Positions 1 through 64,000 of a stretch of DNA of 64,000 bases are shown here, piece by piece. The stretch lies in assembly GCF_030867095.1 (NCBI RefSeq), contig NC_081831.1, positions 39,381,319 through 39,445,318 on the forward strand. Reading direction: 5' to 3'. How positions within the stretch are numbered: position 1 is the first letter of the stretch; each line of letters opens with the position of its first letter. The notes beneath the pieces were generated by a model. The model worked only from the letters and a program-made list of their open reading frames with translations. It ran no database searches and was not told where the DNA came from. Made by a program: the position numbers and the translations under genes. This stretch comes from Alligator mississippiensis (lineage: Eukaryota; Chordata; Crocodylia; Alligatoridae).

Positions 1-42
1 TATTCTCTTACCCTCTACTGTATGCAGTGTGGACGTATAGGC

Positions 43-231
43 TAGGGACAGACATTACACACAAACCAGTTTAAGTGATCAGAAACTGGTTTTAACCTGT
101 ACCAGAACAGATGTTCAGTGCACATAAACCAGTTTGAAAATGGCTGAAACCAGTTTGAGATAAACCTGGTTGAATGTAGTATTGGACTTAACTGATTTGG
201 GTCAAACTGGTTTATGCAATGTCTGTCCCAA
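43..231. repeat. Small inverted-repeat element (MITE-like)
   Basis: The two ends are inverted copies of each other (GGGACAGACATT near 45 and AATGTCTGTCCC ending at 229). The interior holds several AAACCAGTTT / AAACTGGTTT words in both orientations, so the unit can fold on itself. No coding capacity. A related copy lies at 38330-38436. The target duplication could not be resolved. Confidence 0.55.
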
Positions 232-421
232 AACCCTTTCTGGTTTACCTTAAACCAGAGTACCCCAGCATCCTGGCATGCTCTCTGGGCTGGACGGGGC
301 TCTGTGCTCCAGAGAGCTGGGCTGGCCCCTCCCCTATGCTCCCTGGCTGCAGCTCTGGCAGAGACTGTAGGCAGACAGGATTGTGCCAATTTAAGGCTTT
401 TTGGAACTAATCAACAGGTAG
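232..421. other. Unassigned flank left of the Polinton
   Basis: Moderately GC-rich sequence between the small inverted-repeat element and the Polinton target site. No gene or clear repeat boundary was seen. Confidence 0.3.
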
Positions 422-427
422 CTGGTA
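422..427. repeat. Left target-site duplication of the Polinton
   Basis: CTGGTA directly precedes the left terminus at 428. The matching word after the right terminus is CTGGAA (36467-36472), five of six bases identical. Six-base duplications are characteristic of Polinton insertion. Confidence 0.75.
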
Positions 428-688
428 AGTAGTATTTAGGGTACACCTTTTATCAAACTGACAAGCCCTGCCCCCTAACAGGGGCCCTGCCTCCTTGCCC
501 CACCCTTTGTCCAACCCCTTGCCCCACGCCCTAGCCACCATATTGGCTGCCATCTTGGGACCAGAAATCCCACCCCTAACTCCTGAACTTTGCCACTAGA
601 AACCTTGCCCTTTCCCCCAGAAGTTCTCCATTTTGAGGTGTTTCTGGCCCTGGAACAGCAAGTCCTGCCCTATCACGTGCCCTTATGA

Positions 689-2446
689 AAGGGGTGGGCA
701 ATTATTGCAGGAGAATGGAGCTTACTGAGTTTTGGCAAACTGTCGAGGGCCACATGGGTAACCCCGCCCTTTAACAGGTGCCCCGCCCCCTGTTCACCAT
801 CTTGGGATCAGAAGTCCCGCCCCTAACCTCTGACCTTTGCCACCATAAGTCCCCTCCTTTGCCCCTGGAAGTACTCCTTTGGGGAAGAGGGTTTGCTATT
901 TTAGGGGGGAAAAAAACAAATTACATACTAAAACTCAAACACCTATAATAATATATTTTAATTTAATTTTAAAATATATTTTTGTCCTGATTTGTGTGCG
1001 TTTGTGTTGTACACGCAGAAGTAATTGCATAATAGCTCAAAATGCAGTCTTACTCTTGTATATTGTGCGAGGTGTATAGAGGTGTAGGGGGGCATGGGTG
1101 GGTGGGCGTAGGATTTATGGGGAGCTCTGGGTGAGTGGGTGAGTGGGTATCTGCCCAGCTACTGCTGTCACTCAACCCTGATGGGTGAGCCCAGAGCTGG
1201 TGTGGGGCCCAGGCTGAGCAGCAGCAGCAGAGAACAAACTGCTGCTCAGTGCAGGCAAAAAGCGGCTACTCCCTCTCCCCACCTTCCCCTCCTCTGCTGA
1301 GCATCAGTTTGTTCTCCACCCCTGCTGCTCAGCCTGGAAGGGCAACCCAGAGCTGGCACAGGGCCCAGGCTGAGCAACGGCAGCAGGGAACAAACTGGTG
1401 TTCAGCATGGGCAAAATGTGGCCACTCCCCCTCCCAGCACCCCATGCTGCAGCCACTCAGAGCCCGCATGGGGCCGCCTGTGCCTGCTCTCCATTGCCAC
1501 CACTGCCCCATAGGGGCACCACTTCACCGTGGTGACACAGCGGAGAGGCAGGACAGCCCCATGTGGGTTGCAAGCAGCTGCACCAGGAAACACCAACCAC
1601 GAGGAGGGGAGGATTGTTTCACCCAAGCTGAGCAGCAGTCTATTCCCCGTTGCCACTGCTCAGCCCAGATGGGCTAGCACAGGGCATGCAGGGTCGGGGC
1701 TGTGCACTCATCCCCGCCGATACTGCAGGGCTAGGGCGGGGGCACTGGGAGGGAGTGGGAGCACTGGGCCCACATCGGTGTCCTGGGGCCAGTGCCAGGG
1801 CCCAGAGCAGGGTAGCTGGAGCATGGGGTCACAGCCAGAAGGGGTTCTTTGGAGCTGAGCCAGCTCCATGCTGGCTCTCCTTGCTGGCACAGACAAGCCC
1901 AACTCCATAGAACCCTGCTAGCCTGTGCCTGGCACTCCTGCTGCCCCACTCTGGATCCCACTGGCACTGGCCCCGGGACATTGGTGCAGGCCCCATGCAC
2001 CCACTGACTTCCACTCCCCCGCCCAAAAGCCACTCTTCACCACGTGGCTGCTGGCTACACGGCCAGACCATGGGGCTCAGCAGGAGCCGACCAGGCCCCA
2101 AGGACTGGGGTGATCTCCACAGTCCTCCCCTGCCCCCCCCCACCCTTCTTGCCTGAAATTCCCACTCCAGTGCAGGGAGGCACAAACAGCCCCACGGTCC
2201 CAGTCCAGAAGCACCTGCTAGGCAGGGGGTTCCAGCTGGGTGGAGCAGGGCTGGGTGGGCCCTGCTGTTGCAAGGAGCCTGCCATGGATTCCCTTGGGTC
2301 CTGCTCCCCCTGGCTCCTGTCATCTTTGACAGGTAGCCAGGGGCTGATAAATATTAATTTTCTAAGTTTTTTAGAGGCCCTGTGGGCCAGATAGAATGGC
2401 CTGGTGGGTTAGATCTGGCCTGTGGGCCATATTTTGCCCATCCCTG
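689..2446 (+). mobile_element. Non-autonomous hAT-type element inside the left TIR
   Basis: Starts with a worn GGGGTGGGCAATTATT end and finishes with ATTTTGCCCATCCCTG, the inverted partner. The interior is GC-rich and non-coding. The same family occurs at 5290-6141 in the other orientation, where an exact 8-bp target duplication is visible. Here no duplication is visible; some flanking TIR sequence seems lost. Positions 740-880 resemble the Polinton TIR itself (see findings). Long open frames here are products of GC bias. Confidence 0.65.
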
Positions 2447-2764
2447 ACCATGTCGGTGGCCATCTTGACCACCATGCTACAGCCCAGAACACCCTGTTCG
2501 CATCAAATGGTCTGTGACCTCAGAAGGCCCAACCCCTGGCCACCATGTTGGTGGCCATCTTGGCTGCCATGTTACGTCCCAGAACATCCTGTTCCCATCA
2601 CATGCCCCTGTGACATCAGAAGATCCACTCTTTGACTGGGAAACGCCTCCCCCAAGAACGGCATCAGAACAATTGAGGCAAATATAAGGGGTGGGACCTA
2701 GGCTGGACGTCCATGGCCTGCCTCTTTTCTAAATCCTGTTGGGAAACCCTTCAAACCAGGCCGT

Positions 2765-3079
2765 GTGTTTTCTGAGACCACAGTTATGCAGGCGGAAGCA
2801 AATATGGATTCTTACACTTTGGAAGCCTCAGGCACTGTTCAGACCACTCTCAGCAGCACTGTGGATGAGATCTCAGTGATTAAGACGGATTCCCAGACTC
2901 CCAAAACAGATCCAGGGACCATGGCAGACCCCCAACGTACCGCATCAGAGCCACCGGCAGAGAGCTTGGAAGTGGCAGACAAGCTAAACCCCAAGGGCTG
3001 TGCAGAGGTAACTTATATAGATTTTTTTTTGGAGGGAGCAGCTTTCCACAATAATGGTGGTTCTGTCTTAACTATATAA
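2765..3079 (+). pseudogene. Open frame at the inner end of the left TIR, function unknown
   Basis: Encodes an acidic, Ser/Thr-rich peptide with the run TDPGTMADPQ near the middle. A homologous frame lies in the right TIR on the opposite strand (31894-32189). The two are readable over most of their length with about 12% base difference by eye. The TIR therefore carried coding sequence facing inward at both ends. No family is recognised. It could be the N-terminal part of a Polinton accessory protein; that is inference. It is part of the fossil and not expected to be a working gene. Confidence 0.5.
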
Positions 3080-3609
3080 TCTCTTTGCAGGCAGATGCTG
3101 CCTTTATAGAGAGCTTTCAAAACCTATGCTTCGGTGGACCTGCAAGAATAAAGGTCTAATGCATGAACAGGTTTTGTTCATGTCTAAAAGAGAGACGTTC
3201 AAGACAAGATTGAAGATGTATGTATCAGTTTTGTCTGAGTCCTCAGAGCCCATGGAGCAGGCATACAAACTTATGGAGATTACAGAGCAGGGGTATGAAT
3301 CTATGGAGGTCACACAGCACCCTCTGTTCAGAGAAGAATTGTCTGCATGTCTAAAAAAGAGGAGTTCAAGACATAATCTTGTATGTGCTGCTTTTCATTA
3401 CCTGATTAATAAACCTTGTTTTACCACTGTTTAAATTTGTTGGCTGGCATTTAAAATGCTTGTTGGCGAAGAGGGTACCACAGTTACCAGGCATGTCTAC
3501 ATGGGAGGCTTTGTTAAAGGAAATTTATTACACTCCTAGGGCAGTGGGAGTTTTGGTGCGGTGAACTCATCTTTTGAAGTGGCCAAAAGTCAGAATAAGA
3601 ATCTAAACA

Positions 3610-3845
3610 GAAGCCAACTGACTGCCTGGCTTTTAGATCACTATGCTTACACCCTACACAAGTCAGCAAGAAGACATTTTAAAAGAAACAAGACTGTTTG
3701 TTGTTTCAGTATATAGAGACTACTTTAAAACAAAAGCAGCAACACCCCTGTTCAGGACCACATGAGGGTGTCTAGAAACAAAGGGAGATTTGAAAAAGGT
3801 TATGAACAAACATTCACCAATGAAATTTTCATAGTAAGTGAAGTC
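3610..3845 (+). pseudogene. Polinton integrase remnant
   Basis: Translation shows a Tyr-Thr-Leu-His-Lys motif followed by a basic Arg/Lys stretch, as near the N-terminal zinc-binding part of Polinton integrases. A second piece reads GRFEKGYEQTFTNEIF, typical of the C-terminal region of these integrases. In the family the protein is a retrovirus-like DDE integrase that inserts the element and makes the 6-bp target duplication. Only short terminal parts remain and the gene is broken. It lies on the + strand just inside the left TIR. Confidence 0.65.
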
Positions 3846-3934
3846 ATTAAGCAAATGCAGACCCCCCCCCCCCCACCACCTAAAAGATTACAAAGATGAA
3901 TCTATCAAGTGTTCTTTTTTATTTTTAAAGTGTT

Positions 3935-4170
3935 CCTTTCACAGCGGGTCTGAAGAGTGTACCAAATCCAAGCTGGATTTGTTTCAAGTAGCCCCCACAC
4001 AGACCAGCATTGAGAAAAGTCTGTCCATTGAGGTCCCCTGCTATCGGCTGTTATGGAGTCTGCCCCCCTTGACTTTTTCATTGCTGGGAATGGCGAAGAT
4101 TATATGGATTCGAACAACACGCTGCTGTACCATTGTTGCAAAATTGTAAAAGGCGAGGGAACCGATCTTG
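3935..4170 (+). pseudogene. Polinton capsid-like protein remnant (N-terminal part)
   Basis: Translation gives a KLDLF..PTQTSIEKS stretch and then SAPLDFFIAGNGEDYMDSNN. Both resemble the N-terminal region of the Polinton virion protein known in invertebrate genomes as F54H12.2-like, which I take to be the double jelly-roll major capsid protein. The fragment ends where a CR1 LINE begins (about 4176); no later part of the protein was recognised in the window. Broken. The family match is from memory and needs a profile search. Confidence 0.6.
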
Positions 4171-4175
4171 ATAAT

Positions 4176-5158
4176 TTCATAGATTTCATAGATTTCGTAG
4201 ACATTAGGGGCTGGAAGGGAACTTGGGAGAGTATCTAGTCCAGGCCTGCCCCACCATAGGCAGGAATTCAGCTGGGATCAAGTAGTTCCAGCAAGAAAAA
4301 CATCCACATGTTTTTTGAAAGAGTCCAGAGTAGGTGTTTGCACCACCTCTGGGGGGAATCTGTTCCAGAACCTGGACACTCATTCCGTAAAGAACTTTTT
4401 TCTTATGTCTGGTCTAAATCGGCCTTCCTACAGTTTATGGCCATTAGACCTTGTTATACCTTGGGAAGCTCTGGTGAACAGCTGTTCTCCCAGGTCCTGA
4501 TGTACCCCTCTTATATAATTGTAGGCTGCTACCAAGTCCCCTCTGACCCTTCTCTTTCCAGACTGAAGAGTCCCAAGTCCCTTAGCCTCGCCTTGTACGG
4601 CCTGCCCTCCCGGCCTTGGATCACACGAGTGGCTGTCCTCTGGACCCTCTCAAACTTATCCACATCCCTCCTGAAGTGGGGGGCCCAATACTGAATGTGG
4701 TACTCCAGCTGTGGTTTCACCAGGGCTGAGTAAAGTGGTAGGATGACATCCCTGGTTTTGCTTGAGATGCATCAGTGGGTGCACACCAGAGCTTGGTTTG
4801 CTTTTCCAGCCACAGCACTGCCGAGCCTGTAAGTATGTTGAAGGTTCTTCCTACCAAGGAGCAGCACCTTACACTTCTCTACATTGAAGGCCATCAGGTT
4901 TTGGTCAGCCCACCTTGAGAGCGTGTCCAAATTGGCCTGTATCCCCAGCCTGTCCTGCAGTGTGAGTGCCCTCCCCCATAATTTGGTATCATCCATGAAC
5001 TTGGCCCAGTTCACATCTGACTCCCGGCTCCAGATTGTTTATGAATGTTAAAGAGTACTGGTCCAAGTATCAAGCCTTGAGGGACTCCACTTGTCACCCT
5101 GCACCACGTTGAATTGCTCCTGCCAAATAGTACTCTTTGGGTTCGACCATGTAGCCAA
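4176..5158 (-). mobile_element. CR1 LINE copy A, 3' portion
   Basis: Minus-strand CR1. The 3' end at the low coordinate has the repeated TCATAGATTT tail, followed by 3' untranslated sequence and ORF2 fragments. The fragments include reverse-transcriptase motif GVPQG..LGPVLFN near 5050, an FMDDTKLWG-like catalytic block near 4990, and the C-terminal block YWAPHFRRDVDKFERVQ near 4690. The copy is 5'-truncated at about 5158 and carries frameshifts and stops. It overlaps the coding range of copy B, so it is a separate insertion. Confidence 0.85.
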
Positions 5159-6410
5159 GGGGTCAGCAACCCCCAGCACGTATGCCGAGCTTGGCACATG
5201 AGGCCATTTTCCTCAACATGTGTTGGGGATGGGGAGGCAGCAGCTGTTTGCAGCCTCCTGGCTGCAGCCGGCTGCAGCTCTGGGTAGCTCACGGGTGGGC
5301 AAAATATGGCCTGTCATCCTATCCGGCCCATAGGGCCCTTAAAACATTTAGAAAATATTTATCTGTCTTTGATTCCTGTTAAAAATGACAGGAACAAGGG
5401 GCAGTAGGACTCAGGGGAAGCCCAGCAGGCTCCCCCAACAGCAGGGCCCGCCCAGCCCCACCCTCCCACCTGGAAGCCCCAGCAGGGACCATGTGGCTGC
5501 ACCACCATAAACTCAGGTAAGTGGGGGAAGGGTGGGGGTGGACCCCGGGCAGGGAAGGAGCCCAGGGAAAAGCGGCCCCTCCCCCACCCCGTTGCCAGTG
5601 CTCCCTGCTGCAGCTGCTCGCAGCCCATGCAGGGCTGTCCTGAGCAGGCACAGGCAGCACCACACAGGCTGTGAGCAGCTGCAGCGTGGGGTGCCAGCCA
5701 CGGGGCGGGGGAGGGGCCGCTTTTCCTGCACTCAGCGTCAGCTTGTAGCCCACCCCTGCTGCCAGTCTGGGACCTGCACCAGCTCTGGGCTCGCCCGTTG
5801 GGGCTGCGCATGTTGGCAGCAGCTGCGGCCCCACCGCTTGCTGCACCGGACAGTGCTTCCTGATGCTGCCTGCCCGGAGCTCTCACGCTGGGCAGCACAG
5901 AGGTGGCAGTGGCAAACACTGCACAGCACGGCAAGCAGGGGGGGGCTGCAGCTGCTCCCGCTGTGGAGCAGCCCCAACAGGTGAGCCCAGAGACATTGGT
6001 CCCAAGACATTGGGACATTGGTCCCAAGATGGTGACCAAGGGGCAGGGTGCCTGTCAAGCAGCGAAGCTACCCATGTGGCCCTTGACAGCTTGCCAAAAC
6101 TGGGTAAGTGGCCCTCTGCCCAAAATAATTGCCCGCCCCTGGGGTAGCTGCTACCAGCCGGGAGCCTGGACTGCTCCCAGCAGGCAGCTGGGATGCTGCA
6201 AGCCCTGCTGGGAGCAGCCCAGGCTCTGTAGCTATCAGCAGCTATCCAGAGCTGGGGCCAGCTGCAGCCAGGAGGCTACAAACAGCTGCTGTCTCCCAGC
6301 CCCAATGGGCACAGTGCCAGCACCTGCCTTCCCAGAGCCTGAAGCCCGGGGCTGGGGGCAGGGAGGCAGCAGTTGTTTGTAGCCTCCCAGCTGCAGCTGG
6401 CCCCAGCTCA
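5158..6410. mobile_element. GC-rich hAT-like repeat, interrupted
   Basis: The left edge reads GGGGTCAGCAACCCC, the kind of terminus seen in several amniote hAT-like repeats. Sequence at 5220-5289 resembles 6345-6405 and 10440-10560 (GGCAGCAG..TGTTTGCAGC). A second hAT occupies 5290-6141. The right end before CR1 copy B is not clean. No transposase was seen. Confidence 0.45.
5290..6141 (-). mobile_element. Non-autonomous hAT element with exact 8-bp target duplication
   Basis: Termini read CACGGGTGGGCAAAATATGG and the inverted partner AAATAATTGCCCGCCCCTG. The flanking octamers GGGTAGCT at 5282-5289 and 6142-6149 are identical, as expected for hAT transposition. It is the same family as 689-2446 in the reverse orientation. 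The interior is GC-rich and non-coding. It also carries a CACCATCTTGGGACC-like piece (in reverse complement) next to one end, as does the other copy. Confidence 0.8.
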
Positions 6411-8455
6411 TGTTCATCTTGGAGTCAACTATGACTCCAAGATCCCTTTCAGCCGCTGAGCTGCTCAGTGGGTCATCCCACAACCTATAGCGGTCCTGGT
6501 GATTCCTCCTCCCTAGGTGGAGTACCTTGCATTTGTCTTTGTTGAATTACATCCTGTTTCATTCTGCCCGTTGATCCAACCTGTTCAGATCGGCCTGCAT
6601 CTTGCTCCCTGCCCTCCAGCGTGTTAATTTTGCCCCATAACTTGGTGTCATATGTGAACTTGGATAGGCTGCTCTCCACACCCTCATCCAAATCACTGAT
6701 GAAGACATTAAATAATACTGGTCCAAGGACCGAACCCTGCGGGACACCACTGCCCACCTCCTTCCAGGCCAAAGACAAGCCATCCACCACCACTCTCTGT
6801 GTGTGGTCCCTAAGCCAGTTGGCCACCCACCTGACTGTAATCATCCACTCCACAGCCTGCTAGCTTCCTTATGAGAATAGGATGCAAAATTGTATTGAAG
6901 GCCTTCTTAAAGTCCAGGTAGATAACATCTGCCTCAGCTCCTGTGTCAAGGCAGTGTGTGACCTGGTTGTAAAAGCTATAAGGTTTGTCAGGCAGGATCT
7001 ACCTGTGATGAACCCATGCTGGTTTTCTTTCAGTATCATTTCCCCTGCTGGACCTTCACAAATGTGCTCTATAATGATTTTTTCCAGTGTTTTCCCAAAG
7101 ATAGAGCTAAGACTGACTGGCCTAAAGTTACCTCGCTCATCCCTTCTCCCCTTCTTAAGAATGGACACCATGTTGGCTCTTTTCCAGTCCTCAGGGACCT
7201 GGCCGGAGCACCATGCGTGCTCAAACAGCTGTGCCAGCGGCTCAGCTATGACACTGACCAATTCCTTCAGCACCCGTGGATGGAGGTCATCTGGGCCTGC
7301 TGACTTGTACCCATCCAGTCCGTCCAAGTGTTCTTTAACTAAGTCAGCACTAACCATTGGCTGTCTAGTGCCTCCCAGACATCTATCTATGTTCAAGTTG
7401 GGGGAATTGTCTTGGCCAGTACTTAGGAATACTGAAGCAAAGAACTCATTGAAAAGCTCCGCCTTTTTCCCTGTGTCAGCCACCAACTGTCCTGATTTGT
7501 CCTGCGGGGGCCGTATGTTACTCTGTGCCTTCCCTTTGCTTGCTATGTATCTGTAGAAGGACTTTTTATGTTCCTTGATTGTTGTAGCCAGCCTAAGCTC
7601 CAGTCCTGCCTTGGCCTGCCTAACTGACTCCCTGGAATAGTGCGCCAAGGAGGTATATTCCTCTGTTACCTCTCAGCTCCATGTTCTTGGGGAACCCTGG
7701 CATAGGACGCAGCCTGTCTGACTCACAAAGAACTCTCCCCCTCCCCACCTCTGCCTGAACAAGAACTGATTAGAGGAAGGACTTACAGAAGACAAAGATG
7801 CAGTAGGAGACACACCTGAAGCCCTCCAGACAAGGGTGACAAGAGTGAAGCAACTTCCCTGGTCTCATCTGCATCCAAAATGGAACCAGATGGCAACTCA
7901 TTTAAATGGGAGATGGGACAAGAATGCACCTTCATTAGCATTCAGGATGGAGAACAGAGAGTCCAAAGCAAGGACTGCACTGAATTCTGGGATCAGAAAA
8001 GCAGGGGAGCACTGCATGATGGGGAATCCTTGCTCCATATGCTAATCAACCCACATCTGCACACACCCAGCTGAGCATTTATCAGACCAATTCTAGTAAT
8101 GACTCTTCTATTGGTATCCAAAACACTGAATCTTCCTGTCTGTATTGTGAGCTCCCTCAGAGTAATGCCACCTATAGCCAGCAGTGATCAATTCCTACTA
8201 TCCAGCATATGAGCCATTGTTTACCCCTAAACAAACCTACTGTTCTCCCTTGAGCCATTGTTAGTTCCCTACAAAAACCCCTACCCAAGCTCAAGTTTCT
8301 TTCCTGGTGCTTGAATCCAAAGCTGCACCAGTTCCACTCCTTTTTCTGCCTGGAATCTCTCCATTGATCATGCTGAGGACTCTGCCTGTCTGCCAGATCC
8401 AACAACACCTGGGAACCTCAACTGGTTCAAGCTTTGCTAAGTGGTGAGACCCCAA

Positions 8456-8490
<35 letters not shown>

Positions 8491-10090
8491 CAGGAACCTG
8501 ACTTTTATTCTCTGACTCCAGGCACAGCTTTCTAAACCTGACTTTTGTTAATCAAACTCAAGCTAGACTTCCTCAAAACACGAATTGAACATATGTAATA
8601 TTGTAACTGTTTAGTTGTCTCTCTCTTGTATGGCTATTATTACTGGTATCATCATAAGTTCATATACCTGGCAATAAATAACTTTTATGGTCAAGCTGGT
8701 TGCTATACCTTTTCTATGAACTTCATGTACTCTTTCTTCCCCTCAACCTCCCCATTTGCTCTGCAACAATGCTTCTTTTACCTACACCAAAGATCCCCGT
8801 AATGCCCAAAACCACAGTGGGGTCTGCTCATCAAGGGGGTTACTACTAGGACAGTTAGGGCAAAAGGTTGGGACGTGCTGAGTTTGAGACGCATAAGGGG
8901 ATCAGCTTGTACAGGCTGATTGACCCAGTTTGGCTCAGACGTGCCCTAATGAACTGAATGCTAGTCTATGGGGGTGTCAACTGGACACCCAGCTGGATTC
9001 AGATGTATTCTGTTCACCTGTGTGCTTGTGTTTGACTGCATTTTGTTATTACCTTAATTAACTGATTCCTGGCATATGAGGGTGTCAGCCTGTCCATGCT
9101 GATCAACCCAGCCGGGTCAGGTGTGTCACATTAATCTGTGTGTGTGTGTGTGTGTATTTGACTGATTTGGGGTCTGGAGGAACCCAGCCCCATTGAAACT
9201 GAGACCTGCAAGGTAGCTACATTGGGGGTGAGGACTTGTAGAAGGGAGAGACACAGCTCCATATAGAAACACAAGTAACACAAGCAGCACATTGACAGAA
9301 TTACAGAGACCCCAAGAAATGTACCCCTAATAAATAAGCACACCCCAAAGTGATGGGCAAGTCTGGTAACACCTGCTTGGTGACTGCCCCCCACTTCCAC
9401 TGCCTATAAATCTCTTTCTTTGCCCCCAATCTTTTCTGGAGTTCCCTTTTCAGCCAAAGAGGTTTTTTTGTCCCCTTGCCCCCTTTCCTGAGTAATGGAA
9501 TAGTCTCCTTTTGTGCCCCAAGGACCACTCCCTTGAGAAACCGCCAACCCTCCTGGACCCCCATTTGCTCGATGCTCTTGAGTTCAGCCACCTCACTAAC
9601 TAGCCTTCTAAGTTTACTAAAATTGGCCCTTCTGATGTCTAACACTTTAGTCTCACTGGTTATTTTTCCGACCCTTTGCTGGATTATGAATTCAACCAAA
9701 TGATGGTCACTATCTCCCAGGTTACTGTGTACTCATAGGTTACCCACGAGATCATCCCTTGTTGCTAAGACCAGGTCTCTAGCAAGGCTTTACCCCTGGT
9801 GGGACTGGACACCTCCTGGGTTAGATGGAGGTCCTGCACTCAGTTTAAGAACCTATGTGAGTGGTTTGTTTTGGCCGTCTGCTCCTCCCAGGAGATTTCC
9901 AGGTAATTTAGGTCCCCCATGACCACTGCCTCTCTCACCTGAATGGCCTCTGAAAGCTGCCTGGAGAATATCAAGTCTAGCTCATCATCCTGATGAGGTC
10001 TGTAGTAGACCACAACTACCAAGTCCTTTTTCCCTGGACTGCCCTGTATCCTGACCCACAATACCTCGGTACTTCCCTCCTCTACCCCCA
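6411..10090 (-). mobile_element. CR1 LINE copy B, endonuclease to RT, split by an LTR
   Basis: Two minus-strand blocks fit one CR1 copy. The block at 9372-10090 encodes the AP-endonuclease C-terminal region (YYRPHQDDELD..VVMGDLNY) and the linker (KKEIYRQWKWG). The block at 6411-7663 encodes the remaining linker (SVRQAKAGLE), RT blocks ([41 protein letters not shown]) and DLGVIVDSKM. The reading resumes within the codons TEEYTSL on either side of the 7664-9371 insertion. Frameshifts and stops are present, and the copy ends abruptly at about 6411. Confidence 0.8.
7664..9371. mobile_element. LTR-like insertion in CR1 copy B
   Basis: Bounded by TGTTACC and GGTAACA, with CCTC / CCTG on either side as a likely 4-bp target duplication. 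CR1 coding resumes cleanly across it. It contains an AATAAATAA signal at about 8682, a (CT)n run at 8456-8490 and a (TG)n run at 9137-9155. A solo LTR of an ERV1-type element is the best guess; 1.7 kb is long for an LTR. No coding parts were recognised. Confidence 0.5.
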
Positions 10091-10781
10091 CCTTGAAGAT
10101 GTATCAATGCTTCCTGTTGTGTTGCCCTCGCCGCTTCTGCAAAGCAACGTTGGAACCCGGCGTAGCAAGGTACAGCAGGGGGCACAGAAAGCTGCCTGCT
10201 CCCAGCTCCCCATTGCCCTGGCCACATTTCCTCTGCAGGTGGGGGCAGCAGCGAGGGGCACAACCCTGTGCTGCTGCCCATGCTGCTCCCGTGCACGCAG
10301 GGGGGGTGGGGCAGGGCAGCAGGGAGCTCGGAGCAGGCAGCTTTCTATGCCCCCCGCTGTGCCCAGCCACAACAGGTTCCAGTGCTGCTTTGCATAAGCA
10401 GTGAGGGCAGCACAGCAGGGAACATTACTGGTATATGCTGCATCCCCGGAGCCCGGGGCCAGTGCTGGGGCTGGGAGGCAGCTGGGGCTGGGGCTGGGGC
10501 AGAGAGGCAGCAGATGTTTGCAGCTGGCCCAGGTTTTGGGTAGCCTCTGACAGCCACAGAGCCTGGGCTGAGGGGCAGGGGCATTGGGTGGGAGGCAAGG
10601 GTCATGTGCAGGGATGGGGGGCAGGGGCTTTGGGTAGGTAGCAAGGGGCACAAGCAGGGCATCCTGCCATGTACCCCCTGCCCTCATTTTGTTTTTCTGG
10701 CATGCCGGCACTCCAGCACGTTCCAAGGTAGGCATTGTGGGGGTTTTCAGCACTCCGGCCAAAAAAAGGTGCCTACCCCTG
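10091..10781. repeat. GC-rich hAT-like fragment
   Basis: The right end reads AGGTGCCTACCCCTG at 10781, the inverse of a CAGGGGTAGGCACC terminus. The body is GC-rich with GGCTGGGGC runs and shares GGCAGCAG..TGTTTGCAG sequence with 5158-6410. The left end was not resolved. No coding capacity. Confidence 0.4.
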
Positions 10782-10789
10782 CTGTAGCT

Positions 10790-11540
10790 AGTTGCCTAGA
10801 CATCACACCGTATGATGAGGCCAGATGTGGCCACAGTTTCCCAGCTTAACCATGAGGACATCATGGGGAACTGGTCAAAGGTTTTCTTGAAATCCAGATA
10901 TATGACGTCTACGTCATCTCCCTTGTCTAGGGCACATGTTACCTGGTCATAGGAGGAGATGAGGTTGGTCAGGCAAGACCTGCCAGTCACAAAGTCATGT
11001 TGGCTGGCATTCAGATGTTTGCCTTCTGTTAGTTTGGTGTTGATGGCTCCCTTGACAATTTTCTCCAGGATTTTTCCAGGGATGGACATCAGACTGATTG
11101 GTCTATAGTTCCCTGGGTCATCCCTCCTCCCTTTCTTGAAGATAGGGACCACATTGGCTCTTTTCCAGTCATCCAAGACCTTGCCCGAGAGCCATGAATT
11201 TTCAAATATCTCTGCTGAGGGGGATGTAATGATGTTGCCAGCTCCTTCAAGATTCTCAGGTGCATTCTGTCTGGGCTCATAGGCTTGTGAATGTCCAGTT
11301 CTCGAGGTGTTCCCTCACCTGATCCACATCGATTTGGGGCCCATCGCCCGTTCCCGGAATGGTTTATGCCATTCCTGACAGTGTGATCATCCTGGGACGG
11401 TGAAAGACCAATGAAAAAAAGTAATTTAGGAGATTGGCCCTTTCTTAGGCGTCGGATGTCAGTTGCCCTGTTGGATCTTGAAGGGGCCCAGTGCTATCTT
11501 TGTTCTTTTTCCAACTTCCTACGTATCTGAAGAAGGAGTA
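10790..11540 (-). mobile_element. CR1 LINE copy C, RT fragment
   Basis: The minus strand encodes linker and RT-domain sequence: FFRYVGSWKKNKD near 11530, DDWKRANVVPIFKKGRRDD..NYRPISL near 11130, and GRSCLTNLISS..IYLDFKKTFD near 10930. It is an internal piece without a 3' tail and is broken. It covers the same RT region as copy B, so it is a third copy. Confidence 0.8.
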
Positions 11541-11544
11541 TATA

Positions 11545-11640
11545 GTGGGCCAGAGAACAAACCTCCCCAGCACTAGCATCATGACAAACCGCAAGGACCT
11601 CTCTGGCTCTCTCTTTTCTCCCCGCTATGACATTTCCTCC
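11545..11640 (+). repeat. Inverted duplicate of a DNA polymerase segment
   Basis: About 96 bases match the reverse complement of 12431-12522, a part of the Polinton polymerase remnant. Shared words include GTGGGCCAGAG, ACAAACCTCCCCA, GACCTCTCT and ATGACATTTCCTCC. The copy lies next to the ATPase remnant and faces the opposite way to the polymerase, so it records a local inversion or foldback duplication. Confidence 0.7.
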
Positions 11641-11840
11641 CCTCCATGACATTTCCTCCTTGTATAGTTCTTTATACAAAGGATGCCAACAGGTATAACA
11701 CACATGATATTCTCAGGCATAACAGACAACAAGCTATCATCATTATCCAGAAGGTTTTTTATAAAGTAACTTTTACCACAGTTGGTAGGCCCTGCAAGTA
11801 TCATAGAAAAGTGGTGCTTCCAGCACATATTCATATTCAA
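11641..11840 (-). pseudogene. Polinton packaging ATPase remnant (FtsK/HerA, A32-like)
   Basis: The minus strand encodes AGPTNCGKSYFIKNLL, a Walker A loop in the context typical of the Polinton/adenovirus-relative A32-type genome-packaging ATPase, followed by PENIMCVIP. In the family this protein drives DNA into the capsid. Only the N-terminal nucleotide-binding part is visible and it is broken. It lies downstream of the polymerase remnant on the same strand. Confidence 0.65.
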
Positions 11841-11889
11841 AAACCATGCTGGTGGGACTTAAAGTTTTCTGTAAGGACTCTTTTGTCAT

Positions 11890-12560
11890 AAACTACTTTC
11901 TCCATTTTCTTGGTAGACTTGGTTTTGATTGTCTACTGCCATTTGTTCCTGACAATAGACCTCTGCTGTACTGCAATGGTTTTAGGGTTGTCCCTGATGG
12001 GGTTGGTTCCGTAATCAAGAACAAGATCTCTCAAGCTCTCAAAATTGACTTTTATACAGTTGGCCACATTCAGGGTAATCCCTTTGACTTCTAAGTAGAT
12101 CTTTCCTCCCAACAGTTTGTACACATAGGTTTTCAGGCTTGTTGACACAAACTATATGATGTATTCATCTGGCGAGATCTCATTTGTGAGCTCGCCTAAA
12201 TAATCACCTAGCAGGGGATTTCAGTCTCCCCTGGAGCTCACAAATATCACTGAGTCTGTGTCATGGTATAGGCACTGATCTTGCAAGCTGTCTAACAGCT
12301 CATACAGGTCTAAGCATGCATACACTGTGGTAAAACAGACTATAAAGATATTAGTGTTGCCTGAGAGCATGTAATGCTCTTTGGTGTGCTTCCAAGACAT
12401 GCAGGCCATCTCATCATCGATAAAGTTACAGGAGGAAATGTCATAAGGGGGAGAAAAGAGATAGAGAGGTCCTCGGGGTCTCTCGTAATGATGGTGTTGG
12501 GGAGGTTTGTCCTCTGGCCCACAAAAATTTGCCCTTCTTTGTGGGTGCATTTTGGCTGGT
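11890..12560 (-). pseudogene. Polinton DNA polymerase B, palm and C-terminal remnants
   Basis: The right part (12560 to about 12221) encodes a palm region with YHDTDSVIF, the DTDS catalytic motif of family B polymerases. The left part (about 12148 to 11890) reads KTYVYKLLGGKIYLEVKGIT, like the C-terminal region of Polinton protein-primed polymerases. The enzyme replicates the element in the living family. More N-terminal parts lie at 14770-17043, separated by later insertions. Broken. Confidence 0.75.
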
Positions 12561-12568
12561 TTGTTTCA

Positions 12569-13286
12569 TAGATGCATAGTTTCATAGATGTTTGGGTCAG
12601 AAGGGACCTTAGCAGTAGGGCTGTGTGAAATTCCAGCAGGTGTTTCACTTTTTTTTGGATTCAGATGTTTCGGTGGCTGAAACACCAAATCTGAAATGAC
12701 ACTCAAAGCTCTGAAGCAGCTCTGAAATGAAACAGGCCATCCACATTTTTTTGGAAGTGTTTCAAAATGATTTGGATGTTTCAGAAATGTTTCAGATGTT
12801 TTGAGCTGTTTTGGAGATGTTTCAGAGGCAGTCTTGTTTCAGAGGCAAGGAAAGATAAACTAAGAGAGAGGTGGATGAGAGGGAGGAGGGGTGGGAAAGA
12901 CTGCTCTGATATTGACATCTGTAGCTGGCCAGTGACAATGATTTGTCCCTGAGGTTCCTTCCAATCCCAGTGCTCTGGGGGAGGGACAGAGAAGCAGCAT
13001 AAAAGGCTGTTTGTGAACTGCTCTTTGCCATTTTGCAGCTGCATCTGTCTGTGTCTACAGCAGAGACTGAGAGCAGCATCTGTAAGCTTGCAGCTTGGTA
13101 ATGCCTTGCTACCAAGTTGTAGCCATTGCCAATCCTTTCCTATTTATTTACCTTTGCCTACCCTTCCCCAAAAATCTTGCTATTTGTTTGTCTTATTTTT
13201 TTCCCAAAAAACAAATAAAAAGCAGTGCTTTGTCTCGCAGAGACTCACCCAGTGCACTGCAGGAAAGCAGTCAATACACATTCATT

Positions 13287-13319
<33 letters not shown>

Positions 13320-13370
13320 TTTTTCCAGCAGACGAAATATGAAGTGTGCTGAAAAGGTGTTACTTTAAGT
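12569..13370. mobile_element. CR1 tail and truncated hAT (TAGGGCTGTG family)
   Basis: A short minus-strand CR1 3' tail (12569-12615, TTTCATAGATGTTTGGGTCAG) is cut by an element starting TAGGGCTGTGTGAAATTCC at 12616. That terminus matches full-length hAT copies at 36585, 42778 and 61619. Repeated TTTCAGATGTTT-type words follow. The right end is not visible; a (CA)n run occupies about 13291-13315. Confidence 0.5.
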
Positions 13371-14290
13371 TTCAATTGACAAATCACAAGCAAGACCTTC
13401 TAAAGGGGGATAAGGCAAAATGCCACATTTATTGATTACATGAATTAGACATAGAGGTTTGGACACACCACTTATATAGACACACACAAATCATCATGCA
13501 CAAAACTTACACACAGGCACACACAAACACAAAACAACCATTTCATTTAGACATTATAGTTACCAGCAGCAGTTGTGTAATAATAGCACTGGGTAGCTGG
13601 CCCAGGCCTTATTGAGAGAAGATGCAGATAGCAGGTAGGATGGTTATTATGAGAGAAAGATCCTGTAGATAACAGCTTGGAGCAGGGTGAAACAGACGCA
13701 TTTGTGCTCCAAAGAAACAGCAGTTGAAAGAAAGGCTGACCCAATTTGGCATTCTTAAAGTTCTCTTTTATAGGGGTTGGCATCCTTTGTTTTAGTGCTT
13801 TGGGGTTTTTTATACCCAGCTTTTGTTTTTGTTTTTGTTTTCTCTGCCTTCAACTTATCTTAGCCCAAGGTCAGTTTGGTTGTTAAAGTTGGTATCTCAG
13901 GCTTGGAGTATCCTTGCTGCCCATCTGGCAGGATGGGTGCATTCCTTCTCCTCGTTATCTTCTTTGTTCCCTAGGCCTGAAAGGGATTCTTTAGCCATTT
14001 ATTAATTACTTTACTGACTGGTAACTTATATTTGGTGCCTTGTTGCTTGCATAAACAGTTAAATCTTTTTATCCCATTTCTATGTCATTCTCTCACTATT
14101 CACCCTTTTACACACACTCATACATAAAGGCTATGCAGAGTTAATTTACTTATGTCAAGCAGAAAGATACAAAATGGAGTTTTCAAGTTTCTTACAGAAC
14201 AAGACTAACATGGTTACATTTTACTATTATTACACTCTATGCTAAGATTAGCTACATTAGTTTAGTTTCAGCTACAAAGGCAAATGCCAA
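13371..14290 (-). mobile_element. LTR-like sequence, minus strand
   Basis: Contains a minus-strand AATAAATGTGGCATTTTGCC at about 13405-13430, resembling the polyadenylation region of a reptile or bird ERV LTR. The rest is AT-rich and non-coding. Ends and target duplication were not resolved; family unknown. Confidence 0.35.
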
Positions 14291-14350
14291 GTCTTTTGGC
14301 CAGGAAGGGAGGGGAGGCAGAGGGAGAGCTGTAAGTCCCCCCACCTCCCC

Positions 14351-14746
14351 AAATTTAGATGCAGCCTCTTCCCTAGCACTAGCAAGCAAGACGCTTCTGG
14401 TGATAGTGGCAGCAAGGAGGTGAGACCAGTGCCTGCATCTGCACCCCCTCCAATAACACCAGCCATAATAACCCCCAGCACCACTAGCATAACAAGCAGC
14501 ACCAGCAGCATGACAAGCAGCACCAGCATGACAGGCTCCTCCACCCCCATTTCAGTTCCCAGTCTGAACCTTCCAGTGCCAGAGAAGAACCTGGATCTGG
14601 AAGTAGGGGACCTGAGCACCCTAGCAAAAGAAATTCTGGGCACCGAGGAAGAATCTGAGTTTGTGCTCCACTCCTCTCCAAGTTCCCCTAGAGCCAGGTC
14701 TCCTTCCCTGGATGGCAGTTCAGAGGTGGTTGACGTTGATCAATGA
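14351..14746 (+). other. Unrecognised Ser/Thr/Pro-rich open frame
   Basis: A + strand frame stays open for about 130 codons to a stop at 14746. The first half is Ser/Thr/Pro-rich with imperfect TSS repeats; the second half is acidic and ends SSEVVDVDQ. There is no ATG in the visible start, so it is either an internal exon or a 5'-truncated piece. It lies opposite to, and just beyond, the polymerase remnant at 14770. It matches no family I recognise. It may belong to the Polinton, to a later insertion, or be chance. Confidence 0.3.
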
Positions 14747-14769
14747 TGGCATAGCCATCTAAAAAATAT

Positions 14770-15471
14770 CCCCCACCTGAAGTTCCCTACCCTGTAATTG
14801 GATACTTTCTTTCTCAAATATGTACATCAGCCACTGGATAGATGGGGTTGAAAATCTCTTTGTCTGTCTCTGGTAGTTGTCTGTGGGAAGTAGTGTTATG
14901 GTCTGGTCTGTCAAAAACATAAATCTGTACATGGCCATACAGACAGAATCCAGCGTGATATATTGGAAAGGGTCTATGTAGAGACTTACCCATTTGAGCT
15001 TACCATCCTTCGTGGTTTTTTGTCCACATAAGATTTACACTTATAACACAAAGTTATAGACAGACAGTCAATCTTTTTTTCAGAAGCCAGAGCTGTGTGT
15101 CTCTCTAAGCACTCTATGGATCGACAGACCAGTTTACACTTAGGACACCTCTGTGCCTCTCCCACATTATCTGCACAGTCTGGGCTCAGACAGAGCTGGC
15201 ACCAGAACCTGCATGCGTGGCTATGGCTGTACAATGTCTGACAAAGATCACAATAATTTCTCAGGCCAAAAACCTTTTTCATGTCCAGAACACCATAATA
15301 ATGTTCATCATGCAACAGAAAGAAACAGGTATTTGGGTACTGGGGTATGTTGTGTATTTTAAAGAAATCCCACCCTATTTTCCTCTTATGCATTACTATA
15401 TGAATGTTAACCTTTACAAGGTCTTCAAACAATGCTACGTCCTTCAGCATAACCTGTTTTGAGCTGACCAC
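14770..15471 (-). pseudogene. Polinton DNA polymerase B, exonuclease-region remnant
   Basis: The minus strand encodes a Cys-rich stretch with paired CxxC motifs and a CxxxH-like partner (about 15300-15050). A stretch reading ITLDSVCMAMYR then TDNYQRQ and IQWLMYI follows (about 14960-14780). This order, zinc-binding N-terminal part and then the exonuclease-adjacent SxCxxxYR block, is typical of Polinton and other protein-primed family B polymerases. Broken; downstream parts are at 11890-12560. Confidence 0.7.
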
Positions 15472-16039
15472 CCCAACTTCTTGTGCAGCTGGTTTGCACC
15501 ATGTAGCAGTTCTGCATCTGTGGCTCCTCTAAGATTGGTCAGAGCAAGCAGACTACCGACAAGACAGAGCATATTATCAAAAGTGTTCAGATGGATTAAA
15601 TACTGCCTTTTTTTGGCAATGATTTAGGAATAGGGGATAGAACTTATCACTCTACAGGCACCACCAACCACATTGCTTACAACAACCACAATCAGCCAGA
15701 ATGTTGAATCAAACAGTATTTCTCTCTGACTTCGTAACAGCTTACTGATCCACTCTAAAAACAGGTCAGTTTAAATTAATACTTGGTGACTATAAGCAGT
15801 TGTTCATACCGTTTGCCTCAATATGGTCCTGGGCATAATCAGAAGGTGTGAATCTATTTGCTGCAATTTGTTCTACCCCCCCTCTTATGGCTTCAAAAGC
15901 CATGTGTACCAGCACAGGTTCCAGATTCCTAAAACAAAACTCCTGTATATACCACTGGGGTCCAAACCTAGCTATAGGCCACTCCCAGCATCTCACCCAT
16001 GCCATTTCTACATCAGACAAGACATCCTCCGCAGGCTCA

Positions 16040-16290
16040 GGAGGCACTACATTTGTGGGACCCTCTGAGAAGTCTTCTAAATCACTTTCGCCACCCCTAT
16101 TGTCTGATTCCACAGACCCAGGAGAAGAAGGAGACTTTGAGAAACCCTCTAGAGGGTCTGCTGATTCATTTTCACCAACACTGCTCTCTGACTCCACAGG
16201 CTCAGGAGACGACAGAGATTTCAAGGGACCCTCTAGAGGGTCTTCAAAATCACATTCGCCAGATCTGCTCTCTGGCTTCACAGGCTCAGG
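16040..16290 (-). repeat. Three 84-bp tandem repeats (28-residue acidic repeats)
   Basis: The word CCCTCTAGAGGGTCT recurs at 16145 and 16229, with a variant at 16061, giving an 84-bp period. On the minus strand each unit encodes roughly EPVESES..GE.. followed by DPLEG..KSPSSP. The period is a multiple of three and keeps the frame. Confidence 0.75.
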
Positions 16291-16469
16291 AAGGTTTGGG
16301 GTATTTGGGGCCCCCCTCACTAGGGGGTGTCTTATTCTTTCTCAATAGCCTTTTTCACTCTCATCTTTAAACAGGTCTTTACTTTTTGCCCCACAATCCA
16401 CTTGTTCCCAGGTTTATCAGCGCCTCCCCTCTTATGATGCATACAGACCTCCCCTCCCCATACATCTGT

Positions 16470-16645
16470 CCTTTTGTTTGAACAATAATCATGATCTTTC
16501 AAGGCATTATGGGTACCAACACCCCCCAAAATCTCTTCTTTTTATTTGAATAATAATCATGATCTTTCAAGGCACTATGGATACCAACACCCCACAAAAA
16601 AATCTCTTTTTGTTTGAGCAATAATCATGATCTTTCAAATACATA
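16470..16645 (-). repeat. Tandem repeat, 68-bp period, about 2.5 copies
   Basis: ATAATCATGATCTTTCAA begins at 16485, 16553 and 16621, exactly 68 bases apart. On the minus strand it encodes KDHDYCSNK in successive frames, since 68 is not a multiple of three. It lies in the N-terminal extension of the polymerase remnant. Confidence 0.8.
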
Positions 16646-17043
16646 GGAAGAAGCTCCTCAGGTTTCTCTAAAGTGTGAGAGTAATTAGCCTTGTGTTTCT
16701 TATTCACAGACCCCAAAACAGTAGCTTTGGAACTGTGAATGTTTGTGTTTTCACACATGGCTCTCTCAGGGTTTGATGATGTGTTTTCTTCTGAGGAACC
16801 AGGAGGTCTTTTCTTTTTTTTACCGTGTCTTTCTGCTCTGGCTTTTGGGTATTCTGAGCCAGGGGATTTCTAATCCTCAGGATAAGTGTTTCTGTGGTTT
16901 TCAGTGAGTGGTGCTAGAAGCCTTCAAACTGGATCTGTCCCTCTGGTGTTTCTGGAACATCATCAAAAAGTTTGATTTCAGAATATGTACCTTTCACCAC
17001 AGGGTAAAGACATGAAAGGGTATAATTGTTCTGATTTTCCATT

Positions 17044-17486
17044 TGTGAAGAAGGGTTTTTGTTTGGGGACAAACAGTTACAAATGGTATTATGACTTAAG
17101 TCTTATACAGCATTAACACACTCTCTGATGACCGTTATTAAATTAATTTTTACCTTTCTGTAGTAAAAGTGCCTGTAGTACTTGTGGTTTTCCCACTAGA
17201 TAGTTCCTCTAATGAAGACCAAAAGACACCAGTCAGTGAAGATAATGTGTGATCAACAAGAAAAAGTTTGTATATATACATATAGAGTAAAAATAATTAA
17301 TATATATCTGACAGTGTTCTGAAACAGATTGACCAGCAGAAGAAAATTATTTTCTTGAGAAAAATCAGTTATTTGCTGTTTTCCTAATAAATAGCCCCCC
17401 TCTATAATGAAGACCAAAGAAGCAGTAAGTAAAAGATAGTGTAATGAAACAGAAAAGGTGGCATAGAGAGTAAAAATAATGGTTAC
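17044..17486 (-). promoter_or_regulatory. AT-rich region upstream of the polymerase remnant with repeated motif
   Basis: The sequence is AT-rich, and a unit containing TATAATGAAGACCAAAG is repeated (17208-17225 and 17403-17419). Each is followed about 60-70 bases later by TAGAGTAAAAATAAT-like sequence. A third unit is at 30368-30384, just beyond the LTR retrotransposon that split this region. Position upstream of the polymerase start suggests an old promoter area; that is inference. Confidence 0.4.
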
Positions 17487-17760
17487 TGTGCCAGGGTGGC
17501 TTACACACCCTGCCGTCAGAACATGGGAAAGAGTGAAGAAAGAAAAGACTTACCAGGGTGAACCCAGACAAAGCCAAAAAATGCAGTGAGCCTTGTTAGG
17601 AGGAATGCTGCACCCAAGACAATCAAGAGAATCAGCTGGGGAAGCCAGAGCAGCCAGAGACAGTAAGGGAGATCAGCTGGGAGAGCTAGAGAGGCACAAC
17701 GAACCCAGCTGCCCAGTGCGGGAAATTTAAGGGATGCCGATAAAACCTTCAGCATTGATC
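17487..17760 (+). repeat. 5' LTR of the outer Gmr1-like element
   Basis: Begins TGTGCCAGGGTGGCTTAC. It aligns with 30014-30262 through shared blocks AGGAATGCTGCACCC, AATCAGCTGGGGAAGCCAG and TTCAGCAT. Length about 250-275 bp; the exact right end is uncertain. Substantial divergence from the 3' copy indicates age. Confidence 0.7.
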
Positions 17761-18449
17761 CAAAAGAAAGAAGACTGAGGAAGAGCTGTGGAGAGTGCAA
17801 AGAGATGCCAGAGAAAGGGGATCAACCCTGGGACTCAAAGAAGAGTCCCAGCAGCATGCTTACCTGAATATCGGAGGTGAAGTGACAATATCATCTCATC
17901 TGGTGAGACCAGTCCAAGACGGTGCAGTAAAACACTCTGGGGACCTAGAAGAGGAGGAAGGTGAAGGAGGGATTAGAGGGAGATGGAACAATAACCCCAA
18001 ACCCAGCCCTGAGTGTCAAGGGCAGGATTTGAACCAGGAAGCAGCTGGTGCAGAGTAGAATGGGGCAAGTAGACAGGGGAAGAGGTGTCCCAAGGAATCT
18101 AGTGCCAGATAACCAGGAAGCTGAAACTCTCAGAGATGAAGACTAAGAATAGCAAGTATATAACACCTGGTGTGAATAGGACAGGGGATGGGGATGGTGG
18201 AGTCCTCTGAAGAGGAGCCAGCACCCTGAGTCATTAACAGGTATCTGTCTCCTAGAATTATTTCTATCCTTTCCTCCTTTTCACCAAAGTTGTGGCAAGC
18301 AAGTTCTAAAGGGAATACTTGATCCTAGTGAGAACAGACAACTTGACTCCAGGAAGACTTGGCATTGACTCTCAACATTGGTGCATTAGTTGGAAATGCT
18401 GGGGAGGCCAGACAGACAAAGAACATTTGGTCAGAACACTGATCTGAAG

Positions 18450-19310
18450 AATGGAGGGTCCCTCCACCAGCTCTGGGGTATTGGCCCCGAGGGACTGGCA
18501 GCATGCCTATCAAGTAGTGGTACAGATAATGCAGGCCCAGCAGGTACAACTAGAAGAATTAGTCTGGGTGAGGACTCAGAAGGCTGAGGCCAGCATGGCT
18601 ATGCTCAGTCAGCAGCAAGACCATAGCGAAAAAATAGAAGCCCAACAAGCAGCCGTGTTAGGGGCCTCAGATAAGTTCTGAATGCCCAAGATGACAGTGG
18701 ATGATGAGGCCTACCTAGAGGCCTTCGAGCAAACTACAACTGTGGCTGGTTGGGACTGCAGTAAGTGGGCTTCCTTGTTGGGGCCCCTGCTGATCGGTCA
18801 GTCACAGGTAGCCATTAGAGCCTTATCGTGCACCGAGACCAATGATTACAAGGCTGTGAAGCAGGCCATCCTGTACCGACTCGAAATTCTCCCTGAGTTG
18901 TACAGGCATCAATTCCGTGCCCCTAAGAGACTGGAAGAGAAGAGACCTTGGATACTAGCCCAGATCCTAAAGGACTCCATCAAATGCTGAATCCAACCCA
19001 ATAGGTAGATGGTGAGAGAAGTCCTAGAAATTTTCACCCTCGAACAGTTCCTAGAGGATCTGGAAGAGGAGACCCATAGCTGGGTAAGATGACATCAACC
19101 CCAGAATATGGAGAAAGCACTACAGTTGGCAGGGGCCTTCATGACTGCCGAGAAGGTTGATTTGAAAGGAAAGAACATCAGGCCAACGGAGATAGCAAAG
19201 AAGCCAGAGAGCAGTAAGAACCCACCCTGAGCAGGGTAACCACCTGTGGAATGCAGCGTGATATGTTTCAGGTGCAGGGGCTCCAGACACATATCCCGAC
19301 AGTGTCCCAA
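18450..19310 (+). pseudogene. gag remnant of the outer Gmr1-like element
   Basis: The capsid region at 18682-18990 (MPKMTVDDEAYLEAFEQ..., YRLEILPELYRHQFRAP) is homologous to that of the inner element. LEQFLEDLEEETHSWV-like sequence and the zinc knuckle CFRCRGSRHISRQC (about 19262-19303) follow. Gag forms the particle in the living family. Broken. Confidence 0.75.
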
Positions 19311-19436
19311 GCAGCTTGACCCTGGGAACCAGAACCCGAGATGGAGAAGGGTAAGAACAGGGAGCCAGAACATTAGGAGCAGATGGACTGTAGTTTCGGT
19401 TGTCTCAACTGAGGAAGTGGAGTCCCAAAACCCATG

Positions 19437-19690
19437 GTTCAGGTCAAGATTGGGTCAGTGCTCATCCCTGCTCTCTTAGATTCAGGGCATGCACAAACCA
19501 TGATCTGTGAAGGTGTAATTGAGTCACAGGAAAGCAAACCCAACACCAATATCAATATGGTCTGTATACATGGGGAAGCTTACACCTACCCCAGAAGGAG
19601 GTTAGTGCTAACAGTAATGAACAGATTGGAGAAGATGCCAGTTGCCTTCACCCAGACACTGCTATATCCCATGCTCCTGGGGCGGGAATA
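19437..19690 (+). pseudogene. Aspartic protease remnant, outer element
   Basis: Encodes VKIGSVLIPALLDSGHAQT, with the D-S/T-G active-site signature, and ends LLYPMLLGRE, matching the usual length and end motif of gypsy protease domains. It lies between gag and integrase parts. Confidence 0.7.
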
Positions 19691-20036
19691 GCCCTACTTC
19701 TAGGAGACAATGAACCAAGCCTAGGGACAGAGAGATAGAATGACCCAAGACTAGGGAGGGAAATGACCTGGAAGATGGCTTCCAGGGGGAAGAGGCCACA
19801 GACTCTGGGCAAGAGGACAGGTCCCAGCAGGAAGGGGTGATAGAGAAACCAGAGCTACTAACGACTTACCCTCACTTTGAGGTAAGAGACCATATCCTCT
19901 ACTGAATCAACAAAGAGAAGGTGGTGGGAGAAGAGATAGTCTAGATATTAGTGCCCTGTTGATATCAGAGGGACCTGATACAAATAGCACATGCATTACC
20001 ATTGGGGGAACATTTGGGATGTGACAAGAGAGTTGA

Positions 20037-20945
20037 GTGGCTTACACTACAGACTTACTGACTGGGCTTGCACAAGCAAGTGGAACAATTCTGCAGCTCC
20101 TGTCTGGATTGCCAATGGTACTCAGACTGCCTACCCCCTCAGGCCCTGATGCGACCCCCCTAGAAATAGTGACCCAGCCGTTTGATAAAATAGCGCTAGA
20201 GGTAATCAGCCCACTCCCCAAGAGTGTGGCAGGATACCAATTCATCCTCATCATAGTGAATTACACTACCTGCTATCCAGATGCAATACCCATGAAGGTA
20301 GCAACGGCCCCCAAAGTGGCAGAGGAACTGATACAGTGGATCATGCAAGTAGGGATCCCTAGGGAGATACTCTCTGACCAGGACACAAATTTTATGTTGA
20401 GAATACTAAAGGGGGTGTGCATGACCTTTAAGATCCGACACTTGAGGATGTTGGTGTATCACTCACAAACCGACCGTCTCATTGAGCATTTTAATCAGAT
20501 TCTGAAGGCCACGATAAGGAATTGTATCCAGGGGGATACTAGGAGATAGAAACTATATCTACCCCTCTCCTGTTCACCATCAGGGAAGTGTCCTAAGCCT
20601 CCCTAGGCTGCATCCCCTTTGAGTTGACCTTTGGCCACAAACCACGAGGCCTGCTTGATATTGTCCATGAGGGCTGGGGGGAGAATGAACCTGGGGGCAA
20701 CAAGAACTCACATCAGGTCTGAGAGCTTCAGGAATGATTGGAAAGGGTAAGACAGATTGCAAGGGATAACTTGAAAGAGAGCCAAGCTAGCCAGAAGCAG
20801 AGATATGACCAGGGTACCTGAACAAGAGAATTAAGGGAGGGCGATATGGTTCTAGTTATTCTACCAGACCACACAAGCAAATTAGTATCCAGATGGCAAG
20901 GCCTTTTTAGGATAAGGAGGAAAGTGGGCCCCATAAACTACAAAG
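20037..20945 (+). pseudogene. Integrase remnant, outer element
   Basis: The core reads FDKIALEVISPLPKSVAGYQFILIIVNY... and GIPREILSDQDTNFM.. YHSQTDRLIEHFNQ, the DDE integrase core arrangement of gypsy elements. The C-terminal part near 20850-20940 (SRWQGLFRIRRKVGPINYKV) is cut by the inner element and its continuation (MYHVNLLK) lies at about 27170. Broken. Confidence 0.75.
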
Positions 20946-20950
20946 TACAC

Positions 20951-21947
20951 TGTCCCAGGGACACTGGGGCTAGAGGGAAACCCCGGCCCAAAACCAAAGG
21001 AAATGAAAACGTATACTTACCCTTTGCAGGAGTCAAGGGCAGCGGAGGTGCGCATGCCGGGAAACCACCCGCGTGGGTTATTAGCCGCGCTTACATTCAG
21101 CTGAGGCCAGGTGACGTCAGTGAGAGACGCCACCCGGCAGGAATAAAGTGCGGCCCCGGGGGCACAGGAGGCACGCTGCAGGAGAACACGAAGCCCAGAG
21201 GGAAGCCCGAGGACAGAAGCGGGCACCCGCGGGGTGTCTCTGCCTTGGGCAGGGTAAGCTGCAGCAGCGCGGGGAGCGGCGAGAGCGGCGAGAGCCACAG
21301 CCACGAGGACTCCAGCTGTGGAGCTGACGCAAGAGCCGGTAGGAGAGCGGGGACGGGAACCAGCGGTGAAGGAACCAGTGGAAGAGCCAGCAGGGACACC
21401 GGTGAGGGAGCTGGAGGGAGAGCCGGCAGGGATGCCGGTGAGGGAGCCAGAGGAAGAGCCGGCAGGGACACCAGTGAAGGAACCAGTGGAAGAACCGGCA
21501 GGGACACCAGTGAAGGAACCGGTGGGAGAGCCGGCAGGGACGCCGGGGAGGAAGCCCGCAGGGGCAACAGAATCTCGGGTCTTGTAGTCCTCAGACCGGA
21601 ACCCAGCTCAAGTCACCGAGTCGAGCGGGTCGGGGACAAGGGAAGAGCCGAGGCGGGGCCGGTGATTAGAAGCTGAAAGATCCACGACTGAAGGTGGAGT
21701 TGGCCGGGGTGTAGGGGAGGTTGGAGCCCTGTGAGTGCCCGCCAAAGGCATGTTGGCACTGGAGGCCGCGGAGAGGGGGACCCCACCACTGAGGGTCCAG
21801 TTAAGACCGCGGCTGGCGAGTTCCGGGGGTTCTGCCACCGTCACCTGGGGCACCCTCTGGGGACCCTCCCACGGGACCGGGGCAGACCCGGTCAGCTACC
21901 CGCGCAAAAGTAGCCCGGGAACGCCTTTTGGAGCAGAGGCGGGCACA
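20951..21947 (+). repeat. 5' LTR of the inner Gmr1-like element
   Basis: Starts TGTCCCAGGGACAC and ends GCGGGCACA. It contains an AATAAAGTGC polyadenylation-type signal near 21142. The downstream part (21330-21550) is a minisatellite of 36-bp units. Confidence 0.9.
21330..21550 (+). repeat. 36-bp minisatellite inside the LTR
   Basis: About five imperfect 36-base units centred on GAGCCGGCAGGGACACC. In one frame each unit encodes EEPAGTPV.EPV-type 12-residue repeats. A shorter set is at about 26570-26730 in the 3' LTR, with different unit number, showing slippage or conversion since insertion. Confidence 0.8.
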
Positions 21948-21950
21948 ACG

Positions 21951-21966
21951 TGGTGGCAGCAGTGGG
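21951..21966 (+). other. Primer-binding-type site, inner element
   Basis: TGGTGGCAGCAGTGGG follows the 5' LTR by three bases, in the position of the tRNA primer site of LTR elements. The matching tRNA was not identified. Confidence 0.5.
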
Positions 21967-21969
21967 ATC

Positions 21970-23064
21970 ATGAAGGAACCCGACCTTGCAACCTATGCCA
22001 GCATGCAAGCCACGGCTATCAGTCCCGCTGATGTCCTCGGACAGAACTTACAGGCTTTGACCCAGATCCTGAACTCTCAGCAACAAATGCTAGACCGGCA
22101 ACAGGATTGGCTCCAACACAGTTTGGTGTCCTTCAAAATGCCTAAAATGACTAAGGACAACGACCCGGAGGTGTATATCGAGGCATTCGAGCGGCACGCC
22201 CTCATGACCAGGCTCGACAAGAGATATTGGGCCAGCCAGTTAGGAGCCTTAGTAGTTGGCAAGGCCCAAGCCACCTATCGGGCCTTCTCGAGGGATGACG
22301 CCCAAGACTACAAGCACGTGAAGGAAGCCATCCTATACAGATTGGAGATTAACTCTGAGCACTACTGTCGCCAGTTCCGGGCCAAGAAGGGACCTGAGGC
22401 GAAACAACCGAGAGTGTTGCAGCTTCTGTGGGATCTGCTGGATAAGTGGGTGAACCCAGCGGGGCAGGACAGAGAGGCATTGGCTGACCAGATCGTCCTT
22501 GAACAGTTTCAGAACGATTTAGAAGAGCGGACGCAATGCTGGGTCCGACAACATACCCCACGGACCTGTGAACAAGCTCTAAAATTGGCCGAGGCTTTTA
22601 CTGCCTCGGAGGCCCACTACCCCAGGGAAAGGAGGAACCTGGGACCCTCGATGGCAGCCCCAAGAGAGCCGGAGCGCCGGCGTCCGCCTGGCCGGGGGGC
22701 TACCAGAGATACCGTGTGTTTCCGGTGCGGGCAGAAGGGCCATTTTTCTAGGGAATGCCCGAGCCAAGCCGCAGAACACTGGATCCCGGACGACAGAGCA
22801 AGGGCCCCAACAGAGTGGTGGAGAGGCCCAGAGCCCGCCGAGCCAATGGACTGCAGCTATGTGGTCGGTGGGGAGAACGTGGCTTGGAGACGTCCCGTTG
22901 TCAAGGCTTGGGTGGAAGGTCGCCCCATGCGAGCTACCCTGGATTCGGGGTGTGCTCAATCTCTTGTCAGAGGAGATTTGGTACAATCGCATGGCCGGTG
23001 GACGGCTCACCCCGTGAGAGTAGCCTGCCTCCATGGGGACGCCAAGCAGATCGAGCGCCAATGA
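21970..23064 (+). CDS. gag (SCAN-like capsid, zinc knuckle) of the inner element
   Basis: Start chosen at the ATG 23 bases after the 5' LTR. Gln-rich N-terminal helix, then capsid sequence. From about 22366 to 22605 it reads CRQFRAKKG... DQIVLEQFQNDLEERTQCWVR... EQALKLAEAF, which follows the order of landmarks in the vertebrate SCAN domain (FRQF, LEQFL, WVR, EA). A CCHC zinc knuckle CFRCGQKGHFSREC is at about 22722-22763. The protease start (RATLDSGCAQS) lies near the end of the frame. In the family gag assembles the intracellular particle. It is part of a fossil retroelement, not a host gene. Confidence 0.8.
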   Translation: MKEPDLATYASMQATAISPADVLGQNLQALTQILNSQQQMLDRQQDWLQHSLVSFKMPKMTKDNDPEVYIEAFERHALMTRLDKRYWASQLGALVVGKAQATYRAFSRDDAQDYKHVKEAILYRLEINSEHYCRQFRAKKGPEAKQPRVLQLLWDLLDKWVNPAGQDREALADQIVLEQFQNDLEERTQCWVRQHTPRTCEQALKLAEAFTASEAHYPRERRNLGPSMAAPREPERRRPPGRGATRDTVCFRCGQKGHFSRECPSQAAEHWIPDDRARAPTEWWRGPEPAEPMDCSYVVGGENVAWRRPVVKAWVEGRPMRATLDSGCAQSLVRGDLVQSHGRWTAHPVRVACLHGDAKQIERQ

Positions 23065-23181
23065 GTCCGCCTACGGGTAATGGAGCACGAGGGAGAACTC
23101 CTGGTGGGGGTCGTGTCCCAGTTAGCGTGTGAGATGCTTCTAGGATGAGACTGGACGCCAGTATACGACGTCCTGGATAGG

Positions 23182-26139
23182 GTGAGGGACACGGAAGTAG
23201 CCCGTAAGAAGATTCAGAACCGGGAGGGCTGGTTGGGCGAGATCAAAGAAAACGAAGGTTCGGCTGACGAGACGGATGAATTGGACCTTAGCGACTTTAC
23301 CAGTAGCCTCCTGTTCGGAGAAGCACAAGAGGAGGATCAGGAGATCGGGGTGCTCCGAGAGCAGGCCCAAAGTACCAGAGGGGCCTCAACGTTATCGCCT
23401 GAAGGGCATCCCCGCTTCAAGGTAAGGAACCGCCTTAAAGGGGACAGGGGGGAGGAGACCGAGGGCTTGCAGCTAGTAGTGCCCGCCCGATTCCGCCAGG
23501 CCATTTGGCAGTTGGCGCATGCAAGTCCCACAGGGGGACATCTGGGCTGGGACAAGACCCTCGCGAGAATGAGCAGGTGGTTTTTTTGGCCCGGGATGGG
23601 GGAGGAAGTGGCCCGCCAATGTGCAGCCTGCCCCAACTGCCAAAAGATGAGAACCGAGCATCCTCCATGGGCACCCCTCCAACCCATGCCCGTTATCGAC
23701 GCCCCGTTTTCAAGGATAGCCTTAGATGTCATGGGCCCCTTTCCCCGCAGCAGCTCAGGCCACCAATACATCTTGGTCATTGTGAATTATGCCACCCGGT
23801 ACCTTGCAATCCCCCTGCGAGCCGTAACCGCCCCATGTATTGCAGAAGAGCTAATAAGATGGATAGCCCGGATGGGGATCCCGCAAGAGATACTAACGGA
23901 CCAAGGAAAGAATTTCATGTCTGGGGTTTTGAGGGTGGTATGCCGAACCCTCCAAATAAAACAGCTCCGCACCTCGGTTTACCATCCCCAAACCAATGGG
24001 TTGGTAGAACGCCTCAATGGGACGATAAAACGGGTATTGCGCCGGTGCATACAAGGGGACCCCTGGAAATGGGATCTCCTCCTTCCTCTAGTATTGTTCA
24101 CTCTCAGGGACACCCCCCAAGATTCCACGAAGTTCTCTCCATTCGAGCGAGTGTTGGGACATCGCCCGCGGGGTCTCTTGCAGGTCTTGAGAGAAGAATG
24201 GGAGCAGGGAGAAGGGCCCTCCCAGGAGCCAAAGACATACCAACAGGCGTTCCAGCACAGGATCAGATTGGCCCGGGACCTAGCTCAGGAAAACCTAAGA
24301 GAAGCCCAAACCCGTCAAAAAGGCCAGTATTACCGCTGGGCCAAAGAGCGAGAATTCGAGCCGGGGCAAAGAGTCCTGGTGCTGCTCCCCACGTCCACGA
24401 GCAAGCTCCTAAAGCAGTGGCAGGGGCCATTTGAAATTCTCCGATGGGTGGGACCAGTGGATTACGAGGTTCACAGGCCCAGACACCTTCGAGAAAAGCA
24501 AATTTACCATGTGAACCTCCTACGGGAATGGCGGGAGCCCGAAGGATGGGTGGCCTTTTCCAAGGCCGATAACGAGGACCTAGGACCCCAGGGGTTAGAA
24601 AGAGGGACTGAGCCCTCTCCAGAGGGAACCCCGGTTAGGATAGGAGAGGAATTGTCCTCTGTTCAGCAGCGAGAGGCCCGAAGCTTGATAAACGAGTTCC
24701 GAGAAGTATTCCGCAAGGAACCCGGCTGGGTTCGGGGCTTGTGCCACGCTATAAAAATGCCCCCTGGGGCAATAGTGAGGGAGAGGTGGCGACCCATTCC
24801 CCACCACCTCCTGGAAACCGTCCGCAGAGAGATAGATTCAATGTTGAGGCTAGGAGTCATTCGGCCTTCAAGAAGTCCCTGGAGGAGCCCACTGGTGCCG
24901 GTGCATAAGCCTGACGGGTCTTTAAGGCTTTGTGTGGATTACAGAAGATTGAATGCCATGGAAGTTTTCGACGCATTCCCCATGCCCCACGTGGCAGAGC
25001 TGGTAGAAAGGATAGGGGATGCCCGGTATATATCGACCCTTGACCTGGCAAAGGGATATTGGCAGATTCCAGTGGCCAAGGAAGACCGGCTGAAGACAGC
25101 GTTCGGCACCCTGTGGGGACTGTACGAGTTCATTAGAATGCCCTTTGGATTACATGGTGCCGCCGCAACGTTCCAACGTCTAATGGACCAGATCCTGGCA
25201 CCCCACGCCAAATACGCGGCGGCGTACATAGACAATATAGTCATATACTCCCGGACCTGGGAGCAGCACAAGAGCGCCCTTCGAGCCATCCTCACAGAAC
25301 TGAGGCACGCCGGCCTAACTGCAAACCCCCGAAAATGTGTCCTGGCCCAGAAAGAAACAAAATATTTAGGGTTCTTGGTCAGCAGAGGCACGATTAAACC
25401 CTTGGCCGACAAGGTAGAAACCATCTGCAACTTCACAGCCCCTCAAAACTGCCACCAGCTACGGTCATTTTTAGGGCTAACCAATTATTACAGGCGATTT
25501 GTACCGCACTTCGCAGAGCTGGCAACACCCTTATCGGAGGCCCTCAAAGGGCGGAAAACGGGGGCAGTAAAATGGACGAAAGAGATGGTGCAAAGTTTTG
25601 AAAGATTGAAAAGGGCGTTGTGCGAAGATGTTATAATTCACACCCCTGACTTCCGAAAACCCTTTATTTTACAGATGGACGCCTCAGAGACAGCGGTGGG
25701 TGCCGTCCTCACCCAGGAAGAGGGGGAGAATGAAAGACCCGTGGCATACGCAAGCCGCAAACTGCTACCAGCGGAGAAAAGGTACGCAACTATCGAACAC
25801 GAGTGCCTGGCAATTCAGTGGGCAGTAGACCACTTTAGATACTACCTGATGGGTAGAGAGTTTAAACTGGTAACTGACCATGCCCCGCTGAGGTGGCTGA
25901 GTACAGCCAAGACCGATAATGCCCGGATTACCCGGTGGTCCTTGGCACTCCAACCATATAAGTTCCACATAATACAACGACCCGGAAAAACCAATACAGT
26001 GGCAGACTTCTTGTCCAGGTGTAGAGGCAAAGACCAGACTGGGAACCAAGGAGGTCAAGTAAAGGGACGGACTGACACCACAGATACGACCCGGATGGGG
26101 AACGAAGAAGCGCCCCAAGGCATCTTAAGGGGGGGGTTA
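23182..26139 (+). CDS. pol (integrase, RT, RNase H) of the inner element
   Basis: A long open frame. A zinc-binding HHCC region (HASPTGGHLGW..., CPNCQK; about 23515-23645) precedes the DDE integrase core (LDVMGPFPRSS, EILTDQGKNF, VERLNG; about 23720-24030) and a C-terminal YHVNLLREW block. Reverse transcriptase (SPWRSPLVPVHKPDG, LCVDYRRLN, FGLHGAAATFQRLMD; about 24870-25440) and RNase H (MDASETAVGAVL, YATIEHECLA, DHAPLRWLS; about 25670-26020) follow. Integrase before RT is the Gmr1-like order, opposite to most Ty3/gypsy elements. The frame runs on into the 3' LTR. Confidence 0.88.
26127..26136 (+). other. Polypurine tract, inner element
   Basis: A run of purines (AAGGGGGGGG type) lies just before the 3' LTR start at 26140, the usual position of the plus-strand primer. 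Confidence 0.7.
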
Positions 26140-27139
26140 TGTCCCAGGGACACCAGGGCTAGAGGGAAACCCCGGCCCAAAACCAAAGGAAATGAAAACG
26201 TATACTTACCCTTTGCAGGAGTCAAGGGCAGTGGAGGCGCGCACGCTGGGAAACCACCCGCGCAGGTTATTAGCCGCGCTTACATTCAGCTGAGGTCAGG
26301 TGATGTCAGTGAGAGACGCCACCCGGCGGGAATAAAGTGCAGCCCCGGGGGCACAGGAGGCACGCTGCAGGAGAATGCGAAGCCTGGAGGGAAGCCCGAG
26401 GGCGGAAGCGGGCACCCGCGGGGTGTCTCTGCCTTGGGCAGGGTAAGCTGCAGCAGCGCAGGGAGCGGCGAGAGCAGCGAGAGCGGCGAGAGCAGCAAGA
26501 GCCGCAGCCATGAGGACTCCAGCTGTGGAGCTGACGCAAGAGCCGGTAGGAGAGCGGGGACGGGAACCAGCGGTGAAGGAACCAGTGGAAAAGCCAGCAG
26601 GGACCGCCGGTGAGGGAGCTGGAGGGAGAGCCAGCAGGGACGCCAGTGAGGGAGCCAGAGGAAGAGCCGACAGGGACACCGGTGAAGGAACTGGTGGAAG
26701 AGCCGGCAGGAACCAGGGAGAGAGCCAGCAGGGACGCCGGGGAGGAAGCCCACAGGGGCAACAGAATCTCGGGTCTCGTGGTCCTCAGACCGGAACCCAG
26801 CTCAAGTCACCGAGTCGAGCGGGTCGGGGACGAGGGAAGAGCCGAGGCGGGGCCGGTGATAAGAAGCTGAAAGATCCACGACTGAAGGTGGAGTTGGCCG
26901 GGGTGTAGGGGAGGTTGGAGCCCCGTGAGTGCCCGCCAAAGGCGTGTTGGCACTGGAGGCCGCGGAGAGGGGGACCCACCATTGAGGGTCCAGTTAAGAC
27001 CGCGGCTGGCGAGTTCCGGGGGTCTGCCACTGTCACCCGAGGCACCCTCTGGGGACCCTCCCGCAGGACCAGGGCAGACCCGGTCAGCTACCCGCGCAAA
27101 AGTAGCCTGGGAACGCCTTTTGGAGCAGAGGCAGACACA
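26140..27139 (+). repeat. 3' LTR of the inner Gmr1-like element
   Basis: Starts TGTCCCAGGGACACC and ends GCAGACACA, then the TACAC duplication. Near-identical in layout to the 5' LTR, including the AATAAAGTGC signal and a shorter minisatellite. Confidence 0.9.
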
Positions 27140-27144
27140 TACAC

Positions 27145-28593
27145 CACATAGGATGGCGCAGGTACAAGCAAATGTATCACGTAAACCTGTTAAAGAAGAG
27201 GGAAACCTGTGACAACTACTTGATGGACCCCTGGGCGGTAGAAGAAGAGTGGGCCCCAGAGACTAGAAAGGGCCAGGATGAGGCCAGACCAGCCCCAGTG
27301 ATCGGGGAGCAAATACCTCAAGTGGGGGCGGGAACAGCTAAAATGATTGGCAAGCAGGTTTAAAGATGTATTTACCGAAGTGCTGGGCAGAGCCAAAGGG
27401 ATATATCACCGGTTCAGGAGCAGGCCTGGCCAGGTAGTAAGGGAACATTGGAGGAAGCTACCCCAAGCCCTATACATCCCAGTGCAAAAGGAATTAGAGC
27501 AAATGTTGGCCCGAGGCATCATCCAGGAGTCACAGAGACCTTGGAGGAGCCCCTTGGTGATGGTACCGAAACCCAATGGGGCCATTCAGCTCTGCGTCAA
27601 CTTCAGAAAGGTGAATACTATTTCCTCCTTCGATGCTTTTCCGATGCCCAATATTGAAGAGATGTTGGAAAAGATATGGTAGGCCAAGTATATTTTCACC
27701 TTAGATTTAACAAAGGGGTACTGGCAGATCCCCACGGCACCCAAGGACAAGGTGAAATCCGCCTTTGGTATGCCCTGGGGCCTGTGCCAGTTTATACATC
27801 TGCCCTTTGGCCTACATGGAATGGCCTCCTCTTTTCAAAGATTGATGGACAGGATCCTAACAACCCGCTGAGAATACGCTGTGGCATATATTGACGATAC
27901 TGTTATCTGTTCAGGGACATGGGAACAGTATGTGCACCACATAGAGAATATCTTAGAAGAGTTAAGACACAACGGGCTGATGGCCAACCCAAAAAAATGT
28001 GCCCTGGGGCAAACGGAAATTAAATACTTAGGGTTCAAGTTACGGCAGGGGAGAATAGCCCCAATAGCCAACGAAGTGGAGGCGATACAATCATACCAAC
28101 AACCACAGATCAAGAAGCAGCTGAGAGCCTTCCTTAGGGTTAGTAAACTACTACTGGAGGTTTATACCTTGGTTCTCAGAGTTAGCTACCTCCTTAACCA
28201 GCATACTACAGAGGAAGGGAGGGGGCCGAGTAGAATGGACCCAAGAAACCCAGGAGGCATTTACAAAGGTAAAGACAGTGCTGTGTAACACCCTGGCGCT
28301 GTATACGCCTGATTTTAAACAAACATTCTGACTACACACAGATGCTTTGGCTATCACCTTGGGGGCCATCCTATCACAAGTCCAGGGAGACAAAAGGCCG
28401 ATAGCCTTCACGAGCCAGAAACTATCCAAGGCCAAAACCCAATATTCAACAATAGAATGGCAATAACAGAGTGCTTGGCAATAAAGTGGGGAGTCAAATT
28501 ATTTTGGCACTATCTATATGGGAGAAAATTCATTTTAATTATGGACCATGCACCACTTAGGTGGCTACAGATGTCAAAAACCAAAAACCCCAG
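27145..28593 (+). pseudogene. Integrase end, RT and RNase H start of the outer element
   Basis: After the inner element the outer one resumes with MYHVNLLKKR (integrase C-terminal end, about 27170). RT blocks SPLVMVPKPNGAIQLCVNFRKVN (about 27550-27620) and AYIDDTVICSGTWEQ (about 27883) follow, and then RNase H sequence (KRPIAFTSQKLSKAKTQYSTIE, about 28390-28460). Broken in several places; the RNase H end continues after the solo LTR at 29809. Confidence 0.8.
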
Positions 28594-29803
28594 TGTGACG
28601 AACAGCTTTAATGCTCTGTCACTTTAAGGGCCAAAGCAGGCAATCGCCAGGTAGCTGATGTGGGCAGATTTTAGAGCCCAGTTCTCCTTGTGAAGGGAGC
28701 AGTTTGTGATTAGCAGCCCTAGCAGTAACATTGCCCGGTGGAGCTCCTGTTCCACGAACAGCTCAGAGGTAAGGGTGAGGCTTTGGGGAAGGAGGCCTCA
28801 TTGGTCCTGGGCATGACCTGAAACTGCATCCTGCAGATAGGTGGTCTGGTGGGGCTGTTCATGGTGGGACAGTCCCCAAGAAATGCCAAGCCAGTAACCA
28901 CCCCGGTGAAAGGCAGCTAGGGGCACTTGAATCCCATCCTCCACCTCGGGGTGGGTGAGTTATCTAGAGTGGTGGGCCAGGCATGCAGAGTGGGGCACTT
29001 GAGCCTACGGGGGTGTTTGACCCCATGCCCTAGGGAGAGGACAGAGTGGAGGGCCAGGCACAGCAAGTAGAGTGGCACCTGAGCCTACAGGGGTGTTAGA
29101 CCCCATGCCTGAATAAGAGGGCAAAGTAGTGTGACCCTAGAGACAGGGCAGAGTTGAGAGGCCCTGAGAGAGAGTAGTGTTGAGAGGCCCAGAGAGAAGG
29201 GAGAGCGGAGCCCCAGAGTGGTAGGGGTGGAGTAGTGACCTACTGAGGGGTGTGGGGCAAAGTCAGCCCACAGTTCTGCGGATCACCCAGCATCCATTTA
29301 AATGAGGGTCATTGGAGAGGTCCAAAAAGCTGCATGCCTGCTGGCTGAGGAGAGATAAGCCTGATGGCCCTCCAGGTACTCAAAGGGAGTAAGGGCAGGG
29401 TGCATGTGGCCCAATGGGGTGGTATGAGAGAGGGCCACGACAGGCGGTATGAGAGGCCTGGTAAGAGCAGGCCTCAGTAAGAGGGGGATGGTATCCATGT
29501 GGCCCAGAATGGGGCAGGATGTAAGAGGCCTAACTGTGTGTTGAGTTTGGTCTGACCTCAAGACAGGGTAAATACTAATCGGAGTGTGTTATCTGCGAGG
29601 CATGGGACATGTAAAGGGGTGGTCAAAGCGTTTACATTTGGCCCTTGTCATCAAAGTGGTTGAAGGGCAGCCTCCCATTTATTTAACAACTGAAACAATC
29701 TATGACAAGGTGTGGAAGGTGAACAAGGTGGGCGGTTTTGCCCAAAGACAAAGGAGCAGGCCAGTCCTGGGACTGGGCCTGGGAGTTGGCTCCTTTCATC
29801 ACA
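28594..29803. mobile_element. Solo LTR inside the outer element's RNase H
   Basis: Starts TGTGACGAACAGC and ends TTTCATCACA, with exact 5-bp duplications CCCAG at 28589-28593 and 29804-29808. Outer-element coding resumes directly after it (LMRWALALQPFCFSI). No internal region remains. Family not recognised. Confidence 0.75.
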
Positions 29804-29808
29804 CCCAG

Positions 29809-30013
29809 ATTGATGAGATGGGCCTTGGCCCTACAACCTTTTTGTTTCTCCATAAAACACCAACCAGGCTGGCTAAACATCACAGCAAACTATCTCTCGA
29901 GACTGACAAATAGCAAACAATCAGTGGTGATGGAAACAAAGAAAGGGAACAACAACAGAGGAAAGACAGTGACTAGTGTCTCACAAGTGAGACTTCCACT
30001 AAGCGGGGAGGTA
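29809..30013 (+). pseudogene. RNase H end and polypurine tract of the outer element
   Basis: Encodes MRWALALQPFCFSIKHQPGW..ITANYLSRL, homologous to the RNase H end of the inner element. A purine-rich AAGCGGGGAGG stretch lies directly before the 3' LTR. Confidence 0.7.
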
Positions 30014-30262
30014 TGTGGCAGGGCGGCTTACATGCCCTGCCACAAGAACGTCGAAGCAAGTAAACAAAGAAAAGAATAACCGGGGTGAACCCGAATGAAG
30101 CTGAAAGGCACGACAAGCCTGAGCGAGAGGAATGCTGCACCCCGGACAATGAAGAGAATCAGCTGGGGAAGCCAGGGCAGTGAAAGATCAAAAGCTGCCA
30201 TGAAAAACACAGCGAGCTGGGACAAACTCAGAGGGAGGAGATGTTCAGCATCGACTCTCACA
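30014..30262 (+). repeat. 3' LTR of the outer Gmr1-like element
   Basis: 249 bp, starting TGTGGCAGGGCGGCTTAC and ending CGACTCTCACA, followed by the GTTAC duplication that matches 17482-17486. Confidence 0.85.
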
Positions 30263-30449
30263 GTTACATACATAACTCCTGCCTTGGTCTGACTCTTCTG
30301 ATGTTTTTCTTATCTAAAGTTTAGCATCTTCTGGTGCCTGAACCTTTAATTCAGTAGATAGACTCTATATAATGAAGACCAAAGAGAAAAAAGTAAGTAA
30401 AGCATAAAAAGCTTATAAAGATATATACAACGTATGACTACAGAGATAA

Positions 30450-30850
30450 ATTCTCCTTGGAACAGTTCCAACATCCTGAGAAAAGGGGTGCTTTCTGACC
30501 TACTGAGGGGTTATATTCTGATGACTTCTGATTTTAATATTTATGAGGCCTCTCTCTCTGATTGGTGGGTCATCATCAAGGACAGTCCTGGTTTTTGCAT
30601 CCTGATCTTTGATTCATCCCTGTAGAACCATTGTGATGGAATCAAATCCATTTAATTTTGGGGTGGTACCACCTGGCCTGTTTCTTTTTGTAAGATTCTT
30701 ATGTGTGAAAAGAACAACCGGTTATAGCCATCAGGTCTAATTACTTCAAGGCGACAGTCTTCACCTGCTCCACAGGATTTTCTTCAGGCATGTTTCAACA
30801 TGCCTTTATTTGTGACTCCTTTAATTTTATAATAATACTAGCCAATTGCC
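30450..30850 (-). pseudogene. Unrecognised minus-strand coding remnant
   Basis: One minus-strand frame reads protein-like sequence, including EDCRLEVIRPDGYNRLFFSH, then LIPSQWFYRDESKIRM and SLMMTHQSERGLINIKIRSH. The composition (alternating hydrophobic and polar residues) suggests a beta-rich protein. No family is recognised. It lies upstream of and on the same strand as the polymerase remnant. Broken. Confidence 0.35.
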
Positions 30851-31029
30851 CATCAAGCGGAGAGGGGGCTGGGATAGAGTGCTGCTACCTAACACTCCAT
30901 GCTGCCACTGTTCTTCCTCTAGCAGGGAGCAGGGTGGGGCTCCCCCACCCTCTGTCCGTTCCTTGGCATGACTTCAGAATCATGGTGGCGCTCCCCCAAG
31001 CAGCATTTGGGTCTTCAGCCAATGGTTTA

Positions 31030-31240
31030 TAATTGCCACACTCTCAGCTAAATGTTTCTCAGTGAGGCATAGACAATCCATAAAGTACCCTAACTTTAAT
31101 AATAGCTTTTGAATACTTTCCATACACAGCTGAGTACAAAGTTCCTGAATTGTCTGATTTATATCCTCATCTGTCCAATCCACACAATTGTGGCTTCCAT
31201 GGTGCAGCTCGGAGACAGCCCATGCAGTCTTCAAAAAGTC
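31030..31240 (-). pseudogene. Unrecognised helical coding remnant next to the right TIR
   Basis: The minus strand encodes CVDWTDEDINQTIQELCTQL and a further amphipathic stretch with KLGYFMDCLCLTEKHLAES. Leu/Ile spacing suggests helices. It is preceded on the same strand by the TIR frame at 31894-32189. Function unknown; probably a Polinton accessory gene. Broken. Confidence 0.35.
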
Positions 31241-31893
31241 TCTTTCTCGAGCAATATTTCAGTATATCATAACAACAAACATGTACAAGAGATTTCATGA
31301 GGCTTTTACATCCCTGCTGTGAGACAGGGCCTGCTCATTCAATTCCTAGTTGTCTTCTAAAAGCCACAGCACCTTCTTCTTTTGAAGCATCAGGCCTCTG
31401 ATTGTCACAAAAACAGCTTCTCTTTTCCAATACAGGGGTTACAGGGATGCTGCTGTGTTGTCTTTCTGGTGTCATTAGAAAGGCTTCATCAAGCTGCAGA
31501 GGAATTTTAAAGAAGAAACGCTAGTTAGCTACTGTTTAAGGAGTTTGTAGTTAATTTCTGCCCCACCATCAACACCCCTAAGGACCCTCACACCTCCCAG
31601 TTCAAGAAACTCACCAGTGCCTCTGCCCCCTTGGAGACATCTTCTCCCTCAGCATCCAACACGAGATATCCCTCTTCTCCAGAATCCTCAGCGTCTGCTC
31701 TGGCAACTGGCCATTAAACATCTCAGGCAAGTCTTGGGTTAGGGGGCTACTCTCCTTAATCTCCATCTCTTCAGAACTATTGCTACGGTAGTGCTTTCTT
31801 GGCAGACATCTGTCAGGCCTTGGTGGTAAGGCAGGAAAAAAGGGCCTTACTGGTATAGTGTAATTATATAGGGATTATATAGTAAACACAGAA

Positions 31894-32189
31894 TCATCCT
31901 GTTACTGTAGAAAACTGCTCCCTCCAAAAAAAATCTAAATTAGTTACTTCATCAGAGCCGTTGGGGTTTAGCTTGTCTGCCACTTCCATGCTCTTTGCTG
32001 GTGGCTCTGATGCAGTCTGTTGGGGGTCTGCCATGGTCCCTGGATCTGTTTTGGGAGTCCAGAAATCTGTCTCAACCACCAAGATCTCATCCATACTGCT
32101 GCCGACAGAGGTCTGAACAGTGTCTGAGGCTTCCAAAGCGTAAGAATCCAATTTGCTTCTGTCTGCATTGGCATGGTCTCAGAAAACAT
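31894..32189 (-). pseudogene. Open frame at the inner end of the right TIR, function unknown
   Basis: Second copy of the frame at 2765-3079, on the opposite strand. It shares TDPGTMADPQ and the ADKLNP stretch. Readable, acidic, no recognised domain. Confidence 0.5.
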
Positions 32190-32236
32190 GTGACTTGGTT
32201 TGGAGGGTTTCCCAAGAGGATTTAGAAAAGAGGCAG

Positions 32237-33188
32237 TGTGACGTCTGTAGGTATTGTAGGGCTTGCTAGTACTGCCCTGTGCTCATCGGCCTACAGGTGG
32301 TGACAGGGTAGACCTTGGCTCTGGATCACCAGGTCTGCCAGGAAGTAGATCTTACGTTTTTCTCTCCTGCCATGACTTTGGTGACATTTATATTCCCGGG
32401 AGGCAACGCCCACGGTGATCCTGCCTGGTCTTGATCCCTGTGTCTTCGGTGGGGCTCCAAATCTCCCCTTTACACCAGCCTAACCTCTCCAGATGGTGTT
32501 TTACAATGTTCTTTCACAGCCAGGTTGCAGTGCTGCCAGTTGTAACCTTCTCTGCACCCCAGGGTGTCCTAGTGCCTCTTTTGGGTACACCCTTCCAGGG
32601 GCCGGTCTTGGCCGGCGCTCAAACAAAACCAAAAAAAATAGACAGCAAAAGAAATCACAGAAAAAAAACCTCGGCTGCTTCTCAGCCTTCTTGTCAGGCT
32701 CTGGCAATGTCCCCAGAACAAATCCCTTAGTCCATTCTCTGCTGTGCAAGCCTACCCTGCACCCCTATGAACGCTCACAGTTTTTCGGGGTCTCCCCCAC
32801 CATGCAGGAAGGCTCTACCTGTGACTGTAGATTTTTTCCCTTCAGACCCTTCTCCGGATCCTTAGCTGTGGCTCCACTCCGGAGATCCCACTAGCCGCTT
32901 GTTCACAGGCCTCCGCCTGCCTCAGGGTCACTCCCACAGTGTTCTTCAGGCATGCTCTGCAGTTTCTGCCTGCCAAGACACTCAACCGCTCCTCTCTCCC
33001 TGCAGCCTGCAGGGAACTGACCCCCCTCTGCCCCTCTCAGGGCCGGAAATACCTTTGAGCGGCCTCTCTCTGCCAATCCTGAGCGAGATGCTGCTCTGGA
33101 AATTGGATGGGTATTTTCCTTCCTTTCCGGGCTACAGCTGCAGCGCTGCTGGCCCTCCATGCTGTACGTTCGGTCTCACTCTTTCACA
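32237..33188. mobile_element. Solo LTR in the right TIR (first)
   Basis: Starts TGTGACGTCTG and ends CTTTCACA. Flanking words GGCAG (32232-32236) and GACAG (33189-33193) are a likely 5-bp duplication with one mismatch. The left TIR shows the uninterrupted site GGCCTGCCTCTTT near 2717. No coding parts. Confidence 0.7.
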
Positions 33189-33374
33189 GACAGGCCAGGG
33201 ACTTCCAGCCTAGGTCCCACCCTCTATACTTGCCCTGAACGGTTCAGCACTGTTCTCAGGGGAGGCGTTTCCCAGTCAAGGAGCAGAACTTCTGATGTCA
33301 CAGGGGCATGTGATGGAAACAGGGTGTCCTGGGATGTAACATGATGGTCAAGATGGCCACAACATGGTGGTTAG

Positions 33375-34980
33375 TAGGGAAGTGTGAAGCAGGCCTGTGA
33401 TGGGGCACCAAGTCTGCCCTGTCCCAGAACTCCGGGGGAGTGAAGGAAAACAGAAAACTGACCTTAGCAATGAGTCTGAGGAGAGAAAGGAGTGGGGATA
33501 CCTGGATGGAGGAGAGAGGGACCCAGATGAAAACATAAACAAAGGCATCATGTGCTGAGGGAGCAGAGGGGAGGGTGCCAGCTGTGAGACAGGCAGCAGA
33601 CAGCCAGAAGGATTTAAACGGCAACAGAACCCAGAGTTAGTTCTTGAAAAGAGAAGAAAGAAACCCAGAAGAAATAGGGAAAGACTACAAGAGACAGACA
33701 ACAGATGACAGACAGAAGGGAACGGAAGAAGGGTCCTGGAGAGGGACTTACCTGGGAAGCTGAAATGAGGTAATGAAGGAGACCTGTGAGTTGGTGAGTC
33801 TGATACCTGAGGACATTGGGTAATGTCCCATAGACTTAAAAAAGAGAGAGGAATGAGAGTGTATGAAGATTAACAAAGAGAAGAGAACCCCACATTTTGA
33901 TATCCATAGAAAATACAAGGTGACATAGAATTGCCATTTGCTGGGGACCCGTGCAGAGGAGAATGGGGCAAACAACCAAGAAATGGAGAGCTCTCAAAGA
34001 GAGAGGGAACTAAATATATCTAAGATGTTAGTTATCTAAGAGAGACATAGTAACTGTGCAGAAGAGTTATTTTTGCTAAACCGCAGACATGATATCTTCT
34101 TCATCTCTCAGGACTGTGTTTATTTCCTTACCTTATTACATCAAAGTCACGGTGGGTGAGAAATAAAGGAAATTAACCAGTTCATATTAAAACAAGAGAT
34201 TGTGATTCATTTTGCGGGCATAGCTTAACTCTCACAGGGCCCTATTCAATTTGGATTTGGATTCAGCCCGAATCGGGGACAGTGATCTGATTTGTTGATC
34301 CAGATCACTGTCCCTAATTCAATTCGGCCAAACCCGAATCTGAAGATTCGATGCTGATTCAGAGTATCATTGATTCGGTCTTAGACACAGCTTTAAATTT
34401 TTTTTCTACATACCTCGAGGTCCTAGCACAGCTTGTGAAAGCTACGATGCTGGGGTGCATGGAGCATCCCACAGGAGCATTGGGGGGGGGGGGGCCCTCC
34501 ATGTGCTTGGCAAGTAATTCGGGTCCACTTCCGGGTCCACCAGGGAGCATGTGGGGATCCTGCACACTCCCCAACTAGGTGATCGGCCATGGGGAGACCC
34601 CGGGTGCTCCCCAGACCCAGAAGGCACCAGTCGCCGAGCCAGGAAGGCATAGGGAGACCCCCCAGTGAGCTCCCCGGTAGACCCAAAAGTGCTTCTGGTC
34701 CACCTCAGGGTCTGCTGCCGAGTGCACTGAGGAGCCCCCTGTGCTCCTGTGGGACGCTCCATGCGCCCCAGCATTGCAGCGTTCATGAGCCACCTGCTAC
34801 CTAGGGGTATGTAGGAAAAACATTTAAAGCTGTGTCTATGTCTGAATCGCCGAATCTTTCTGAATCGATTCGGAGAGATTAAAAGCGTTTCTGATTCGAT
34901 TCAGATTCAGAGATTCAGCCACCAAATTGAGCCGAATCTCCGCCGAATCGAATTAGGAACCGAAGCTTCGCACAGCCCTA
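33375..34980. mobile_element. hAT element (TAGGGCTGTGCGAA family), split by an LTR
   Basis: Starts TAGGGAAGTGTGAAGC and ends GAAGCTTCGCACAGCCCTA. Flanks GTGGTTAG (33367-33374) and CTGGCCAT (34981-34988) both derive from the TIR word GTGGCCAG. It carries a hairpin GGGACAGTGATCTG / CAGATCACTGTCCC at 34276-34314, and shares ATTCAGATTC-rich arms with the copies at 42778 and 61619. A solo LTR sits near its left end. No transposase. Confidence 0.75.
33396..34236 (+). mobile_element. Solo LTR inside the hAT element
   Basis: Starts TGTGATGGGGCACC and ends TTAACTCTCACA. Flanks are AGGCC (33391-33395) and GGGCC (34237-34241), a 5-bp duplication with one mismatch. A GAAATAAAGGAA signal near 34163, about 70 bases from the end, gives a + orientation. 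Confidence 0.7.
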
Positions 34981-35123
34981 CTGGCCATAGGTTTGGGCCT
35001 TATGAGGTCACAGACTATGTGATGGGAACAGGGCGTTCTGGGATGTAACATGGAGGTCCAAATGGCTGCCAACATGGTGACCAGGGGTTGGGCTTTCTGA
35101 GGTCACAGACCATGTGATGGGCA

Positions 35124-36131
35124 TGTGGCAGGCCAGTAGAGGGTGCTCCTGCATTGAGCCACCCACCTCACTGTGCCCGACCACCTTCCAGGTTCCGAGT
35201 GCCTCCCTGGGGGTGCCTCATATCTGGCTGACCCCCTTCCTGGAGCACAGCCACTAGCCTGGGGGTAGAGCTGCCATCACCCAGGGATGAGCTTGATTCT
35301 GGCTCTGTATCCCCTGGGAAACACAAGCCTAGTAGCCCTCGAGGGTACTTGACTCACTTCAAGAACTTGGGATACTTCCCTAAGTCGGAAGCACAAGTAG
35401 TGGTCTCCCTTAGCTGAACCAAGGGGACCGCAAGGCATAATCTAGACCCACTCTAAATAAGTTTCCCACGCTAGGTACAAAGGAGAACTTTATTGGTTAC
35501 AAGGAGTAGGGTTGGAATAGGGTACAGAGTTGAGTAGTATCAGAGAAATCCCATAAAGCAAATAGGGTGGCTGGAGTAGCCTTTGACCACACATCTGAGT
35601 TACTGCAAGCTATATATCTAGTTAGGTCTCAGGTAGCTTACTCACTCACATTTGCCTCATCCAGAGGCAGGTGGAGATTTCCTCTGGAGGCAGGCAGTTT
35701 CTTGATCATGAGTTTTGAGAGAGAGAGCAAGTTTCAGATGGTCCACCTCCTCTTTCTCTCTGAGTTTTCCTTATGGCTGCTTCTCCCTCCTCCTGGACAG
35801 TCCTGAACTTATACAGCCCTTATGACCTCATTTACCTGGTCCAATGGAGGCTAGCACCTGTTGGCTGTCAGCCAACCAATTTGAAATGCATTACTAGTTG
35901 CTGGGCAGACTGGCAGTCTCTAGCTCACCAGGGTGCCTAAGCCCCTCACCCAGGTATGTGATGCCAGTCACATAGGTAGAAGAAGCAGGTTTCCCCCCTC
36001 CCTCAGGAATGTATCCAGCTCAGGTTACCTAAAGAGATAGGGTAAGGTATGTATCCTCTGTTTGGCCCATCCTAACCAAATTGTCACAGAGCAGAGTTTG
36101 TGGGGAGAAACAGAGGTGGCCTTCTGCCACA
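35124..36131 (-). mobile_element. Solo LTR in the right TIR (third)
   Basis: Ends are TGTGGCAGG and CTGCCACA; flanks GGGCA (35119-35123) and GGGAA (36132-36136) are a 5-bp duplication with one mismatch. On the minus strand a TGTATAAGTT TATA-like box lies near 35812 and an AATAAAGTTCTCC signal near 35492. This gives a minus orientation with about 300 bases between promoter and polyadenylation signals. Confidence 0.75.
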
Positions 36132-36466
36132 GGGAACAGGTTGCTCTGGGAAGTATCATGGCAGTCAAGATGGTCACCAACATGGTGGCCGGGGCGGGCC
36201 TTCTGGTGTCATAAGGGCATGTGATGGGTCAGGGCTTCCTGTTCCAGGGCCAGAAACACCCCAAAATGGAGAACTTCTGGGGAAAGGACGGGGTTTCTGG
36301 TGGCAAAGGTCAGGGGTTAGGACCGGGAGTTCCAGTCCCAAGATTACAGCCAGTCCCAATATGGCATCCAGGGCAGGATGGCAGCCAGGAGGTGGGGCTA
36401 GGGGCAGGGCACCTGTCAAGGGGCAGGGCTTGTCAGTTTGACAAGAGGTGTGCCCTATATACTACT

Positions 36467-36472
36467 CTGGAA
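36467..36472. repeat. Right target-site duplication of the Polinton
   Basis: CTGGAA immediately after the right terminus; partner of CTGGTA at 422-427. Confidence 0.75.
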
Positions 36473-36904
36473 ACATTGCTCCATTCCTTCCTTGGAAAAA
36501 GTTGTTTAAGAAGAGCTTGAACTAATGAGAGAGGCTGTTTTGTTTTCTTAATGGGCTGATAAACACTGAATTAGGGGTGATAAATAGTGCTGTGCAAAAC
36601 GGCAGTGTTCCATTTCGACCAGCATTTCGACGTTTTGACAGAACAGCATTCTGTTTTGAATTTTGTTTTGATTCAAAACGTCTGTTCTGTTCTGTTCTGT
36701 TCCATCGAAACAGGGTAGAAATGGTTTCACCGTTTCGATGTTTCACTCATAGGATATAATGGGGGAGGGTCAAAACACCCTATAACTTCGTCATGTCTGG
36801 TCTGATTTAGATTAAACTTGCAGGAATGGTAGCCTCTTCTGAAGCCACAAAGCCTGCTAAGTTTCAAGGAGGTAGGTGCAGGGGATTCGGGGAAACTGTC
36901 ACAG

Positions 36905-37430
36905 TCTGGACACCCTAGTTGTGAAGTAGTTTTTTCCTAATGTTGAGCCTGAAACGATCTTCCAGGAGTTTGTGACCATTACTCCTAGTTTTCCCCAAGG
37001 GTGACCTGGTGAACAGTTGTTCACTGAGCCCTAGATGTACACTTCTGATGTAGTGGTAAGCTGCTACCAAGTTCCCGCTCAGCCTTCTCATTTTCTGGCT
37101 GAAGAGTCCCAGGTCCCTCAACCTTTCCTCATATAGCTTGTCGTGCAAATCTCTGATCATATGGGTAGCCCTTCCTTGGACTCTTTCAAGCTTTACCACA
37201 TCCTTGTTAAAGTGCAGAGCCCATAACTGGATGCAGTACTCCAGCTGCCATCTCACCAATGCCAAGCAGATCAGGAGAATCACTTCTTTGCAATGGTTTT
37301 GCTGATTTTGCTGAAGATGCATCAATTGATGCGTGCCAGGGTATTGTTGGCCCTGCTGGCTACAGCATCACACTGCTGGCTTATGTTCATACTGTGGTCA
37401 ATTATTACCCCCAGGTCTGTGGTGGCAAGT
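36905..37430 (-). mobile_element. CR1 LINE fragment inside the hAT element
   Basis: The minus strand encodes the CR1 ORF2 C-terminal region: LEYCIQLWALHFNKDVVKLERVQ, RLRDLGLFS, and NLVAAYHYIR. 5'-truncated and without a clear 3' tail. Confidence 0.8.
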
Positions 37431-37489
37431 GATGTGGGATCTTCAGTCCTGCTGCCTGATGAGAGGCAGCAGTTGCACAAGCACCCATG

Positions 37490-37960
37490 TCACAAGTTTT
37501 GCCTGTCAGCAGCAAGGGGTGCAGGGCCCCAGAACCCTTCTGCACCCATCTCCTTAACAGCTGGCAGGCTTTGTGGCCTCTGCAGGGGCTAGCAGGCCTG
37601 CAGCTTTCACCTTGCTGCGTCTTAACACACACAGTGTCACCCATGTCACAATTTTGCTTGTCTGCAGCTTGAGGTAGTTTCCCCCAAACCCCTGCACCTG
37701 TCTCCTTGAACCTTGGCAGGCTTTGTGGCCTCAGCAGGGACTAGCATGCCTGCAGTTTTGACCCTGCTGTGGCTTAACACATACACGTGACATGAGTTTT
37801 GCATTCAAGATTTTGGGGTGCAGTTTCCCTGAACCCCCTGCACCTATCTCCGTGAAACTCGGCAGGCTTCGTGCTCTCAAAGGGGACTACCATTTCTGAA
37901 AGTTTCATCCAAATCAGGCTATAAATTACCAAGTTATAGGTTGTTTCAACCTTCCCCATT
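37490..37960. repeat. Three tandem units of about 140-156 bp
   Basis: GGCAGGCTTTGTGGCCTC recurs at about 37563 and 37719, with a variant near 37860. CCCCTGCACCTGTCTCC-type blocks precede each. They form the inner body of the hAT element. No coding meaning seen. Confidence 0.65.
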
Positions 37961-38329
37961 ATAGCCTATGGACAAAACGGCAAAACAGCAAAATGTTTCG
38001 ACTAGCCTTGTTTTGTTTCATGGCTGTTTTGACTATATATATCTATTTAATTTCAATGTTGCTGTTTCAACCTCAGAATGAGTCAAAACAGCGTTGAAAC
38101 AAAACTGGTGGAGAAATTTCGCACAGCCCTTGTGATAAACACTGTGTCATCAACTGCCTGCACTGCTGTTGGGGAAGGGAGGAACCCCTCCCTAATCAGA
38201 GCATCCTCCTGGGGCCTGAGGCCCTCCTGCAGCTCAGTACTGTTAAAGGAAGGGAGGGCTACTCTAACACCCCAGGCTTCTAACCTGAGCTACCATATGT
38301 GCCTGCATGTGCCTGCATTTCTGGAATGA

Positions 38330-38436
38330 AAAGGGATGTCTATCCATTTCCAAATCGGTTCAAGCTTTGCAGGTTAGACTAACCTGCAAAGATTGAATCA
38401 ATTCAGGCTCAGGCTTTTTGAATGTCTGTCTCTAGC
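38330..38436. repeat. Small inverted-repeat element related to 43-231
   Basis: Begins GGGATGTCTATCC-like and ends AATGTCTGTCTCTAGCC. The middle is a palindrome, GCTTTGCAGGTTAGACTAACCTGCAAAG, shown here only in part: arms GCAGGTTAG / CTAACCTGC. Confidence 0.5.
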
Positions 38437-39600
38437 CATAGTGTCCACACTGCTCCTGCTCATGTTCAGTAGCCTTTGTGTTGGCTGGGTAGGAACACAG
38501 CAATGTATGCACGGTCTGTGTATATACATATGTCTCAAAATTGTAGCCAGGCAAAAACCCACAGCTACCAGGTGTTAGACACCAAAGGAGAGAGGGATCC
38601 CATGTATTAGTCCCAATCGTTGAGTGGTTAAAATGCTTGCCTATCTCTTGCTTCCTGGGTCAGTGTCCTAATCACAGAGCTACTGGTGCTAAAAACATGG
38701 AACATGTCTCCAGGACTTATATTTAGGTATTCACATATGTAGATCATGTAGCTGCCTGGCCAGTGCATAACATATGGAACTGTGACAGGACTGGTCCTCA
38801 GGGGCAGCTGTGATGTCCCTTTTAGTGACTATGTGGCTCCTGCCCTGCTCTGGCTACTCAGGTTTTCTTTTCCTGCCATGCCTTGATGGAGTTATTTGAT
38901 TGTAAAAAGGGAGGATGTTCCAGGGTCCCAGAGCAAGCCCTCACCTGTTCTTCAGCCAACAGGTCCCTCCTGGACCCAGCAGGTCATAATCCTACCTCTC
39001 AAGCACTAAGTGGAGCCCTCCTGGCCCATCCATGCCCCAGGGCATCCACTGCCTTAAGGGTTATTCATGGCCTCTTCTTCCACTATGGCCATGCTCATGC
39101 CTCACAGAGTCTATATTCATACACCAGTTTGTACAGGCTTCATCCCCCTTGGCTTTAGCCTGCTGGTTACTCTTTGCTGTAGAAAGATAGCCATGTGTAA
39201 GGGCCAAAAATGCAACTTACACAACTGGGGAACTGCTATATACAGCACAAAGAGTAATAGAATTCTGCCCATGGTGACTTCATGATAGCCTTGCCCCACT
39301 GGTGAGGGGCCCCAAAATGAGAGAGTTTCCAATCCCAGTTCTGTCACTGACCTGATACATGACCTCACATAATTCCCTTCCTCTAAGTATCTGTTTTCCA
39401 TCTGAACCAGGGAACTGAAAGAACTTTTTGAAGCAACTTAAGGAGTATGGATGTCACAGCCCTTTGCAAGTGCAAAACATGTTTCCTTTTGGGCTGTCCT
39501 CTGGGGTCCATGATGCTGCCCTGAGTGGGAGCAGCATGCAATTCACAAGGAGGTGGTTGTGTTGCCCTGAGGGGTCAGGCCAACACTCAGGACCTCAATA
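38437..39600. other. No recognised feature
   Basis: Unique-looking sequence with short chance frames only. No exon, repeat end or RNA gene was recognised. Confidence 0.4.
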
Positions 39601-40152
39601 TTGCGCTGTTAGACAGGAGGGTGTGGTGTACAATTGCACATATACAAAACACACACAAATCAATTAGGTGCATACACACACACACACTACCAGCTTAGGC
39701 ACATACACATCCAAACCAGCCTAAACACATGCATACTTATCACCAATTCAAGCACATACACTACACACCTCAAAAGTTAGACACAGATCACTAATTTGTA
39801 TATCATGCACACAATGCTATACATATATATATACATACACACACACACTAGCAACTCAGATACACACACGTTCAAAATAACCAGTCTAGGTTCATGCACA
39901 CCTATCACCAGTTTAAGCCTCTACACACTACACACACCAAATTTAGATATAATCAGTTACCAGTTACCAACACCTGCACATCCAATACACATACATGGAT
40001 TACTAATTTATATACCACACACACACACACACACACACAATGATAACTGTATGTGTGTGTTTTCACTAGTTTACACACATACCACCCACCTACACGTACA
40101 CACAGGTGAGTTCCTAAGTTGGGTGTTGTGATATGTATGTATGTATGTATGT
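39601..40152. repeat. CA/TA-rich simple-repeat region
   Basis: Dense ACAC and TATA runs, for example (CA)n at about 40018-40038 and (GTAT)n at 40133-40152, with related CACC/ACATA spacers. The open frame across it is a product of the simple repeat. Confidence 0.75.
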
Positions 40153-40834
40153 GCTTGGTGTACTTGGGATACCTGGGGAAAGGTTAAGGTAAGAAAGTAG
40201 AAGTGTAGGGAGTTAAAGTTACCAGGACTAGAACTGGTAGACTACAGGGGCCTGGGCTGAAGAACTAAGGCTTGGGGGTAACTTTAGGTTAATTGATCTT
40301 AATTGATTAAAAGACAATGCCCAAAGCCTGCAGAACAGGGAAGCATGCGGGCACAGCGGCTGGGTCTGGAGCCAGAGCTACGGGGGAGTTGAAAAGGTAG
40401 GTAGGGAGAGGGGAAAATGGGACTAAGGGAAAGTATGAGTGTTAAAGAGGGGCTCTGAGTGTAGGGAGCCAGAGGATGGCTCCAGGGAAGCTAGAGAAGT
40501 TGCAGGGAGCAGCAGTAGGTGCTGGAAGCTGGAGAAAGGCTCCAGCTGCTGGAGAAAATGGCAGAACAACTAAGAGGAGCTGGGAAGCTGCAGGAGTGGT
40601 GGGGGAGGATTACAGAAAGTGCAGGGGAAGCCTGAAAACAGAGAGACGAACAGCAGAAAATCACAGAAAAAGCAGCAGGTGGCAGGGCAGCAGGAAAGCA
40701 GAGAAAGGCAGCAGAAAGTCACAGAGAAAAGGCAATAGGAATTGAGAGGAGATCAGGAAACTAGTGGAGAGGGGTGGGGGCTAGAGCTGAGAGAGAGAAT
40801 GAGGCTGGAATTTAAGATAAGGAAGGGACTGGGA
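40153..40834. other. Purine-rich stretch, no gene
   Basis: Strong A/G bias on the + strand (GGAGAA, GCAGCAGG words). A frame open for about 90 codons at 40476 reflects this composition. Possibly internal LTR-element sequence, but no motif supports it. Confidence 0.35.
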
Positions 40835-41948
40835 TGTAAAACATGACCCAACTCGGGGTTGCAAATGACAGTGGTTTTATTGAACAGGGGAGATGGTGAC
40901 ACAATGTCTTATTGGTTCCCTTGCACACACACACACTGGCAGCAGGGGTTAGAGAGGCTTGGTGCAGGGGCTGAAGTCCACTGAAGCCCAGGAGGAGAGA
41001 CAGAAACAGAGAGAGAGAGTGTCCAAATTGTAGGAGGAGGTGTGCAGGTAATATCTACCTATCCAGGCTAGAAAGGGGTCCTTGCCCAGTAGATGTTGTC
41101 CAGCGGGGGGGTCGTTGGCAGGGCCTCTGGGTGGATAGGTGGTGTGGTATGATGCTGGTCCAGATGGAGAGGGTGTCCCACTGGGTCTGTCTTCACTGTC
41201 CCTTTTTATAGGGGCAGACCTTGTGTGACCCTAGTGACAGGAGGCATGCCCAGGCAAGGGTCAGCCCCTGGTGTGCTGAGCATGTGTGCTCCATGCAGGG
41301 ATGTGCAGTTTTAGGTGTCTGTAATGATGAGAGTTGCTGGTTCTGTAGGGTCTTTTGTCTTTCAAATACTGGTCTTGTCTCAGATCCTGGGTGAGGTCCG
41401 TGGTTCCTGGGTGAATCAATGCAAGGTGATGGCCCAGTCATTACAGGCCATTCAGTAGAGGCCTGCTACCATGGTATTTCAATCATTCCCAATCATTTTC
41501 ATTCATCCGGGAGCCAATTTACATGGGAGGGGTACGTGACTCATACAGTTGCGACATGGGATGCCCAGGCAGAGGACAGAAGATGGAGGCTTGACATATA
41601 AAATGGAAACTTGACATGACTTTGGTTCACTTACAAACACAGGCCTAAACCATACAATATCCATATGAAACAATAAAAATCAATACACAAATGATAATAA
41701 TACAATATACAACAGTAAGAATCAATGCAAACCTAATAATAATACAATATAAAACAGTGGATATCCAAAACCAAAAACTTGCTACCAAAATAAAAATGTT
41801 TAAAGCTTATCCTAAGTCTGAGCTCACCTATACTTATCCATAGGGAATAGAGAGGGAGAGAAAAGGTCAGAAATGGTTGGGGAAGGGGAGGGAATGCATT
41901 TTAAAATAAATACAAAATAAAAGAAAAAAAACTGGGGGTTTTGCTACA
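40835..41948 (-). mobile_element. LTR-like sequence, minus strand
   Basis: Ends TGTAAAAC and GTTTTGCTACA are inverse-like. A minus-strand CAATAAAACCACTGTC signal lies near 40875, resembling the R region of an ERV LTR. No target duplication found, so the limits are tentative. Confidence 0.4.
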
Positions 41949-42769
41949 GTTGTACTAATTCAGAACACTTCAGAGATCTCCTGCCTGCTTTCATTCATGC
42001 TTATGTAGCAGCCTGGACAGCACATGTGCTGAGGTATGAACCCTCCTACCACTAACCTGTTTCCATGTGCTTCTTTCCAGCACTGAAGCACAGTAAAGGG
42101 CCCTGCTGCACACCTTTGCCCACACCACTCTGACTTTGGGTGATGTTCGTGGGACATCAGCAGGGAAAATCCCTTTCTCACAGAGCTGGCAGTGTTAATT
42201 CACAACCCTCCTGCTGAGTTTCATGTCATGCACCAGGAACCTGGTACATTTGAGCCCATTGCAACTGCTATATTCTGATTTATGGCTCTCTCTCATGTTT
42301 TCCCCTCCTTTCCTTTTCCTTACCAGTGGAGATGCTGAAGGCTGCATGCTTTCCTTAGGAAAGAACAATTACTTGTGTACTCCAAAAGCTAGGCCTAAAA
42401 TCTGATTTTTTAAAATTTTTTTTTACTCTACCACATTTTGGATCTCAGAGTTTAAAGAATACAGAAGGTCTCTTATACTTTCTGGATAGTAAGCTCTCTT
42501 TGGCTTCCTGTGGGATTCCCAGCACAGCTTTCAGGGAACTGGGAGGAGGCAGAGGGAAGTCCAAGCAGACATTAGCATTTGCTGCCAATGGTCTTTAAAA
42601 AAAAGAAAAAGAAAATTGGCAAGAACAAAAGATCAAATAAAGTCATGTTAAATTTAGCCCCTCTAGGGCAGGGAGAAAGTTTCTCAAAATGCTTGCATGG
42701 ACACTGTCCACAAAACAGCACAGACCCAGAATCCAAACCATCTGCTCTCGAATAAAGCCTTACTAGAAG
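41949..42769. other. No recognised feature
   Basis: Ordinary AT/GC-mixed sequence with no supported gene or repeat. Confidence 0.4.
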
Positions 42770-42777
42770 CTCCCTGC

Positions 42778-43840
42778 TAGGCCTGTGCCAAGTGGGTAGT
42801 ATTCACTTGGGATTTAGCCAATTTGGAGGGCAGTGATTCGATCCGTTGATTCAAATTACTGTCCCGAATCAATTCGGCCAAATCTGATTCAGAAATTTGG
42901 CTGCTGCCGAATCTCCAAATCTGTCAGGCCCATCACCCGCAGCCCGGCAATGGCTGCCCCGCCTGCCCCAGCTCCCGGCACTTTGAAAAAAAAAAGCCCC
43001 AACTCACCACGTGCTGCCCAGCAGGGGGGTGATCCCCACTGCCCCACGCTGCAGGGGGGGTTCTGCACGTGCCTCCTGCCCCCCCCCCCCCCCCCATGGC
43101 TGCCTTGCCCACCGCAGCTCCAGCCCTTTAAGAAAAATAAAAAGGGGAAAACACCCTGGACTCAGCACTCCTGCTGGCAGGGGCAATCTCCACTGCCCCC
43201 TGCCATGTGGGGGGGCTCTTCCATGAGCCTCCCCGAAGCCCTGAGGTACCACTGGAGCAGTGAGTCCTGGAGCTTTTTTCCATTGCTTTTTTTTTTTTAA
43301 AGGGCCACAGCCACAGTGGGCAGGGCAGCCATGGGGGGGGGAGGGGGGGGCCTGAGGGAGTGGGGGGGGCATCGGGGAGCTTGTGCAGAGCCCCCCATGC
43401 AGTGTGGGGCAGTGGGGGGGGGGCAGCAGGGATCACCCCCCACCTGGCAGCACCCGATGAGCACCGGGGCTTTTCTTTAAAGCGCGAGGAGCTGGGGCAG
43501 GTGAGGCAGCCGTGGGGTGGGGGGGGAGTGGGCAGGGTTTGGGGGGGCTGGGGGAGCAGGCAGGTGCTGGGGGCTGGCAGGGGTCCCCCCATGGTCCCCT
43601 CCACCCTCCCCCACCCCATACTTACCAACTCGGGAGTCCAGCTGCAGCTCCTTGCTGCAGCCACCGGGGACTGTCCAAATCATCAGAGCTCTCTGAAACT
43701 TTTCCGAAGATTCGGAGAGCTTTGAATCGATTTGGGCCTTTTAATTGGTCCCCTGATTCAATTCGGATTTGAAAATTCAACCGCCGAATCGGGCTGAATC
43801 TCCTCTGAATCGAATCACCACCCGAAGCTTTGCAGTCTTA
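42778..43840. mobile_element. hAT element (TAGGGCTGTGCGAA family), GC-rich core
   Basis: Exact 8-bp duplication CTCCCTGC at 42770-42777 and 43841-43848. Worn termini TAGGCCTGTGCC and AAGCTTTGCAGTCTTA. Arms carry GATTCG-type words and the internal hairpin around 42829-42865 (GGCAGTGATT / AATTACTGTCC). The core is very GC-rich with poly-C and poly-G runs and inverted internal copies. Long frames here are composition effects. Confidence 0.85.
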
Positions 43841-43848
43841 CTCCCTGC

Positions 43849-46800
43849 TACACAGACACAGCAAGAGGGAAAGGCAACCAAGGAACTAGCTGATCATCTT
43901 GGCCACTGCATGCTGAATAAAGCCCCCATGAGAGAAATTTTAGGATCTGAGTCCAAACCTTACCAGATCATAAATTTCAATTTCACTTCAGCTTTACCAA
44001 TGCATTTGTTTGTTTTAATTTAAGATGCTATGTGCTACAACCCACGCCGCCTTCCAAAGCTAAGGGTGCTGGGTAGGGATGGGAGATTCTCGCAGGACTT
44101 AGTTCTTCAGAGCCATGTTACTGACTCAAGGCTCAAAGCACTGTCTTCAGATGAGAAACTTGTGCATGATAATGGTAATGATAATACTCCTTTCTTAGAG
44201 ACAAAGGGTTTTTTTAACTCCCAAATCTGAAGTGGTTTCCAACTCTTGGGTCAAGCATTTCTCGGGTACATAATTCCTTTGCTTCCTGCATTGCTCTGCG
44301 CTGGTAAAATGTTGCCCAGTTTTACCCAGAAAGTGGCTACATTTTCGTAAAGCTTAAATACATAAATGCATAAATAAATAAATGAGGGTTTTTTTTGTAC
44401 AGTTTGCAAAATTTTGGGGATCCTTTGAGGTGCAAACAACTCTAGAAATACAAGCTAATCGTTATTAATAAGCAAGACACATTTGGTTTGACCAATCAGA
44501 CCTCTCAGCAACACACAGGAGGTCCCAAACATAAAATGGGACTGCACCATGGTTACTTTTGACAGGATGAAAACTACTTTATATATTTTTAAATGGGCAG
44601 GGAAGGAAAACAGCTGAAAGGTCCATGGAGAGTTCATTGTCTGTGGTGTAATCTGTAAATCCAGTCATTCAGGAAGCATTTTTCCCGGTTTTCAGTTTGG
44701 GAATCAGCCATCTTGTCCCTGATGCTCATGGTTCGGTGCTGCTCAAAACTGCTTCCTCTGTTATCAAAGGAACCTCCTTGTCAGGACAGGTGGAAAGGGT
44801 CTGGTGGGACCCTGATTCCTCACGTGCAGCCAATGGTGAAGTCAGCACGGTGCACATCTAGGCTCAGGAAAGCCAGGGTTTTATGTCTCCACTTCAATGC
44901 TTTATAATCCAGTGGCAGCAGGTCAGGGAGGGTTTCAAACAGGGAAATTTTTGCCACTGATCCAGTATAAATGTTTTCTTTAGCGTATGCTGGGAGGGGG
45001 GTTGGGCAGAGGAGTGCAGCTGCTGAGGGCCAGGAGTACTCACACAAGAGGAATGCCAGAAGAATGCAAGCAGAACAGCTCAACATGTTTTCCCTGTCAA
45101 AGTCTAGTCCCTGGGCAAAAATGAGCAGCCAGCCCCCTCAACTCCATGGCTTCCTGTCCCACTCTTTTCCCAGCCTCCATGGGGAAGAGGGCCAGGGATT
45201 CATAGGAAAGCAAGGCCTGTTCCACATAGACCATGCTAGATAAGGACAAGGAGGCATGGCACTCTCTATCATAGCACTGCCAATACAGGGATTGCTACTG
45301 CTGTGGACTGCTGGTCAAGACTTCCTGTCACATTCACAACCCCTCTCCCCCTCTCCACTTCTGCTGATCACTGTCAGAAAAGAGAAAGGACTGAAAAACA
45401 TCAGTAAAAACTTCCAATTCATAGTTAGTCCCTAACACTGCCTGGAGGTATCCTGCATTGCAGTGAAATCACTAAACTACGAGCTACCTCTTGCTATTCC
45501 ACACAGAGACCCATCTGTGCACCTCAGTGTCTAGGCTATTGCAGGCAGGTTGTGGAAAGCAAATCCCATCTGCCTCAGAAGCTGAAAGTGAGATATGGGA
45601 AAGAACCAGAAATTTCCGTTGCTGCTGCCAGCCTTGTTAAGGAAACGTGTGCTCAGTAGAGCTGCAGAGTATGCTGTATACCACCCTGCTGAGAGCTCTG
45701 TGGCCTCTACTTCGTGTTGGTTGTGTTACCACACCCGCAAACACTTCAACAGCTAGAGAAGAGCTTTCATTTAGTGCCTGACACATCCAGCCTAGTGCAA
45801 AAGGAAAAATGTTTCCCACTGACCCCCGGCAGGGAAGAATCAAGTCACAAAGGCCCCCTCACCTTTACCTGCTCAGTGCTTTGCATTTCCCAAGAGGCAG
45901 CACATCATGAACCATGTGCACAGTGACATGAGGTGCAGAATCCTATTTCACTTACATGCCCAAAGAGCAATTTCATAGCTGCCATTTTTGGCACTTATAC
46001 AGCTTGCTGGGAACTCATTGTGATACAGGTTCAAATCCCCTTTAGTTGAGGGGGGCCAAGGCCCTGGGTCTCCTTCTTCTCAGGCAACTGCCAGTGGGTT
46101 AAGACACAAACCCCTCCTCTAGGTTTTTTCCAGAATTTTGAGACTTATGACCAGCTATGTGCGTGAAGCTGCATGCCTGCCCAGCCAGAGCATGGACAAC
46201 TGTGCATGCTTAGTCACTGTGTGGACACTTTGCATGTCCACACTGCACACAGTTGTAGGACCACAAGGTGTGCAAAAGCACCAACAATGACAGGTATGCT
46301 GGGTAACTGCCATTTGGGCATACGAAGTGAAATAGGATTCTGCCTGGGAACTGAGTCACAGCTCTAAAACCCTTCATCAAAAAGATTCACTCTCAAGCCT
46401 GACAGCAACCCGCTGTTGCAGTCCTTGGAGCAGCCATTAGAGGGAGATATGATCATAGGCAACTAGGCAAGTGAATGATACCGGCACTGGCTGGGATGGG
46501 GCTTGAGGCCTCACAGGTGGTCCACGGTCCCCAGCCTGTTACTACTGCACACGGATTAAGCGCCCTGGAGCCCAGACATTAGCTCTCAACATGCCAGGCC
46601 ACCACTGTGTCTTTAAGTATGACGCACTGCTGCCACATCCCAGCCTCCCAAAGGTGGACAACAAGGCTGGGCTCAGGTCAGGACTCCCGAGGCCTTTTGC
46701 CATCTCTCTTTTCTTTCCAGAGCATCAGAGAGGGTGCTCCGGGCTTCGCTGCAAGCAGGGAACCGGGCTGAACTCGTCATCACCTCATAGGAACTGATAA

Positions 46801-46969
46801 GACACTCTGAAGGGGAAGGGAAAGAGTGCTCCCGGGAGCAGAGGGCCTGGCTCTGCCTAGGCACAGAAAGAAGCAGCAGCCTCCAGCGCTGCGGGAGTCA
46901 CCCCCGGGGCGGATGCAGGGGGGTGCACTGGGGCACTTGCCTCCAGCCTTTGGTTTCTGCTCCAGCCAC
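43849..46969. other. No recognised gene; upstream flank of the NHSL2-like locus
   Basis: Three kilobases of mostly unique-looking sequence without supported exons or repeats. Regulatory sites for the downstream promoter could lie here, but none can be called from sequence alone. Confidence 0.4.
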
Positions 46970-47621
46970 TGTTGACAGCGCAGCAGCATTTGCAGCCAGG
47001 AGGCGCCGAGGGGGTCACTTGGTTTCACGGCTCCTCATCCTGTACCGGGGCCTCCGCAGCTGCTCACCCCGGGTGGGAGCCACCCCCGCCTTGCCCCGGC
47101 CCCGCGGCTGCTCCCGAGCAGCAGCGCCGCGCTCCCAGCCCGCTCCTGGCTCGGCCCGCCGCGCCCCCGGGGCTCGCTCCCGTCTGAGCCGAGAGCCGGC
47201 CGGGCTTGGCGCCCCCGCACAGCGCCCAGGCTCCGCCGCCGGGGGGCCCACGGCGGCCCCGTGCCGCCTGCTCCAGACCCAGCCGCAGCCGCCGGGCAAG
47301 GAGCAGAGCGGGGCCGCGAGCCGCGCCTAGAAGCCGGGAGCTGCCGCCGAGCCGCGCCGCGCCGCGCCCACCGTCCCCGCCCCAGGTCCCGGCCGCGCGG
47401 CGGAGCCCAGCCGCAACAGGGGCGACTGCCGCCGCGAGGAAGCGAGGCCGCGCCCTGCCCCGGCCCGGCCCGCACAATCTCGACGGCTGCGCCCCACCTC
47501 CCCTGCACCCCGGGCCCTCCGCCTCGTGGCCGGGCGCCCGGGCCGGAGCACGCGTGGGGCGGGGCGGGGCGGCCCGGGCCGGCCCGGCCCAGCCGCTGAA
47601 GCCACCCCCCACGGTCCCTAG

Positions 47622-51112
<3,491 letters not shown>

Positions 51113-51459
51113 CAATTGTTCTCCACTGGGGGTCTGTGGCCCCCTGGGAGGCCACGAGCAGGTTTCAGGGGGTCCACCCAGCCTGGTATGGGGAGAGCTG
51201 CCTTCCCCCACCAGGGCTGAGGCAAGTTCTGAGGAGGGGGTGGGCCTCCATCTTGCAGACAGGTGGGCAAAGCTCCACACTGCTGCTGCTCAGGTGAGTG
51301 GGGCCCTGGGGCTTCCTACTGCTGAGCCTCACCTGCTGCACCCAGAACTGTGTGGGTGAGGCTGGGGAGCTGGGCACTTGTTGTGGCACAGGTGGGCCAT
51401 GGAGTTTTTATAGCATGCTAGGGGAGGGGCCTCAGGAAGAAAAAGGTTGAGAACACCTG
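51113..51459 (-). mobile_element. Small hAT element
   Basis: Termini CAATTGTTCTCCACTGGGG and AAAAGGTTGAGAACACCTG are inverse partners of the common CAG.GTTCTCAACC type. Flanks AAATAAGG (51105-51112) and AACTAAAG (51460-51467) agree at six of eight bases. GC-rich core, no coding. Confidence 0.75.
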
Positions 51460-51467
51460 AACTAAAG

Positions 51468-54400
51468 CACTGTATAAGAAGTGTTACTGCCCTCCATTTG
51501 CTTGGATTACAAACATGCCCAGGTGTCAGGGTTCTGACTGCAGTGTAAAATCTTCCAACTTTAAAATGTACCTCTTGGTTTTTATGTTCCCTACTGGGAA
51601 ATTGATGGGAAAGAAAAGAGTCTTCTCAAAACAGTAAAAAGAAGATGCATCACTTACAAGGAGCACGGGAGAATTTTCCTGGGCTGGTTATAACTTGAGT
51701 AGCCACGTGGATTTCAATAGACTTTTTCAAGCAGCGTAGTGTGAATACTTCTTATCCAATTATTGTGAAGCGTTTTGCAGCATCCATTACTGAGCAGCCC
51801 TTTGAGTGTACCCACTTCGAAGGCATGGAAGTCAGGGTACTGGTAACTTAATAGGTTTGCCCAATGTCACATCAGTTAGTTAAATGTGAATGACACCCAG
51901 GAGTCCTGGCTCCCAATCCTGTCCTTCAGAGCACTGGACATGTCTCAATAGGCACAGCACAAGAAGTCAGGATTCATGACACTACATCCCAGCTCCAACC
52001 AGACAATAGAGGCTATTTGTTGGCTGGAGGAAGTTGTAAGGCAGAGACTACTGTTCACTGTACCATGCTGAAAAGCTGCTTTTTGACTGCTAAAAGATCA
52101 GTGGTACAGCCAGAACCTAGCCTTATCGGAGAAGCCCATGTCCTTAAACACTGAATATTTGCATTGGCAGTTCCTGATTGGCTAAAGTTTTGGTTTTGTG
52201 CTGCCTGAAACATAGTCCTTTGACACTGTCTGTGTAATATGAATCCTGCTGCAGAGCTTGCCACCCCTCTCCTTCCTCAGCCCCAGTTCCCAGGGACACC
52301 AGAAATAAAAACCCCACCTCTTTGATGCAGGCAGCAAAACAAACAGTAGGGGGTGGCTACTGACTGCCCCAGACAGCTGATTTCAGCCTAAAGGCACCCC
52401 TCAAAGAGATATGGGGAGAGGTTCTTGGAAGCTGAGCCTAGTTTGCTCTGGCAGGGTTCAGCTGTTTACTGTTTTTGCTGAAAAATATGTGATGCAGCTG
52501 CCCCCTGGCCTCCCAGCCTGGGCCTGGAACCAGCCAGTTGGACAAGGAGAGCAAAAATAAGGGGCCAGCTCCAGTGCCCAGGAAGGACCGGGACATCTTC
52601 CTGCAGCTGTACTAGACAGCCTCTCTGTGGTGTTCAGGTCCTGGCTTCCCAAGGGCATGGATAGCTGGGGGGCAGAGGGGATGAGCACAGATGTGGGCTC
52701 CTCTGGCTGCAATTGCTCTTTCATGTGCCTGCTTGGAAATGGGTTGCCATGGGTGTTCTCCCCCAAGCCTCGCCCCCCAAATATGGTGACTAGTTTTTCT
52801 TTGAAAAAAATATTAGGGTTATTGTAGCAAATAGACTGAATGATGTGGAATAATAACAGAGTCCAATGTGCACAGCAAATACTGCATGAACTTCCACACA
52901 CCACACCATGCCAGTCCACATCTTTCCCTGCTCTTTCAATACTGGATCCCTCCTGCTCCAGCTCTGCTAGTCTCCCTCCAACCTGACTTTCAGCTTGTCC
53001 ATCTTATTTCATATTGTCCCTTCCATTTCCAGCTCTGCTGATGCCCCTCAGATCCAACCCACAGCTTGCTCAGGCCATCCCCTGCTACCTAGTTTATTAG
53101 GTATGTGTCAGTCCTGACCTTATACTCTGCTGGAGTGACACCAGGACTCCTGGCTCACACAGTCAGTGGCAGATTTGCAGTGTTGATTAAATCCAGGCAG
53201 ATTTTTTTTTCATTTTTTATTTCCTAGTTGCTACTAACCTTGAAAAATGCAAAACCCACTTACCTAATATCCTTGACACTGGGATATTGGCACTTGGGTG
53301 AGACTGGTAGGCCTGCAGTGCCATATGGGCAAGTGCTGGAGGGAAAAGCTCTGACTGGGGAAGGCTGTTGGCTCCTGCCCCACCGTGGAGAACTTACTGC
53401 CTGTGTGTGCAGTCACATTTTAAGCCTAGAAAGTCATTAGTGAGGCTGCTCCAGGTTTACCCTCTGCTCTTGCTTTCAAGCCCGTGGTCTCTGAGATACC
53501 TAAGAACATCTTTTGGGGATGAGCCCAGAGCAGTTTTATTGGTGAAGTTCTGGGTCTGCAGCTCTGCTTGGCAGGATGTGCTTGAGCCTGAGCTCACCTG
53601 GCTGTGGCAGCACTGTGGGGGGGTAAAGCCAGTGGTCCTGAGGTGGGAAGCTGAGCTCATGCACCCACACCCTGTAGCCAGGCAGCTTCCCTGTCAGTAC
53701 AGGTTACCGCCTCCTAGAAAGGGAGGGCACCACAGGGTGTTGCCACATGGAGGCCATTTCCTTCAGCCCAGCCCCCACAGCAGTGGGAATGCTGCATGTG
53801 AGGTAGACCCTGTAATAACTGTCCTGTGAGGTGGCTCCTATGGAAAGGAATGTATTTTCCTGGGGGATCATGGTGCTGCCTGCAACAATGAACTGCTCTT
53901 CTAGTTGCTTGTAAAGTTCTCCATAATATGGACCACTCAGGCCTTTCTGTGGACTGTTAGGAGCTATCTGCACCATGGCTAATCAGTATTCCCTACCCTA
54001 ATCAATTCCCAGGAGCATCTTTTACTGCCCAAACTGGTTGGCTGCACTCAGTGAAGCTGATGCTCTGTTGCCCTGTAATGACTGGCTGCTCATTTCTGGA
54101 GGGCCCTATCAGGACAGCGGGGAAGGGGAACAATGGCTGATGGGGAGGGCTGGTCATGGGCACTGAGCAGCACTGGGGGACATATTGCTCAGTCTGGAAT
54201 GTGAAGTACCTGCCTCTGGTAGGTGCGGAGAGAAGGGCAGAGCAGCCATTGAGTGACTGCAAAGGAGTAATGAAGCCAGCAGAGCCCTCCCTCCCTGCCT
54301 GGCACCGGCATTGACACTGATTCTCCCAGCCCGTGCCAGCCCACCTCCCCTCTGATCCTGACAGACTGAGGGAGCCTCCTTCCTGCTTGAACCTGGTCTT

Positions 54401-56960
54401 GACTCTGTCATCCCCTACCTCTGAAATGCAAGGTGAATTAAACCTAGGTTGGAGTGACAAACTCTTCTCTCCAGTGACAGGAAAACCTTGGCTAGGTAGG
54501 ATGCAGATCCTGACCGGGAACATGGTTCAGTGCTTCTCCTGCACAGCTCTGTTGTCAGACAGCCTCGAGAAATGTGAATGGGTGCGACCAAGCAGCCAGG
54601 AGAGCAGCAACAACAGCAATAAGCTCCCCTTCAGCACCAGGCAAAAAGTAGCAAGGCTTGACTTGGGGCCAGCCACTCAGAAACATCTTGGTAAGCAGGA
54701 GGCCAAAGAAAGGCCCTGCAGGTGGAGGACCAAGGCTTCTTTGTGCAGGGGGCAGAGGAATGTTTGGCTGCTGCAGGGAGGAAGCCAGTCATGAATATGA
54801 GAAACAAAGTGTTTTTCTATTCTGGTTTTTGCAGGAAAGCGTGGCTTGTCTAAAGGCTTGATAGACAGACAGATGGCAATATAGCTGAAAGTGGACAAGT
54901 TGCACCCACAGCACTGCTCACACACTCTAGTCCTGACTCACAGCTGCCCCAGGATTTTAGTTCCTGGCCTCCACTTTGCTCTGCTGGGGTCCCTCAACAG
55001 CTCCCTCTCCCTTGCTGTCCTCACACACAGCTCAACCCCTGTGATCCAAATTATAGGCTTCATGCTACAGCTCTGCAAAGGTCCTTCATTCCCAACCGAC
55101 AGCTTCCTTGTCATTACAGCCAGACTCCTTGGCCCACAGCACTGCTGATGTCACCAATGCACAGGAGAGACTAACACTGATCCCATGTAGCCATTTTGTG
55201 ACAGACAAACAAGGGCTGGGGAGTAGAATGAGATGCTCTCTCACTGAAGTGTCCGGGTGACTTTGGAGTCATTGCACAGGTCACTTTGCCCTGCAGTTCT
55301 CCATCTGTGTGCCTCCCTTTTCCCCATCTTTTGACTGTTTATGTTGCGAGCCATAGGTGCTGACTTTGGCTTCTGCTGGAGGGTGCTTGCAGACATAAAA
55401 AAACCCAAAATGGCACTTTACTTTAAACCTGGCACTTTCCCACGCCGAGCCCCACGCATGCCCAGAAGAGGCAGCGCGTTATTTCAGCCCTGCTCTGCAG
55501 CATCTGTAAAGATTGAGCGCTTTATGGGGGTTCTTTTTTGGCACTTTTATCTCTTTTAGCTGACTGACTCAGCTTTAGCTAAAAGCACCAAAAAGCCGTG
55601 CTGAACCGCCAGATCTATACAGACCCAGCGGAGCTGGGTTAAAGTAACATTGTACTTCTTCCAGTAAAGCACAGTTTTGTGTGGGGAGGGGGGCAGGGAG
55701 GGGGGTCGTTTGGGGGGGTTTTATAATGTGTGCAAACAGCCAAAATGGCAATGGCTTGTGAGTGCTGAGCACATGTTAATTTTTGGTGGGTGCTTGAGCA
55801 TTAGAGCACCCATGGAGGTAGCACCTATGTTGCGGGCTCTTTGGGAGAAGGACTCTCAGTACATGTCTATGTAGTACCCAGCTCAGCTGGGCCCCAACCT
55901 CATTATGCATATGGGGACAGGGTCAGGTGCCTCCTGAGTCAAAGGGGACACAATCTGTGGGTGGGGCTGGGCAGGCCAAAAGACCTGTATCCACTCCTAT
56001 ACTTCTGTGCCACAGCTTAGTGCCCACCTCTCCCCGCAACACACTGCTGGCCTGTGCAGCAAAAAAACTGCCCTATCCTGAGCAGTGCCAAGTCAGGGGT
56101 CAATCTCAGGGGGAGGCATATGCCTCCCCCCCACTCCCCCCATGCCATCCCTACCAGCCACTTGTGCATGGGGATCATAAGAGAAAGAGTCATAGTTTTA
56201 TGGATCAGGGAAATGTATGATATAGAGAAACAGAAAATGGTCTTGGCCATGGCTACGGTTATGATTTCCACAATTCTAGTCATGTGAGTTCTTGCTAGGC
56301 CTTAAAAGATACAGTGATTAAAGACAATCATGGTGATTAACTCCAACTTTTATTATCGAAGAAAGGAAGGGAAGGCAGACCAAAAAGAACAAACCACAAG
56401 CAGCAAGCAATGGCTACTTTCTAGACAGCCTCTTTTGGAGCTCTTAGCTCTCAGCAGACATAATACATTTTGGAGAGTGGGTTTGCTCTGGCACAGGTAT
56501 ATTTTTCTAGGGAAGAAAAGTGCAAAGTACATTGTTGTGCACATCAGCAGTATGTCCCATCTTTGTGTTCCTAAAGCAGTAGATAGATGGGCAAAGGGGT
56601 CTTGTTTAAGGGTTGGTGAACCTGGTTTTGTCTAAACTGTTTACAACTCACAAAGAAAGCTGTAGTAGCTAAGTATTATGAAATCAACAAAAATGTTTAA
56701 CCGTTACTTTAAAGCCATTCATGGATCTGTTTTGAAACAGGCAAATGAGCAAATACTTACAGCCTGTCATTTGTAGGACATATTCAGTTTATAGTTCAAG
56801 ACTTCCTATCAACAGCTCTGCACAATAAAAGAAAATGGCAAACACAGTTAAAGCAAAATAGAGGTCACAGCGGGTGTTTATACACATGCTCTGGGGGGTG
56901 TGGGGGGAGGGGCACTTTAATCAGCGCAGCTGCGAGAGCCGTACTAATTAAAAGCACCAG
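51468..56960. other. NHSL2-like intron 1, no recognised gene
   Basis: Mostly unique-looking. A weak inverted repeat (GGCACTTTTA / TAAAAGCACC type) near 55535-55595 may mark an old MITE spanning about 55380-55680. Nothing else could be supported. Confidence 0.4.
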
Positions 56961-57089
56961 GAATGTCACGTGTATCAACGTCCCCAGGCTGAAAAATGGT
57001 GACAGGGCGCTTTAAGCTCATTGAAGAAGCTTTAGTTTAAAGTGCCCCGCCACCATTTTTCAGTGCAGGGATGCTGATACATGTGACAC
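56961..57089. repeat. Foldback repeat with about 60-bp arms
   Basis: The arms 56961-57018 and 57029-57089 are inverted copies: AATGTCACGTGTATCA against TGATACATGTGACA, and CTGAAAAATGGTG against CACCATTTTTCAG, with a 10-base loop. Probably an old foldback MITE. It lies within a slightly larger repeat-like block (about 56900-57200). Confidence 0.75.
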
Positions 57090-57200
57090 TAGAGGCTGCT
57101 GGATCATGTTAATTTCCACGCTCCAGCAGACTCAATTAATCAAGTCTGCTCCAATGCGCTGGAATTCCAGCACGTTGCAAAAGGCTCTCTGCACATGCAT

Positions 57201-58619
57201 AGGAGCCCAATGGTGTGTGTCAGAGCCTGGGCAAATGTACCGGAGAGTAATGGACATGGCTTCATGACTTAGGTGTCATCCTCTTTGACACTTTAAACAG
57301 GCAGAAAGCAGAGACCTCCCAGAAATGTCCTTAATCACTTTGAATTTCATTTCAATTGAATTTCATTTCAATCACTTTCATTAAATAGTCAGTTGAAACC
57401 ATAAGCATCATGGGGATAACAATGAGGACATAATTCTATTACTCTTTGCATACCAAAATGTCATCTTTCCAAGTTGTGTAAGAGTCTTTTGAAGCCTGGC
57501 AGCCATGAGAGAGTTGAAGGCCAAGTAAGCCTGTGAGAGATTGGCGGCTCTATGGGATTGGGTACTGCCCTGGAAAGGAGCAAGTCTTGTGTTCTAGCCT
57601 GGCTTCTTGCTCACAGTGCTGTGGAAACTTCACTGCTGCTCTTCATCCATTTTATCTAATAACTTGAGAAAGCACGGTGCAGTGGCATATTTTCAAAAGG
57701 AGTGCTGGCAAACAGGCTAGAAAGTACCTAGCCTGTGGTGTGGTAGTTAGAGCAGTGTGCTAGGAAAAATCTAAAGCAATGCAGGTTTAAACCCCTGTTG
57801 GGTGAGTGAGGCCTAGATCCGGTCTACTACTTCCTGGCCAAGTGCCCTAAGCAAGTGCAATTGTGGGATCCTTCATCACATCCCATCATGTCATATTGCC
57901 TGGTGCAGGGGGAACCCAATCCTGTGCTCCCCCTGCACTGGCAAGTAGTAGGCTTGTCTCTCTATGGTCCCCCAGCTGGGAGCCCCAGTCAACTAATTGG
58001 AGCTCCCAGCTACAGGAGGAGTGCATCATGTGTTCTCCCAACAGAGAACCCAGTCAGCTGTGGGGCTTCACCCTTGGGGAGTGCATGGTGCACTCCTTCA
58101 GTTGGGAGCTCTGATCTGCTGAGGGGTGGTCCCAGTCTCTGGAGCACATGGGAGTCTTGAAAGGCTCCTCTGTGTTCCAGCAGTTGGGTACTGGCCACAT
58201 ATTCTATTAAACGAGTGATCGGAACCAGCCACAAAGTTATTATACATATTTTGTGCAATAACTTTGTGGTTTATTCCTGATTTTCACACCATTTACTGAT
58301 TGAACACGTGGGGTGTAACTGATTAAATCAGTTAATCACTTCCTAAGTGTAACATCTGTCAGGGGCCTCAGCTATTAGGACTAGAACATGGGAGGACTCC
58401 TCTGCCATTCATTTTCTGTGACTTGCTCTCAGATCTGTTTGTATGTGGCCACATAGCTGCCTGGTCAGTGTGTAGCTTACTGAACTTGCACAATATAAAC
58501 ATGTATGTTTACATGGCCACGCTACACAAGTAACAGAATTGACTGCATGAGCACCAGAAGGGTAAGTGTCATTTAGGCATATGACGGGCAACAGAAGTCT
58601 GCCATAACTGTATGGGATG
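57201..58619. other. NHSL2-like intron 1, no recognised feature
   Basis: A tandem ATTTCATTTCAAT repeat (about two copies) lies near 57345-57375. No gene or repeat boundary was recognised. Confidence 0.4.
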
Positions 58620-59490
58620 GAATTGAGTGCATGCTTCATAAACTTGTGGATTACACCAAGTTGGGTGACTTTGCAGACACTTTGGAGAGTAGAGCTAGGT
58701 TCCAGAATTACCTGGATATACTGGAGAAATGGTCCAAAATAAAGCAGATTAAATTCAACATGGATAAGTACAAAGCCTTGTACTTGCAATTATTCCATCC
58801 CATGCACAAATACAGACTGGGGAATTATTGGCAAGGCTGCAGTAATGCAGAGAAGGACCTGGAGGTTACAATGAACCATAAGCTGAATATGAGCTAATAA
58901 TGTGCTCTTGTTGCCAAAACAAGCCAAGAAGCATCCTGGGTTGTATTAACAGGCATATCTCTTTCAAATCAAGGAAAATGATTCTTCTACTCTATTCAGC
59001 ATTCGTGAAGCCTCACCTGGAGTAGTGTCCAGTTTTGGGCCCCGCCCTTCAAGAAAGATGTGGACAGATTGGAAAGAGTCCAGCAGAGAGTGACTAAAAT
59101 AAAGACCTGACATGATTTGCAAGAAAAGGCTGAAAGAGCTAGGATTATTTAGTCTGGGCTAAAGAAGACTGAGGAGGGATGTGGAAACAGTTTTCAAATA
59201 CCTGAAGGGCAATTACAGAGAGGATGGAGATGGGCTTTTTCTCTGGCTGTAGGGGACAGGACTAGAAGCAATGGCCTCAAACTTCAGCAGAAGAAATTTA
59301 AACTGAAGATTAGGAAGAACTTCCTGGCTATGAGGACAGTCAAGCTTTGGGATAGGCCACCTAGAGAAACTGTGGAATCTCTAGCCCTGGAAGTTTTCAA
59401 AAGCAGGTTAGACAGACACTTGCCTCACATGGTATAGTCAGGGGTGATCCTGCCCTGAGCAGGAGGCTGGACTAGATGAATTTCTGAAAT
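58620..59490 (+). mobile_element. CR1 LINE, 3' portion of ORF2 and UTR
   Basis: The + strand encodes KLVDYTKLGDFADTLESRARFQNYLDILEKWS and KFNMDKYKALYL (RT thumb region), then CR1 C-terminal blocks. The final UTR reads ATCCTGCCCTGAGCAGGAGGCTGGACTAGATGA-type sequence near 59445-59480. 5'-truncated, with several stops and frameshifts. Confidence 0.85.
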
Positions 59491-60521
59491 CAGTAACAGT
59501 GATTGATGTCAAGATTGTAATCATCTCTAGTTACAATCACTGTAGTTTATTAATAGCTATTTTTTCCTGAATATTGAGATCTAATCACTACAAATAATAA
59601 TACTTATCCCTCCACTTGGGCCTCAGCTGGCAGTATCATGTGGTATATTAGCAGTCTGAGATGAGAAACACTTGCCAAGTCCCCTCCAGGCTCTCTCTTT
59701 ACTAGTGCATAGTTCTAACTGTGAAAGACTGATGTGATGCCCTCTGCTAGGTTGGCAGGTAGAAAGATGCACAGGAACTAGGATAGATTTTTTTTTTCAT
59801 TCTGTGCTAGGAATTGCATCTTTTACTAGATATTTTATATTAAATCCTTTATCAGAATTATCCATTTATAGAAGAGGAAGCAGATTAGGGAAATAGGACA
59901 TGTTTTGAGGGTTTTGGATGAAACTGTTGATGTGAAGCATCAGAAAATTCTGCAGAAACTGAAATATTTTGGAAACTGTTTTACACACTGACATTTATTT
60001 TTGTCAAGATCTCCATTTTCAGTTGGAAAGTGCTTCCCATTTCTTTGTGGGAGGATTGTTTGCCATTCCCTCAAACTACCAAGCCCTGCCATGTCAGGGT
60101 TATTTTCCCTGCATTTCTAGTATGGAAGCACCAAAGCTTCCCCACCCCAGCGCTATAATCACAAAGATTCATGGACTGGAGGGTGGGGCTGCTGCCTGGC
60201 TGGAGCTGCTCTGTATCCAGCCCAGTCCCATGATGAGATGAGTCACTGGAGGACTGTGTGAGTTCATAGTGTTGGGAGGAGAGGAGGAAACCTTGAGCGG
60301 AGCCCCTGTTGGCACCAAGCAGTGCAGCTGCGCTGCCAAGCTACAGACAGAGGCCTGTGGAAACAGATGGTACTGGGCCTGACCCTAAAAGGCTTTCTCT
60401 GTTAATAACTATCAATGAGTGTTCTTATGCAGCCCACCATGAGGGGACAGATCAGTGTCTGGCCCTGGGAAATCTCTCCCGTGTGGGATCTCGCTCCTTC
60501 CATTGACAGCAGCACAAAGCA
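59491..60521. other. NHSL2-like intron 1, no recognised feature
   Basis: No supported gene, RNA or repeat end. Confidence 0.4.
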
Positions 60522-60573
60522 GTTCCCAAGTTGTATCCCTGCAGTGACCACTGCAGGGATACAGCTTGGGAAC
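60522..60573. other. Near-perfect 25-bp hairpin
   Basis: GTTCCCAAGTTGTATCCC begins one arm (60522-60546) and the other arm (60549-60573) is its inverted copy with a single G/T pairing, separated by two bases. The sequence is not GC-extreme or simple. It could be a recent small inversion-duplication or a structured RNA; see findings. Confidence 0.7.
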
Positions 60574-61610
60574 AGTTTGGGAAATGCTGACCCTTGGGCA
60601 CCAAAGCAGTGGGGAGTGGACAGCGTTGTAGGGCAGCCGTGACATTCATGCGGAGTAACTAACTCCTCAGCTGAGCAGCAGCCATATGAAGGGAGGTACC
60701 TGATGCCCATCCCTCCCCCCTCCTTGGGAGGAGGAAGGTCTAAGTTAATTCTGTAGTACTTCAGACACAGCCAGAACCAGTCACTAACCAGCCTGGAGAA
60801 GGTGCATGAAACCCCACAGGAGTTGTGCTCTCTGTACTGTTCAACTCATCCCTGCAGAGCAAAGGGCTCTGGAAAAGTCTCAGCACTATTGTTAAACAGA
60901 GCTTATCCAGACAAGGGCCAGGCCATAATTGCAGCCCTTTGAGGTTCACAGGATGAAATCATTCCAGTCAGTGCTCAGGCATGGTCCTCAAATCAGGGAT
61001 TCATGTCAGTGTTGGGTGCCTTTGTGTGAGCCTCAAGTCCCAGGGCCACTCATGCCTCTGGGGAAACTAATGTAGCCAAGAACAATGGTTGGTACTTGGA
61101 CAATGATAGGCAGGAAAAGTGAGTGCCCCTGTCCACCTTTCAATAGGGGGTGCCATTAGTGTCTGACTTCAAGGCTGGCAAGGTGTTCATGCAGTCAGGC
61201 TGCCATTAACAACAGAGATTTGTGAAAGGTCAAACAGTGGAAGGAAAATCCAGTGCCCAAGACTTGCCTACATCACAGTACTCCCAGAGCTAGGGCTCCA
61301 GCTCACAGGGAGAGGGAAGGGCTCTGGACAGAAGTTCTTCTGCTAGAGAAGAACATAGGGGTGCACTGAAGAGGCTAAAGGTGTAGTATCAAGCCTACAT
61401 AACATCTGGAGCTGCTTGAATGCAGAAAAGCCATCCATCATGGATTGTGGGCAGAGGGCCCATGGCCAACTGCTGGAGAGGAAAAGAAACATGGAGAGAG
61501 CAGAGACCTTGAGCCCATGTCTGGGAAAGGCAGAGATGAGGGCAGGGAAAGGGGACTGCACATTGAGGAGACGCTCTCTGTAAAGGAAGCAGGGAAAACA
61601 TGTACTCTGG
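60574..61610. other. NHSL2-like intron 1, no recognised feature
   Basis: Unique-looking sequence without supported features. Confidence 0.4.
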
Positions 61611-61618
61611 GTACACAC

Positions 61619-62645
61619 TAGGGCTGTGCGAAACGGCTGTTTTGTTTCAGATTCAGCCATTTTTTAGGACAGTGATTCATTTCAGTGTTTTGGATCACTG
61701 TTCTTTTTCATTTTGGCTGAATCTGTTTTGGAGTTTTGATGCTGTTTCAGCGCTGATTTGGAGATTCGGATCAGCCAGGGAGAGGCAAGCACAGCTGGGC
61801 GTCTGCAGGTTCTCCCGCGGCTCCTTTGGCTGTGCCTGCCTCTGCCCCAGCAGGGGGAGTTGCAGGAGAAGCCCCCATGGCTGTCCTCCCAGCCCCAGCA
61901 CTTAAAAAAATAATAATAATTAAAAAAAATAAAAAGCCCTGCACTCACTGGATGTAGCAGCAGTAATCAGGGCCTCTGAGGGCTCATGGCAGAGCCCCCC
62001 CATGCAGCATGGGACAGTGAGGGGCAGCGGGAATTGCCCCTCCCCACCTGAAACCCACACGGCAGCTGCCCCACAGCACAGGTGCAGCACTGCGTGCTGT
62101 CTGGGAGCTGGGGCCACTGGGGCTGAGCATTGTGGGTGCCAAGCGGGGGGAGGGAGGGTGCGGTGATCCCTGCTGCCCCCCACTGCCCCTGTGCGGGGAG
62201 GCTCTGCCACGAACCCTCAGAGGCCCCAATCACTGCTGCTACAGCCAATGAATGTGGGGCCTTTTTTTTTTTTTTTTTTTAAGTGCCGGGAGGCTGGGAC
62301 CAACTGGGCAGGGGATGGGGCTGGACAGGGCAGCCATGGGGGCTTCTCCCGCAGCTCCTCCAGCTGTGCCTGCCTCTGCCCAGTTGGGGCAGCCATGGGA
62401 GAAGCCCCCAGGGCTGCCCTGCCCTGCCCAGCCCCATCTCCCATCCGGCCCCAGCCTCACAACACTTAAAAGGAGCGCTGTGGGGCTGTGCTGGACTATT
62501 CCTGCGGGGCACATCCGAAACATTTCCGAAACTTTTTGGATTATTTCATTTAGTTTCGGCGATGTTTCGGATTCAGTATTTTGGTGCCAAAACGGGCCAA
62601 AACACCTCTGAAATGAAACGGCTGCCAAAATTTCACACAGCCCTA
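61619..62645. mobile_element. hAT element (TAGGGCTGTGCGAA family), full length
   Basis: Cleanest copy: starts TAGGGCTGTGCGAAACGG and ends AATTTCACACAGCCCTA. Flanks GTACACAC (61611-61618) and GTGCATAC (62646-62653) agree at six of eight bases. Internal hairpin GGACAGTGATTC / GGATCACTGTTC at 61668-61703. The core has several inverted and direct copies of a CTGCCTCTGCCC / AGAAGCCCCC module and an A/T run at each side. No transposase frame. Confidence 0.85.
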
Positions 62646-62653
62646 GTGCATAC

Positions 62654-63718
62654 ACTGTAAGTATGTGCTACATGCAGGTTAGGCATCTCTTGGTGTATTC
62701 ACTGATGATGAATGGGAATCACCTCTGTGCTCTTGCTGAATGAATTCTCTTTGGCGTACAGGTGAAGAACCCAGTAAAAAACTCGGAACATGTGTTTACA
62801 TCCCTGGTAAACACAGATCCCTGGGCTGCACCTAATCCGTGGGCCTCAGCACAGAGGAACAGAATGAGATGGCCGCCCAGCTGAGGGACATCTTGGACGC
62901 CTCCCTGAGGCTCCAGAGCAGGCTGTAGTGCCCATTCTTAAGCTGTTTCCATTGAATGTTCATGCTTAGATTCCAGAGCAGCACGTCTTGCTGTACAGGG
63001 ACCCAGAATGAGTTCCTTCCTGAGGTTTCTTGGCAAGTGTCAGCCCCTCCCCTCACTGTTTGGATTGTAAATAACTGTCCAGGATGGGGCAGGGAGCCAG
63101 GCATCTGTACAAGAGGCTGAGCCAACCATTTTCCCTGATCCTCAGAACAGTTTGTGCGGGGTCAGGTTTTTCCAGCTTCACAGCAGCCCATTGCATAAAA
63201 CTGATAATGGGGCGGAAGGAGCTTGGCCTGAAGGCTCACTAGCTTCTAACCATCTTGCTGGCTGAGTCAGGGGCCTTGGTTGTCCCAGGTGCCTCCCGTA
63301 ATCAGGACAGTGGGGACCAGCCTGTCTGGGTCAGGCAGACAGCAAGCACTTCCTGATGCAATTCCTTTAAGGGAGACCTCCCTTCCTGGGAGTGTTGCCC
63401 CTGCAGGTACTTCAGTAGACAGGAAGCTTCTGGCTCACTGTGTGTGCAGGTCCACATGCACCTAGTAGACAACCCTGGACCAGTTTGGTCTCAGATACGC
63501 TGGTCTAAAACCTGGGTAACTGCATGGACTGGTCTTGGTGAGCGCTGATTCTGGCTGTGAGGCAGTCTCACATCCAGACAGACTCCAGCATAGGCTCCCA
63601 CCCAGCTGCAGTGGATTTTGGTAATCCCCTTTCATGTACCTCTCATTTTCCAAAGAATTCTGCCAACATCAGTTGGTGTGACCTACTGATGTGGCTCGGT
63701 GCCACTGTCCCCACTCTG
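62654..63718. other. NHSL2-like intron 1, no recognised feature
   Basis: No gene or repeat end was recognised. Confidence 0.4.
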
Positions 63719-64000
63719 CAGATTCATAGATGCTAGGGTCAGAAGGGACCTCAACAGATCATCGAGTCTAACCCCCTGCCCTGGGCAGGAAAGAGTGCTG
63801 GGGTCAGACCCCAGCCAGATGCCTATCCAGCCTTCTCTTAAAGACCCCCAAGGTAGGGGAGAGCACCACCTCCCTTGGAAGCCCATTCCAAATTCTGGCC
63901 ACCCTTACCATGAAGAAGTTCTTCCTGATGTCCAGCCTAAATCTGCTCTTTTTCAGTTTGTGACCATTGTTCCTTGTTACCCCAAGAGGTGCCCTGGTGA
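63719..64000 (-). mobile_element. CR1 LINE, 3' end, runs off the window
   Basis: The minus-strand 3' tail at the low coordinate (GATTCATAGATGCTAGGGTC) is followed by the CR1 untranslated region and the end of ORF2 (TGAAGAAGTTCTTCCTGATG in reverse). It resembles the crocodilian CR1 type and is less worn than the other copies here. Confidence 0.85.

What the first reader, a model, noticed from the sequence alone, without database searches (positions are those of the whole stretch)
422..36472. A vertebrate Polinton with both termini and its target duplication still readable
The ends are inverted copies starting AGTAGTAT, flanked by CTGGTA / CTGGAA. Integrase, capsid-like, ATPase and polymerase B remnants lie between. 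Recognising it requires pairing sequence 36 kb apart through many later insertions, so automated annotation could report only scattered pieces. It is a dated record of adintovirus-like DNA in a reptile germ line.
Basis: partly seen in the sequence, partly recalled or inferred. Interest (0 to 1): 0.85.

Follow-up and report, generated by a model that had tools for sequence, protein, structure and literature searches.

The report
Fossil Polinton split by later insertions
An ancient virus-like DNA element of the Polinton/Maverick kind, with both ends and the small duplication left by its insertion still readable, has been broken up by younger jumping genes; elements of this kind are already known in vertebrates.

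Summary
The core observation holds. Positions 428 and 36466 are the outer ends of one inverted pair (57 of 64 terminal bases identical; blocks at E 4e-61 and 1.7e-116), broken by later insertions. The ends read AGTAGT...ACTACT, the commonest published vertebrate Maverick end motif, flanked by CTGGTA/CTGGAA (5 of 6). Among 119 frames from four interior stretches, the best Pfam hit is adenovirus IVa2 packaging ATPase (1.1e-4) and the best PHROG hit is DNA polymerase (5.3e-4). Both are on the minus strand, in the published order. Integrase- and minor-capsid-like pieces at 3.4-4.2 kb fit the published plan but rest on my memory; no search supports them. The only strongly supported integrase belongs to a nested Gmr1-like retrotransposon. 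Outside CpG, TIR arms differ by K 0.177 and that element's LTRs by K 0.028, so the Polinton looks about six times older; one older LTR-like pair contradicts the simple order. Host, absolute age and empty site were not tested, because the genome search did not complete. It is a well preserved but dead member of a known kind.

The parts
422..427 (.). left copy of target-site duplication, CTGGTA
36467..36472 (.). right copy of target-site duplication, CTGGAA (5 of 6 identical)
428..688 (+). left TIR, outer block, begins AGTAGT
   Evidence: pairs with 36466-36209, 79%, E 4e-61
689..2446 (+). later insertion splitting the left TIR; hAT-like ends (AGGGGTGGGCAA...TTGCCCATCCCT), no 8-bp duplication seen by eye; carries a stretch (797-884) resembling TIR 550-632
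   Evidence: hAT label recalled
2447..3084 (+). left TIR, inner blocks (95-bp tandem unit 2447-2622, then 2623-3084)
31870..32236 (-). right TIR, innermost block
   Evidence: pairs with 3084-2718, 85%, E 1.7e-116
33188..33370 (-). right TIR block
   Evidence: pairs with 2723-2540
34982..35119 (-). right TIR block (95-bp unit)
   Evidence: pairs with 2622-2447
36132..36466 (-). right TIR, outer block, ends ACTACT
   Evidence: pairs with 688-428 and 2596-2501
3406..3713 (+). possible Polinton integrase N-terminal pieces (frames 3406-3561 and 3540-3713)
   Evidence: recognised from memory; only uninformative weak hits for 3540-3713 (Pfam OFeT_1 E 0.22; two PHROGs of unknown function E 0.012 and 0.015), none for 3406-3561; no confirmed relative
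4032..4235 (+). possible minor capsid (penton) piece
   Evidence: recognised from memory; no Pfam or PHROG hit, PDB only unrelated hits at E 1.5 and 2.4, no confirmed relative
11628..11858 (-). packaging ATPase piece with P-loop GPTNCGKS
   Evidence: Pfam Adeno_IVa2 E 1e-4, 21.7 bits, cut-off 21
11936..12151 (-). possible PolB C-terminal piece
   Evidence: recalled; no Pfam hit, one PHROG of unknown function at E 0.2
12224..12421 (-). PolB motif C piece (YHDTDSVIF)
   Evidence: PHROG 1907 DNA polymerase E 1.5e-4 for this piece trimmed by eye, 5.3e-4 as best hit of the untrimmed survey
14762..15034 (-). possible PolB middle piece
   Evidence: recalled; collinear; only an unrelated Pfam hit at E 0.11, no PHROG hit
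14989..15528 (-). possible PolB N-terminal, Cys-rich piece (180 codons open)
   Evidence: recalled; only a zinc-finger Pfam hit at E 0.014, no PHROG hit
15793..16341 (-). possible PolB extreme N-terminal piece
   Evidence: recalled; no Pfam or PHROG hit
20951..27139 (+). nested younger Gmr1-like LTR retrotransposon (LTRs 20951-21947 and 26140-27139; duplication TACAC); not part of the Polinton

Best explanation
It is a dead vertebrate Maverick/Polinton (adintovirus-like element). A linear double-stranded DNA element with terminal inverted repeats of about 0.9-1.0 kb was joined to the chromosome by its integrase, duplicating 6 bp (CTGGWA). It carried two convergent gene blocks. The right block ran leftward on the minus strand: protein-primed polymerase B, then packaging ATPase. 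The left block ran rightward on the plus strand: integrase, then minor capsid. After insertion it decayed: both arms diverged, the genes I can recognise survive only as fragments, and later insertions (CR1-like LINE pieces, a hAT-like element, an older gypsy, and inside that a young Gmr1-like retroelement) stretched it to 36 kb. Shown here: the ends, end motif, duplication, ATPase and polymerase pieces, and the nested younger element. Inferred: the mode of integration and protein-primed replication (from what is known of the family), and the integrase and capsid pieces.
For: Inverted arms with controls. Ends AGTAGT/ACTACT equal the commonest vertebrate Maverick motif, 5'-(AGT)2//(ACT)2-3', reported with 6-bp duplications and TIRs of 46-1447 bp (PMC8097293, Results part 1 of 2 read). 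5-of-6 duplication. ATPase piece and polymerase piece, each the best hit of its library among 119 frames. Order PolB then ATPase on one strand pointing to the centre, as in that paper. LTRs of the nested element (22 of 815 non-CpG differences, K 0.028) are much younger than the TIR arms (119 of 770, K 0.177), Fisher p 3e-20.
Against: No Pfam polymerase hit for any polymerase piece. Integrase, major capsid, minor capsid and protease have no tool support. The polymerase and ATPase hits are modest (times 119 frames: about 0.06 untrimmed and 0.013). No confirmed relative in viral contigs or genome contigs. An LTR-like pair of the older inner gypsy is more diverged (42 of 167) than the TIR arms (137 of 806), p 0.016, the wrong way round for an insertion into the Polinton.
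Confidence: 0.93

Rival explanations
1. Two separate copies or fragments of one Polinton family that happen to face each other, not one insertion.
For: The arms are 36 kb apart and each is split; a TIR-like stretch also lies inside the 689-2446 insertion.
Against: The outermost bases of both arms are exactly the element ends; the flanking hexamers match 5 of 6 (0.58% by chance); the six TIR blocks searched gave no match at E 1e-3 between 36473 and 64000; the interior gene pieces fit the order and strands of a single Maverick.
Confidence: 0.03
2. A non-Polinton DNA transposon with long TIRs, the polymerase- and ATPase-like pieces being chance or from other insertions.
For: Profile hits are modest; integrase and capsid have no tool support.
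Against: The end motif and duplication length match the published Maverick type; the top hit of each library among 119 frames is an expected Maverick gene, the two lying near each other on one strand.
Confidence: 0.02
3. The coding remnants read as Polinton are retroelement debris (the integrase in particular).
For: The only Pfam integrase domains lie in the Gmr1-like frame 23149-26613 and, weakly (E 0.068), at 20037-20549.
Against: A packaging ATPase and a DNA polymerase are not retroelement genes, and these pieces lie outside those elements.
Confidence: 0.02

Closest known systems
Vertebrate Mavericks/Polintons (Barreat and Katzourakis 2021, PMC8097293; abstract and Results part 1 read)
   Same: End motif (AGT)2//(ACT)2, 6-bp target duplication, TIR length, PolB-ATPase module pointing to the centre, degraded state (96% of the 3,511 loci there are degraded)
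   Different: 36 kb long, of which roughly 24 kb is later insertion by my own tally of the blocks; several core genes not found
Terrapene box turtle adintovirus / Adintoviridae (PMC10812802, passages seen)
   Same: Same kind: Polinton with retrovirus-like integrase and adenovirus-like polymerase, in a chelonian
   Different: Sequence not available here, so no direct comparison was made
Polinton relics separated by later insertions in amniote genomes (Frith 2022, PMC9004415, passages seen)
   Same: Old Polinton pieces pushed apart by younger elements (44 kb in the human ZBTB20 intron)
   Different: Here both ends and the duplication are still readable
Gmr1-like Ty3/gypsy elements with SCAN gag (PMC3424704, passage seen)
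   Same: The nested element has a SCAN domain in gag; integrase before RT is a Gmr1 feature that I recall
   Different: It is an insertion in the Polinton, not part of it

Membership tests
Vertebrate Maverick/Polinton | Terminal inverted repeats (46-1447 bp in print) | tested here: met
   899 bp (left) and 1023 bp (right) after setting insertions aside, summed from the blocks
Vertebrate Maverick/Polinton | End motif (AGT)2//(ACT)2 or another listed type | tested here: met
   AGTAGT at 428, ACTACT ending at 36466
Vertebrate Maverick/Polinton | 6-bp target-site duplication | tested here: met
   CTGGTA/CTGGAA, 5 of 6, 0.58% by chance
Vertebrate Maverick/Polinton | Protein-primed DNA polymerase B | tested here: met
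   PHROG 1907 DNA polymerase at 1.5e-4 for one trimmed piece and 5.3e-4 in the survey; modest; protein priming not testable; Pfam gave no polymerase hit
Vertebrate Maverick/Polinton | Packaging ATPase | tested here: met
   Pfam Adeno_IVa2 1e-4, just above cut-off
Vertebrate Maverick/Polinton | Retrovirus-like integrase | tested here: inconclusive
   3406-3713 read from memory only; no informative hit
Vertebrate Maverick/Polinton | Major and minor capsid proteins and protease | tested here: inconclusive
   Minor-capsid-like piece 4032-4235 from memory; no informative hit; major capsid and protease not seen
Vertebrate Maverick/Polinton | Two gene modules on opposite strands pointing to the centre, PolB then ATPase | tested here: inconclusive
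   PolB-ATPase module fits (minus strand, 16.3 to 11.6 kb); the opposite module rests on recalled identities
Gmr1-like gypsy (nested element) | Integrase upstream of RT, SCAN gag, TG..CA LTRs | tested here: met

The most novel reading that the evidence does not exclude
The inner part of this Maverick's TIR was coding, so the element carried the start of one accessory gene twice, once at each end. The left-arm frame is open from 2786 to 3076 (97 codons). The right-arm frame 32178-31897 is open for 94 codons, of which about 75 match the left in the same frame before and after one-base shifts. The other five frames of the left-arm block 2718-3084 hold 3 to 6 stops each. Substitutions show no codon-position bias (13, 8, 9), so they neither support nor exclude it.
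Probability: 0.25. Interest if true: 0.35.

Novelty: new member of a known kind. Interest (0 to 1): 0.25.

Why it matters
It is a well delimited fossil: both ends, the duplication and a nested younger element with its own duplication let much of the insertion order be read. With orthologous loci it could give a minimum insertion date, as was done for vertebrate Maverick ortholog groups (54 groups, 3-95 million years, PMC8097293). It does not change what is known about the family.

Tried and rejected
Looked for relatives of single pieces in viral contigs: six protein queries and two degenerate DNA patterns gave no confirmed relative; genome contigs with one query gave none. tblastn of two pieces against phages gave only hits at E 0.5 or worse. 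PDB sequence searches of three pieces gave nothing below E 0.5. AlphaFold2 models of two pieces were of no use (mean pLDDT 38 and 46), so no fold search was made. Rfam gave 0 matches at gathering threshold in the window; ARAGORN found no tRNA. The surveys of 119 frames also gave weak hits that I take as chance: Pfam AAA_7 0.0067 (also seen for the ATPase piece), and PMR5N, ZNF512_C2HC, CNOT1_1st, Prok-JAB, ATPTG10 and EXS at 0.014 to 0.045; PHROG 22801 of unknown function at 0.0074.

Rejected: reading the integrase at 23-24 kb as the Polinton's. It sits in one open frame with RT and RNase H, between two LTRs with TG/CA ends and a perfect TACAC duplication. A codon-position test for coding in the inner TIR: differences fall 13, 8 and 9 on positions 1, 2 and 3 (p 0.50), no sign of selection. 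Inner and outer TIR blocks differ in divergence (51 of 365 against 53 of 258, p 0.04); parts of the outer block align poorly, so I put no weight on this. The genome search was asked the same question ten times and never answered, so copies in the host genome and the empty site were not tested.

Full report
What was checked. blastn (both strands) of 401-4000 against 31001-36600 gives minus-strand matches only: 428-688 with 36466-36209 (79%, E 4e-61), 2540-2723 with 33370-33188 (84%), 2718-3084 with 32236-31870 (85%, E 1.7e-116), and further matches of a 95-bp tandem unit (2447-2622) with copies at 34982-35119, 33289-33370 and 36132-36226. The first match starts at the very first base of AGTAGTAT and pairs it with the last base of ACTACT. 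As a control, 0 of 200 block-shuffled right arms gave a minus-strand hit, and 20000 random inverted 64-mer pairs reached at most 43 identities against 57 here.

Target duplication. CTGGTA precedes 428 and CTGGAA follows 36466: 5 of 6. Of 200000 random hexamer pairs from the window, 1163 (0.58%) do as well. One mismatch is not surprising when the arms themselves differ at 17% of positions (137 of 806 compared).

End motif and architecture from the literature. PMC8097293 (outline with abstract, and Results part 1 of 2, read) reports that the most common end motif of vertebrate Mavericks is 5'-(AGT)2//(ACT)2-3', that intact ones have 6-bp duplications, TIRs of 46-1447 bp and lengths of 12.7-24.6 kb, and that genes lie in two modules, generally on opposite strands pointing to the centre: polymerase, ATPase, PM, PZ; and integrase, minor capsid, PW, major capsid, protease. 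It found Mavericks in turtles, crocodiles, lepidosaurs and birds, 96% of 3,511 loci degraded and 2,166 without discernible TIRs. The window agrees on ends, duplication and TIR length (899 bp on the left, 1023 bp on the right, when the insertions are set aside).

Gene remnants. I took the 119 stop-to-stop frames of at least 45 codons that touch four interior stretches (3050-4270, 7650-9320, 11330-17450, 30150-31900) and scanned each alone. Best Pfam hit: Adeno_IVa2, E 1.1e-4, one member; it is the frame 11628-11858 on the minus strand with the P-loop GPTNCGKS (21.7 bits, cut-off 21). Best PHROG hit: DNA polymerase, E 5.3e-4, one member; trimmed by eye to 12224-12421 it is 1.5e-4, and that piece holds YHDTDSVIF. 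The survey values times 119 are 0.013 and 0.06, so neither is overwhelming alone. That the top hit of each library is an expected Maverick gene, the two lying near each other on one strand in the expected order, makes them convincing together. Further minus-strand frames at 11936-12151, 14762-15034, 14989-15528 and 15793-16341 look to me like other parts of a Maverick polymerase in N-to-C order; that is recall, with no polymerase profile hit.

Weak points. The integrase-like frames 3406-3561 and 3540-3713 and the minor-capsid-like frame 4032-4235 (plus strand, left, in the published order) are recognised from memory only. The searches gave only uninformative weak hits or none: Pfam OFeT_1 at 0.22 and two PHROGs of unknown function at 0.012 and 0.015 for 3540-3713; unrelated PDB chains at 1.5 and 2.4 for 4032-4235; no confirmed relative in viral contigs. 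Major capsid, protease, PM, PZ and PW were not seen. The integrase domain that Pfam does report clearly, in 23149-26613, is followed in the same frame by RT and RNase H and belongs to a retrotransposon.

Nested insertions and relative age. A Gmr1-like LTR element occupies 20951-27139. Its LTRs are 91% identical by blastn, with TG/CA ends and a perfect TACAC duplication; its gag carries a SCAN domain (PF02023, 2.1e-17), and integrase lies before RT. The SCAN domain of vertebrate proteins is stated to derive from a Gmr1-like gag (PMC3424704, passage). Outside CpG sites the LTRs differ at 22 of 815 positions (K 0.028) and the TIR arms at 119 of 770 (K 0.177), p 3e-20, so the Polinton is about six times older on this clock. 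At assumed neutral rates of 0.5 to 2 per billion years (recalled, host unknown), 0.177 would mean roughly 45 to 180 million years; this is an illustration, not a date. Against the simple order, an LTR-like pair of the older gypsy around it (17487-17653 and 30014-30180) differs at 42 of 167 positions, more than the TIR arms (137 of 806; p 0.016). The pair may not be a true LTR pair, or the arms may have been partly converted; I could not settle this.

Left-arm insertion. 689-2446 has ends that read as inverted hAT-like termini (the hAT label is recalled), and a related piece lies at 6012-6140. It contains 797-884, which resembles TIR 550-632 (77%).

Mechanism. By the knowledge of the family, integrase joined the element ends to the chromosome and produced the 6-bp duplication, and the element replicated with a protein-primed polymerase and may have been packaged. 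None of this can be shown from a fossil; what is shown is the footprint (ends, duplication, gene pieces). No function is claimed today: the gene pieces identified are fragments.

Literature on novelty. Searches of the held library and the papers opened show that vertebrate, including reptile, Mavericks and adintoviruses are described (PMC8097293; PMC10812802, passages), as are Polinton relics pushed 44 kb apart by later insertions (PMC9004415, passages) and degraded mammalian Mavericks that lack TIRs (PMC9683012, passages). Whether this particular locus is already annotated was not testable. I rate it a new member of a known kind at most, with modest interest.

Noticed in passing
20951-27139: Young Gmr1-like retrotransposon with long open frames: gag frame of 419 codons with SCAN domain and zinc knuckle, one pol frame of 1154 codons with integrase before RT/RNase H, LTRs differing at 22 of 815 non-CpG positions, TACAC duplication.
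   Followed up: partly
17487-17653 and 30014-30180: LTR-like direct repeat of an older gypsy element around the young one; more diverged (75% identity) than the Polinton arms that should predate it.
   Followed up: partly
689-2446 and 6012-6140: hAT-like insertion in the left TIR with a relative at 6012-6140; it carries an 88-base segment (797-884) resembling the Polinton TIR.
   Followed up: partly
2786-3076 and 31897-32178: Inner TIR block keeps an open frame in both arms (97 and 94 codons, about 75 of them matching in the same frame).
   Followed up: partly
47622-48083: GC-rich stretch (68% GC at 46-48 kb) with a frame containing MPFYKRTVLPRRL that resembles a first exon of an NHS-family gene; recalled only, Pfam gave no hit.
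   Followed up: partly
16103-16291 and 16472-16638: 84-bp and 68-bp tandem repeats near the N-terminal end of the polymerase remnants.
   Followed up: no
6872-7672, 10799-11314 and, weakly, 4775-5038: Minus-strand LINE reverse-transcriptase pieces in the left half (Pfam RVT_1 at 1.1e-6, 7.2e-11 and 0.015); CR1-like by recall.
   Followed up: no
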